A DNA stretch of 42,685 bases. Source: an uncultured Oscillospiraceae bacterium (GTDB lineage Bacteria > Bacillota > Clostridia > Oscillospirales > Oscillospiraceae). The stretch lies in assembly GCA_934591845.1 (NCBI GenBank), contig CAKTPO010000018.1:1-42685 (forward strand), written 5' to 3'. The first letter of the stretch is position 1; each line of letters starts with the position of its first letter. The notes under the pieces are model-generated. The model was not told the DNA's origin, ran no database searches, and was given only the letters and a program-made list of their open reading frames with translations. A program made the translations under genes and the position numbers. Positions 1 through 42,685 of this stretch are shown here, one piece after another.

Positions 1-12
1 TTGACATGAACA

Positions 13-69
13 ATGCTCCCTTCGTGATTGACAGTGTTTTTATTTCACTGTCTCTCATAAAGGGAGCAT
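13..69. terminator. Long nested hairpin downstream of the GH25 gene
   Basis: Outer arms ATGCTCCCTT (13-22) and AAGGGAGCAT (60-69) pair perfectly, and an inner pair GACAGTG (30-36)/CACTGTC (46-52) extends the fold. It lies just past the stop of the minus-strand GH25 gene, so a terminator or mRNA 3'-end stabiliser is likely. There is no clean T-tract after the stem, so intrinsic termination is an inference. Confidence 0.5.
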
Positions 70-90
70 ATCAGACCGGGGCGGTATGTT

Positions 91-1002
91 TTATTGCAGC
101 TTGGTAGGGTCCGGCATGTAGACGTTGATGTCCACGTCTCCGGCAATGCCGGGAACCCGGCCTGTACAGGTGTATTGCCACATTTCCACCCGGAATGGGT
201 AGGTCATGCGGTTCTGGTAGAACGCCAGCCAGAAGGGGTAGTCCTCCAATTCGCTGAGATACAGGGTGTTGTCTGCCAGATGCCAGTTGAAATATACCAT
301 GGGGCTGTAGCCAAAATCCACCATGGTCTTGCAGAAGTGCTTCTGCATTTCCGTCAAGGTCCGGGCATCCACATTGGCCGTCCGGGCGGTATCGGAAATA
401 TACTCCCAGTCTAAGACAATGGGCATGGTCAGCTCAAAGTCCCCCAGGGTCTGCATGAAAAAGAAGATTTCGTCATCCACCTCGTCAATGGTGGTGGCCT
501 GGGAGAAGAAGTAGGCCCCTACTTCCAGCCCCGCCTTTCGCGCCCCCTCCAGGTTGCGCCGGGCGTACTCGTCCTCTACCATGTTTCCCGCCTTGCCGTA
601 GCCCCGGTAGCCCAGGCGAACCATGGCAAAGCGAATGCCGGAATCCTTGACCCGCTGCCAATTGATCTCCCCCTGGAAAGAGGACACGTCCACCCCGGGG
701 TAGCTGTCCTGCTTGGTGCAGATCAGGTAGTTGTTTTTGTCATACTGAAAATCCCGCTTGATATAGGGGTTGGACTCCGGCGGGATGGTAGGCGGCAGGG
801 TCTCCGGTTCGGTCTCCGGCTCGGTCTCCTGGCTTTCCTGGATCTGCTCGTGGTGCTGCTGCAGCATGGGTTCCGGGTCCGTTTCCTGGTCGTAATAGGG
901 GATACAGGCGATCAGCATCCCCATCAGCACCAGGGCACTGACAATGGCCACCAGAACGATGACCAGTTCCGGCTTCATCTGTTTTTTTCGCTTTGGCTCC
1001 AT
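91..1002 (-). CDS. Membrane-anchored GH25 lysozyme-like muramidase
   Basis: This 303-residue protein has a lysine-rich N-terminus, one membrane segment at about residues 11-33, an acidic Glu/Pro/Thr linker (about 56-76, with ETEPETEPET) and a C-terminal glycosyl hydrolase 25 domain from about 100 to 300. The GH25 signature is visible as GVDVSSFQG (103-111) and the catalytic-type motif PIVLDWEY with Asp198 and Glu200. GH25 enzymes cut the beta-1,4 bond between MurNAc and GlcNAc in peptidoglycan. The anchor and linker imply a cell-surface enzyme facing the wall, probably for remodelling rather than phage lysis, since no holin or phage genes are near. The ATG start has an AAAGGAG site about 8 bases upstream. 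It is monocistronic and divergent from the zinc-ribbon gene. Confidence 0.88.
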   Translation of the reverse strand: MEPKRKKQMKPELVIVLVAIVSALVLMGMLIACIPYYDQETDPEPMLQQHHEQIQESQETEPETEPETLPPTIPPESNPYIKRDFQYDKNNYLICTKQDSYPGVDVSSFQGEINWQRVKDSGIRFAMVRLGYRGYGKAGNMVEDEYARRNLEGARKAGLEVGAYFFSQATTIDEVDDEIFFFMQTLGDFELTMPIVLDWEYISDTARTANVDARTLTEMQKHFCKTMVDFGYSPMVYFNWHLADNTLYLSELEDYPFWLAFYQNRMTYPFRVEMWQYTCTGRVPGIAGDVDINVYMPDPTKLQ

Positions 1003-1032
1003 GGGGCATCTCCTTTCGGGTCTATTCGATTT

Positions 1033-1061
1033 ATTATATCATAATTCCCCTATTTCGCCAA
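1033..1061 (-). promoter_or_regulatory. Predicted sigma-A promoter of the GH25 gene
   Basis: Read on the minus strand, TTGGCG (1056-1061) is followed after 17 bases by a perfect TATAAT (1033-1038), about 30 bases before the GH25 start codon. Confidence 0.6.
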
Positions 1062-1119
1062 TAAAATTTTTTCACCGTAAGCCAATCTTAAACAATCCGT
1101 TAATTCTGTACCGGGGCAG

Positions 1120-1147
1120 TTGAAATTCCCGAATTTCGCAATATAAT
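1120..1147 (+). promoter_or_regulatory. Predicted sigma-A promoter of the zinc-ribbon gene
   Basis: TTGAAA (1120-1125), a 16-base spacer and TATAAT (1142-1147) lie about 40 bases upstream of the ATG at 1189. Confidence 0.6.
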
Positions 1148-1188
1148 AGAAACTACAAATTGATTTCCCTGTTGGTAAAGGTGATTTT

Positions 1189-1602
1189 ATGGATAAACTG
1201 AGTTTATGGCTGCGGCAGGCCGGTGCCCGATTCTCCGCCGGAATGCGCAGCTTTATGTATGGCCGTTACGGCTCTGACCGGCTGAATATGGTGATCCTCT
1301 GCACCGGATTGGTGGCCTGTATTCTCTCCTCCATGTTCCGGAATGTGGGCATTCGCACGGTGTTCTGGGCATTGAGTTATGCGCTGATGTTCTGGGCCAT
1401 TTTCCGGGCCTTGTCCCGCAACACCTATAAGCGTTACCAGGAAAACCGGAAATTCCTGCTGATTTTTGACCGGCTCAAAGACCGGAACAACCGATATTTT
1501 GACTGCCCCAAGTGCCGCCAGACCGTCCGGGTCCCCCGGGGAAAGGGCAAAATTTCCATCACCTGCCCCCGGTGCAAGGAGAAATTCATCCGGAAGACCT
1601 GA
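1189..1602 (+). CDS. Small membrane protein with C-terminal zinc ribbon
   Basis: The protein has 137 residues. Two hydrophobic segments at about residues 35-75 suggest a membrane hairpin, followed by a basic stretch and a C-terminal zinc ribbon made of two CxxC pairs (CPKC and CPRC) about 20 residues apart. The ribbon probably faces the cytoplasm and binds zinc. The function is unknown, and proteins of this build are common in Clostridia as uncharacterised open frames. It has its own promoter and a strong terminator, so it is a single-gene unit. The start is an ATG preceded by AAAGGTG. Confidence 0.75.
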   Translation: MDKLSLWLRQAGARFSAGMRSFMYGRYGSDRLNMVILCTGLVACILSSMFRNVGIRTVFWALSYALMFWAIFRALSRNTYKRYQENRKFLLIFDRLKDRNNRYFDCPKCRQTVRVPRGKGKISITCPRCKEKFIRKT

Positions 1603-1634
1603 CCGGCTCCAACTATTCTTCACAGCTTGATTTT

Positions 1635-1678
1635 CACCCCGAAATGAGGCACTGACCTCTCTTTCGGGGTGTTTTTTT
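1635..1678 (+). terminator. Intrinsic terminator of the zinc-ribbon gene
   Basis: CACCCCGAAA (1635-1644) pairs with TTTCGGGGTG (1662-1671), an inner GAGG/CCTC extends the stem, and seven T follow directly (1672-1678). Confidence 0.92.
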
Positions 1679-1736
1679 ACCCGGTATTCAGGTTACGCCC
1701 CCGGGATGCCGGTGGCCGTTCCGCCCCCAGGTTCTG

Positions 1737-1835
1737 GAAATTTTCATTTTCTTAGAAAATGGTGGAGATTTTCATAAAAAATTTCCTTATTTTGGAAAAT
1801 AATTGTTTACAATCTGTGAACACATGTGGTATACT
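1737..1835 (+). promoter_or_regulatory. brnQ promoter with AT-rich palindromes
   Basis: TTTACA (1806-1811), 18 bases and TATACT (1830-1835) form a promoter. Immediately upstream are CATTTTC-TTA-GAAAATG (1745-1761) and TTATTTT-GG-AAAATAA (1787-1802), plus an enclosing pair GGAAATTTT/AAAATTTCC. They resemble, without matching exactly, the CodY consensus AATTTTCWGAAAATT, and CodY often controls branched-chain amino acid uptake in Firmicutes. CodY control is an inference. The promoter lies inside a possible N-terminal extension of the brnQ frame, which argues for the later start. Confidence 0.55.
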
Positions 1836-1892
1836 GAATCCAATTCTCACCTTTGTGGCAGCGCCCACGAATATACAGAAAGGAAGATTACA

Positions 1893-3236
1893 ATGAAACG
1901 GAAATTAACAGTTCGAGAAACCCTGGCCGTGGCAAGTATGCTGTTCGGTCTATTCTTTGGAGCCGGCAATCTGATTTTCCCTGTACACATGGGCCAGGCT
2001 GCCGGTTCTGCCAGTGTAATGGCCACTGTAGGCTTTATTATCACCGGTGTCGGTCTTCCTCTTTTGGGCGTGGCCGCCATGGGCATTTCCCGCAGTGAAA
2101 GCCTGGTAGATTTGGCGGGGCAGGTAAGCCGGGGCTACGGGCTGTTCTTTACGGTACTGCTGTACCTGACCATCGGACCCTGTTTTGCCATCCCCCGGTG
2201 TGCCTCCACCTCCTTTACCGTGGGGGTGGTCCCCTTGCTGCAAGGTGGGGAGGACAAGCTGTGGCTGCTGCTGTTTTCCAGCCTGTTTTTCCTGCTGGTG
2301 CTGTATTTTTCCCTGCGGCCCAGCCACATCCTCACCTGGGTGGGCCGGGTCATCAACCCCGTGTTTCTGGTGTTTCTGTCCAGCCTGATCATCGCCTCTC
2401 TGTTTTCCCCCATGGCCAGGGTCTCCCAAATCGCCCCGGAGGGGGCCTATGCCTCCGATGCCCTGACGACCGGCTTTTTGGAGGGCTATAACACCATGGA
2501 TACCCTGGCGGCTCTGGCTTTCGGCATTACGGTGATCCAGGTCATCCGGCAGCTGGGCATCCAGGAACCCGAAGACCTGGCCAAAAGCACCTGTCTGTCC
2601 GGCCTGTTCAGCTGTCTGCTCATGGCCCTCATCTACGCCCTTATCACCTGGATGGGTGCCCAGAGCCGCGGGGTCTTTGCCACCAGTGAAAACGGCGGCA
2701 TCGCCCTGACGGAGATTGCCCACTATTACTTTGGTCGGGCCGGTCAGTTGATCCTGGCCGCCACCGTGACCCTGGCCTGTCTCAAGACCTCCATCGGTCT
2801 TGTCACCAGCTGCGCCGAGACCTTTTCCCTGCTGTTCCCCAAGGTCTCCTACAAGTGCTTTACGGTGATTTTCAGCCTGTTTCCCCTGGTGATTTCCAAC
2901 TTGGGTCTCACCACCATCATCACCGTCTCCCTGCCGGTATTGATGTTCCTGTATCCCCTGTCCATCACCCTGATCCTCCTGACCCTCTTTGGCCGGTTCT
3001 TTGACCATGACCGCCGGGTCTTTGTCAGTGTCACCGCCTTTACCCTGGTGGCGGCTTTCCTGGACCTGCTGAACGCCATGCCCGCCGGTGCCCAGGCGGC
3101 CCTCCATGTAGAGGGGCTGCTATCCTGGGTCAAGGGTGCCATGCCGCTGTTCTCCCGGGGCATGGGCTGGGTGCTGCCCGGAGCCATAGGTCTGGTGCTG
3201 GGACTGATTCTCAAAGCCCTGAAACCCAAAACTTAA
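1893..3236 (+). CDS. brnQ: Branched-chain amino acid carrier BrnQ (LIVCS family)
   Basis: The protein is 447 residues long, the usual size for the family, with about 12 hydrophobic segments. The N-terminus contains the family-typical LFFGAGNLIFP motif (about residues 20-30). BrnQ carriers import leucine, isoleucine and valine with sodium or protons. The reading frame is open from 1803, but the promoter lies in that extension and an AGAAAGGAAG ribosome site precedes the ATG at 1893, so that start is chosen. It stands alone, with the VanZ-like gene following behind its own promoter. A second system with a branched-chain-type name (the liv operon) is in the same window, which makes it less certain that the liv operon really carries branched-chain amino acids. 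Confidence 0.93.
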   Translation: MKRKLTVRETLAVASMLFGLFFGAGNLIFPVHMGQAAGSASVMATVGFIITGVGLPLLGVAAMGISRSESLVDLAGQVSRGYGLFFTVLLYLTIGPCFAIPRCASTSFTVGVVPLLQGGEDKLWLLLFSSLFFLLVLYFSLRPSHILTWVGRVINPVFLVFLSSLIIASLFSPMARVSQIAPEGAYASDALTTGFLEGYNTMDTLAALAFGITVIQVIRQLGIQEPEDLAKSTCLSGLFSCLLMALIYALITWMGAQSRGVFATSENGGIALTEIAHYYFGRAGQLILAATVTLACLKTSIGLVTSCAETFSLLFPKVSYKCFTVIFSLFPLVISNLGLTTIITVSLPVLMFLYPLSITLILLTLFGRFFDHDRRVFVSVTAFTLVAAFLDLLNAMPAGAQAALHVEGLLSWVKGAMPLFSRGMGWVLPGAIGLVLGLILKALKPKT

Positions 3237-3268
3237 GGGAGCCTTAAACATCCTATAAACAAGCGTTA

Positions 3269-3297
3269 AGGACAAATTCAGCATTCCGTGGTATAAT
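3269..3297 (+). promoter_or_regulatory. Predicted promoter of the VanZ-like gene
   Basis: AGGACA (3269-3274), a 17-base spacer and a perfect TATAAT (3292-3297) lie 32 bases before the ATG at 3330. Confidence 0.55.
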
Positions 3298-3329
3298 TCA
3301 GTCATCAAAAATGACTGGAGGTTCCCGGA

Positions 3330-3935
3330 ATGCTGAGCTATTATTTCACCTATACGTCGGCCCTGCCTGTGCTGGCCGCCATCTGTATTTTGGCCTATGT
3401 ACCCTACGGTGTCTACGTGACCAAATGCAATGGTCAGCGTCCCGGCCTGTACCACCTGGCCAAGTGCCTGCTGGGACTGTGCGTGGCCTCGCTGCTGTAT
3501 CTGACCATTTTCTTTTTCTACCCCAATATCAGCTTCCACCCGACCCAGCACCATCTGAACCTGGTACCCTTTATCTGGGTCACGGAATGCTACACCGCCG
3601 GACCCCGGATCATGGCCGCCCAGCTGCTGCTGAACATCGCCATGTTCCTGCCCCTGGGGCTGCTGCTGCCCATAGCCGCCCACCATTTGCGCTCGCTCCC
3701 GGCCACGGCCCTGACGGTGCTGCTGTCCACCGTGAGCATTGAGACCTTCCAATACTTCATTGGCCGCAGTGCCGACGTAGACGATGTCATTATGAATTTC
3801 CTGGGAGGCCTCCTGGGCTACCTCTGCTTCCGGCTTTTAGACCGGTCCCTGCACACCACCCTCTGGTGGCAGGAGGCCCTGGGTCTGGCCCACGGCGGGG
3901 TCAGAGTGGGATACCGGCAGACCTTTGCGGCGTAA
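3330..3935 (+). CDS. VanZ-like family membrane protein
   Basis: A 201-residue protein with about five hydrophobic segments. The central and C-terminal part carries the VanZ-type pattern: N-L-x-P-F (NLVPF), then NIAMFLPLGLLLP, then ETFQYFIGRSADVDDVIMNFLGGLLGY split by short turns. VanZ-like proteins include the teicoplanin-resistance accessory protein VanZ, but most chromosomal members have no known role and are not evidence of resistance. The ATG start is preceded by CTGGAGG. No van genes are nearby. Confidence 0.8.
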   Translation: MLSYYFTYTSALPVLAAICILAYVPYGVYVTKCNGQRPGLYHLAKCLLGLCVASLLYLTIFFFYPNISFHPTQHHLNLVPFIWVTECYTAGPRIMAAQLLLNIAMFLPLGLLLPIAAHHLRSLPATALTVLLSTVSIETFQYFIGRSADVDDVIMNFLGGLLGYLCFRLLDRSLHTTLWWQEALGLAHGGVRVGYRQTFAA

Positions 3936-3974
3936 ATGCAGAGGCTCCTGGTATTGGCGTTCATTCTTTCTTCT

Positions 3975-4007
3975 TGAAATTCCGACAATAAAAGTATATA
4001 ATTGTCT
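3975..4007 (+). promoter_or_regulatory. TetR-gene promoter with palindromic operator candidate
   Basis: TTGAAA (3975-3980), 17 bases and TATAAT (3998-4003) form a near-consensus promoter. The inverted pair GACAAT (3985-3990)/ATTGTC (4002-4007) covers the spacer and -10 box, a typical place for TetR autorepression. Binding by the adjacent regulator is inferred. Confidence 0.5.
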
Positions 4008-4075
4008 ACACACAGTCCCAAGGCCTTTGCAGGGGCTGACCGGGAACGGTTTTTCCAGGAAAAGGAGCTGTTTGT

Positions 4076-4654
4076 ATGGCAAGACGAACACAGGCGGTGA
4101 TCATGCAGGCTTTTATGGAGCTGCTGGCCCGGAAACCCTATGATAAAATCACGGTGAAAGATGTCATTGAACGGGCAGACATCAACCGGAATACCTTTTA
4201 TTATTACTATGAAAACATTCCCTCCCTGCTGGAAGCCCTGTTTGAGCAGGAAATCCAGGCTTTCGTTTCCAGCACCGAGAAAAGCGATTCTTTCGCCAAG
4301 GAGTACATGCGGGCAAGCAATCTGGTACGGACCAACCGGCAGGCCCTGCGGCATTTGTATGAATCGGAAAACCGCACCCTCATCTCCCAGTTTTTGGAGA
4401 CGGCCTCCGGGCTTTTTGTAGAGCGGTTCGTCCGGCAAGCGGCGGCCCCCTATGGCCTGAGCGAGGAGGGCATTTACTATGTGACCCACTTTTACAGCTA
4501 TGCCATTGTGGGCCTTACCATGCGGTGGATTCGGGCGGATCTGCCCTCTGTCATCGACAATCTGCCGGAACGGTTGGAGGGTACGTTCTACGCCTCTGTC
4601 AACAGTGTCATCGAGGACTACTTAAAATTCCAAGCCAATGGAAAGGCTGAATAA
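4076..4654 (+). CDS. TetR/AcrR-family transcriptional regulator
   Basis: The protein has 192 residues. The N-terminal helix-turn-helix domain (about residues 5-55) shows the TetR pattern: a helix ending at KPYDKITVKDV, then ERADINRNTFYYYYENIPSLLEAL. The rest is the all-helical ligand and dimerisation domain, which gives no clue to the ligand. The ATG at 4076 follows AAAAGGAG. The gene has its own promoter and terminator and is not obviously coupled to a transporter, although the next gene downstream encodes a small membrane protein. Autoregulation through the palindrome in its promoter is plausible. Confidence 0.88.
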   Translation: MARRTQAVIMQAFMELLARKPYDKITVKDVIERADINRNTFYYYYENIPSLLEALFEQEIQAFVSSTEKSDSFAKEYMRASNLVRTNRQALRHLYESENRTLISQFLETASGLFVERFVRQAAAPYGLSEEGIYYVTHFYSYAIVGLTMRWIRADLPSVIDNLPERLEGTFYASVNSVIEDYLKFQANGKAE

Positions 4655-4655
4655 A

Positions 4656-4720
4656 ATACAGGCAAATTTGCGGAACTGTTCGATTTCGGATGGTTCCGTT
4701 TTTTTGCCTGTATCTTTTTT
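4656..4720 (+). terminator. Intrinsic terminator of the TetR gene
   Basis: ATACAGGCAAA (4656-4666) pairs with TTTGCCTGTAT (4703-4713), an inner CGGAAC/GTTCCG stem sits within it, and six T follow (4715-4720). Confidence 0.9.
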
Positions 4721-4777
4721 GTAACGAAAAACCTAGAATGCAGATATGGATGCCGCAGCAAGAGAGGAGGCAGACAA

Positions 4778-5332
4778 TTGAAACAACTTAAAGCGGTCAA
4801 GTACGCCTACAGCGTCTTTTCCTGCGTACTCATCATTTTCGGCCTGACCGCCATGCTGGGGGCCCCGGTGCCGGAACGCCGGTTTATGCTGATCGGCGGT
4901 ATCTTGATGATCATCTTTGGTGCCTTGCGCATCCTGGGCTACTGCTCCAAAGATGCCTTGCAGCTGGCCTTTCAGTTCGATTTGATTTTAGGCATCACCT
5001 CTGGGGTGCTGGGCTGCTACATGATCTGGAAGCCCTCGGCCCTGGGCCACATCGTCATGATTTTGGGGCTGTTCTTTCTTATTGAGGGTCTTTCCAAGGT
5101 GCAGACGGCCATTGATGCCAGGAGAATCGGCATGGAGCGTTGGTGGCTCATCTTATGCGTGGCCCTGGTGACGGCTGTCATCGGCGTTTTGGCCGTTCTC
5201 GTGGAATTTCGGGAGTTTGAGACCGTCAGTCGGTTGATCGGAGCAAATCTTACTATTGACGGTGTCTTAAATCTATATGTTACACAAAGTACAGTCACTA
5301 CATTTAGGAGGAAAAAAGAATGGGAAGCTTAA
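4778..5332 (+). CDS. DUF308/HdeD-like small membrane protein
   Basis: The 184-residue protein has six hydrophobic segments arranged as short repeats with glycine-rich turns (LIGGILMIIFGALRIL, LGLFFLIEGLSKVQTA), the pattern of the DUF308/HdeD family. Members lie in the cytoplasmic membrane and are linked to acid stress in enterobacteria, but the clostridial ones have no known function. The start is TTG at 4778, chosen because GAGGAGG stands 7 bases upstream. Its 3' end overlaps the radical SAM gene by 13 bases, so the two are translated from one message. Confidence 0.72.
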   Translation: MKQLKAVKYAYSVFSCVLIIFGLTAMLGAPVPERRFMLIGGILMIIFGALRILGYCSKDALQLAFQFDLILGITSGVLGCYMIWKPSALGHIVMILGLFFLIEGLSKVQTAIDARRIGMERWWLILCVALVTAVIGVLAVLVEFREFETVSRLIGANLTIDGVLNLYVTQSTVTTFRRKKEWEA

Positions 5333-6732
5333 CGCACAAAGCCGCCAGAGCCGCCGCAGGCCTGGGCATTGATCAGACCATCAAAAAGGTCACCCGGGGC
5401 GACCGGGAAGCGGAGCTGCTGAAGCTCATCGACCTGATGGAAAAATACACCGCCGGTACCAACCTGACCGTGGACCTGAGCAACTACCGGGCCATGATCC
5501 AGGATGAGACCAGTGCCTTGAACCGCTATATCAACAGGGCTCTGGACGAGCTAGACCACAACGTGCTGAAAACCTCCGTACTGAACTTTGGTTTTGAGGC
5601 CATGCTGAACGGCACCATGACCATCCGCAAAATGCGGGAGGTCCACCAGTGCAACATTCCCTGGCTGATCCTTATGGATCCCACCTCTGCCTGTAATCTG
5701 CACTGCACCGGCTGCTGGGCCGCAGAATACGGCAACAAGCTGAACCTGACCTATGAGGAGCTGGCCAGCGTGGTTCGTCAGGGCCGGGACCTGGGTGTCT
5801 ACTTCTACATGTTCACCGGCGGCGAACCTCTGGTACGGAAAAAAGATGTCATCCGGCTGTGCCAGGAGTTTAACGACTGCCAGTTCCTGGCTTTCACCAA
5901 CGGCACCCTGGTAGATGAGGCCTTCTGCGCCGACATGAAGCGGGTGGGCAATCTGATGCTGGCCATCTCCCTGGAAGGTGACCCGGAGGTCAACGATCTG
6001 CGCCGGGGCCAGGGCGTTTACGGCAAGGTCATGCACGCCATGGATTTGCTGAAAGCCAACGGCCTGATTTTCGGCACCTCCATCTGCTATACCTCTAAAA
6101 ACTGCATGTCCGTTACCAGCCCGGAGTTTGTGAAACTCATGGTGGACAAGGGCTGCCGCTACGCCATGTATTTCCACTATATGCCTGTGGGCAATGAGGC
6201 ATCCGTAGACCTGCTGCCCACTCCCGAGCAACGGATGTACCTGAAAGACCGTATCCGCCAGATCCGGAAGCTTCAGGACGGCGAGGGTCTGTTCACCATG
6301 GACTTCCAGAACGACGGCGAGTTTGTAGGCGGCTGCATTGCCGGTGGCCGGAACTACTTCCACATCAACGCCAACGGCGACGCGGAGCCTTGCGTGTTCA
6401 TTCACTACTCCAATGCCAACATCCGCACCCACACCCTGCTGGAAATCCTCAAGAGTCCCCTGTTCATGGCCTACCGGGACAACCAGCCTTTCAACGAAAA
6501 CCATCTGCGGCCCTGCCCCATGCTGGAAAACCCGGAAATTTTGCAGAAAATGGTGGCCCAGACCGGTGCCAAGTCTACGGATCTGCAATCCCCCGAGTCT
6601 GCCGAGCATCTGTGCGGCAAGTGCCGGGAGTACGCCGAGAACTGGAAGCCCTGCGCCGAAAAGCTCTGGGCCCAGGAAACCCATCCCGTACCCAACTACG
6701 AAAACTACAAGGACTGGAAGCCCCAGGCGTAA
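5320..6732 (+). CDS. Radical SAM protein with C-terminal SPASM-like cysteines
   Basis: The protein has 470 residues. The radical SAM cluster motif CxxxCxxC is C125-N-L-H-C129-T-G-C132, followed by the SAM-binding GGEP motif at about 167-170. The C-terminal third holds further cysteines ([28 protein letters not shown]) that look like a SPASM-type site for additional iron-sulfur clusters. Such enzymes use SAM-derived radicals to modify peptides or small molecules. An N-terminal helical region of about 110 residues comes before the core. No precursor peptide is evident nearby. It overlaps the DUF308 gene by 13 bases and is followed after 31 bases by metK, the SAM-making enzyme, which suggests coordinated SAM supply. 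Confidence 0.85.
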
Positions 6733-6763
6733 GCCCGGCTTCCGGCCAGAAGGAGACAAAACC

Positions 6764-7912
6764 ATGCGTTCTTTCTTTACCTCTGAAAGCGTTACCGAAG
6801 GACATCCCGACAAGGTCTGTGACCAGATCGCCGATGCCATCCTGGATGCACTGCTTGCCCAGGACCCCGGCTCTCATGTGGCCTGTGAGGTAACGGCTGT
6901 TACCGACGGCGTCCACATCTTCGGTGAGATCACCTCCCGTGCCCAGGTAGACTATGAAGCCATTGCCCGGAAAACCATTGCCGAAATCGGCTACACCAAG
7001 CCCGGCCACGGCTTTGATGCCCAGAGCTGCCGCATTCTGGTGGAGCTGCACCAGCAGTCCCCGGATATCAACATGGGCGTAGAAAAAGCCGACACCGCCG
7101 AAAACGGTGCCGGTGACCAGGGCATGATGTTTGGCTACGCCTGCAATGAAACGGACTGTCTGATGCCCCTGCCCATTGAACTGGCCCACAGGCTGACCCT
7201 GCGTCTGGCCGCCGTCCGCAAGGACGGCACCCTTTCCTACCTGCTGCCTGACGGCAAGGCCCAGGTCACGGTGGAATACTTAGACGGCAAGCCTTTGCGG
7301 GTAGATGCAGTGGTGGTCTCCACCCAGCATGAGGACTGGGTCTCCATGGAGCAGCTGCGCAAGGACATTCTTGCCCAGGTCATCACCCCGGTGATTCCCG
7401 CCGGAATGCTGGATGAGGACACCAAGTATTTCATCAATCCCACGGGCCGGTTCTGTGTGGGCGGCCCTGCCGGCGACAGCGGCCTTACCGGTCGGAAGCT
7501 GATCGTAGATACCTACGGCGGCTACGCCCGTCACGGCGGTGGTTCCTTCTCCGGCAAAGACCCCTCCAAGGTGGACCGCAGCGGTGCATACATGGCCCGG
7601 TATCTGGCGAAGAACGTGGTGGCCGCGGGTCTGGCAGAGAAATGCGAAATTCAAATCAGCTATGCCATCGGCGTTGCCCAGCCCGTGTCCCTGCTGGTGG
7701 ACACCTTCGGCACCGGTAGAATTCCCGAGGAGCAGATCCGGAATCTCATTCTGGACACCACGGATCTGCGCCCCTCTGCCATTATCGAAAAACTGTCCCT
7801 GCGGACACCGTTCTATAGAAATACCGCCAGCTATGGACACTTCGGCAGCAACACTGCGGGCCTGCCCTGGGAGCAGACCGAACTGGCCCCTCTCTGGAAA
7901 GAGCGGGCGTGA
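6764..7912 (+). CDS. metK: S-adenosylmethionine synthetase
   Basis: MetK makes S-adenosylmethionine from methionine and ATP in the cytoplasm. The 382-residue product starts [16 protein letters not shown] and contains the expected [12 protein letters not shown] loop, [18 protein letters not shown] and the C-terminal region ending in YGHFG. The frame is open from 6338, inside the radical SAM gene, but the ATG at 6764 has an AAGGAGA site and begins exactly at the conserved N-terminus. It is slightly shorter than the usual 390-400 residues. There is no SAM riboswitch before it; transcription probably comes from the upstream DUF308-radical SAM message. Confidence 0.97.
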
Positions 7913-7924
7913 CCTCTTTCCCCC

Positions 7925-7949
7925 GGACCGTCCACCCCCTGGACGGTCC
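7925..7949 (+). terminator. Hairpin after metK
   Basis: GGACCGTCC (7925-7933) pairs with GGACGGTCC (7941-7949). The following tract is T-poor (TTCCCTTT), so it is a likely but not ideal terminator. Confidence 0.6.
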
Positions 7950-8044
7950 TTCCCTTTCCCTCTGTGTGCGGAAATCGTTGAAGCCCCGTTACGCTGGCCG
8001 TTTACGCACCATACAAAAACGATTGAACAAAAGGTGAAATTTTC

Positions 8045-8896
8045 ATGGATAAAACAGCCATCGTAACCGATACCAACAGCGGCCTGACCCCCCAGGAAGC
8101 GGCAGACCTGGGCATTGGCATGATCCCCATGCCGGTGATCCTGGACGGGGAATGCTTCTTTGAATATACCTCCATTACCCCGGAGGAATTCTTTCAGTGC
8201 TTAAAGGAGGGGGAAGCGGTATCCACCTCTCAGCCTGCCCCTGGGGATCTGATCGATGCCTGGGAAAACCTGCTGAAAACCCATGAGGAAGTGGTGTACA
8301 TCCCCATGTCCAGCGGCCTTTCCGGGAGCTACCAGACCGCCGCCATGCTGGCCCAGGACTACGATGGACGGGTGGAGGTTGCAAACCTGCACCGGATCTC
8401 CGTCACCCAACGTCAGGCGGCTCTGGATGCCCTGTTTCTGGCCGGTCAGGGCCGGACTGCCCGGGAGATCAAAACCGCTCTGGAACATAATGACCGGGAT
8501 TCCGACATTTTTGTGGCGGTAAACACCCTGGAACTGCTGAAAAAAAGCGGCCGGGTCACGGCGGCAGGAGCGGCTCTTGGCAGCATCCTCAGCATCAAGC
8601 CGGTACTGCGCATTCAGGACGGCAAGCTGGATGCCTACCGAAAGGTCCGGGGTATGCGCTCTGCCATGGAAGCCATGGTGGAGGGACTGAAAGAGGACGA
8701 ACGGGTTCTGAATTGCCCCCACCTGATGCTCCGGGCCGCCTACGCCGGAGACCTGGAAGCGGGAATGATCTGGCAGAAAACCCTGCAAACCGCCTTCCCC
8801 CACTGCACCGTGGGCCTGGATCCCCTGCCCCTGAGCGTCTGCTGCCACGTAGGCTACGGCGCACTGGGCGTAGGAATCGCCAAGGCCCGGGCATGA
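8045..8896 (+). CDS. DegV-family fatty-acid-binding protein
   Basis: A protein of 283 residues with the DegV layout: an N-terminal TDTNSGL motif, TSQP (61-64) and SSGLSGSY (89-96), which in the family contact the carboxylate of a bound fatty acid. DegV/FakB proteins bind fatty acids and, with the kinase FakA, deliver acyl-phosphate for phospholipid synthesis. No fakA is seen in this window. The ATG has AAAAGGTG upstream. The stop codon lies inside the first bases of a dispersed repeat that recurs near 12.5 kb. Confidence 0.87.
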   Translation: MDKTAIVTDTNSGLTPQEAADLGIGMIPMPVILDGECFFEYTSITPEEFFQCLKEGEAVSTSQPAPGDLIDAWENLLKTHEEVVYIPMSSGLSGSYQTAAMLAQDYDGRVEVANLHRISVTQRQAALDALFLAGQGRTAREIKTALEHNDRDSDIFVAVNTLELLKKSGRVTAAGAALGSILSIKPVLRIQDGKLDAYRKVRGMRSAMEAMVEGLKEDERVLNCPHLMLRAAYAGDLEAGMIWQKTLQTAFPHCTVGLDPLPLSVCCHVGYGALGVGIAKARA

Positions 8897-8974
8897 CATA
8901 GCGGGGGGTGGTTCCGTTTGTCCACAGGGATTCTAATTGCAACGTAACGGAACGGCACGCAGGCCGTTCCCTAC
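8893..8974. repeat. Dispersed intergenic repeat, copy A
   Basis: Starting at ATGACAT on the degV stop codon, about 82 bases match a second copy at 12476-12559 with only a few differences. It contains a hairpin GGAACGGC/GCCGTTCC (8949-8970). No coding capacity is seen. The 8897-9133 gap otherwise holds the 7-bp-period repeat listed next. Confidence 0.8.
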
Positions 8975-9020
8975 ATACTTTAACGGACGGACTGAAAGGA
9001 ACAACGTCGGTTGCCCCAAT

Positions 9021-9085
9021 AATTGTTAATTGTCCATTGTCAATTGTCAATTTTTCTTCCCGCTCATAACTGTCAACTGTCAACT
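9021..9085. repeat. 7-bp-period repeat (AATTGTC)n near the groEL 3' end
   Basis: Heptads AATTGTT, AATTGTC, CATTGTC, AATTGTC (9021-9048) are followed, after a short break, by AACTGTC, AACTGTC, AACT (9068-9085). The same heptad, on both strands, flanks the dnaK-dnaJ spacer at 18344-18375 and 18526-18551. Confidence 0.75.
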
Positions 9086-9133
9086 CAAAAAGTCCCCCGT
9101 CTCCCCTGCCCCGTTTTTTTCGCCAAAACGAAC

Positions 9134-9165
9134 ACGCCCCGTCTCCGGTTTGGGAGACGGGGCGT
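9134..9165 (-). terminator. Terminator of groES-groEL
   Basis: A perfect 13-bp stem, ACGCCCCGTCTCC (9134-9146) with GGAGACGGGGCGT (9153-9165) and a 6-base loop, lies just after the groEL stop on the minus strand. The downstream tract is GTTCGTTTTGG, only moderately T-rich. Confidence 0.8.
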
Positions 9166-9180
9166 TGGTTGGTTTGCGGC

Positions 9181-10830
<1,650 letters not shown>

Positions 10831-11106
10831 TTAGTCTGTTACGACGGCCAGAATGTCGTCCTGCTTGACAAACTTGTAATCAACCTTATCCAGGGTCAGG
10901 TCCGTGCCGGTGAACTTGCCGACGACCACCTTGTCACCAACGGACACGGTCATGGTCACGTCCTTGGTGCCGGGGCCTACGGAAACGACCTCGTAAATTG
11001 CGGGCTTCTCTTTGTTGCTGGTGGCAAGAATAATGCCGGAAGCAGTGGTTTCAGGGGCTTCGTGCGCTTTCAGCAGCACATTGTCAGCCATGGGTTTCAG
11101 TTTCAT
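10831..11106 (-). CDS. groS: Co-chaperonin GroES (Hsp10)
   Basis: The 91-residue protein is the heptameric lid of GroEL. It shows the expected KLKPMADNVLLKAHEAPETTASG start with its mobile loop (about residues 15-30) and the beta-barrel region ending VKQDDILAVV. The frame extends upstream to 11157, but GGAGGA before the ATG at 11106 and the conserved N-terminus fix the start there. It is the first gene of the groESL operon, repressed by HrcA through the CIRCE upstream. Confidence 0.97.
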   Translation of the reverse strand: MKLKPMADNVLLKAHEAPETTASGIILATSNKEKPAIYEVVSVGPGTKDVTMTVSVGDKVVVGKFTGTDLTLDKVDYKFVKQDDILAVVTD

Positions 11107-11169
11107 AACGTATTCCTCCATGTTTGCAATATTATAGACTGCCGGGAGACCCGGCACTTCTCTACTTGC

Positions 11170-11196
11170 TTAGCACTCATTATCTCTGAGTGCTAA
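11170..11196. promoter_or_regulatory. CIRCE operator of groESL (perfect)
   Basis: TTAGCACTC (11170-11178), a 9-base spacer and GAGTGCTAA (11188-11196) match the CIRCE consensus exactly. It lies between the groESL promoter and the ribosome binding site and is the binding site for HrcA, encoded at 14771 in this window. Confidence 0.98.
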
Positions 11197-11199
11197 GAT

Positions 11200-11228
11200 A
11201 TAATAGCGCACTTGTTCCCAAAAAGCAA
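11200..11228 (-). promoter_or_regulatory. groESL promoter
   Basis: On the minus strand TTGCTT (11223-11228), 17 bases and TATTAT (11200-11205) precede the CIRCE directly, so HrcA would cover the transcription start. Confidence 0.7.
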
Positions 11229-11257
11229 GAGGGAAAAGGGGCTTTTCCGTAAATAAT

Positions 11258-12238
11258 TTATGAATGCTTTGTGACACGCTCAATCAGGGCCAAAAGGTTC
11301 CCATCCGTAAGCCCCGGCAGGGTATAGGCTCCGTCCAGCAGCGCGTCCATGTTTTCCGCGTCGTTTTCCAGCTCCTTGGACAGCAGCTGCCCCGTCTCCA
11401 CCGGGTCGCCTCCTAAAAGGCAGGAAAGCAGCACCAGGCTTACCGTCATCTTTCCCCGGCACACCAGATCAAAGTCCGAAATGGCCTGGAGCCAGTAGCG
11501 GGAAATCAGGTAGCGCAGCATAGCCCGATCCTGGGGAAGAAAGGCTCTGGGGGCAGGGCTTTCCAGCCGCCGCTTCCACTGGGGCGTCAGAATTTCCAGT
11601 TCCCGGAACACCTGTAAAAAGCCATCCAAATCCCCTTGCCGCTCCAATTCCGGGCAAGGCTCCGGCATAAAAGGCGTTTCCGGGCCGCCGTCCAATAGAG
11701 CCTGGGCGTGGTAAGTAAACAGCAGCAGCCGGGACAGGGGGTCCGGGCCATAGGTCAGCTCCATGGCGGTCTCCCGGGTGGCAAGCAGCAGTTCCATGTC
11801 CTGGGGGGCAAAGTCCGGATCTTCCGTGGCCTGCCCCTGGGTGACCCACTGCCAGCGGTCCTGAGAAAGAAGCATCCGGGCGGCCTCCGGGCAGCTCAGT
11901 TCCAGGCCCAGTTCCATAAAGCTGCCATAGTCATGGCGCAGCCGGGGAAAGTCCCGACAGGTTTTGCACAGGGCATCCTCCCCCAGCTCCGCCTGAATGC
12001 GGCACAGCCCATCCTCCCGCCACATGGGGCAGCGAGTCCCCTCCAGGGTCAGATAGGTCTCTCCATCCTCCTCCTGCAAATAATGCCGCAGCCGGTCCCC
12101 CAGTTCCCCGGGAAGCCCCCGATAAAACCGGGCCTTCTCCCCATCCACCGCCACATCCCACATCTGGCAGCAGCTATCCGGACAAACACCAGCAAGGCAC
12201 CGGAAAGAATCATAAAAATCAGGTTTTCTTATTTCCAT
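11258..12238 (-). CDS. FliB-like cysteine-rich protein (lysine N-methylase family)
   Basis: The 326-residue protein begins MEIRKPDFYDSFRCLAGVCPD and has the FliB cysteine pattern C14, C19, C23, C24, then CPMW, GLCRIQ, ALCKTCRDFPR and ELSCPE. FliB methylates flagellin lysines in Salmonella, and the cysteines bind an iron-sulfur cluster. Clostridial relatives are annotated the same way even in non-motile species. No flagellar gene is present in this window, so the flagellin assignment should not be taken literally and the substrate may differ. The ATG has AAAGGA upstream. It is a single gene between groES and a repeat-filled gap. Confidence 0.75.
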   Translation of the reverse strand: MEIRKPDFYDSFRCLAGVCPDSCCQMWDVAVDGEKARFYRGLPGELGDRLRHYLQEEDGETYLTLEGTRCPMWREDGLCRIQAELGEDALCKTCRDFPRLRHDYGSFMELGLELSCPEAARMLLSQDRWQWVTQGQATEDPDFAPQDMELLLATRETAMELTYGPDPLSRLLLFTYHAQALLDGGPETPFMPEPCPELERQGDLDGFLQVFRELEILTPQWKRRLESPAPRAFLPQDRAMLRYLISRYWLQAISDFDLVCRGKMTVSLVLLSCLLGGDPVETGQLLSKELENDAENMDALLDGAYTLPGLTDGNLLALIERVTKHS

Positions 12239-12358
12239 GGTGAGGTCCTTTCTTAAACTGTTTTTTCCGCAAGCATAGCACAGGGTATCCGGGATTGCAA
12301 GAATAAAAGAGCCATAGGTTCGTAGCGGCGTTGACGTATTCAGAAAAAGCCCCCCGGC

Positions 12359-12482
12359 ATGTCATTCCGAGCGTAAGCGGAGTGGAGGAATCCACCACGT
12401 GGGAGAAAGAACCAACGTAAGGTAAAATTTGCCACTTGAGTGGATTCCTCGACTCCGTTTCACTATACGCTCGGAATGACAT
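12359..12482. repeat. Large imperfect inverted repeat
   Basis: Arms of about 37-43 bases, left 12359-12395 and right 12440-12482, begin and end with ATGTCATTCCGAGCG and CGCTCGGAATGACAT. Both contain GGAATCCAC/GTGGATTCC, with mismatches and a small gap between the arms. The shape is that of a non-coding palindromic unit or a small MITE-like remnant. No gene is seen. Confidence 0.75.
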
Positions 12483-12559
12483 CATCGGGGGGTGGTTTTG
12501 TTTTGTCCACAGGAGTTGTAATTGCAACGTAACGGAACGGCACACAGGCCGTTCCCTAC
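12476..12559. repeat. Dispersed intergenic repeat, copy B
   Basis: This is the second copy of the 8893-8974 repeat, starting at ATGACAT inside the right arm of the neighbouring inverted repeat and ending CCCTAC. It has the same hairpin GGAACGGC/GCCGTTCC (12534-12555), and the loop differs by one base. Confidence 0.8.
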
Positions 12560-12621
12560 GGTGAGACTCGGTAGGTTTTACCTTTGCGCCTGTTGCTTCT
12601 ACGATGTTAAACGCCGCAGGG

Positions 12622-12663
12622 CCCTCTCAGTCTCGGCTGCGCCGAGCCAGCTCTCCCAGAGGG
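12622..12663. repeat. GC-rich hairpin repeat of common clostridial type
   Basis: CCCTCT (12622-12627) with AGAGGG (12658-12663) encloses CTCGGC (12632-12637) with GCCGAG (12641-12646). The surrounding text (CAGCTCTCCC next to AGAGGGAG) is of a type I recall as widespread between genes in gut Clostridia. It may end the minus-strand ABC operon. Together with the two repeats before it, it fills the gap 12239-12731, where I see no gene. Confidence 0.6.
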
Positions 12664-12731
12664 AGCGCCAAGGTCGCCTTTTGGGTATGTTCCACTAAAA
12701 ACAGAACCTGTTCAACAATTGATTTGCTTTG

Positions 12732-13517
12732 TCAATTGAGGTTCAATTTCCGGCTGGTCAGGTAATACATGACCCAGTAGCTGCCGAGAATCACTGCCAG
12801 GGAGAGAAGATTCACGGCGGTGACAACCGGGGCCTGTTCCTGCATGAGCAGGGGGACGGTGATGAAAAACTGGACGATGTTGATGCCGTAGTACACCAGG
12901 ATGGCCACCAGGATGGGGTGCTTTTTGGCGATGATGCTGCCAATGGTGATGGAGAGCATCAGGGTCAGAAGCAGGCTCAGGGCTTTCAGGGCAACCAATC
13001 CCAGGCCCTGGAATACGGCACCGCTGACGGGCTGGAACTCTCTCCACATTTCATACAGGTGTCGCTGTACCGTCTCCCAGAAGTCTGCGGAAATCTGCTC
13101 CCAGGGAAGACCCAGGGCGAAGATGCCGCCGGCGCAGAGGATCGCCACCAGAACCGCCAGCAGCACCAGCAGCATTTCCAGAACGCTTTCCAGAATGGAA
13201 GACAGCAGCAGCTGGTGGTGGGTCACCGGCAGGGTGTAGGTGAGGTAGCCTTCCTCTGTAAAATGGCTTTTATAAAACCGCCAAAGGACATAAAATAAAG
13301 AAGCACCGCAGGACAGGGATACCGCCGCCATGGCCGTAAAAATCAGAAGCACCAACACCACCGACCAAAAGGTAGAGTCCATCCCAAAGCCATCCAGCCG
13401 GAACATGGTAAAGGCCAGCAGTCCCAGCAGAATGCCGGAAATCAGGATCACAGCGCACAGGGTCAGCAGTACCCGGCGGCTGGACCGCCACTGGGCTTTT
13501 AATAATTTTCCAAACAT
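12732..13517 (-). CDS. ABC-2-type permease subunit
   Basis: The 261-residue protein has six hydrophobic segments (starting around residues 18-38, 52-75, 108-132, 165-190, 195-215 and 230-252) and a cytoplasmic basic N-terminus, typical of the membrane partner in YtrA-type export systems. It overlaps the ATPase gene by 19 bases, so the two are translationally coupled. The substrate is unknown. YtrA-linked transporters respond to cell-wall-active agents in Bacillus, but that cannot be carried over from sequence alone. Confidence 0.8.
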   Translation of the reverse strand: MFGKLLKAQWRSSRRVLLTLCAVILISGILLGLLAFTMFRLDGFGMDSTFWSVVLVLLIFTAMAAVSLSCGASLFYVLWRFYKSHFTEEGYLTYTLPVTHHQLLLSSILESVLEMLLVLLAVLVAILCAGGIFALGLPWEQISADFWETVQRHLYEMWREFQPVSGAVFQGLGLVALKALSLLLTLMLSITIGSIIAKKHPILVAILVYYGINIVQFFITVPLLMQEQAPVVTAVNLLSLAVILGSYWVMYYLTSRKLNLN

Positions 13518-14212
13518 CTGAATTCCTCCCGAAATAGTTCATCCAGGGATTTTCCGGTTTCTTCCCGGACCTGGTCGGTGCCGCCCTGGCGGACCACCCG
13601 GCCACGGTTTAAAAATACGAAGCCATCCAGCACCCGTTCCACGTCCCCAATCAGGTGGGTGGAGAGCAGCACCGTGGCACTGGGCTCATAATTTGTGATA
13701 ATGGTGTTCAAAATATAGTCCCGGGCCGCCGGGTCCACCCCGCCGATGGGTTCATCCAGCAGATACAGCTTTGCCCGCCGGGACATGACCAGTACCAGCT
13801 GTACCTTTTCCTGATTGCCTTTAGACAGCGTTTTAAGCTTTCTGTCCGGATCAATGCCCAGAGCTTTCAGCATGTTCTCTGCCCGGGGTCGGTCAAAGTC
13901 TTTGTAGAAGTCCTGAAAAAAATCCAGCACCTGGGTGATTTTCTGGGACCGGTTCAGGTAGGTCCTGTCTGGTAGGTACGATACCAGAGCCTTGGTGTCC
14001 GGGCCGATGGGCTGGCCGCAGACCTGGATGCTGCCCTGGGTGGGGGTCAGCAGGCCTGCCGCCAATTTCATAAAGGTGGTTTTGCCGCTGCCGTTGGGGC
14101 CGAGAAGCCCCAGAATCTGCCCCTGGGGCAGTTCCAAATCCAGCCCGTCCAGGGCGTTGGTGCTGCCGTAGCGTTTTACAAGGCCGTGGGCAGTAAGTAC
14201 CGGGTTTTCCAT
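13499..14212 (-). CDS. ABC transporter ATPase of a YtrA-type operon
   Basis: This 237-residue nucleotide-binding subunit has Walker A GPNGSGKTT, the signature LSKGNQEKV (a LSKGN variant common in this subfamily), Walker B LYLLDEP and the switch histidine in STHLIGD. The start at 14212 (ENPVLTAHGLVKRYG) lies 2 bases after the regulator's stop codon. The longer frame to 14299 would run inside the regulator gene. It powers the permease encoded immediately downstream. Confidence 0.92.
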   Translation of the reverse strand: MENPVLTAHGLVKRYGSTNALDGLDLELPQGQILGLLGPNGSGKTTFMKLAAGLLTPTQGSIQVCGQPIGPDTKALVSYLPDRTYLNRSQKITQVLDFFQDFYKDFDRPRAENMLKALGIDPDRKLKTLSKGNQEKVQLVLVMSRRAKLYLLDEPIGGVDPAARDYILNTIITNYEPSATVLLSTHLIGDVERVLDGFVFLNRGRVVRQGGTDQVREETGKSLDELFREEFRCLENY

Positions 14213-14214
14213 AT

Positions 14215-14583
14215 TCACGCTTCCTCCGTTTCCAGCTTCCTTAGAAGCTCCGCTGCCTGACCGGGGGTGATGCCGAAAACCATAAATTTTTCCGCGCACT
14301 CCCGGGCCAGGGCCTGTAGTGCCTCCTGCCGCATGGCAGAAAGGATCTGTTCTTCCTTTGTGACTGTTCGGCCACTGGTGCCGCCGCCTACCAGCAGGCC
14401 CTCCCGTTCCAGCTCTGTCAACGCCCGCTGCATGGTATTGGGGTTGACCTGGGCCTGGGCCGCCAGATCACGGACAGAGGGGATCCGCTCCCCGGGGGAC
14501 AGTTCTCCTTTTAGAATGGACCCTCGTATGTTTTCCATGATCTGCTGATATACCGGACGGTCCCCTGTAAATTTCCAGTTCAT
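14215..14583 (-). CDS. GntR-family regulator, YtrA subfamily
   Basis: A short GntR protein of 122 residues. The winged helix (about 10-75) shows PVYQQIMENIRGSILKGEL, then IPSVRDLAAQAQVNPNTMQRAL, and it lacks a large effector domain, having only two C-terminal helices. That is the YtrA subfamily, which normally represses its own operon with an ABC exporter, as here. The ATG is preceded by AAGGAGG. Confidence 0.92.
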   Translation of the reverse strand: MNWKFTGDRPVYQQIMENIRGSILKGELSPGERIPSVRDLAAQAQVNPNTMQRALTELEREGLLVGGGTSGRTVTKEEQILSAMRQEALQALARECAEKFMVFGITPGQAAELLRKLETEEA

Positions 14584-14602
14584 AGGTACCTCCTTGTGTC
14601 AC

Positions 14603-14622
14603 TGTATTAGTGCATTAATACA
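14603..14622. promoter_or_regulatory. Operator candidate of the YtrA-type operon
   Basis: TGTATTA (14603-14609) and TAATACA (14616-14622) form a 20-bp near-palindrome 20 bases upstream of the regulator start, the expected place for autorepression. Assignment to this regulator is inferred. Confidence 0.6.
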
Positions 14623-14698
14623 ATAGCACAAGTGCCGGGAACTGTCAATAGATTTTGAAAAATATTTCAGAATTCAAAAATAGTTCACAGCCCAACCC

Positions 14699-14727
14699 TT
14701 GACAATTTTAGCACTCTGTAGTATAGT
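14699..14727 (+). promoter_or_regulatory. hrcA promoter (near consensus)
   Basis: TTGACA (14699-14704), 17 bases and TATAGT (14722-14727). The spacer contains an extra CIRCE half site, TTAGCACTC (14708-14716). Confidence 0.85.
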
Positions 14728-14731
14728 TTGC

Positions 14732-14758
14732 TTAGCACTCAAGGAGAATGAGTGCTAA
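14732..14758. promoter_or_regulatory. CIRCE operator of hrcA-grpE-dnaK (perfect)
   Basis: TTAGCACTC (14732-14740), 9 bases and GAGTGCTAA (14750-14758). It starts 5 bases after the -10 box and its last base is the first base of the AGGAGG ribosome site (14758-14763), so bound HrcA blocks initiation and the operator is part of the leader RNA. Confidence 0.98.
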
Positions 14759-14770
14759 GGAGGAAATGAG

Positions 14771-15847
14771 ATGGAATTGACCGAGCGGAAAAAGAAGGTC
14801 CTGCGCAGTGTGGTTGACCTTTATATCCGTACCGCCGAGCCGGTAGGCTCCAAGGCCATTACGGAACTGCCGGACATGAATTATTCCTCCGCCACCATCC
14901 GCAACGAAATGGCGGATTTGACCGCCATGGGCTATCTGGAACAGCCCCATACCAGTGCCGGACGGATCCCATCCCCGGCAGGATACCGGCTGTATGTGGA
15001 TGAGCTGATGATGGATTACCGTCTGAGTGTAGATGAAACCAAATCCATTAACAATGCCATTGAAGAAAAGGTCCAGCGTGTGGACCGGCTGGTGGAGAAA
15101 GTCGCCAAGCTGGTTTCCCAGGCCACGGACCTTCCGGCCATTACCGCCGCTTCCCGCAGTGCCTCCGTTACCGTATCCCGGTACGAGCTGATCCATGCGG
15201 GACAGGGCAGCTTCATCCTGGTGGTGATGCTCAGCAATGACGAGGTGTTCAACAAGCTCATCAAGCTCCCCGTTCCTCTGGAAGAAACGGACTTAAAGCT
15301 TCTGGGAGCCCTGCTGAATACCGCCATGACGGAGCTTCCCCCGGAGGGCTTCTCCCAGTCCCTATTGGAAAAGGTCATGCGCTCCGCGGGAAATGCCGCC
15401 AGCTTGGTTCCTATTATCGTGGACTTTGCCACGGAGGTGCTGAGCAAAAAGGCCTCTACCAATGTGGCCGTGGCGGGCCAGGCCAGACTCTTGGGACTTC
15501 CCGAGTATCGGGATGTGGACAAAGCCCAGAAAGTGCTGGAATCCATTGACGAAGACGCGCTATCCGGTCTGCCTGCCATGATGCAGAGCGAAAACGGCAC
15601 CAAAGTTCTGGTGGGGCCGGAAAACGTATCCCAGGAATTGAAAGATTCCAGCGTGGTCATGACAAAATTTGATATTGGTGACGGGATGCAGGGGCTGATC
15701 GGTGTGGTTGGCCCCACCCGTATGGATTACGCAAAGGTCACCGCCCGGCTGAGCTATTTTGCCGAAAGCCTGAGCAAAGCCTTTGCCAAACCGGAAACCA
15801 AGCAGCTGCCCCAGCCAAATGAGGCGCAAACATCTAAGGAGGTATAG
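14771..15847 (+). CDS. hrcA: Heat-inducible repressor HrcA
   Basis: HrcA binds CIRCE as a dimer and represses the groESL and dnaK operons; GroEL assists its folding, which couples the response to chaperone demand. The 358-residue product begins ELTERKKKVLRSVVDLYI, with a winged helix to about residue 70 containing SSATIRNEMADL and HTSAGRIPS. The remaining sequence ends in the IGVVGPTRMDYAKV motif of the family. AGGAGG stands 7 bases before the ATG. It is the first gene of its operon and is autoregulated by the CIRCE in its leader. Confidence 0.98.
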   Translation: MELTERKKKVLRSVVDLYIRTAEPVGSKAITELPDMNYSSATIRNEMADLTAMGYLEQPHTSAGRIPSPAGYRLYVDELMMDYRLSVDETKSINNAIEEKVQRVDRLVEKVAKLVSQATDLPAITAASRSASVTVSRYELIHAGQGSFILVVMLSNDEVFNKLIKLPVPLEETDLKLLGALLNTAMTELPPEGFSQSLLEKVMRSAGNAASLVPIIVDFATEVLSKKASTNVAVAGQARLLGLPEYRDVDKAQKVLESIDEDALSGLPAMMQSENGTKVLVGPENVSQELKDSSVVMTKFDIGDGMQGLIGVVGPTRMDYAKVTARLSYFAESLSKAFAKPETKQLPQPNEAQTSKEV

Positions 15848-15849
15848 AA

Positions 15850-16395
15850 GTGGCCAAAAAGGAAGAAAAGCTGACACCTGAGACCACCGAGGAATTGATC
15901 CCCGAAGAAACCCCGGAAACCGAATCGGCGGAATCTGTGGAAACCCCGCAGGAGGCGGAAACCAAAAATCCCTTTGAGGAAAAGTACAACGCCGAGCATG
16001 ACAGCTACCTGCGTCTGGCGGCGGAATTCGATAACTTCCGCAAGAGGACCGTCAAAGAAAAGGAGCAGTCCTACGGAAACGGCCGGGCCGATGCCGTAGA
16101 AAAGATGCTTCCCGTCTATGACAACCTGGAGCGGGCCTTGAACCAGCCCACCGAGGATGCCGCCTACAAAAAGGGCGTGGAACTGACCATGAACGAGCTG
16201 GTAAAGATTTTCACCGGCCTGGGTGTGGAGATTTTTGGAAATGTGGGCGATGCCTTTGACCCCAATATCCACAACGCGGTGATGCACCTGGAAGACGAGA
16301 GCCTTGGTGAAAACACCATCGCCCAGGTATTCCAGAAAGGCTTTAAAATCGGGGAGAAAATCGTCCGGTTTGCCATGGTTCAGGTGGCCAATTAA
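15850..16395 (+). CDS. grpE: Nucleotide exchange factor GrpE
   Basis: GrpE releases ADP from DnaK. The 181-residue protein has a charged, glutamate-rich N-terminus (to about residue 50), a long helix (KYNAEHDSYLRLAAEFDNFRKRT region) for dimerisation and a C-terminal beta domain ending EKIVRFAMVQV. The start is GTG at 15850, two bases after the hrcA stop, with AAGGAGG upstream. It is co-transcribed with hrcA and dnaK. Confidence 0.97.
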   Translation: MAKKEEKLTPETTEELIPEETPETESAESVETPQEAETKNPFEEKYNAEHDSYLRLAAEFDNFRKRTVKEKEQSYGNGRADAVEKMLPVYDNLERALNQPTEDAAYKKGVELTMNELVKIFTGLGVEIFGNVGDAFDPNIHNAVMHLEDESLGENTIAQVFQKGFKIGEKIVRFAMVQVAN

Positions 16396-16459
16396 CTATA
16401 AAAACACATCCAATTCAAAACAGTATAAACCTTTTCGTTATCATTAGGAGGAAAATATT

Positions 16460-18283
16460 ATGAGCAAGATTATCGGTATTGACCTTGGTACTACCAATTC
16501 CTGTGTTGCCGTTCTGGAAGGCGGCGAACCCGTTGTAATCGCCAACGCTGAAGGCAACCGCACCACCCCCTCTGTGGTGGCTTTTTCCAAAACCGGTGAG
16601 CGTATGGTTGGCCAGGTGGCAAAACGCCAGGCCGTGACCAACGCCGACCGCACCGTTTCTTCCATCAAGCGCCACATGGGCGAGGATTACCATGTGACCC
16701 TGAACGGCAAGAGCTACACCCCCCAGGAGATCAGCGCAATGATCCTGCAGAAGCTGAAAGCGGATGCCGAAGCTTACCTGGGCCAGCCCGTTACCGAGGC
16801 GGTCATCACCGTTCCCGCTTACTTCTCTGACGCCCAGCGTCAGGCCACCAAGGACGCCGGCAAGATCGCCGGTCTGGAAGTCAAGAGAATCATCAACGAG
16901 CCTACCGCTGCTGCTCTGGCCTACGGCCTGGATAAGGAATCCGAGCAGAAGATCATGGTTTACGACCTGGGCGGCGGCACCTTCGATGTGTCCATCCTGG
17001 ACATTGGCGACGGCGTGATCGAGGTTCTGGCTACCGCCGGTGACACCCACCTGGGCGGCGACGACTTTGACCAGCGGATCATGGACTACCTGGTTGCCGA
17101 GTTCAAGAAGTCCGAGGGCGTTGATTTGTCTTCTGACAAGGTTGCCATGCAGCGTCTGAGAGAGGCCGCCGAAAAGGCCAAGATTGAGCTGTCCGGCATG
17201 ACCAGCACCAACGTGAACCTGCCCTATATCACCGCCGATGCCACCGGCCCCAAGCACCTGGACGTGACCCTGACCCGGGCAAAGTTCAACGAGCTGACTG
17301 CCGATCTGGTAGAGCGGACCATGAAGCCTGTCCGTCAGGCCATGTCCGATGCAGGCCTCAGCGCTTCTGATTTGCACAAGGTGCTGCTGGTTGGCGGCTC
17401 CACCCGTATCCCTGCCGTTCAGGAAGCCGTGAAGCAGATCACCGGCAAGGAAGGCTTCAAGGGCATCAACCCCGACGAGTGTGTGGCCGTTGGTGCGGCC
17501 ATTCAGGGCGGCGTACTCACCGGCGATGTGCAGGACATCCTGCTGCTGGACGTGACTCCTCTGTCCCTGGGCATTGAGACCATGGGCGGCGTGTTCACCC
17601 GTCTGATCGACCGGAACACCACCATTCCTACCCACAAGAGCCAGATCTTCTCCACCGCCGCTGACGGCCAGACCTCCGTGGAAGTTCATGTCCTCCAGGG
17701 CGAGCGTGAAATGGCTGCTTACAACAAGACTCTGGGCCGCTTCCAGCTCACCGGCATTGCCCCCGCACCCCGTGGCGTACCTCAGATCGAGGTTACTTTC
17801 GACATCGATGCCAACGGCATTGTAAAGGTCTCCGCCAAGGACCTGGGTACCGGCAAGGAGCAGCAGATCTCCATCACCGCTTCCACCAACCTGAGCAAGG
17901 AGGATATTGACAAGGCCGTTCACGAGGCCGAGCAGTACGCCGCCGAGGATAAGGCCCGGAAGGACGAGGTGGATGCCCACAACGCCGCCGACCAGGTGGT
18001 TTACCAGACCGAAAAGACCCTGGGCGAGCTGGGCGACAAGATCAATGCCTCCGAAAAGGCTTCCATCCAGTCTGCCGTTGACAAGCTGAAGGAAGTCAAC
18101 AAGGGCAACGACGTAGAGGCCATCAAGGCCGCTACCGATGAAGTCCAGAAGGCTTTCTACGCAGTATCCGAGAAACTGTATCAGCAGGCCGCTCCCCAGG
18201 ACGGCGCCCAGGGCGGCACCCAGGGCGGCAACAAGCCCGGCGACGATGGCGTGGTAGACGCAGACTACGAGACCGTAGACTAA
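16460..18283 (+). CDS. dnaK: Chaperone DnaK (Hsp70)
   Basis: DnaK binds exposed hydrophobic peptides in an ATP-controlled cycle with DnaJ and GrpE. The 607-residue protein starts [17 protein letters not shown], has the phosphate loop [10 protein letters not shown] and the substrate domain, and ends [14 protein letters not shown] (here [13 protein letters not shown]). It lacks the insertion in the N-terminal quadrant that marks Gram-negative DnaK, as expected for Firmicutes. The tail is rich in Gly/Gln. GGAGGA precedes the ATG. Confidence 0.99.
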
Positions 18284-18293
18284 GAAAAACTTC

Positions 18294-18326
18294 ACAAGGG
18301 GCGGCAGAAAATACGCCGCCCCTTGT
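18294..18326 (+). terminator. Terminator between dnaK and dnaJ
   Basis: ACAAGGGGCGGC (18294-18305) pairs perfectly over 12 bp with GCCGCCCCTTGT (18315-18326), followed by a T-poor tract. It suggests that most transcription stops after dnaK. Confidence 0.8.
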
Positions 18327-18343
18327 TCCGGTGGAAAAGAGAA

Positions 18344-18551
18344 AATTGACAATTGATAATTGACAATTGACAATTTTGGTTCAAAACGGGAGGCTTGCGC
18401 CGTTCCAATGGGGCTATATCAAGTGGGGACGGATGGGCCGCTGTTTTATAAGCAAAGTCATCATTTTATCAATAAAAGGAGACATAAACCTTTAAAAGGG
18501 GCATCTCTTTTAAAGGTTTGTACGCATTGTCAACTGTCAATTGTCAATTGA
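18344..18551. repeat. Inverted 7-bp-period repeats flanking a 150-bp insert
   Basis: Left: heptads AATTGAC, AATTGAT, AATTGAC, AATTGAC (18344-18375). Right, on the opposite strand, the same heptad with one variant (18526-18551). Between them is a non-coding stretch with a perfect 13-bp hairpin, AAACCTTTAAAAG (18486-18498) with CTTTTAAAGGTTT (18507-18519). The unit resembles a small inserted element with terminal inverted repeats. The left heptads also contain several TTGACA-like hexamers that could serve as -35 boxes for dnaJ. Confidence 0.65.
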
Positions 18552-18572
18552 CTTGTCTGAGGTGAATGTGTT

Positions 18573-19718
18573 ATGGCAGAAAACAAACGTGATTACTATG
18601 AGGTGCTGGGCGTTGAAAAGGGTGCCAGTGCCGATGATATAAAGAAAGCTTACCGGAAGCTGGCGATGAAATACCATCCGGACCGGAATCCTGGGGATAA
18701 GGCCGCGGAGGAGAAGTTCAAGGAAGTGGGCGAGGCCTACGAGGTTCTGTCTGACGCGGACAAACGCGCCCGGTACGATTCCTACGGCTTTGCGGGGGTA
18801 GACCCCAACTTTAACGCCGGTGCCGGTGCCGGTGGCTTCGGCGGCGGTTTTGGCGGCGGCTTCGGTGGCTTTGACTTTGGGGATATTTTCGGTGATTTCT
18901 TCGGCGGCGGCAGCAGCCGGGGCAATACCCAAAATGCCCCCCGCCGGGGTGAAAACGTCATGTCCCGGCTGGAACTGACCTTTGAGGAGGCGGCCTTTGG
19001 CTGCGAAAAGGAGGTCAGTGCCCCCAGAATCGAGAACTGCCCCAACTGTAAGGGCAGCGGCAGTGCCGACGGCGTGGTAGAAACCTGTTCCCGGTGCCAC
19101 GGCACCGGTCAGGAGCGGGTGACCCAGAGCTTTATGGGCATGCAGATGCAGTCCACCACCACCTGCTCTCAGTGCGGCGGCAGAGGCAAGATCATCAAGA
19201 CCCCCTGCACCACCTGTAAGGGCAAGGGCAAGGTCCGGAAGAACAACCGGGTCAAGGTCAAAATCCCCGCAGGCGTGGATAACGGCCAGTCCGTCCGTGT
19301 CCGGGGCGAGGGCTGTGTGGGTGCCAACGGCGCACCCAACGGCGATCTGCTGGTGGAGATCCGGGTCCGGCCCCACGAGACCTTTGTGCGTAACGGCAAC
19401 GACATTCTCTGTGCCGTGCCCATCAGCTTCACCCAGGCCGCCTTGGGTGCGGAGATCCAGGTGCCCACGCTGGAAGGAAACGTCAGCTACACCATCCCTG
19501 AGGGCACCCAGACCGGCAAAGAATTCATCATCCGGGACAAGGGCATCCCCGAGGTAGGCAATTCCCGCCGCCGGGGCAACCTCCGCTTCACCGTGGTGGT
19601 GGAGACCCCCACCAAGCTCACCAGAGAGCAAAAAGAGCTGCTTCGCAAGCTGGACGGCTCCCTGGAAAAGAACAATTCCCCCAAGGGCAGAAGCTTCTTC
19701 GACAAGCTTTTCGATTAA
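18573..19718 (+). CDS. dnaJ: Co-chaperone DnaJ (Hsp40)
   Basis: DnaJ delivers clients to DnaK and stimulates its ATPase. The 381-residue protein has a J domain (1-70) with HPD at 35-37, a Gly/Phe-rich linker (about 80-115) and four zinc-binding CxxCxGxG repeats starting at Cys156, 172, 198 and 212, then the C-terminal client-binding region. This is the complete type I architecture. GAGGTG stands 8 bases before the ATG. No CIRCE lies upstream, and a terminator plus an inserted-looking repeat separate it from dnaK, so its heat control may be by read-through only. Confidence 0.98.
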
Positions 19719-19719
19719 C

Positions 19720-19756
19720 AATTGAGGGCCACAGGATTCGCCTGTGGCCCTCAATT
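19720..19756. terminator. Bidirectional terminator between dnaJ and kdgK
   Basis: A perfect 16-bp stem, AATTGAGGGCCACAGG (19720-19735) with CCTGTGGCCCTCAATT (19741-19756) and a 5-base loop, is followed on the plus strand by TTCTTTTT. The two genes converge here. Confidence 0.92.
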
Positions 19757-19762
19757 TTCTTT

Positions 19763-20791
19763 TTATCTCTGAATTCTGCCGGAGCCGTCCCCACCGGCCA
19801 GCTTTTCCACCTCAGGGACAGTGACCATATTGTAGTCCCCCTCGATGGAGTGCTTCAGGGCAGAAGCTGCTACGGCGAATTCCACTGCCGCCTGGGTGTC
19901 CTTGCCGGAGAGCAGGGAGTAAATCAGGCCGCCGCCAAAGGAGTCACCGCCGCCCACCCGGTCGATGATGTGCAGATCGTACTTTTTAGAGAAGCAGTAT
20001 TCGTCCTTGGCTGCGTTATAGAGCATGGCAGACCAGCCGTTGTCAAAGGCGGAGTGGCTTTCCCGGAGGGTGATGGCCACCATCTCGAAATCAAACTTTT
20101 CTGCCAGCTGACGGGCCACGGATTTGTAGCCCTCATGGTTCAGGCTGCCGCCGTAGATGTCCGTGGCCTCGGCCTCGATACCAAACACGTCCTTGGCGTC
20201 CTCCTCGTTGGAGATGCACACGTCTACATATTGGCACAGGTCGGTCATAGCGGCACGGGCCTGGTCACGGGTCCACAGCTTCCCCCGGTAGTTTAAGTCA
20301 CAGGAAATCTTGCAGCCGTGGGCCTTGGCGGCCTTACAGGCTTCCTTGCAGATTTCTACCATGTTTGCGCCCAGTGCCGGGGTGATGCCGGTGAAGTGGA
20401 ACCACTCAGCCCCCTCAAAGATGGAATCCCAGTCAAAATCCTCCGGCTTGGCCTCCTGGATGGCAGAGTGCGCCCGGTCATAGATGCACACGGAACCCCG
20501 CTGGGAAGCACCCTTTTCATTGAAGTAAATGCCCACCCGGTCTCCGCCACGGACGATTTTGGAGGTGTCCACGCCGTAGCGGCGCAGAGAGTTCACTGCC
20601 GCCTGGCCGATGGCGTGGGCGGGCAGCTTGGTGACAAAAGCCACATCCATACCGTAATTTGCCAGAGACACCGCCACATTGGCTTCGCCCCCGCCGAAGG
20701 TAAATTCCACATAATCGCACTGGACGAAGCGCTCGTAGTTATAGGGCTGCAGCCGCAGCATCAGTTCACCGAAAGTAATGATTTTTGCCAT
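19763..20791 (-). CDS. kdgK: 2-dehydro-3-deoxygluconokinase (PfkB family)
   Basis: KdgK phosphorylates 2-keto-3-deoxygluconate to KDPG. The 342-residue protein is a PfkB/ribokinase-type enzyme with the N-terminal FGGGEANVA motif (about 32-40) and the C-terminal anion-hole motif RVGGGDSFGGG, whose Asp283 is the catalytic base. The motif reads GGGD where most relatives have GAGD. It follows the KDPG aldolase gene by 3 bases, and the pair is the standard KDG-to-pyruvate and glyceraldehyde-3-phosphate route. The pairing makes KDG kinase more likely than another PfkB sugar kinase. It appears to be the last gene of the liv operon. Confidence 0.87.
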   Translation of the reverse strand: MAKIITFGELMLRLQPYNYERFVQCDYVEFTFGGGEANVAVSLANYGMDVAFVTKLPAHAIGQAAVNSLRRYGVDTSKIVRGGDRVGIYFNEKGASQRGSVCIYDRAHSAIQEAKPEDFDWDSIFEGAEWFHFTGITPALGANMVEICKEACKAAKAHGCKISCDLNYRGKLWTRDQARAAMTDLCQYVDVCISNEEDAKDVFGIEAEATDIYGGSLNHEGYKSVARQLAEKFDFEMVAITLRESHSAFDNGWSAMLYNAAKDEYCFSKKYDLHIIDRVGGGDSFGGGLIYSLLSGKDTQAAVEFAVAASALKHSIEGDYNMVTVPEVEKLAGGDGSGRIQR

Positions 20792-20794
20792 AGG

Positions 20795-21424
20795 TTATTC
20801 TCCTTTCGCCGCTTTCCGGGCTTCCTGGCACAAACCTGTTATTTTTTCCCACTGTCCTGCGGCAATATCCGCCTTTGTGCAGACCCAGCTGCCGCCGACG
20901 GCATAGACAAAGGGCGCATCTACATACTCTTTGATGTTGCCGGTGTTTACGCCGCCGGTGGGCAGGAACTTGATACCCACAAAGGGGGCAGACAGATTTT
21001 TCATGGCGTTCAAGCCCCCGTAGACGTTGGCGGGGAAGAACTTGACTACTTTCAAGCCTCGGTTTACCGCCATCATGATTTCCGTAGGCGTTACGCAGCC
21101 GGGGGTCACGGCAATGCCGTTTTCAATGCACCAGTCCACGGTCTCCGGGTCAAAGCCCGGGGATACAATGAATTTTGCCCCCATCTGAACCGCCAGCTTG
21201 GCCTGGGCCACATCCAGCACAGTACCCGCACCCACCAGCATCTCGGGGCAGTTTTCAGCAACAGCCCGAATGGCATCGGCGGCACAGGGGGTGCGGAAGG
21301 TGATCTCCATGGTGTCCACGCCGCCGGCAAGCAGGGCCTGGGCGGTGGGCAACGCATCCTCTGCCCGTTCCAATACCACCACCGGCACTACGACGGAGCT
21401 TGCAAGACGTTCCATTACATTCAT
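20795..21424 (-). CDS. kdgA: KHG/KDPG aldolase
   Basis: The enzyme splits 2-keto-3-deoxy-6-phosphogluconate to pyruvate and glyceraldehyde 3-phosphate. The 209-residue TIM barrel has the Schiff-base lysine at K128 in VVKFFPAN, the active-site glutamate at E40 in TMEITFRT, and the phosphate-binding GAGTVL and LPTGGV motifs. The frame is open to 21442, but GGGAGG stands before the ATG at 21424. It starts only 21 bases after the livF stop with no terminator between, so it is probably co-transcribed with the liv genes. Confidence 0.93.
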   Translation of the reverse strand: MNVMERLASSVVVPVVVLERAEDALPTAQALLAGGVDTMEITFRTPCAADAIRAVAENCPEMLVGAGTVLDVAQAKLAVQMGAKFIVSPGFDPETVDWCIENGIAVTPGCVTPTEIMMAVNRGLKVVKFFPANVYGGLNAMKNLSAPFVGIKFLPTGGVNTGNIKEYVDAPFVYAVGGSWVCTKADIAAGQWEKITGLCQEARKAAKGE

Positions 21425-21445
21425 TTTGTTTTCCTCCCGCAATTG

Positions 21446-22156
21446 TTAGAGTCCACCGAGATATGCTTCTCGCACCACATCGGAATTCAGCAGAGCCTCC
21501 GCAGTATCCTCCAACACAATTTTTCCTGTTTCCAGTACATATGCACGGTCAGAGTGCTTCAATGCGACCCGGGCGTTCTGTTCTACCAAGAGAATGGTCG
21601 TTCCCATATCCCGAATTTTATCGACCATGTCAAAGATCTCTTTGATGATCAGAGGGGCCAGTCCCAGGGAAGGCTCATCCAGCAGAAGAAGACGGGGCTT
21701 CCCCATCATGGCTCTGCCAACGGCCAACATCTGCTGTTCGCCGCCGGAAAGGGTACCTGCTAGCTGTTCCCGACGGTCATAGAGCTTCGGGAACAGGGAG
21801 AACACGGTTTCCAAACTTCCTTCCATTTCCTGGTCCGGACGGCTGTATGCACCCATGCGCAGATTGTCCAGCACGGAAAAGCGAGGAAATACCTGACGGC
21901 CTTCCGGTGAAAGGATCATGCCCTTTCGCACCATATACTGGGTGTCCTTATTGGTAATGTCTTCCCCGTTGAAGGTGATCTTACCCTGGTCGCAGTATTT
22001 CAGTCCCATGACCGTCCGCATGGTCGTGCTTTTTCCCGCTCCGTTGGAGCCAATAAGGGTTACGACCTCGCCCTCGTTTACTTCCAGGTTGATTCCACGC
22101 AGGGCATTGATGCTGCCATAGTTTACGGTCACATTTTCCAGTTTCAGCAAAGCCAT
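21446..22156 (-). CDS. livF: Branched-chain-type ABC transporter ATPase LivF
   Basis: One of the two ATPases of a HAAT-family (LIV-type) importer, 236 residues, the normal size. Walker A is GSNGAGKST, the signature LSGGEQQML and Walker B LLLLDEP followed by SLGLAP, which is typical of LivF. The start at 22156 lies 2 bases after the livG stop; the longer frame runs inside livG. LIV-type systems import branched-chain amino acids, but also urea, amides and aromatic acids, so the name does not fix the substrate. Confidence 0.92.
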   Translation of the reverse strand: MALLKLENVTVNYGSINALRGINLEVNEGEVVTLIGSNGAGKSTTMRTVMGLKYCDQGKITFNGEDITNKDTQYMVRKGMILSPEGRQVFPRFSVLDNLRMGAYSRPDQEMEGSLETVFSLFPKLYDRREQLAGTLSGGEQQMLAVGRAMMGKPRLLLLDEPSLGLAPLIIKEIFDMVDKIRDMGTTILLVEQNARVALKHSDRAYVLETGKIVLEDTAEALLNSDVVREAYLGGL

Positions 22157-22158
22157 GC

Positions 22159-22926
22159 TCAGTCCTCCTTGCCCAAATAGGCTTCGATCACCACGGGATC
22201 CACCTTGATTTCTCCGGGCGTGCCGCTGGCAATCAGGCAGCCGTTGTTCAAAACATACAACCGTTCGCAAATATTCATCACGAATTTCATATCGTGCTCG
22301 ATCAGCAAAATCGTGTAGCCCATTTCCTTCAAGCGGTATACAATGTCGGCCAGGTCCGCAGTTTCCTGTTCGTTCATACCGGCTGCCGGTTCATCCAGCA
22401 GAAGCAGCTTGGGGTGCGTTGCCAGTGCCCGGGCAATTTCCAGCTTCCGCTGGGCACCGTAGGGAAGGCTGGTGCTCATCTCAAAGCGGAACCGATAGAG
22501 ATCCAGCAATTTGAGAATTTCATCCGCTTCTTCCTCGCATTGCTTTTCTTCCAATCGTTTGGATTTGGTATTGAAAATGGACGAAAGGATCCCGCTTTTG
22601 GTATGGCAGTGCATACCGGAAATAACATTGTCACGGACACTCATCCGGGCATAGAGCCGGATATTCTGGAAGGTTCTTGCAAAACCCAACTGTGTGATTT
22701 TATGAGGCTTCCAGCCGGTAACATCCTGACCCAGGAGAGACACCTTTCCTTCGGTAGGGCAATAGATGCCGGTGATCACATTGAACAGCGTTGTTTTTCC
22801 GGCACCGTTTGGGCCGATGATGCCGATGATTTCTCCGCTATGGACTTCCATGCTGATGTCAGAAAGGGCGACCAGGCCACCGAAGCGCTGGGTAATATGT
22901 TCTGTTTTTAGAATGGTATCGGTCAT
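22159..22926 (-). CDS. livG: Branched-chain-type ABC transporter ATPase LivG
   Basis: The second ATPase of the importer, with 255 residues. Walker A is GPNGAGKTT, and the LivG-type region FARTFQNIRLY is present (about residues 84-95). The signature is degenerate, PYGAQRKLEIARAL, and Walker B is LLLLDEPAAGMN, both usual for LivG. Its start overlaps the livM stop by 4 bases (ATGA), showing translational coupling. Confidence 0.93.
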   Translation of the reverse strand: MTDTILKTEHITQRFGGLVALSDISMEVHSGEIIGIIGPNGAGKTTLFNVITGIYCPTEGKVSLLGQDVTGWKPHKITQLGFARTFQNIRLYARMSVRDNVISGMHCHTKSGILSSIFNTKSKRLEEKQCEEEADEILKLLDLYRFRFEMSTSLPYGAQRKLEIARALATHPKLLLLDEPAAGMNEQETADLADIVYRLKEMGYTILLIEHDMKFVMNICERLYVLNNGCLIASGTPGEIKVDPVVIEAYLGKED

Positions 22927-23921
22927 TTTTCCAGTGCCTCCGTTTCTTCCTTTTTCTGCTCCATTCGCTGCCGGATGTACTTGAAATTCACATCACCAAG
23001 CAGACCTTGGGGCTTTACCATCATCAGTACCACCAGCAAGACTCCATAAATCAGCTGACGGTATTGGGACATGCCCCGCAGCAATTCCGGAAGCACCGTC
23101 AGGACGATTGCTCCGATAAAGCTGCCCACCGTGTTGCCAAGGCCGCCGAAAATAACCATAACCAGCATGTTGTTGGACTGTGCGGCGGCAAAGCTGCTGG
23201 GGTCAATATAGCTGGTATAGGCTGCGTAGAAAGCACCGGCCAATCCGACCATCAGAGAAGAAATAATGAACACGATCATCTTATAACGGAAAACATGGAT
23301 GCCCATTGCTTCCGCCGCCAGTTCGTCGTCACGGATGGCCAGGATCGCATAGCCGATCCGGGAGTTCATCAGATTGCGGACAGTCAGCGTAGAGAGGACG
23401 ACCAAAACCAACATGAAGAAATAGATTCGGAGCGGTGTGCTGAACACATACCCGAAAATTGCCGGCTTGGGAATCGCCATAATGCCCAAGGGGCCTCGGG
23501 TCAGGCTCATCCAGTTCAGTTCGACCACACGGATGATCTCGCAAAACACCATGGTGATGATGGTAAAATAGTATCCTTTCAGCTTGAGAACAGGCAGTCC
23601 CAGCAAAAGGCCAAACAGTCCGGCGACAATTCCCGCCGCCAGGAAAGCAATCAGGAAAGGAACATGATAGGTCACCGTCAGGATGGCAGCCGTGTAGGCA
23701 CCGATTCCGTAGAACGCCGCATGTCCAAAGGACATCTGGCCCAAATAGCCCACCATCAGATTCAGACTCAGCGTGATCATAATATACAGCAAGCTGACCG
23801 TTGCGATACGGATAACGTATTTATCCGGAAACACAAAGGGAAGGGCAATTGCGCATGCCAGTGCCAGGGCAATCAGGAAGAACCGATGCTTTACCAGTTT
23901 CTGTGCAAATTTTTCCAGCAT
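22923..23921 (-). CDS. livM: Branched-chain-type ABC transporter permease LivM
   Basis: A permease of 332 residues with about nine hydrophobic segments and the conserved LNLMVGYLGQMSFGHAAF motif (about residues 53-70). The cytoplasmic coupling loop is near RDDELAAEAMGI. The start at 23921 has GGAGGAAAG upstream, and the longer frame is rejected. It pairs with LivH to form the channel. Confidence 0.93.
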   Translation of the reverse strand: MLEKFAQKLVKHRFFLIALALACAIALPFVFPDKYVIRIATVSLLYIMITLSLNLMVGYLGQMSFGHAAFYGIGAYTAAILTVTYHVPFLIAFLAAGIVAGLFGLLLGLPVLKLKGYYFTIITMVFCEIIRVVELNWMSLTRGPLGIMAIPKPAIFGYVFSTPLRIYFFMLVLVVLSTLTVRNLMNSRIGYAILAIRDDELAAEAMGIHVFRYKMIVFIISSLMVGLAGAFYAAYTSYIDPSSFAAAQSNNMLVMVIFGGLGNTVGSFIGAIVLTVLPELLRGMSQYRQLIYGVLLVVLMMVKPQGLLGDVNFKYIRQRMEQKKEETEALEK

Positions 23922-23934
23922 AACCCTTTCCTCC

Positions 23935-24813
23935 TTACACTTTATTGATCTGCTTGCTGCCAAACAAGCCGCTGGGCTTGAACAGCAGTACAACGATCAG
24001 CACCAAAAAAGCAATGGCATCCCGGTAGCCGGAGCTGATATAACCGGCGGCAAAGGTCTCAATGATGCCGACCAGCAGGCCGCCGACCATCGCTCCGGGC
24101 AACACACCGACACCACCAAGGATGGCAGAAGCAAAGGTCTTCATACCCACACTGGCACCCATGGTGACACTGACCGTTTGATAATACATGCCTACCAGGT
24201 TTCCGGAAATACATGCCAGCACGCCGCTGATAATAAACGTAAAGGCAATGACACTGTTGACATTGATGCCCATGAGCCGGGCCGCCTCCGCATTCTGGGC
24301 GGTACACAGCATTGCTTTTCCGATTTTTGTTTTATATACAACAAAGGAGAGCGTCAGCATCAGGATGATGGCAGTGATCAGGATGATGATCTGTACCCAG
24401 CTGATCACGGCACCGCAGACTTCAAAGGAGCCAAAGTTAAACTGATTGGGGAAGGACTTGGTTTCGCTGCCAAATACCAGCATAATAAAGTTGTCGAAAA
24501 TCATGGACATTCCCAACGTGGTGATCAGTGCTGTAAGCTTCGGTGCTTTCTTGTTGCGAAGACGCCGCAATGCGATCCTGTCCAGGAGAAAACCGGCCGC
24601 TCCTGTCAGCAGGATACTCAGGAAAAACGCCAGGAAGAAGGGCATTCTGGTTGATGTGTATAGCATGAGGGACAGATAGGCACCCAGCATATACAAAGAA
24701 CCGTTTGCAAAGTTTGTTAACTCCAGCACACCGAATACCATTGTAAAGCCAATGGATACCAGCGCATAAATGCTGCCAATGGTTATGCCGTTGATCAATT
24801 GCTGTAAAAACAA
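23935..24813 (-). CDS. livH: Branched-chain-type ABC transporter permease LivH
   Basis: This permease of 292 residues has eight or so hydrophobic segments, the N-terminal GITIGSIYALVSIGFTMVFG pattern and the coupling motif CTAQNAEAARLMGI (about residues 176-189) typical of LivH. The start codon is TTG at 24813 with only a weak GGTG ribosome site, which fits lower production than the binding protein upstream. It follows livJ after an intra-operon hairpin. Confidence 0.92.
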   Translation of the reverse strand: MFLQQLINGITIGSIYALVSIGFTMVFGVLELTNFANGSLYMLGAYLSLMLYTSTRMPFFLAFFLSILLTGAAGFLLDRIALRRLRNKKAPKLTALITTLGMSMIFDNFIMLVFGSETKSFPNQFNFGSFEVCGAVISWVQIIILITAIILMLTLSFVVYKTKIGKAMLCTAQNAEAARLMGINVNSVIAFTFIISGVLACISGNLVGMYYQTVSVTMGASVGMKTFASAILGGVGVLPGAMVGGLLVGIIETFAAGYISSGYRDAIAFLVLIVVLLFKPSGLFGSKQINKV

Positions 24814-24840
24814 ATTACCGTCACCGCCTTAATCTCGTTG

Positions 24841-24882
24841 TAAAAAACAGGCGGGAGAGCAACATATTGTGTGCCCTCCCGC
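24841..24882 (-). terminator. Intra-operon attenuator between livJ and livH
   Basis: On the minus strand a 10-bp stem with one mismatch (24873-24882 with 24851-24860) is followed by a run of six T. Partial termination here would favour livJ over the membrane genes, as is common for binding-protein operons. Confidence 0.75.
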
Positions 24883-24893
24883 TTTTTCAAGCC

Positions 24894-26096
24894 TTATTCA
24901 GCAACAACAAACTGGCCATTCTCGATTTGGAACATATAAATGCCCTTGACCATTTCTTTGTTCTCGTTGAAATGCATATCATAGCCGGAAACACCAGGGA
25001 AGTCACGCAGCTGGGCGATTTCCCCACGCAGGGCAGGAGTGTCGGTTCCAACCTTGGCGCAGGCATCCAGAACAATGTTGACTGCATCAAAGGCACTTGC
25101 CGCAAAGCCGTCCGGGATCTCGTTGTACTCTGCCGTATAGCTGTCCACAAAGGCCTGCATGGAAGCATCCAGCTTTGCGGTTTCCAGAACAGAGGGAAGG
25201 AATGCGGGAACGGAGCTGAGTACCAGGGTGCCGTCAATAGAAGTGCCTACCACATCCAGGAATTCCTCCGTCAGGGCCATGCCGGGACATACATACTGGC
25301 AGTTGATGTTCAGTGCCTTGGCCTGCATGAGGATCTGCGCACAGTCACTGTAAGAAGCATTGACGTACAGCAGCTCCGGGTTCTTTTCCTTGATTTTGGA
25401 CAGGACCGGGGAGAAATCCGTGGTCTGACCGGGGACAAAGGTTTCCTTGCTAACGATGGTGCCGCCCTTTGCCTCATATTCCTTGGTGAACACATCGGTA
25501 GCAATAACACCATGGTCCGTATTCTGATACAGCAGTGCAATATTCTGGGTTCCAAAACGATCGATCAGCGCATCTGCAAACTCAGCACCTTCGTACTTCT
25601 GGCTCATAACCGCCGAGAACATGTTTTTACCCATGGAGGGGAAATCTGTGTGAGAGGCGTTGGGGCTGAACAGCAGCAGGTCCGCTTCTTCAAAAACAGG
25701 AGCAGCTGCCATGGCGCAGGAGGAAGAAAAGCTGCCCATACCGGCAATAACCGTGGGGTCGGAAACGATTTTGTTTGCTACGTTGACGGCCTCGGTGGGG
25801 TCACCCTTGTCGTCATATACCTCGATGACGTAGTCGGTGCCATGGGCCTCGTTGTACTGCTTCAGCGCCAGCTTTGCGCCGTGGGACAAAGACTCGCCAT
25901 ACTGCATCTGGTCACCGGTCATGGGCAGGAAAAACGCCAGCTTGTTTTTTGCGGAAGCAGCACTCCCGCCGTTGTCGGCAGAGGTAGCTGCATCAGGGGC
26001 CTTGGTTTCAGAGGGGGCTGCGCCACAGCCCGCCAGGGCCAGCAGCATTACCATTGCCAGAATCAGGGAAACCATCTTCATCATGTTCTTCATCAT
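24894..26096 (-). CDS. livJ: LIV-type substrate-binding lipoprotein
   Basis: A 400-residue extracellular binding protein. It has a lipoprotein signal with hydrophobic residues 8-22 and lipobox LAGC (acylated Cys24), then a Thr/Ala/Ser-rich linker and the periplasmic-binding type I fold (NKLAFFLPMTGDQMQYGESLSHGAKLAL split by turns). AAGGAG stands 8 bases before the ATG at 26096; an ATG at 26105 would overlap that site and is rejected. It is the first gene of livJHMGF-kdgA-kdgK, behind a promoter with two copies of the proposed regulon operator. The bound ligand cannot be read from the sequence. Confidence 0.9.
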   Translation of the reverse strand: MMKNMMKMVSLILAMVMLLALAGCGAAPSETKAPDAATSADNGGSAASAKNKLAFFLPMTGDQMQYGESLSHGAKLALKQYNEAHGTDYVIEVYDDKGDPTEAVNVANKIVSDPTVIAGMGSFSSSCAMAAAPVFEEADLLLFSPNASHTDFPSMGKNMFSAVMSQKYEGAEFADALIDRFGTQNIALLYQNTDHGVIATDVFTKEYEAKGGTIVSKETFVPGQTTDFSPVLSKIKEKNPELLYVNASYSDCAQILMQAKALNINCQYVCPGMALTEEFLDVVGTSIDGTLVLSSVPAFLPSVLETAKLDASMQAFVDSYTAEYNEIPDGFAASAFDAVNIVLDACAKVGTDTPALRGEIAQLRDFPGVSGYDMHFNENKEMVKGIYMFQIENGQFVVAE

Positions 26097-26138
26097 ACTG
26101 TACATCTCCTTTATTTTTTTGTTATCCTACGTTCTCAC

Positions 26139-26203
26139 ATTACAATATGTCAACTTGTAATGTATCATCCACTACATCATAACACGCATTTACATTTTGT
26201 CAA
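26139..26203 (-). promoter_or_regulatory. livJ promoter with two regulon operator copies
   Basis: On the minus strand TTGACA (26198-26203), 16 bases and TATGAT (26176-26181). One operator copy, TTTACATTTTGTCAA (26189-26203), covers the -35 box; a second, ATTACAATATGTCAA (26139-26153), lies about 15-30 bases past the start of transcription. The second copy sits inside a larger inverted repeat, ACATTACAA-N9-TTGTAATGT (26137-26163). Its TTGACA could also act as the -35 of a second promoter. Confidence 0.65.
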
Positions 26204-26266
26204 GATGTCATGCAATATTCTATAAAAAGCACAATTTCTTAAAGCGAATTTTGTTTGTTCTGCCAG

Positions 26267-27139
26267 TCAGCAAAGATTTTTCTGTTTTTCTTTCCGCACC
26301 TGTTCCAGCATGGTAAGCAGTCCGGCAAGTACCACCAGAGCCGCTCCCAGTACAGAAGTGGGTTTGATGGGCTGTCTCAGAATAATCAGGCCGAACAGCA
26401 TGGAAAACAGGATTCCGGAATAATTGAATATACTCACCTCTGATGCCTTTGCCATGGTATAGGAGTAGGTAAGTGCCAGCTGACCGCCTAAGGCAAATAC
26501 ACCGATCAGCAGCAGCATGACGAGATCTGCCGCCGAGGGAAACACAAAATTGCGGAGCATGAAAACAGCCGTAACAACGGTGGAGAAAAAGGAAAAGAAG
26601 AATACCGTTACGCAGGGTTCCTCCCGGCCTTTCAAGGCACCCACTGTTGTATAGGCGATCCCGGAAAAGAGTGCGGACAGGAATGCAATCAGCATCGTAT
26701 ACCCGCCGGAGCTGAACGTGGGGTTCGACACCGTTACAGCACCTGCCATTGCCAGCAGCAGCGCCAGGATCTGCCGCCCGTTGACCTTTTCTCCCAGAAA
26801 CGCCACCGCCAGCAGCGTTACCAGGAAGGGCGAGAGTTTATTCATCACCGCCACATCTCCCTGGGCTCCATGGGCACTTGCGTAGAACAGGCACACCATT
26901 CCCAAATATCCGGCCACGGAGCGCAGCAACAGCAGCTTGCGGTTGCCCGGTTTCCCGAATGGACTCTGTTTAAGTCGGCGTATCTCTATAAGTGCCACAA
27001 AAGACGTCAGCAGGTTCCGGAAAAACAGTTGTTCAAACAGTGGGATCCTGTCCGCACTCCGGGCGACGACCACTTGCATTGCCGCAAAAGAGGCAGCAGA
27101 CAGCAGCATCAGCAAGGAAGCTTGTGTACGTTTTGACAT
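26267..27139 (-). CDS. EamA/DMT-family transporter
   Basis: A 290-residue protein with ten hydrophobic segments in two homologous halves, the EamA (drug/metabolite transporter) build. The conserved features include the start ASFAAMQVVVARSADRIP, the LLRSVAGYLGMVCLFYA stretch and the ALAVVLAG-like end (AALVVLAGLLTMLEQV). Members export or import amino acids, nucleobases and metabolites. It lies 10 bases after the CyuA-like gene and is the last gene of the DUF4432-led operon, so it may export a pathway product. The role is inferred from position only. Confidence 0.83.
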   Translation of the reverse strand: MSKRTQASLLMLLSAASFAAMQVVVARSADRIPLFEQLFFRNLLTSFVALIEIRRLKQSPFGKPGNRKLLLLRSVAGYLGMVCLFYASAHGAQGDVAVMNKLSPFLVTLLAVAFLGEKVNGRQILALLLAMAGAVTVSNPTFSSGGYTMLIAFLSALFSGIAYTTVGALKGREEPCVTVFFFSFFSTVVTAVFMLRNFVFPSAADLVMLLLIGVFALGGQLALTYSYTMAKASEVSIFNYSGILFSMLFGLIILRQPIKPTSVLGAALVVLAGLLTMLEQVRKEKQKNLC

Positions 27140-27149
27140 AGGCCCCGCC

Positions 27150-28466
27150 TTACTCCGAGATCATAATGCGAATGATCTCCTCATCCGTCTGCAGCATTCC
27201 CTTGCTGGCGATTTCCCCTACGGCACTGATGGTTTCCTCCAGTCCCTCCTTCACGATCCCGTCCCCCGGTTGGAAGGAGCGCTGTTTCTTTGCCAGTGAA
27301 TATCCCACCAGTGCTGCTTCCACGGCAGAAGCTATTTTCGCCGCACAGGAAGGCTTTGCACCGTCACACAGGATGCCGGAAACATTTGCCAAGGTATTGC
27401 TGACGGTCAATTCGATCAGTTCATGGGAAGCACCGTCCAGCCAGGCAATGGCCGCACCGCTTCCTGCAGCAGCGCTGACGGCACCGCAGTAGGCGGAAAG
27501 CCGACCGACCTTCGATTTTTGATGGATCGCCACCAGGTTGCTGATAGCCAGGGCACGAATCAGCCGTTCCCGGGAAGCACCCAGGTGCTGTGCGTAGACA
27601 ATGACCGGCATAGATACCGTGATCCCCTGGTTTCCGGAGCCGGAATTGATGACGACCGGCAAAACAGAGCCACTCATACGTGCATCTGATCCGGCTGCGG
27701 CGGCAGCCCTCGCCTGAGTCCAGACATTTCCGTCAGCGGTTTCCAGCAGGGTCTTTCCCACATTTGCGCCATAGGTATGAAGCAGGCCTTCATTGGAAAT
27801 GGCAGTGTTGTACCGGATCTGCCGCTCTATTATATTCTCTATTTTGGAAATTTCAACATGTTCCGCAAAGGATAGAATCCCTTCCACCGACAGAAAATCA
27901 TAGTCGGTCTGCGGTTCCTCCGGGATCGCTTCCGCACAGGCTTTTTTGAAAAGTGCAACGCCGTTCCGCTCCAAGCGAATGAGGTTTGTATGCGTGTCCC
28001 GAATTTCAGCCAGGGCGCTGTCGTTACCACTGAAAGCTTCGACGATGATATGCAGCTTGGCATCGGTTTTCAGGTGTTCCACCGTGCAATAGCCCGGCTG
28101 TTCCAAATACTGTTCCGCCAAGCTGCGGTCCTCCGGAGAAATATCGGACAAAACCTCCAGCTCTTTACCGGCATCTCCGCCAATTGCTCCAAAGATTGCA
28201 GCTGCGGCGATGCCCTTCCGGCCATTGGTTCCCGGGACGATCACGCCCTTTACGTTTTTAATGATATTGCCGCTGGCATGCACCCGCAGCTTCTGGGGCA
28301 GGCATCCCAGGACTTCTCTGGCCTTTGCCGCACAAAACGCCAATGCAATGGGTTCCGTGCATCCCTGTGCGGGAACCAGTTCCTCCCGAAGCAGCGAAAT
28401 ATATGCCTGTTCTGTTTTTTCTGTTTGCAATGCGCTCGCTCTCCGTTCATTTGAGGATGCCGGCAT
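27150..28466 (-). CDS. CyuA/UPF0597-family L-cysteine desulfidase-like protein
   Basis: The protein is about 438 residues from the ATG at 28466. The family marks are PAQGCTEPIALAFC near the N-terminus and GILCDGAKPSCAAK near the C-terminus, which hold the iron-sulfur cysteines of the serine-dehydratase-like fold. Known members split L-cysteine into pyruvate, ammonia and sulfide; related lyases act on other beta-substituted amino acids. The frame is open to 28544, overlapping the UroD-like gene by almost 100 bases. The ATG at 28466 gives a 20-base overlap but has a poor ribosome site, so the start is uncertain. Translation may be coupled to the gene upstream. Confidence 0.82.
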   Translation of the reverse strand: MPASSNERRASALQTEKTEQAYISLLREELVPAQGCTEPIALAFCAAKAREVLGCLPQKLRVHASGNIIKNVKGVIVPGTNGRKGIAAAAIFGAIGGDAGKELEVLSDISPEDRSLAEQYLEQPGYCTVEHLKTDAKLHIIVEAFSGNDSALAEIRDTHTNLIRLERNGVALFKKACAEAIPEEPQTDYDFLSVEGILSFAEHVEISKIENIIERQIRYNTAISNEGLLHTYGANVGKTLLETADGNVWTQARAAAAAGSDARMSGSVLPVVINSGSGNQGITVSMPVIVYAQHLGASRERLIRALAISNLVAIHQKSKVGRLSAYCGAVSAAAGSGAAIAWLDGASHELIELTVSNTLANVSGILCDGAKPSCAAKIASAVEAALVGYSLAKKQRSFQPGDGIVKEGLEETISAVGEIASKGMLQTDEEIIRIMISE

Positions 28467-29511
28467 TATACTCGTCCGCAGCAACTCGCAGCTGATGCAC
28501 CGCATCCTCTGTAATATCCAGCGGCAGAGAACAGCCGGGTGCAAAAATCAGGCGGTGATCCTCCGACTCCACAGCCGCTCTTGCGGCCCGTCTGCGAAAA
28601 CGTTCCAGGATTTCTCCTGTTGTTCCGTAAAAATCATGGAACTGGTCGGTGCCGGTGACCAGAACCTTGTCCGTGATCTGCCGCACCTTTGCTACTGTGG
28701 AGCGTTCTTCTTCCGGAATTTGCAGTGGGGTGTTTTCCCAGCTGATGGCCTGCACATTGTAGGTCTTGAATTGGTTCCAGAAGAAATGGCGGGCACCGTG
28801 GACATGAATCATGTTAAACCAGGTCCGATCCTTGATCCGGTCAAGCAGCATTTCATCATAGGGGCGTGCAAAGCGTTCAAACTCCGCCTCCGAGAGAATA
28901 TCGGAATTGCTGTAGCGCTGGGCAAAGAAGAATCCGTCGGCTCCCGCATCGATATAAGCATCCACAAGCTGGAGTTCTGTCTGAACCAACGCCTGAAGCA
29001 TCCGGTCCACCGCTTCCGGGTGGTTTTCATAGTACCAGCGGGCCTTGTCAATGCCGCCTACAAATTCCGGAATGCAGTGCATAGGGGTAAAAATGGTGGG
29101 AAGGATGGGTACCGTTCCCTTGTAGTGTTCTGCCAGTGCCCGGACATTGGCGATTTCCCGCTGATAGACCCGATTCCTGGACACATCCAGCACAGGAAAT
29201 GCTTCCATCTGACGGGGCGATTGGATCAAATAGTTGTGGATATGGAAAACCCGTTTTGCTTTCAGATCTTCCAGGGACATTTCTCCGGAAAAATACTCAA
29301 TATCAGAGCCATGGGCTTCCTGATTGTAAACACCGTTGGGCATGATTTTAATAAAGTCCCAACGGCTGCGGTCGGTCATGCGGATGATTTCAGAGGAAAA
29401 CACTTCCGCACGATCCCGGTCAGCACCCGGGCTGTGCAGCCAGCCGCTGGCACCGATTTCTGATACCGGTTTTCCTTCCACCATTTGGCGAAGCCGTTCG
29501 GTAGCTGTCAT
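28447..29511 (-). CDS. UroD-superfamily methyltransferase-like protein
   Basis: The protein has 354 residues and the TIM-barrel pattern of the uroporphyrinogen decarboxylase/MtaA superfamily: MTATERLRQMVEGKPV start, the ADGFFFAQ strand (191-198), MIHVHGA (234-240) and the end LIFAPGCSLP (321-330). No heme genes are nearby, so a methyltransferase-type role is more likely than heme synthesis. MtaA/MtbA relatives hold zinc with His-x-Cys and a later Cys. Here the first pair is His236-x-His238, while Cys327 is kept. No corrinoid protein gene is in the window. AAGGAGGG precedes the ATG. Confidence 0.78.
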   Translation of the reverse strand: MTATERLRQMVEGKPVSEIGASGWLHSPGADRDRAEVFSSEIIRMTDRSRWDFIKIMPNGVYNQEAHGSDIEYFSGEMSLEDLKAKRVFHIHNYLIQSPRQMEAFPVLDVSRNRVYQREIANVRALAEHYKGTVPILPTIFTPMHCIPEFVGGIDKARWYYENHPEAVDRMLQALVQTELQLVDAYIDAGADGFFFAQRYSNSDILSEAEFERFARPYDEMLLDRIKDRTWFNMIHVHGARHFFWNQFKTYNVQAISWENTPLQIPEEERSTVAKVRQITDKVLVTGTDQFHDFYGTTGEILERFRRRAARAAVESEDHRLIFAPGCSLPLDITEDAVHQLRVAADEYNAGILK

Positions 29512-29525
29512 AATGGCCCTCCTTT

Positions 29526-30329
29526 TCAGTCCTGCTTCCGTTCCCGCTCACGGAAAGAATAATCCGGATTCAGCGTGATCCCACGGCCGCCGCTGACCTC
29601 CACCGACGTACCCGTCATAAAGGTGGAGCCGTTGCCGCACAGGAACACGATGGGCTTGGCCACTTCTTCCACACGTCCAGGGCGCTGTAACAGCGTTCCG
29701 TGGCAAATATGCTTCATGTTTTCGTCCGTGGTATGCTCCGTATTAAATTCGGTCATGGTATAGCCCGGCAGGACTGTATTGACCCGAACACCATAGGCGG
29801 CATACTCACCGGCCATGGTAACAGAGAGCATGTTGGTTGCAGCTTTCATAGGGCCATACAGTGTTGCCGCACCGGTGGTGGGGCAGCGTCCGCCCAGGGA
29901 ACTGATGTTCACAATGGAGCCGCCTCCGTTGTTCTTCATGGAGCGGAACGCAGCCTGGCAGCCAAACATTGCGGCCTTGAAGCAGATGGCAAAAACACGT
30001 TCCATCAGTGCTTCGGAGTATTCTTCCTCCTCCGGTTTCTTGGTGATTTGGGCGCCGACATTATTGACCCATGCACTGATGGGACCCAATTCCTTTACAA
30101 CATGGTCACCAAAAGCATAGGCCTGCTCCTCCACGGTCATATCCACGACTTCCGCATACACCGTTCCAAGGGGCTTTAATTCCGCCTCTGCCTCCCGAAG
30201 ATGATTTTCACGGGAGGAGCAGATGGCAACCTTTGCGCCTTCCTTCAAAAGTTCCTTGGCCGTTGCCAAACCAATGCCCTTGCTGGCACCTGTTACTACA
30301 ACGACCTTTCCATTTAATCCAAGATCCAT
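29526..30329 (-). CDS. Short-chain dehydrogenase/reductase (SDR)
   Basis: A 267-residue classical SDR. The cofactor loop is TGASKGIG (14-21), the structural NNxG motif reads NNVG where most have NNAG, and the catalytic residues are Ser in NISSLGG and YGPMK (YxxxK). Such enzymes oxidise or reduce an alcohol/ketone with NAD(P). The C-terminus is longer than usual and very basic/acidic (RERERKQD). The ATG has GAGGT upstream, 14 bases of spacing separate it from the UroD-like gene, and it shares the DUF4432-led operon. The substrate is unknown. Confidence 0.88.
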   Translation of the reverse strand: MDLGLNGKVVVVTGASKGIGLATAKELLKEGAKVAICSSRENHLREAEAELKPLGTVYAEVVDMTVEEQAYAFGDHVVKELGPISAWVNNVGAQITKKPEEEEYSEALMERVFAICFKAAMFGCQAAFRSMKNNGGGSIVNISSLGGRCPTTGAATLYGPMKAATNMLSVTMAGEYAAYGVRVNTVLPGYTMTEFNTEHTTDENMKHICHGTLLQRPGRVEEVAKPIVFLCGNGSTFMTGTSVEVSGGRGITLNPDYSFRERERKQD

Positions 30330-30364
30330 AAATTAACCTCCAAATTCATCAGATTATGATAAGA

Positions 30365-31531
30365 TCAAAGCCTGTGCTGCAATTCGGTATAGCAGTCCAG
30401 CGCATTCCGATAACAGAATTGCTCCGCCACTTCCCGTGCCCGTGCCTTGGTCAAATATCCGTCTTGTGTAAGCCCTTCTAATAGCCGAGCCAGCTGTTTC
30501 CGGAAATGATGATGGGCAAACCACGAAACCTCCGGAAACATCACGCCGTCGCTTCCATACATGATTTTGTTAAGGGGTGCTCGTTCCAGCAGGGCGGCCA
30601 TCCGCTCCACACCTTTCAGGCTGCACAGATAAAATGTGCCTGAAAAATCACTGTAGACATTAGAGAACTGGGCGGTCAGATAGCTGGTATTCTCCTCATG
30701 GGGGTGTCCGCCATGAAGCAGGACGATCCGGACACGGTTGAATACCCGTTTGTCCCATAGAAAATCCACCATGTGGATGGGGTCAAGGGTTTTGAAATCG
30801 ATCCAGCTGCCGCCCCCGGCTCCAGTATGGAACTGTACCGGAAGGTCTTTCTCCGCCGCAATATCCATACTTTCCAGCAGCATAAAGCTGCGCAGACATT
30901 TTTCATCTCCTGGCCCGGCCTGGCCTCCCCGGATGCGCTCATAGGCTTTTTCCGCCTCCGATTTTTCCGGTAGCCAGATGTCCAGTCCACCGTTGTATGC
31001 CATGCAGGATTTCAGGCCAATTGCCTGTTCTTCCGAAATCTGATTGCACAGCTCCTCTTTATAGCGGCTGCACAACATTGAAAAATTCTGGTCCTGAGAA
31101 AGCAAGTCATCTAAAATCCGATCCAGCCGCACAATATTCGCCCGTTTCTCCGGTGGAATGGAGGCATTGAACTCATTTTTTTCTTTCTCGGAGTATGCAG
31201 GCCCGCCGATGGGGCTTCCGATTTCCAGGCAGTGCATGGCTACATTGCAATCAGAAAGCAGCCAGGTATAATACTTCTGGGGGTCTTCCTGATAACGCCG
31301 AAAACGCTCCTGCTCGATCTGCTCCATAGAGGCGTTTTCGTCCATCTCAAATTTTTTCCGCAGTGCCTCCATGACCATTCCGTAGAGGATCGTCTGGCGG
31401 CCAAAGGCCTCCTGCCCGGGGCCCTGGATATATCCTCCCCCAAGGTTTCCCCACTGAGGTGCTCTATTCGGATGCACCCGGTGCACATGGGTGTCGATCA
31501 ATGGTATCTGATATAATTCCTGTTCAAGCAT
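30365..31531 (-). CDS. Amidohydrolase-family metal-dependent hydrolase
   Basis: The protein is 388 residues. The metal-binding HxH is T-H15-V-H17 right at the N-terminus, followed by VQFHTGAG and VLLHGGHPHEE (metal histidines) and YGSDG (the catalytic aspartate), the order seen in amidohydrolase family 2 and in FluG-type N-terminal domains. These enzymes hydrolyse or decarboxylate small organic acids and amides. It lies 11 bases after the DUF4432 gene, and GTAGGAGG precedes the ATG. Its position suggests ring or amide opening in the same pathway as the SDR, but this is an inference. Confidence 0.83.
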   Translation of the reverse strand: MLEQELYQIPLIDTHVHRVHPNRAPQWGNLGGGYIQGPGQEAFGRQTILYGMVMEALRKKFEMDENASMEQIEQERFRRYQEDPQKYYTWLLSDCNVAMHCLEIGSPIGGPAYSEKEKNEFNASIPPEKRANIVRLDRILDDLLSQDQNFSMLCSRYKEELCNQISEEQAIGLKSCMAYNGGLDIWLPEKSEAEKAYERIRGGQAGPGDEKCLRSFMLLESMDIAAEKDLPVQFHTGAGGGSWIDFKTLDPIHMVDFLWDKRVFNRVRIVLLHGGHPHEENTSYLTAQFSNVYSDFSGTFYLCSLKGVERMAALLERAPLNKIMYGSDGVMFPEVSWFAHHHFRKQLARLLEGLTQDGYLTKARAREVAEQFCYRNALDCYTELQHRL

Positions 31532-31542
31532 CCGTTGTCCTC

Positions 31543-32601
31543 CTACAGGCAGGTTTTGTATCTCTGTTTTGCCTGTTCCAGTTCCTCTGCGCCCTGGTGG
31601 ATATGAAGTTCAAAATAAAACTCTTTCCGCTCCATGGGCTTTAAGAATACCAGGTCCTTGTTTTCCCGGGCCTTATCCCGGCCCCAGGTCCGGCAGTTGC
31701 AGGGTTCCAGCCCCACCACATAATTCCGCTTTTGCAGGCACTTCCAGAGATTGAACTTGTTCAGATTGTCTGCGGCAAATCGAATGGTAGCACCCAGGCC
31801 CAGGGATTCATTCAGAATGGAAGCATAGGCAAATCCCTGGTCATCTGCCAAAACCGTGTGATTGTAGGCCCGGGCCTTGTATGTATCATCCGGGGCTGAG
31901 ATCACGCCGATTTGTGGCAGAGACTCCTCTGCCCAGGAGGAGGTCGGGAAGCAGGCATCGGCGGTCAGATACAGCTTTGCTTGCTCATCCAGCAGGGGAT
32001 AACCAAAATTCATATGGTATATCAGCATCAAGGGAGATTCCTGAAAACCCATATTTTCCACAGTATCCTTTACATAGACCACATTTTCACCCATTTTCAC
32101 CGTGATCTCCCTGGTCAGGCACAGGTTTTCACCGTAGGGCCGGACCTGGCGGGTTTTGGAGGTGTATTGCAGGTAATACCCATCTTCCTTCCAGAAGCTG
32201 CGGCAATTTACCTCCTCCGACGGTGTATTGGAGATCTCTCCGTGAAGCATCAGCTTTTCGCCGTCATCCACACAGGGTAGACCGGCAGTCGTAAGGCCGC
32301 AGGTGGCCATCATGCCGCCGCCAAAATTTCGGTCCCACTCAAAATCCCCTTTGTGCCAGAATTCCGGTCCGGAGATCCCCACACCGGACAGCCAGCATAA
32401 TGACCGTCCCCGGAATGTCAGCGACGAAATATCAGAGGCCCGATCCGGAAGGATCGTCATATACAGCCCGTCTCCGTTCCATAGGTCTACAGCGTGAACG
32501 CCCCGCTGTCTGCCGTCCTGTAAAACATACCGTTTGATTCCGGCCAACTGCTCCATACGGCCGACCCGTTCATATGCCGCCTGTCGTGTCAAGTGCTTCA
32601 T
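31543..32601 (-). CDS. DUF4432/aldose 1-epimerase-like protein
   Basis: The 352-residue protein belongs to the galactose-mutarotase-like superfamily, DUF4432 type: DLWNGDGLYMTILPDRASDISSL near the N-terminus in two pieces, then GISGPEFWHKGDFEW, MLIYHMNFGYPLLDE and GLEPCNCRTWGRDKA. Such proteins bind sugars or sugar acids, and some interconvert anomers. Finding it first in the operon argues that the substrate contains or yields a sugar-like ring, in line with the KDG enzymes in the same proposed regulon. The ATG at 32601 is preceded by GACGAGG. Confidence 0.8.
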   Translation of the reverse strand: MKHLTRQAAYERVGRMEQLAGIKRYVLQDGRQRGVHAVDLWNGDGLYMTILPDRASDISSLTFRGRSLCWLSGVGISGPEFWHKGDFEWDRNFGGGMMATCGLTTAGLPCVDDGEKLMLHGEISNTPSEEVNCRSFWKEDGYYLQYTSKTRQVRPYGENLCLTREITVKMGENVVYVKDTVENMGFQESPLMLIYHMNFGYPLLDEQAKLYLTADACFPTSSWAEESLPQIGVISAPDDTYKARAYNHTVLADDQGFAYASILNESLGLGATIRFAADNLNKFNLWKCLQKRNYVVGLEPCNCRTWGRDKARENKDLVFLKPMERKEFYFELHIHQGAEELEQAKQRYKTCL

Positions 32602-32643
32602 GCAACTACCATCCTCGTCATTATGTTGTTTAATACTAACATA

Positions 32644-32697
32644 TAATCATTATGTAATTTATGACTTCATTATAGAGTCGACATTACATAATGTCAA
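32644..32697 (-). promoter_or_regulatory. Promoter of the DUF4432-led operon with two operator copies
   Basis: On the minus strand TTGACA (32692-32697), 17 bases and a perfect TATAAT (32669-32674). Operator copy ATTACATAATGTCAA (32683-32697) covers the -35 box. A weaker copy, TAATCATTATGTAAT (32644-32658, opposite strand), lies at the transcription start. The 11-bp arms CATTATGTAAT (32648-32658) and ATTACATAATG (32683-32693) form a perfect inverted repeat around the -10 box. Confidence 0.75.
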
Positions 32698-32711
32698 TAT
32701 ATCATATTCTA

Positions 32712-32756
32712 CAAAAAGGAACATCCCGGTTTGTTGAAATTAACAAACCGGGATGT
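32712..32756 (-). terminator. Terminator of the GntR/UTRA gene
   Basis: A perfect 15-bp stem, ACATCCCGGTTTGTT (32721-32735) with AACAAACCGGGATGT (32742-32756), is followed on the minus strand by TCCTTTTTG. It ends the regulator gene before the DUF4432 operon promoter. Confidence 0.92.
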
Positions 32757-32797
32757 AATATGCTGTTTGTTTTCTGTCAGACCTGAACAGTGCTTGC

Positions 32798-33547
32798 TTA
32801 AACCTGATAGGCCAGATACACCTTGTCTCCACGGTACCTGGATATGGACCAGCACAGCGGGGTTCCGTCCTCGCTCTGGAGTAAATCCGCAATATACAGA
32901 AGAGAGGCCCGTGTACGGTCAATTCCCAACAGTTCAATGTCGTTTTTACTGGCCAGAACCGCCTCAACCTTGACTTTTCCGGAGGAAACCGGCGATTTTG
33001 TACAGCGGTTCAGCACGTCAATAAGACTGAATTTCGTAAAGTCCTGGTCTTTAACGGATTCCCAAAGGTTTTCCGGCATATAGGTCGCATTGTAAACGAT
33101 GGAGCAGTTGCCAATCATCCATTTGCGTTTGAGATAGATAAGCCGTTCACCGGCAGACAGGTTCAGCCGCTGGTTGATTTCTCCGATTTTATCTACAAGG
33201 CAGAAATCCAGCACCTGAACGGTGCAGTCCCGCCCGGTTTGCTCCATATACTTCTGGAATTGCTCAATGCAGATATTCAGCCCCAATTCAATTTTCGGCT
33301 CCGCCACAAAGGTACCGCTGCGTTTTTTCCGTATCAGAATACCCTCGGCCACCAGTTCGTTTAATGCCAGACGAACGGTGGGGCGGCTCAGCTGCAAATA
33401 TTCGCAGAACTCCGTTTCCGCCGGAAGCTTGTCTCCCAACTTCAAATTCCCACTGGCCAGCTCGTTCAAAATCATCCGTTTTACCTGATAGTAAAGCGGA
33501 ATCGGAATGTCCTTATTCAGTCTAAAGCGTTCTTCCCGTAAATCCAC
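32798..33547 (-). CDS. GntR/HutC-family regulator with UTRA domain
   Basis: The 249-residue protein has an N-terminal GntR winged helix (about 12-78; PLYYQVKRMILNELASGNL, then LPAETEFCEYLQLSRPTVRLAL) and a C-terminal UTRA ligand-binding domain (about 95-245). HutC-type proteins are usually repressors released by a pathway metabolite, often a sugar phosphate or amino acid derivative. The start is GTG at 33547 with AAGGGGG upstream. It is transcribed alone, between the ABC/peptidase operon and the DUF4432 operon, and its own promoter holds the most symmetric copy of the proposed operator, so autoregulation is likely. Confidence 0.92.
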   Translation of the reverse strand: MDLREERFRLNKDIPIPLYYQVKRMILNELASGNLKLGDKLPAETEFCEYLQLSRPTVRLALNELVAEGILIRKKRSGTFVAEPKIELGLNICIEQFQKYMEQTGRDCTVQVLDFCLVDKIGEINQRLNLSAGERLIYLKRKWMIGNCSIVYNATYMPENLWESVKDQDFTKFSLIDVLNRCTKSPVSSGKVKVEAVLASKNDIELLGIDRTRASLLYIADLLQSEDGTPLCWSISRYRGDKVYLAYQV

Positions 33548-33606
33548 AGTAATCCCCCTTCTGTTTTTTGTTATGAATAGGTTCCCTATACTTAGGATAT
33601 ATCATT

Positions 33607-33621
33607 TTGACAAAATGTCAA
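33607..33621. promoter_or_regulatory. Regulon operator at the GntR/UTRA gene
   Basis: TTGACA-AAA-TGTCAA is a perfect inverted repeat (apart from the centre) about 60 bases before the regulator start. It overlaps a plausible -35 (TTGTCA on the minus strand) that stands 17 bases from TATAGG. Confidence 0.7.
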
Positions 33622-33725
33622 CCAGAATTTGCGTTTTAATCCGTACTTTTCTTGTTTATGTCCCATTTACGGTTCTCCGGCTACGGTTGTATCCATTGTG
33701 TGCCGCAAATGGGCACAGCAAACAC

Positions 33726-33758
33726 TGACCTGCGTGCTTCCATAAGACACGCAGGTCA
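33726..33758 (-). terminator. Terminator of the ABC/peptidase operon
   Basis: A perfect 11-bp stem, TGACCTGCGTG (33726-33736) with CACGCAGGTCA (33748-33758), lies 13 bases past the M24 peptidase stop. The following tract is GTGTTTGCTG, so it is T-poor. Confidence 0.7.
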
Positions 33759-33771
33759 GACCCGATACATT

Positions 33772-34845
33772 TTATGACACAGGAAGAACGAGCAACTCTT
33801 TTGGATATTCGTTCAGGCTTTTTGCCCCCTGGAGGGTCATCACAAAAATATCCTCGATGCGCACGCCACCTATGGAGGATTTGTAAATTCCAGGCTCTAT
33901 GGTGAACACCATGCCGGGACGGAGGACTGTTTGTTCAGAAGCACTCACATAGGGAAGTTCGTGAATATCCAATCCGATGGAATGGCCGATCCGATGTGTC
34001 GCATAGGCACCATACCCGGCTTTTTCAAACACCGACGTGCCGATGCGGTCCAATTCCCCAATGGGCATGCCCACTTCTGCAGCCTTGGCCGCTGCCAGGT
34101 GTGCCTCCAAAACCGTAGCATAAACCTCCCGCTGTTCCTGGGATGCCGTCCCATAAAACACGGTTCTTGTCATATCCGAGCGGTAGCGTCCCCAACGGGC
34201 ACCAATATCCAGGAGAACGCTGTCCCCATAGCGCAGCGGTGTATCATCTGCCTGGTGGTGCGCATCCAGCGCATTGGGACCGTAGGCGATCACGCCGCCG
34301 CCTTCAAAGGTTCCCATCCGGCCGCACAGTTCCGGAAAATACCCCGCCAGCTGCCGCTCTGTCAAATCCGGGCTGATGCGCCGGATCAGCTGGCCCATGA
34401 CAAAATCGTTTTTCTTCGATGCCTCCTGAAGCATCCGCAGTTCCTCCGGTTCCTTGACCTGACGAACGTATTCAATACACGGTGAGCCGTTTACAAACCG
34501 GCAATCCTGTCTCTGGCCCATGAGCTGAAAGAGGAAGCCTGTATTCCAGTCCCTGTCCACACCTACTACACAGTTGCCCGGAATGTGGACGGATACCGCT
34601 TTGATCCAGTCATCCTGGTCCCGATGGGTCAGGAAGGGAACATCTCCCTCAGCTACCGGCAGCAGACTGTTTCCGATGAAATTCCGCTGTCCTTTTCTGT
34701 CCAGTGTCAAAACCAGAAGCCTGCGGCCCGGATTCAGCCACTGGCCTGTCAGATAGTAGAGATTGGCAGAACTGCTGAGTATCAGAAAATCGATTCCCTG
34801 CAACTCCATCTGTTCCACTATTTTTTGGATCCGCTGTGTGTACAT
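33772..34845 (-). CDS. M24-family Xaa-Pro peptidase-like enzyme
   Basis: The 357-residue protein has an N-terminal creatinase-like domain (to about 125) and a C-terminal pita-bread peptidase domain. All five metal ligands are visible: Asp in LLDIGAR, Asp in YRSDMTRT, His in HRIGHSIG, Glu in FTIEPGIY and Glu in RIEDIFV. Such enzymes cut X-Pro bonds from small peptides in the cytoplasm. An upstream TTG at 34851 is possible, but the GGGGGAG site is 8 bases from the ATG at 34845, which is preferred. It is the last gene of the operon, 14 bases after the first permease gene. Confidence 0.87.
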   Translation of the reverse strand: MYTQRIQKIVEQMELQGIDFLILSSSANLYYLTGQWLNPGRRLLVLTLDRKGQRNFIGNSLLPVAEGDVPFLTHRDQDDWIKAVSVHIPGNCVVGVDRDWNTGFLFQLMGQRQDCRFVNGSPCIEYVRQVKEPEELRMLQEASKKNDFVMGQLIRRISPDLTERQLAGYFPELCGRMGTFEGGGVIAYGPNALDAHHQADDTPLRYGDSVLLDIGARWGRYRSDMTRTVFYGTASQEQREVYATVLEAHLAAAKAAEVGMPIGELDRIGTSVFEKAGYGAYATHRIGHSIGLDIHELPYVSASEQTVLRPGMVFTIEPGIYKSSIGGVRIEDIFVMTLQGAKSLNEYPKELLVLPVS

Positions 34846-34859
34846 AAGCAATGCTCCCC

Positions 34860-36167
34860 CTAATGGCTATTGGACAAAGCTCCGCTTCCGGCGTTCTTTT
34901 TTTTGATTTGAATGGCGGTGTTCATAGCCAGCGACACAAAAATGATTCCGTAAGCCACAAAGACCCGGAAGAATTCACCGACCTGGGCCTCTGCAAAGAG
35001 GGCCGTACCGGCCATGGGAGAAATCGCCAGCAAGGAATGGAACAGCAGCACACCAATGATGGCCTGGGCGTTGGTGGCCCTGGAAATGGAGGCGCCGCCT
35101 ACCAGGATCGCCGCCACAGCCAGCAGACCCACCTGCTCATGGTGGGAATATACATTCATGGTGCCAATGTTTTGCAGACTGATGATTTGGCCCCAGGCCG
35201 CAAAAATCGTAGAGATGATGATCGCAATGATACGAGTCCGGTCAACATCGATACCGGCAGCTGCCGCAACATCCTGATTCTGTCCCACCGTGCGCATATC
35301 CTGCCCCAGTTTGGTCTTGAACAGCCAGGTGTTGAACAGACACAGCAGGCCAATGGTAATGAGCGTGGAGACGGAAATATCGCAGAAGTCCAGGGTAAAG
35401 GAGAAATTGGGATCCATATAATACCGTGCGATCCCAAATGCGCACAGTACCATCAACACAATGCGGCACGCCATGCTCCGGCTCTTGATTTGCTTTTTCA
35501 GAATATCCCGTGTTACTTTCACCAGACACCAGACGATCACAATGGCGCAAACTGCCACAAAGAACTTTCCGGCCGTTGTCATCCACAGACTGTCCAGAGA
35601 ATACTTGAACGTACCGGTAAAATCCAGGGTGCTGACAATGCCGACACCGGTATTGATCATCATTTCCTTTTTGGAAAAGGGGATGATCGTACCAACCAGG
35701 CACAGAAGCACGAATTGATAGATGCCGTTTGCCAAATAGCCCAGGATCTGGGATGTGATCATCTCATTGCCCTTTGTCTTGTTCAGAATCTTGCCGGTGA
35801 CCCAGCCAAACAGAACCGCAAACGGCACACTTAGCACAATGGCACCGAGGAAGCTGGAAAATCCGGTCATATTCCAGCCCACCACCATGATAATTGCGAC
35901 CTGGCCTGCCATAGCCCCGATGACAATGCCAAAGTTCAGACCGATACCGGCAATGACCGGCACGATCAGGGACAGTACCAGAAATGCGTTACGCAAAAAT
36001 CGGGAAATGATTTCCTGCAGGAAGAAACTGGGACGAACACCGGAAACAGAATAACCGGCCACCGTCAATACCAGCATGATCACGACCACAATATTATTTT
36101 TCAGGTATTCCCCGGTCCGGCCTGTCAGAGAAGCCCCACGTTCTTTGTTTCCTTCGATACGCTTCAT
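34860..36167 (-). CDS. ABC transporter permease, RbsC/BmpA-system type (first)
   Basis: A 435-residue permease of the BPD_transp_2 family with about ten hydrophobic segments. The long form, with an N-terminal cytoplasmic extension and a large insert between segments, is the type seen next to BMP-like systems. The motif RTVGQNQDVAAAAGIDVDRTR is the coupling helix (about 277-297). It lies 4 bases after the second permease gene, so the pair forms a heteromeric channel. It imports an unknown solute with the ATPase and DUF3798 lipoprotein of the same operon. Confidence 0.86.
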   Translation of the reverse strand: MKRIEGNKERGASLTGRTGEYLKNNIVVVIMLVLTVAGYSVSGVRPSFFLQEIISRFLRNAFLVLSLIVPVIAGIGLNFGIVIGAMAGQVAIIMVVGWNMTGFSSFLGAIVLSVPFAVLFGWVTGKILNKTKGNEMITSQILGYLANGIYQFVLLCLVGTIIPFSKKEMMINTGVGIVSTLDFTGTFKYSLDSLWMTTAGKFFVAVCAIVIVWCLVKVTRDILKKQIKSRSMACRIVLMVLCAFGIARYYMDPNFSFTLDFCDISVSTLITIGLLCLFNTWLFKTKLGQDMRTVGQNQDVAAAAGIDVDRTRIIAIIISTIFAAWGQIISLQNIGTMNVYSHHEQVGLLAVAAILVGGASISRATNAQAIIGVLLFHSLLAISPMAGTALFAEAQVGEFFRVFVAYGIIFVSLAMNTAIQIKKKNAGSGALSNSH

Positions 36168-36171
36168 CCTC

Positions 36172-37212
36172 TCAGCCCTCCTTTTTGATGGTGGTCAGAG
36201 CATAGACAATGATGCCGTTGCTGACAACAACACGGACGATCTCTGCCAGATTGCTCTGAGGCGCAACTGCGTTTGCCACGGGCATGGACAGGGCCAGCAC
36301 GCCATTAAACAGCAGAGTGCCGATCAGGACATGGCTGATCCCGGCCTTTTTGGTCGTCGCACCGCCAATCAGAATACCCGCTACGGCAGAGAAGCCCATC
36401 ATCAGCGGGGATTCGTACAGCTGCATGTAGCCATAGCTCTGGGAATAGAACAGGATGCCCACTGCTCCCAGAATCGTAGACAGCACAGTTCCAAGGATCC
36501 TGGTACGGTTCACGGGAATACCGATGCTGCTGGCAAATGCGGGATTTTCACCGGCAACGGTCATCATGGTGCCGATCCTGGTATTCAGAAACAGCTGAAG
36601 CAGGCCGCAAATGGCCAGACACACCAGAATGTATCCCAGGGGCAGTCCAAACTCCCCAAATTTTATCAGCCAGAAGTAATCCAGAATGTGGCCAAATGTT
36701 TTGCTCAAATCAATAGCCTGACGGATACCGCTGCCCATCGTCATAGACAGTGCAGGGTTGGTGATCGGCAGGAACAACCATACAATACACATCAGAGAAA
36801 TCAAAGAGAAGCCAACATAGGTCGCGACCATCATTTCGGAACCCTTCAATTTGTTCAGCAGCAAACCGTAAAGGATCCCCACAACGATTGCAAAGGGAAT
36901 GGACAGCAAAATCGCAACGATCAGACTGGTCACGCCGGTAAAGCCCCACTCAAGAGACAGCACACCACCCAGCAGACCGCATACGATGCCCAAAGGCAAG
37001 CCAAAATTCAAACCAACTCCGGAACGTACCGCTGGAACCATGGCCAGAACCAGAATGCAGTTCATCCCCCAGCGAACACAAACGTCACTCATGGTATCCG
37101 CAAAGGATAGCCCCAGAACATAGGTGATCACAACCAGGAGCAGGAAGAACCCTCCAACGATCAGTCTGGCACTGCCGATTTTTTTATAAATCAAGGTCAT
37201 TTTTTCTTTCAT
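36172..37212 (-). CDS. ABC transporter permease, RbsC/BmpA-system type (second)
   Basis: This is the partner permease, 346 residues, with about nine hydrophobic segments. The coupling motif TVAGENPAFASSIGIPVNRTR is at about residues 216-236. Its ATG overlaps the ATPase stop codon by ATGA, so translation is coupled. With its neighbour it forms the membrane channel of the DUF3798 importer. Confidence 0.87.
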   Translation of the reverse strand: MKEKMTLIYKKIGSARLIVGGFFLLLVVITYVLGLSFADTMSDVCVRWGMNCILVLAMVPAVRSGVGLNFGLPLGIVCGLLGGVLSLEWGFTGVTSLIVAILLSIPFAIVVGILYGLLLNKLKGSEMMVATYVGFSLISLMCIVWLFLPITNPALSMTMGSGIRQAIDLSKTFGHILDYFWLIKFGEFGLPLGYILVCLAICGLLQLFLNTRIGTMMTVAGENPAFASSIGIPVNRTRILGTVLSTILGAVGILFYSQSYGYMQLYESPLMMGFSAVAGILIGGATTKKAGISHVLIGTLLFNGVLALSMPVANAVAPQSNLAEIVRVVVSNGIIVYALTTIKKEG

Positions 37213-38828
37213 TGCGGTTCCTCCGTTCTTGCGGCTTTGCTGTATACGCCGGACATCATCAGGCCAAAATCGCTATCCGGTGCAGTGGGCGGTAAAACGC
37301 CTTCGACCTTTCCTTTGTTCACGATTGCGATGCGGTCGCACACACTGCGCAGCTCTGCCAATTCAGAGGAAGTAATGATAATGGTAACATTGTTTTCCCG
37401 ATTCACCTTGGTCAGATAATCAAAGACCAATTTCTTTGCGCCAATATCAATGCCCCGTGTAGGCTCAGACACCAGCAAAATTCGAGGATTCAGTGCCAAT
37501 GCTCTGGCAAGACAGACTTTTTGTTGATTGCCGCCGCTAAGTCGGCGGGTATTCTGTGCAATGGATGTACATTTGATATTCAGTTCTTCTACAAATCGTT
37601 CCGCAACGGCACTGGCCTTCTTTTCGGAAACCAATTCCACACATGCCACCTTATTGAGGAATGCGTGTTGGGCGACAATACCACTGATGGTGATGTTGCT
37701 CTCGATGGAGCTGTCCAGCAACAGGCCCCTGCCACGGCGGTCTTCCGAAACGAATGCGCCGCCCTGGGCAAACAGTTCATGGGGGCTGGGCTTGGATATT
37801 TCTTTCCCGTAAATCTCCAGATAGCCTCTGGACGGGTAGATACCGGCAATACCGTTGGCTACACCAATTTTTCCCTGACCTGCCAGTCCGGCAATACCCA
37901 GAATCTCCCCTTCGTGTACCTCCAAGTCAATGCCCCTGCATTCCTCGCCCGGCATATCCACCTGGAAATCCTTCAATTTCAAAACCGCAGGCATTTTTTC
38001 CCAGACATAGGGCGTTTCACGGTTATACACCTGCTCCACAGAGCGGCCAACCATCATCTGCGCCAGTGACACAGCATCCGTTTCCCGAACCGGCTTGGTG
38101 GCAACCACTTCACCATCCCGCAAAATGGTAACCCGATCCGCAACCTGTACGACCTCATCCAGCCGGTGGGTGATAAAAATAATGGCAATTCCGCTTTCTG
38201 CCAGTTTCTTCATAATATTCAGCAGAATAGCGGCTTCACTCTCCGTTAATACCGCCGTAGGCTCATCGAACACCAGCAGCTGGACGTTTTTCTTGTCGAT
38301 CTCCCGGGCAATTTCGACAAACTGTTTATAGGCAACAGGCAAATGCTCCACCGTTACCATTGTATCCAGGTCCATACCGATGCGGTCCAGTGCTACTCTG
38401 GAATCCTGGTTCATCCTGTTCCGATCCAGAAGCTCGATTCGCTCACCAAAGACTTTGGAAAGCACACTTTTCTTCCTGGGTTCACAGTTGAGCTTGATGT
38501 TCTCCGCAATGGTGAAACCGGGGATCAGCATGAATTCCTGGTGGACCATGCCGATTCCAAGCTCCATGGCATGTCGGGGAGAGGCCACTTCCGTGGCCTT
38601 CCCTTTCCATAGGATCTCTCCGCCGTAGCCGCCTGTATTTCTGATCACAGGCATTCCAAAGAGAATATTCATCAGTGTAGACTTGCCCGCACCGTTCTCT
38701 CCCAGAAGCGCATAGATTTCACCGGGACGGACATCGAAACTGACATTTTTCAATACCGTATTCTCGGCAAATCTTTTCGATATGCCCCGCATCTCCAACA
38801 AGCTGTCGGCAGTTGATAGTTCTCTCAC
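37209..38828 (-). CDS. ABC transporter ATPase with two nucleotide-binding domains
   Basis: A 539-residue double ATPase of the RbsA/YufO kind. The first half has Walker A GENGAGKST and Walker B LLVFDEP, with a degenerate signature. The second half has a degenerate Walker A (GLAGQGKIG) and a good signature, LSGGNQQKV. Exactly this asymmetry marks sugar and nucleoside type importers with RbsC-like permeases. The start is GTG at 38828 with AAAGGAAG upstream. It follows the DUF3798 gene after about 50 bases. Confidence 0.92.
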   Translation of the reverse strand: MRELSTADSLLEMRGISKRFAENTVLKNVSFDVRPGEIYALLGENGAGKSTLMNILFGMPVIRNTGGYGGEILWKGKATEVASPRHAMELGIGMVHQEFMLIPGFTIAENIKLNCEPRKKSVLSKVFGERIELLDRNRMNQDSRVALDRIGMDLDTMVTVEHLPVAYKQFVEIAREIDKKNVQLLVFDEPTAVLTESEAAILLNIMKKLAESGIAIIFITHRLDEVVQVADRVTILRDGEVVATKPVRETDAVSLAQMMVGRSVEQVYNRETPYVWEKMPAVLKLKDFQVDMPGEECRGIDLEVHEGEILGIAGLAGQGKIGVANGIAGIYPSRGYLEIYGKEISKPSPHELFAQGGAFVSEDRRGRGLLLDSSIESNITISGIVAQHAFLNKVACVELVSEKKASAVAERFVEELNIKCTSIAQNTRRLSGGNQQKVCLARALALNPRILLVSEPTRGIDIGAKKLVFDYLTKVNRENNVTIIITSSELAELRSVCDRIAIVNKGKVEGVLPPTAPDSDFGLMMSGVYSKAARTEEPQ

Positions 38829-38879
38829 AAAAACACTTCCTTTGTACTCTTTCGCTCAGCCACGGCAGAGTGTTGCTGT

Positions 38880-40073
38880 TTACAGGTCTGCCCAGCCAGG
38901 CAGGATCAGCGCATAGTTGTCGAACTTCAAGCCTGTTTCGGGGTTATCGTAAAGTTCAAAATCCACGTCTTCGGGGCTAGACTCCATAATGTCTGCGTAG
39001 ATGCTGCGCAGAGCATCCATGTCAACCTTGCCGTTGGTCTTTCCTTCAATATAAGCGTTTGCATAAGCCACACTGGTCTTCATCAGATTGATGCCAACAG
39101 GGGCAACACGGCAGGAAAACCGTCCGGAGTTGCCGCTTTCTGCCAGGAAGTTTCTGACTTCATCCATCATCCAATCCACATCCGCCTGCTTGTCCTCAGG
39201 TACTTCAATACCGAAGGGTGTGGCATACTGGAAGGGGGAAGAATTGCAGGGGTTCGGGTAGATGCCGCCATTCTCCAGCACCGCTTTCGCAACAGCAGGC
39301 ATGGACAGGGGGTTGGTGTCGTAAAATGCAGTTTTGGGGCCATACTTTTCGATCTGTTTCGGCACATCTTCCAGGCAGAACTGCTGGGTACCGGCCGTTC
39401 CGGCATCGGACTGAGGGTCGGGCATGGTCACACGAACAAATTTGATGCCCAGCTTCTCGCTGGTCTCCTCCATCATCCGGCCCTCATAGTTGATTTTATC
39501 GATGGCCTGGTGACGGGGGAAGGAGTAGTAAACGAAGGTTTCTGCCCCCAATTCGTAGGCACGCTGGGCCAGACTCTGGCCGTTCTTATTGGTATTGTTG
39601 TCAATAATAATGTCTGCAGCAGCTGCGGCAACCTGAGGGTCTTCTCCAATGCCGGAAGCAATGTACAAAACATCCGGGCGTTTTTCCTTCGCCTTGGCGA
39701 TTGCCGCAGATGCGCCGGAAATTGCTTCAATGAATACAACGGCCTTGATTTCAGGATCGCTGACCAGGCTCATCAGATTGGATATGACCGTCTCCTGTTC
39801 TTTCATAAACTGGACGGGATATGTCTGGATCACCACACGGTCTTCACCGTAGCGTTTTACCATGGCCTCCGCTGTACGGTACAGTTCCTCGTTCAGAGCA
39901 ACAGTGGCAGTGATAATGCCGATTTTGCCATTGGGGGTCACCGTCTTCGCTGCTTCCTCAAGTTCCTGTGCGGCCTGGGAAGTGGTTTCACCGGCAGACT
40001 GATTGGTGCTGCCGCAGGCAACCAGGGTGAACATCATGGCGATCGCCATGATCAGGGAAAGAATGCGTTTCAT
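38880..40073 (-). CDS. DUF3798 substrate-binding lipoprotein
   Basis: The 397-residue protein has a lipoprotein signal (MKRILSLIMAIAMMFTLVAC, Cys20 acylated) and then a periplasmic-binding-protein-like region: KIGIITATVALNEELY, VISNLMSLVSDPEIKAV, DVLYIASGIGEDPQ and ETFVYYSFPRHQAIDKINYEGR split over strands. This pattern is that of DUF3798, a clostridial family seen with ABC genes and of unknown ligand. AAAGGAGAC precedes the ATG at 40073; a longer frame from 40112 is rejected. Position between a dipeptidase gene and ABC genes indicates that it is the capture subunit. Confidence 0.85.
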   Translation of the reverse strand: MKRILSLIMAIAMMFTLVACGSTNQSAGETTSQAAQELEEAAKTVTPNGKIGIITATVALNEELYRTAEAMVKRYGEDRVVIQTYPVQFMKEQETVISNLMSLVSDPEIKAVVFIEAISGASAAIAKAKEKRPDVLYIASGIGEDPQVAAAAADIIIDNNTNKNGQSLAQRAYELGAETFVYYSFPRHQAIDKINYEGRMMEETSEKLGIKFVRVTMPDPQSDAGTAGTQQFCLEDVPKQIEKYGPKTAFYDTNPLSMPAVAKAVLENGGIYPNPCNSSPFQYATPFGIEVPEDKQADVDWMMDEVRNFLAESGNSGRFSCRVAPVGINLMKTSVAYANAYIEGKTNGKVDMDALRSIYADIMESSPEDVDFELYDNPETGLKFDNYALILPGWADL

Positions 40074-40099
40074 TTTTTTGTCTCCTTTTTCTTTTATTA

Positions 40100-40135
40100 A
40101 AAAGCGGATCATTGTGCCGTATCCGCTCCTTTACA
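40100..40135 (-). terminator. Attenuator between the dipeptidase and DUF3798 genes
   Basis: On the minus strand AGCGGAT pairs with ATCCGCT across an 11-base loop and TTTTT follows. Partial termination between the first gene and the binding protein is plausible, or the hairpin may protect a processed 3' transcript. Confidence 0.6.
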
Positions 40136-40151
40136 AATTTGTTTGCTGTAC

Positions 40152-41576
40152 CTATGCCTGATACAGCGCTTCGTCTGTCTCGATCAGGGCCAGCGCATAT
40201 ACCTTCACCGCATTGAGTAGGTTCTCGATTTTCATGCACTCATCCGGCTGATGGCCGCTGCCCCTTCCGATACCGCCCGGTTGGACCTCTCCCTGGATAT
40301 GGGGGCCATACGCCAGTGCGTTCGGAATTTTCCGGGCATAAGTACCGCCGCCCATGGTATAGGGAACATGATCATCCCCCAGCACCCGCTGCGCCAGACG
40401 AACCAGCCTACTGACAATGGGATTGTCCAGCGGCATATACGCCGGGGGATTCACATCCAGTTCCGTGACCGTGAATCCGGCCTTCCAGAAAAACTGCCGC
40501 AGCTGTTCTGCCATTGCTTCTTCCGGCTGGGTCACGGCATAGCGGATATTATAGTCCACCGTCAACACGCCCTCCTTCAGCCGCAGCTTGCTGCACACAT
40601 GGGTCGTCTTACCGGAGAAGGCATCCTCATATGCAATGCCAAGGCCATGTCCGTAATAGTCGGCGCAGCTTTCGCCGATCATCTCCAAGGCTGTTTTCAC
40701 CTGACCGGTCAGCAGGTGGTGTTCTGTCAGGAATGTTACCAACAGGCCAATGGCATTTACTGTCTGCTCCGGAAACGCCGCATGTCCGCCCTGGCCCACT
40801 GCCTGAATTTCCGTACCGGATGCAGTCTCCTGCGCCGTGAATCTGGTGTCATTGCCAATGGCTTCCCGCAGGGTTCCCAGGCTCACGTTTTTGAGAACCG
40901 CAACTGCCGTATTGGGAACGATATTGATGGCATGCCCCGCTTCCAGCGCCACCAGATTTCCTGTTTCCAGCTTTTTCTCCGCATACAGCTCAATAATTCC
41001 TTTTTCTCCGTAACAGGCAGGGAACGAAGCATCCGGTACGATGGAGAAATCCGGGAACCCGCATTTCTTTCCATAGTAAACCACATCTTCCATACCATGT
41101 TCTTCCGCAGCTCCACAATATAGCAGCACATCACTTTTCAGCGGGTATTTCTGCTCTTGAAGGAACCGCATGGCAAACAGAGAAGATACAATGGCACCTT
41201 TGTTATCCAGCGACCCCCGACCGTAAATAAATCCGTCCTTTACGCACGCATCATAGGGATCGACCGTCCAGTCATCCCCTTCCGGCACCACATCTGCATG
41301 GCCAAAGATGCCAATGGTTTTCCTGCCATCCAGCCCTTTCATCCGAGCCGTAGTACAATAATATTCGTGGATTTGTGCCGGAAATCCGTAATTCTCCCCA
41401 ACAGTCTTAAAATGTTCCAGGATTCTCCCGCAACACTCCTTTAACGGGTACTCTGCACCATGATCCGGCTGCGCAACGCTTTTGATGTTTACGGCAGCAA
41501 TTACCTGCTCCACCAATTCTTCCCGGTGAGCAGAGATCCATTGGTCTAATTTCAGTTCCAATTCTTTATCCTTCAT
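40152..41576 (-). CDS. M20-family (PepV/Sapep-like) metallo-dipeptidase
   Basis: A 474-residue enzyme with the two-metal site of the M20 family: His93 and Asp95 in IFGHADVV, the bridging Asp124 in RGSLDNKG, the catalytic pair Glu158-Glu159 in AAEEHG, Asp182 in VPDASFP and a C-terminal His in SGHQPDE. PepV-type enzymes cut dipeptides and related amide-linked compounds in the cytoplasm. The GGGTYARKIPNALAYGP stretch is typical of the type. It opens the operon for the DUF3798 importer, so the imported compound may have an amide bond. CTGGAGG precedes the ATG. Confidence 0.91.
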   Translation of the reverse strand: MKDKELELKLDQWISAHREELVEQVIAAVNIKSVAQPDHGAEYPLKECCGRILEHFKTVGENYGFPAQIHEYYCTTARMKGLDGRKTIGIFGHADVVPEGDDWTVDPYDACVKDGFIYGRGSLDNKGAIVSSLFAMRFLQEQKYPLKSDVLLYCGAAEEHGMEDVVYYGKKCGFPDFSIVPDASFPACYGEKGIIELYAEKKLETGNLVALEAGHAINIVPNTAVAVLKNVSLGTLREAIGNDTRFTAQETASGTEIQAVGQGGHAAFPEQTVNAIGLLVTFLTEHHLLTGQVKTALEMIGESCADYYGHGLGIAYEDAFSGKTTHVCSKLRLKEGVLTVDYNIRYAVTQPEEAMAEQLRQFFWKAGFTVTELDVNPPAYMPLDNPIVSRLVRLAQRVLGDDHVPYTMGGGTYARKIPNALAYGPHIQGEVQPGGIGRGSGHQPDECMKIENLLNAVKVYALALIETDEALYQA

Positions 41577-41624
41577 GAATATTCTTCCTCCAGGATCGTA
41601 TAAATATCTCTTATTTCGGCGATT

Positions 41625-41680
41625 ATGTCAATATGTAATGTGCATAATGAGATAATAGCAACAAAGTGACATATTGTCAA
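41625..41680 (-). promoter_or_regulatory. Promoter of the dipeptidase/ABC operon with two operator copies
   Basis: On the minus strand TTGACA (41675-41680), 17 bases and TATTAT (41652-41657). Operator copy GTGACATATTGTCAA (41666-41680) covers the -35, and a second copy, ATGTCAATATGTAAT (41625-41639), lies about 6-20 bases past the start of transcription. This is the same layout as at the DUF4432 and livJ promoters. Confidence 0.75.
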
Positions 41681-41792
41681 TATGGTTCTTTTTCTCAGAA
41701 AGCATTTCTATGTTGTTCACAATTCTTCGGGCTTCAAATTGTTGATTTTTACCATCAGGCCAAATATACAAAGGCTTACTTTGCGTGTTCAT
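41628..41792 (-). CDS. Possible 54-residue open frame or gene remnant
   Basis: A short frame starting MNTQSKPLYIWPDGKNQQFE runs across the promoter of the dipeptidase operon to a TGA at 41628. The first half looks protein-like; the second half overlaps the operators and is AT-rich. It has no good ribosome site. It may be the truncated start of a lost gene rather than an active one. The product is not recognised. Confidence 0.2.
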   Translation of the reverse strand: MNTQSKPLYIWPDGKNQQFEARRIVNNIEMLSEKKNHIDNMSLCCYYLIMHITY

Positions 41793-42069
41793 AGCCTGCA
41801 ATCACAATAGTCATCAACGCCCCCAGAACAACAACTTGTATTTCTATTCACGGTATCATCTACACCGGAAACCTACCGGATCACCAGAGTTCAGATGGGT
41901 TTGAATCCACCTTTCGGCAACAAAAAGAGGACATTCATCCACACGATTTATAGCTACGCGATATGGCAATCATTCCACAAACAAGAATAACCGCTGCGGC
42001 TCAACACCACAGCGGCTCTGAATTTCACACAAAAATATTGAAAATCCACGGTTTTTGGTAAATAATCGA
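41793..42069. other. Intergenic region without a recognised gene
   Basis: The stretch holds a partial copy of the tail repeat, GGGTTTGAATCCACCTTTC (41897-41915), followed by CAACAAAAAGAGGACATTC, and a CCGCTG/CAGCGG hairpin (about 41991-42015). Short frames here look random. Confidence 0.5.
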
Positions 42070-42113
42070 AAATAAGCACCGTAATCTTGGTATCAAAATT
42101 ACGGTGCTTATTT
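42070..42113. terminator. Perfect 16-bp hairpin
   Basis: AAATAAGCACCGTAAT (42070-42085) pairs with ATTACGGTGCTTATTT (42098-42113) across a 12-base loop. It resembles a terminator but has no long T-tract, and it borders the three-hairpin element. Confidence 0.6.
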
Positions 42114-42120
42114 AGTGGGG

Positions 42121-42240
42121 GAAGGTGGATTCGATAGCTTGCTTTGCGAAGCAAAGCAATATGGAGAAAACCAGTTTGCAAACTGGTTTTTCCCACAGGC
42201 CACTGGCCTGTGGGATTTAATTGGGTTCGAATCCGCCTTC
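42121..42240. repeat. Three-hairpin repeat element, copy 1
   Basis: Outer arms GAAGGTGGATTCGA (42121-42134) and TCGAATCCGCCTTC (42227-42240) pair with one mismatch. Inside are three palindromes: TTGCTTTGC/GCAAAGCAA (42139-42159), a perfect 24-bp palindrome AAAACCAGTTTG/CAAACTGGTTTT (42167-42190) and CCCACAGGCC/GGCCTGTGGG (42192-42214). After the element comes a further hairpin, AAGACA-CGCC/GGCG-TGTCTT (42255-42279). Confidence 0.85.
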
Positions 42241-42327
42241 TTTCACCAGCAAAAAAGACACCGCCAAAGGCGATGTCTTCCAAAAGGGGCAGCTTTTGAG
42301 GTGGGCTGGTGGTATCCGGAACGGGGG

Positions 42328-42447
42328 GAAGGTGGATTCGATGGCTTGCTTTGCGGGGCAAAGCAATATGGATAAAACCAGTTTGCGAACTGGTTTTTCA
42401 AACAGGCCTCCGGCCTGTTTGATTTAATTGGGTTCGAATCCGCCTTC
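42328..42447. repeat. Three-hairpin repeat element, copy 2
   Basis: This is a direct copy of 42121-42240 with the same outer arms (42328-42341 and 42434-42447) and the same three stems (42346-42366, 42374-42397, 42399-42421). The third stem reads CAAACAGGCC/GGCCTGTTTG: two bases changed on one side and the two partners on the other, so pairing is kept. Confidence 0.85.
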
Positions 42448-42685
42448 GAGACCAACAAAAAGGACATCCATCGGATGTCCTTTTTGTTGGTGGGGGACAG
42501 TCGTTTACATCCGAACAAAACACATATTCAATTTCGTCCAGGGTCACGGTTTCCGCATGATCCCGGAAATTGTAGGTAAACACAATTTTATCATCATACA
42601 CATACACGGAGTTCAAAAATGTATCGATCATTTCTCGCTGATAGGCCTTGTCGTTGATGTTGCCGTATTTGAAACGGCTGATCCA
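42398..42685 (-). CDS. Serine recombinase, C-terminal fragment (runs off the window)
   Basis: Reading the minus strand from the window end gives WISRFKYGNINDKAYQREM, then IDTFLNSVYVYDDKIVFTYN and TVTLDEIEYVF. This is the C-terminal pattern of large serine recombinases carried by clostridial integrative elements. They cut and join DNA at attachment sites. The frame continues past the usual end through the 18-bp hairpin (TKRTSDGCPFCW) and through part of repeat copy 2 to a TGA at 42398, so the tail is probably not part of the original protein. The catalytic N-terminus is outside the window. Confidence 0.72.
   Translation of the reverse strand, partial: WISRFKYGNINDKAYQREMIDTFLNSVYVYDDKIVFTYNFRDHAETVTLDEIEYVFCSDVNDCPPPTKRTSDGCPFCWSRRRIRTQLNQTGRRPV
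42452..42490. terminator. Perfect 18-bp hairpin inside the recombinase 3' end
   Basis: An 18-bp stem (42452-42469 with 42473-42490, 3-base loop ATC) contains AACAAAAAGGACATCC on one side, so each strand has an A/T run at its edge. It is the shape of a bidirectional intrinsic terminator, but the recombinase frame reads through it. Confidence 0.8.

What the first reader, a model, noticed from the sequence alone, without database searches (positions are those of the whole stretch)
26139..41680. Shared 15-bp operator at four promoters suggests one 22-kb GntR/HutC regulon
Seen directly: ATTACAATATGTCAA (26139), TTTACATTTTGTCAA (26189), ATTACATAATGTCAA (32683), TTGACAAAATGTCAA (33607), GTGACATATTGTCAA (41666), plus weaker copies at 32644 and 41625. 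They occur at the promoters of livJ, the DUF4432 operon, the GntR gene itself and the dipeptidase/ABC operon. In three of the four the layout is the same: one copy over the -35 box, one at or just past the start of transcription. The only local regulator in the region is the HutC-type protein at 32798. Caveat: TTGACA is also the -35 consensus, which inflates part of the match, but the symmetric half and the downstream copies are not explained by that.
Basis: partly seen in the sequence, partly recalled or inferred. Interest (0 to 1): 0.82.

Follow-up and report, generated by a model that had tools for sequence, protein, structure and literature searches.

The report
HutC-type regulon with unusual operators
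A bacterium apparently related to gut Clostridia seems to control a 22-kb block of nutrient-uptake and breakdown genes with one GntR/HutC-type regulator, whose predicted DNA landing sites are arranged differently from the usual sites of that protein family.

Summary
All seven sequences lie where stated; five match TKACAWWWTGTMA exactly, against 0.49 per Mb in 100 related genomes. They cover the -35 box of four operons; three of the four have a second box just past the start.

One GntR regulon is well supported by comparison; binding is untested. In all five fetched loci with an ortholog (53-85% identity), a PWM from the window alone scores highest at promoters of the same genes, in three gene orders. 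The box pair occurs only at this cluster in four of the five genomes, not at all in the fifth, and in none of 784 others.

Refinements: the operator fits a 21-bp element of three pentamers at 8-bp pitch; the "weaker copies" are the same element with the other pair strong. Its conserved bases run AC-N5-GT, opposite to the HutC GT-N4-AC enriched beside 60 distant relatives, though three of those have near-matches to the outward form. Two of three NagR base-contact residues are replaced. The dipeptidase/ABC operon was found as a member only in the window. The substrate is unknown.

The parts
32798..33547 (-). gntR: GntR HTH + UTRA (HutC-type) regulator, 249 aa, predicted regulator of the region
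   Evidence: Pfam PF00392 and PF07702 above cut-off; HutC NCBIfam TIGR02018 104 bits, below its 220 cut-off; nearest solved structure by profile NagR/YvoA
33608..33628 (-). operator at gntR promoter, ATTCT-GGT-TGACA-TTT-TGTCA, over the -35 (first pentamer not matching; a TGATA follows at +8)
32721..32756 (-). intrinsic-terminator-like hairpin between gntR and the DUF4432 operon
   Evidence: 15 pairs, T-rich tail; a similar inverted repeat is visible in the L014 sequence
32684..32704 (-). operator box 1 of the DUF4432 operon, TGATA-TAT-TGACA-TTA-TGTAA, over the -35
26267..32601 (-). DUF4432 operon: DUF4432 (31543-32601), Amidohydro_2 (30365-31531), SDR (29526-30329), URO-D family (28447-29511), SDH_alpha (27150-28544), EamA (26267-27139)
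   Evidence: Pfam; the first four genes lie in the same locus as gntR in 5 of 5 ortholog loci; that they form one transcript is inferred from spacing
26190..26210 (-). operator box 1 of livJ, TGACA-TCT-TGACA-AAA-TGTAA, over the -35
26140..26160 (-). operator box 2 of livJ, TTACA-AGT-TGACA-TAT-TGTAA, past the predicted start; a full three-pentamer element
19763..26105 (-). livJ operon: livJ (24894-26105), livH, livM, livG, livF, KHG/KDPG aldolase (20795-21442), KDG kinase-like (19763-20791)
41667..41687 (-). operator box 1 of the M20 dipeptidase operon, AACCA-TAT-TGACA-ATA-TGTCA, over the -35 (first pentamer not matching)
33772..41576 (-). M20/ABC/M24 operon: M20 dipeptidase (40152-41576), DUF3798 (38880-40112), sugar-type ABC ATPase (37209-38828), two permeases (36172-37212, 34860-36167), M24 peptidase (33772-34851)
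   Evidence: found as a boxed operon only in the window

Best explanation
The four operons form one local regulon under the HutC-type protein at 32798-33547. Shown by sequence and comparison: a common 21-bp element of up to three TKACA/TGTMA-like pentamers at 8-bp pitch overlies the -35 box of each operon (box 1); a second copy begins about 40 bp downstream of box 1, just past the predicted transcription start, in three of the four (box 2; 39-50 bp over all loci); related boxes stand at the promoters of the same genes in other genomes that carry this gntR. Inferred: the dimeric regulator binds the boxes when it has no ligand, covers the -35 and blocks the early transcribed region, and so represses the genes and itself. 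A compound imported by the livJHMGF transporter, or its breakdown product, probably binds the UTRA domain and releases it. The ligand is unknown; the enzymes suggest a sugar-like or sugar-acid substrate.
For: Sites present and above chance. Boxes overlap consensus -35 elements. PWM from the window's five strong sites: in 5 of 5 ortholog loci the best score in 12-21 kb lies at a promoter of gntR, DUF4432 or livJ. DUF4432, amidohydrolase, SDR and URO-D genes in 5 of 5 ortholog loci, in three gene orders. G001: 3 of 3 strict hits of the genome in the cluster. Box pair: 5 hits in 4 of 5 ortholog genomes, all in the cluster; 0 in the other 393 of 394 and the other 391 of 392 genomes. The 393 bear the same handles (G006-G398) as the sample, in which only G002 encodes the regulator at E up to 1e-40; the 391 were not searched for it. 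8-bp pitch: box 2 T.ACA at -8 in 9 of 9 (partly how box 2 was recognised).GT.. at +8 in 6 of 9 (other offsets at most 2); box 1 T.A[CT]A at -8 in 6 of 14 (other offsets at most 1).
Against: No binding or expression data. The operator polarity differs from the HutC consensus (PMC4494728, sections 5 and 11). In L002 and L003 gntR has no own box; it lies behind the liv genes there. L001 gntR has a degenerate box, and L002/L003 livJ have AGACA boxes with no box 2. L004: weaker boxes, no strict or pair hit at its cluster, and its gntR seems frameshifted. Five strict hits lie outside the cluster in G002, G004 and G005. Best PWM scores in 66 control loci reach 17.9, 16.3 and 15.8, as high as or higher than the best of L002-L004 (15.8, 14.5, 15.0). 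The pair pattern was written after seeing the sites, so its hits in ortholog genomes are by construction; the absence elsewhere is not. The window's five hits shaped the strict pattern.
Confidence: 0.82

Rival explanations
1. The boxes are read by another regulator, for example a global nitrogen or carbon regulator encoded elsewhere; gntR is a neighbour under its control.
For: The pentamer geometry is not that of canonical HutC operators (PMC4494728). Targets include amino-acid-type transport and peptidases. Some strict hits lie elsewhere in G002, G004 and G005. Other regulators in the ortholog loci were not looked for.
Against: A global regulator should leave many sites: G001 has 3 strict hits in 2.8 Mb, all in the cluster, and the box pair is absent from 784 other genomes. 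gntR is the only regulator among the 20 window genes compared and is present in 5 of 5 loci (by construction, as it was the query) beside the boxed operons.
Confidence: 0.12
2. The match is mostly the -35 consensus TTGACA plus chance in AT-rich promoter DNA.
For: TTGACA is the -35 at all four promoters.
Against: The second half (G at +9 in 14 of 14 box 1 sites), the downstream box 2, the extra pentamers at 8-bp pitch and the rarity in other genomes are not explained.
Confidence: 0.02
3. The regulon is real but smaller: only gntR, the DUF4432 operon and the liv operon; the M20/ABC/M24 operon carries look-alike boxes.
For: DUF3798 has no match at E up to 1e-20 in G001 and G002, and its four homologs in G003-G005 (35-52%) show no box in the 4.2-kb loci fetched; no M20, M24 or DUF3798 match in the five ortholog loci. 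M20 and M24 were not searched genome-wide.
Against: The M20 promoter carries both boxes at the usual spacing (41 bp), with a strict match and TTACA-N3-TGACA; a recent addition would still be a member here.
Confidence: 0.12

Closest known systems
NagR/YvoA of Bacillus subtilis (GntR/HutC)
   Same: Nearest solved structure by profile (4u0v, E 9.5e-34); same domain pair; the Arg48 equivalent (R55) is kept.
   Different: NagR operators have half-sites separated by six nucleotides, bound side by side (PMC4333415, section 18). Here the Arg38 equivalent is T/N/I/V and the Gly69 equivalent is R/K/N in 16 of 16 rows of A1 (the matching of residue numbers is my reading of the alignment), and the boxes are AC-N5-GT arrays.
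HutC-subfamily operators as compiled by Suvorova et al. 2015 (PMC4494728)
   Same: TGT/ACA half-sites; double sites; additional half-sites 7-12 nt from the site centre (abstract and sections 5, 11, 16, 17 seen).
   Different: Consensus there is NyGTMTAKACNy with GT and AC 4 nt apart in most; here the main pair is reversed in polarity.
NanR of Escherichia coli with its (GGTATA)3-repeat operator (PMC8012715; passages seen)
   Different: Repeats of another sequence, and cooperativity through an N-terminal extension; an analogy only (its placing in the FadR subfamily is recalled).
Uncharacterised HutC-type regulators at 24-39% identity in genome-contig loci L005-L080
   Same: Same recognition-helix letters SRPTVR in the rows shown (selected by the search pattern) and TGTMA/TKACA half-sites near many of their promoters.
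   Different: Their sites are mostly inward TGTMA..ACA; exact TKACANNNTGTMA occurs in none of the 74 such loci examined, though near-matches lie upstream of gntR in L053, L045 and L060.

Membership tests
GntR family, HutC subfamily (protein) | GntR winged HTH followed by a UTRA ligand-binding domain | tested here: met
   PF00392 64.6 bits (cut-off 27), PF07702 77.1 bits (cut-off 23.8)
HutC itself (histidine utilisation repressor) | Score above the curated cut-off of TIGR02018 and hut genes nearby | tested here: not met
   104 bits against 220; no hut genes among the genes scanned
HutC-subfamily operator | Inward palindrome with GT and AC 4 nt apart (NyGTMTAKACNy) | tested here: not met
   No TGTNNNNACA in the four 150-bp window promoter stretches; present in 2 of the 15 promoter stretches examined (L014 gntR, L001 DUF4432)
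NagR-type base recognition | Arg38, Arg48 and Gly69 equivalents (PMC4333415, passages) | tested here: not met
   Only the Arg48 equivalent kept (R55); T45 and R76 stand in the other two places, and no row of the 16 in A1 has the NagR residue at either of them
Local GntR regulon | Boxes at the regulator's own promoter and at linked operons, conserved with the gene in other genomes | tested here: met
   own promoter boxed in window and L014, degenerate in L001 and L004, absent in L002 and L003 where gntR follows the liv genes
Local GntR regulon | Direct binding of the regulator and release by a ligand | not testable with these tools
   needs gel shift, footprint and ligand screen

The most novel reading that the evidence does not exclude
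In this clade of HutC regulators the operator has changed polarity: the same TGTMA pentamer that distant relatives use as an inward GT-N4-AC pair is arranged as an 8-bp-pitched outward array. Composite sites (inward pair plus a further pentamer at 8 bp) in L001, L006, L009, L013, L014 and others (10 in 1.33 Mb of 80 loci) look like a bridge: an auxiliary half-site of the kind reported beside HutC operators became the main one and the inward partner was lost, together with two of the three NagR-type base contacts.
Probability: 0.42. Interest if true: 0.62.

Novelty: new variant of a known kind. Interest (0 to 1): 0.45.

Why it matters
If true, it gives a concrete case in which a GntR-family regulator keeps its half-site letters but reverses their arrangement, a testable question about how winged-helix dimers evolve new operators. 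It also defines a regulon around a conserved but uncharacterised transport and catabolic cluster (liv transporter, DUF4432, amidohydrolase, SDR, URO-D) in Gemmiger, Enterocloster and Hungatella relatives, and so offers a route to its substrate through the inducer.

Tried and rejected
Whole-genome scan of the window's own assembly: not held. -35 consensus as the whole explanation: rejected by rarity in 100 relatives. Direct versus inverted reading of box 2: left open, because TGACA can serve either polarity; the two readings (three pentamers at 8-bp pitch, or overlapping TNACA-N3-TGWNA pairs) describe the same letters. Inward GT-N4-AC sites as the hidden true operator: looked for and absent from the four window promoters. 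Extra half-site at 8 bp beside distant inward sites: T.ACA at +8 in 5 of 96 orientations near gntR (next best offset 4) and 6 of 138 elsewhere (next best 3), so not convincing alone. PADLOC hit Csa3 to the regulator (E 0.00026): judged a generic winged-helix match. Literature searches for the regulon, for DUF4432 and for an everted-repeat GntR operator gave nothing on point in their listings (an open-access library only). Rows dropped: L021 (its match begins at base 1, so it has no upstream stretch), and the L004 livJ box 1 (TGACAAAATGATT) from the 14 box 1 sites; it is shown. Taxonomy of the window, substrate of the pathway and structure prediction were not pursued.

Full report
What was checked. 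With up to one mismatch TKACAWWWTGTMA has 6 matches in the window, against a mean of 0.33 in 100 shuffles. In the 100 other genomes of a family sample of G001 the strict pattern has 107 hits in 217.9 Mb (rounded sizes), 0.49 per Mb, so 0.021 would be expected in the window against 5 seen. The window's sites shaped the pattern, so the fairer figure is L014: 3 hits in 12.1 kb against 0.006 expected. Ten of the 100 control genomes have three or more hits, one of them seven, so counts alone do not make a regulon; clustering does. One of the 100 (G460) holds a 37% relative of the regulator and has no strict hit.

Anatomy. All four operons lie on the - strand. The strong site supplies the TTGACA of a sigma-70-like promoter at each: livJ (spacer 16), DUF4432 (17, 12 of 12), gntR (16) and M20 (17). 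gntR is separated from the DUF4432 promoter by a terminator-like hairpin at 32756-32721. A second box lies just past the predicted start of livJ, DUF4432 and M20, its first pentamer 42, 39 and 41 bp after the central TGACA of box 1. The 21-bp coordinates in the parts list were read back.

Comparison. The protein search gave 68 proteins at E up to 1e-20; 38 (P0001-P0038) are at least 52% identical and form the clade used here; 15 of them plus the window make alignment A1. The genome scan kept 80 of 160 confirmed loci, of which five (L001 Gemmiger formicilis, L002 Enterocloster sp., L003 Hungatella sp., L004 Hungatella hathewayi WAL-18680, L014 a Clostridiales MAG) belong to the clade at 53-85%. 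In all five, gntR lies with DUF4432, amidohydrolase, SDR and URO-D genes. The liv genes are present in four of five (L014 is cut within livG by the end of its contig; L001 ends before any), and there are three arrangements. A PWM from the window's five strong sites puts its best score in each of the five loci at one of these promoters. In the 66 control loci scanned (L015-L080) the best single scores reach 17.9, 16.3 and 15.8, so a single score above 15 is not unique; the placement and the pairing carry the weight.

Genome-wide specificity. Strict hits: G001 3, all in the cluster; G002 2, one in the cluster; G003 none; G004 1 and G005 3, none in the cluster. The pair pattern TTGACAWWWWGTMWN{20,45}TWACAWRNTGANW: 2, 1, 1, 1 and 0 hits in G001-G005, all at the cluster, none in the other 393 of 394 genomes of the order of G001 and none in the other 391 of 392 of the order of G003. 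The 393 carry the same handles as the sample, where only G002 had the regulator at E up to 1e-40; the 391 were not searched for it. Among 400 genomes of the family of G001 only G001 and the 37% relative in G460 had it; of 17 of the genus of G003 only G003.

A better description of the operator. Aligning 14 box 1 and 9 box 2 sites from the window and five loci on the middle pentamer shows three positions at a fixed 8-bp pitch. In box 1 pentamers 2 and 3 are strong (GACA 14 of 14 by selection, G at +9 14 of 14) and pentamer 1 matches T.A[CT]A in 6 of 14, against at most 1 at any other offset. In box 2 pentamers 1 and 2 are strong (T.ACA 9 of 9, TGA 9 of 9, both partly how the boxes were recognised) and pentamer 3 has GT in 6 of 9, against at most 2 at other offsets. 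The sites are related by descent, so these are not independent counts. Because TGACA reads as TG one way and as CA the other, I cannot say whether the middle pentamer is used in direct or inverted orientation; in either reading adjacent conserved bases run AC-N5-GT.

Why that is unusual. HutC operators are described as NyGTMTAKACNy with GT and AC 4 nt apart in most, with exceptions (PMC4494728, sections 5 and 11). Near the gntR genes of 60 distant loci (24-37% identity, L020-L080 without L021) an inward TGTMA..ACA-like site occurs 50 times in 19.0 kb, against 59 times in 1.01 Mb elsewhere in the same loci, a 45-fold enrichment; the exact outward TKACANNNTGTMA occurs nowhere in that sequence. 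Against a clean switch: outward near-matches lie upstream of distant gntR genes in L053 (TTGGCATAATGTCAA, -154), L045 (AATACATATTGTAAA, -110) and L060 (TTGATATTTTGTCGA, -109). For the 14 loci at 33-39% (L005-L019 without L014) there was little enrichment of the inward site at gntR itself (1 near, 22 far); in L006, L009 and L013 a site TGTMATGACA plus a further pentamer lies at the head of the run of co-directional frames that leads to gntR. The loci were found with a pattern that includes SRPTVR, so the shared recognition helix is a selection effect. NagR contacts bases through Arg38, Arg48 and Gly69 (PMC4333415, passages and section 18); the window's clade keeps only the Arg48 equivalent. PMC4494728 section 17 reports extra half-sites 7-12 nt from the site centre in many GntR operators; composite sites in both the clade and its relatives fit the idea that such an auxiliary half-site became the main one. 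This last step is a hypothesis on few cases.

Mechanism. Box 1 over the -35 and box 2 just downstream of the start are usual places for a repressor (general knowledge). I take the protein to be a ligand-released repressor of its own gene and the linked operons. NanR shows that GntR-type dimers can sit on repeats less than half a turn apart (PMC8012715, passages). Repression, release by a ligand, and its identity are not shown.

Limits of the regulon. The core is gntR, the DUF4432 operon and the liv operon. The M20/DUF3798/ABC/M24 operon has both boxes in the window, but DUF3798 has no match in G001 and G002 and its four homologs in G003-G005 show no box in the 4.2-kb loci fetched; M20 and M24 were compared only within the five ortholog loci. 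So the 22-kb regulon is right for the window and about 8 kb of it is probably a local extension.

Verdict. Observation confirmed; interpretation supported at the level of comparative evidence; operator refined. An ordinary kind of regulon with an unusual operator geometry.

Noticed in passing
window 11170-11196 and 14732-14758: Two perfect CIRCE-type repeats (TTAGCACTC-N9-GAGTGCTAA) upstream of a Cpn60 gene and of hrcA; the name CIRCE is recalled, not from a call.
   Followed up: partly
window 16415-18373 (-): The frame antisense to dnaK matches Pfam PF10712 'NAD-specific glutamate dehydrogenase' at 517 bits, which looks like an antisense artefact.
   Followed up: no
L004:10001-10742: The gntR of Hungatella hathewayi WAL-18680 aligns in two pieces with a one-base frame offset, and its boxes are weak.
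   Followed up: partly
L001:603, 4199 and 4253: Palindrome-like sites around TGACATG(A/G)TG(T/A)CA repeated in the Gemmiger formicilis locus, perhaps another regulator's sites.
   Followed up: no
L034, L040, L043, L045, L046, L048, L049, L050, L075: Distant HutC genes carry two canonical inward sites 29-31 bp apart upstream of gntR, in several cases one of them where a -35 would lie.
   Followed up: partly
window 28447-29511: A URO-D family protein without a solved relative at E up to 0.01 is part of the conserved core next to DUF4432, SDR and an amidohydrolase; its role is unknown.
   Followed up: no
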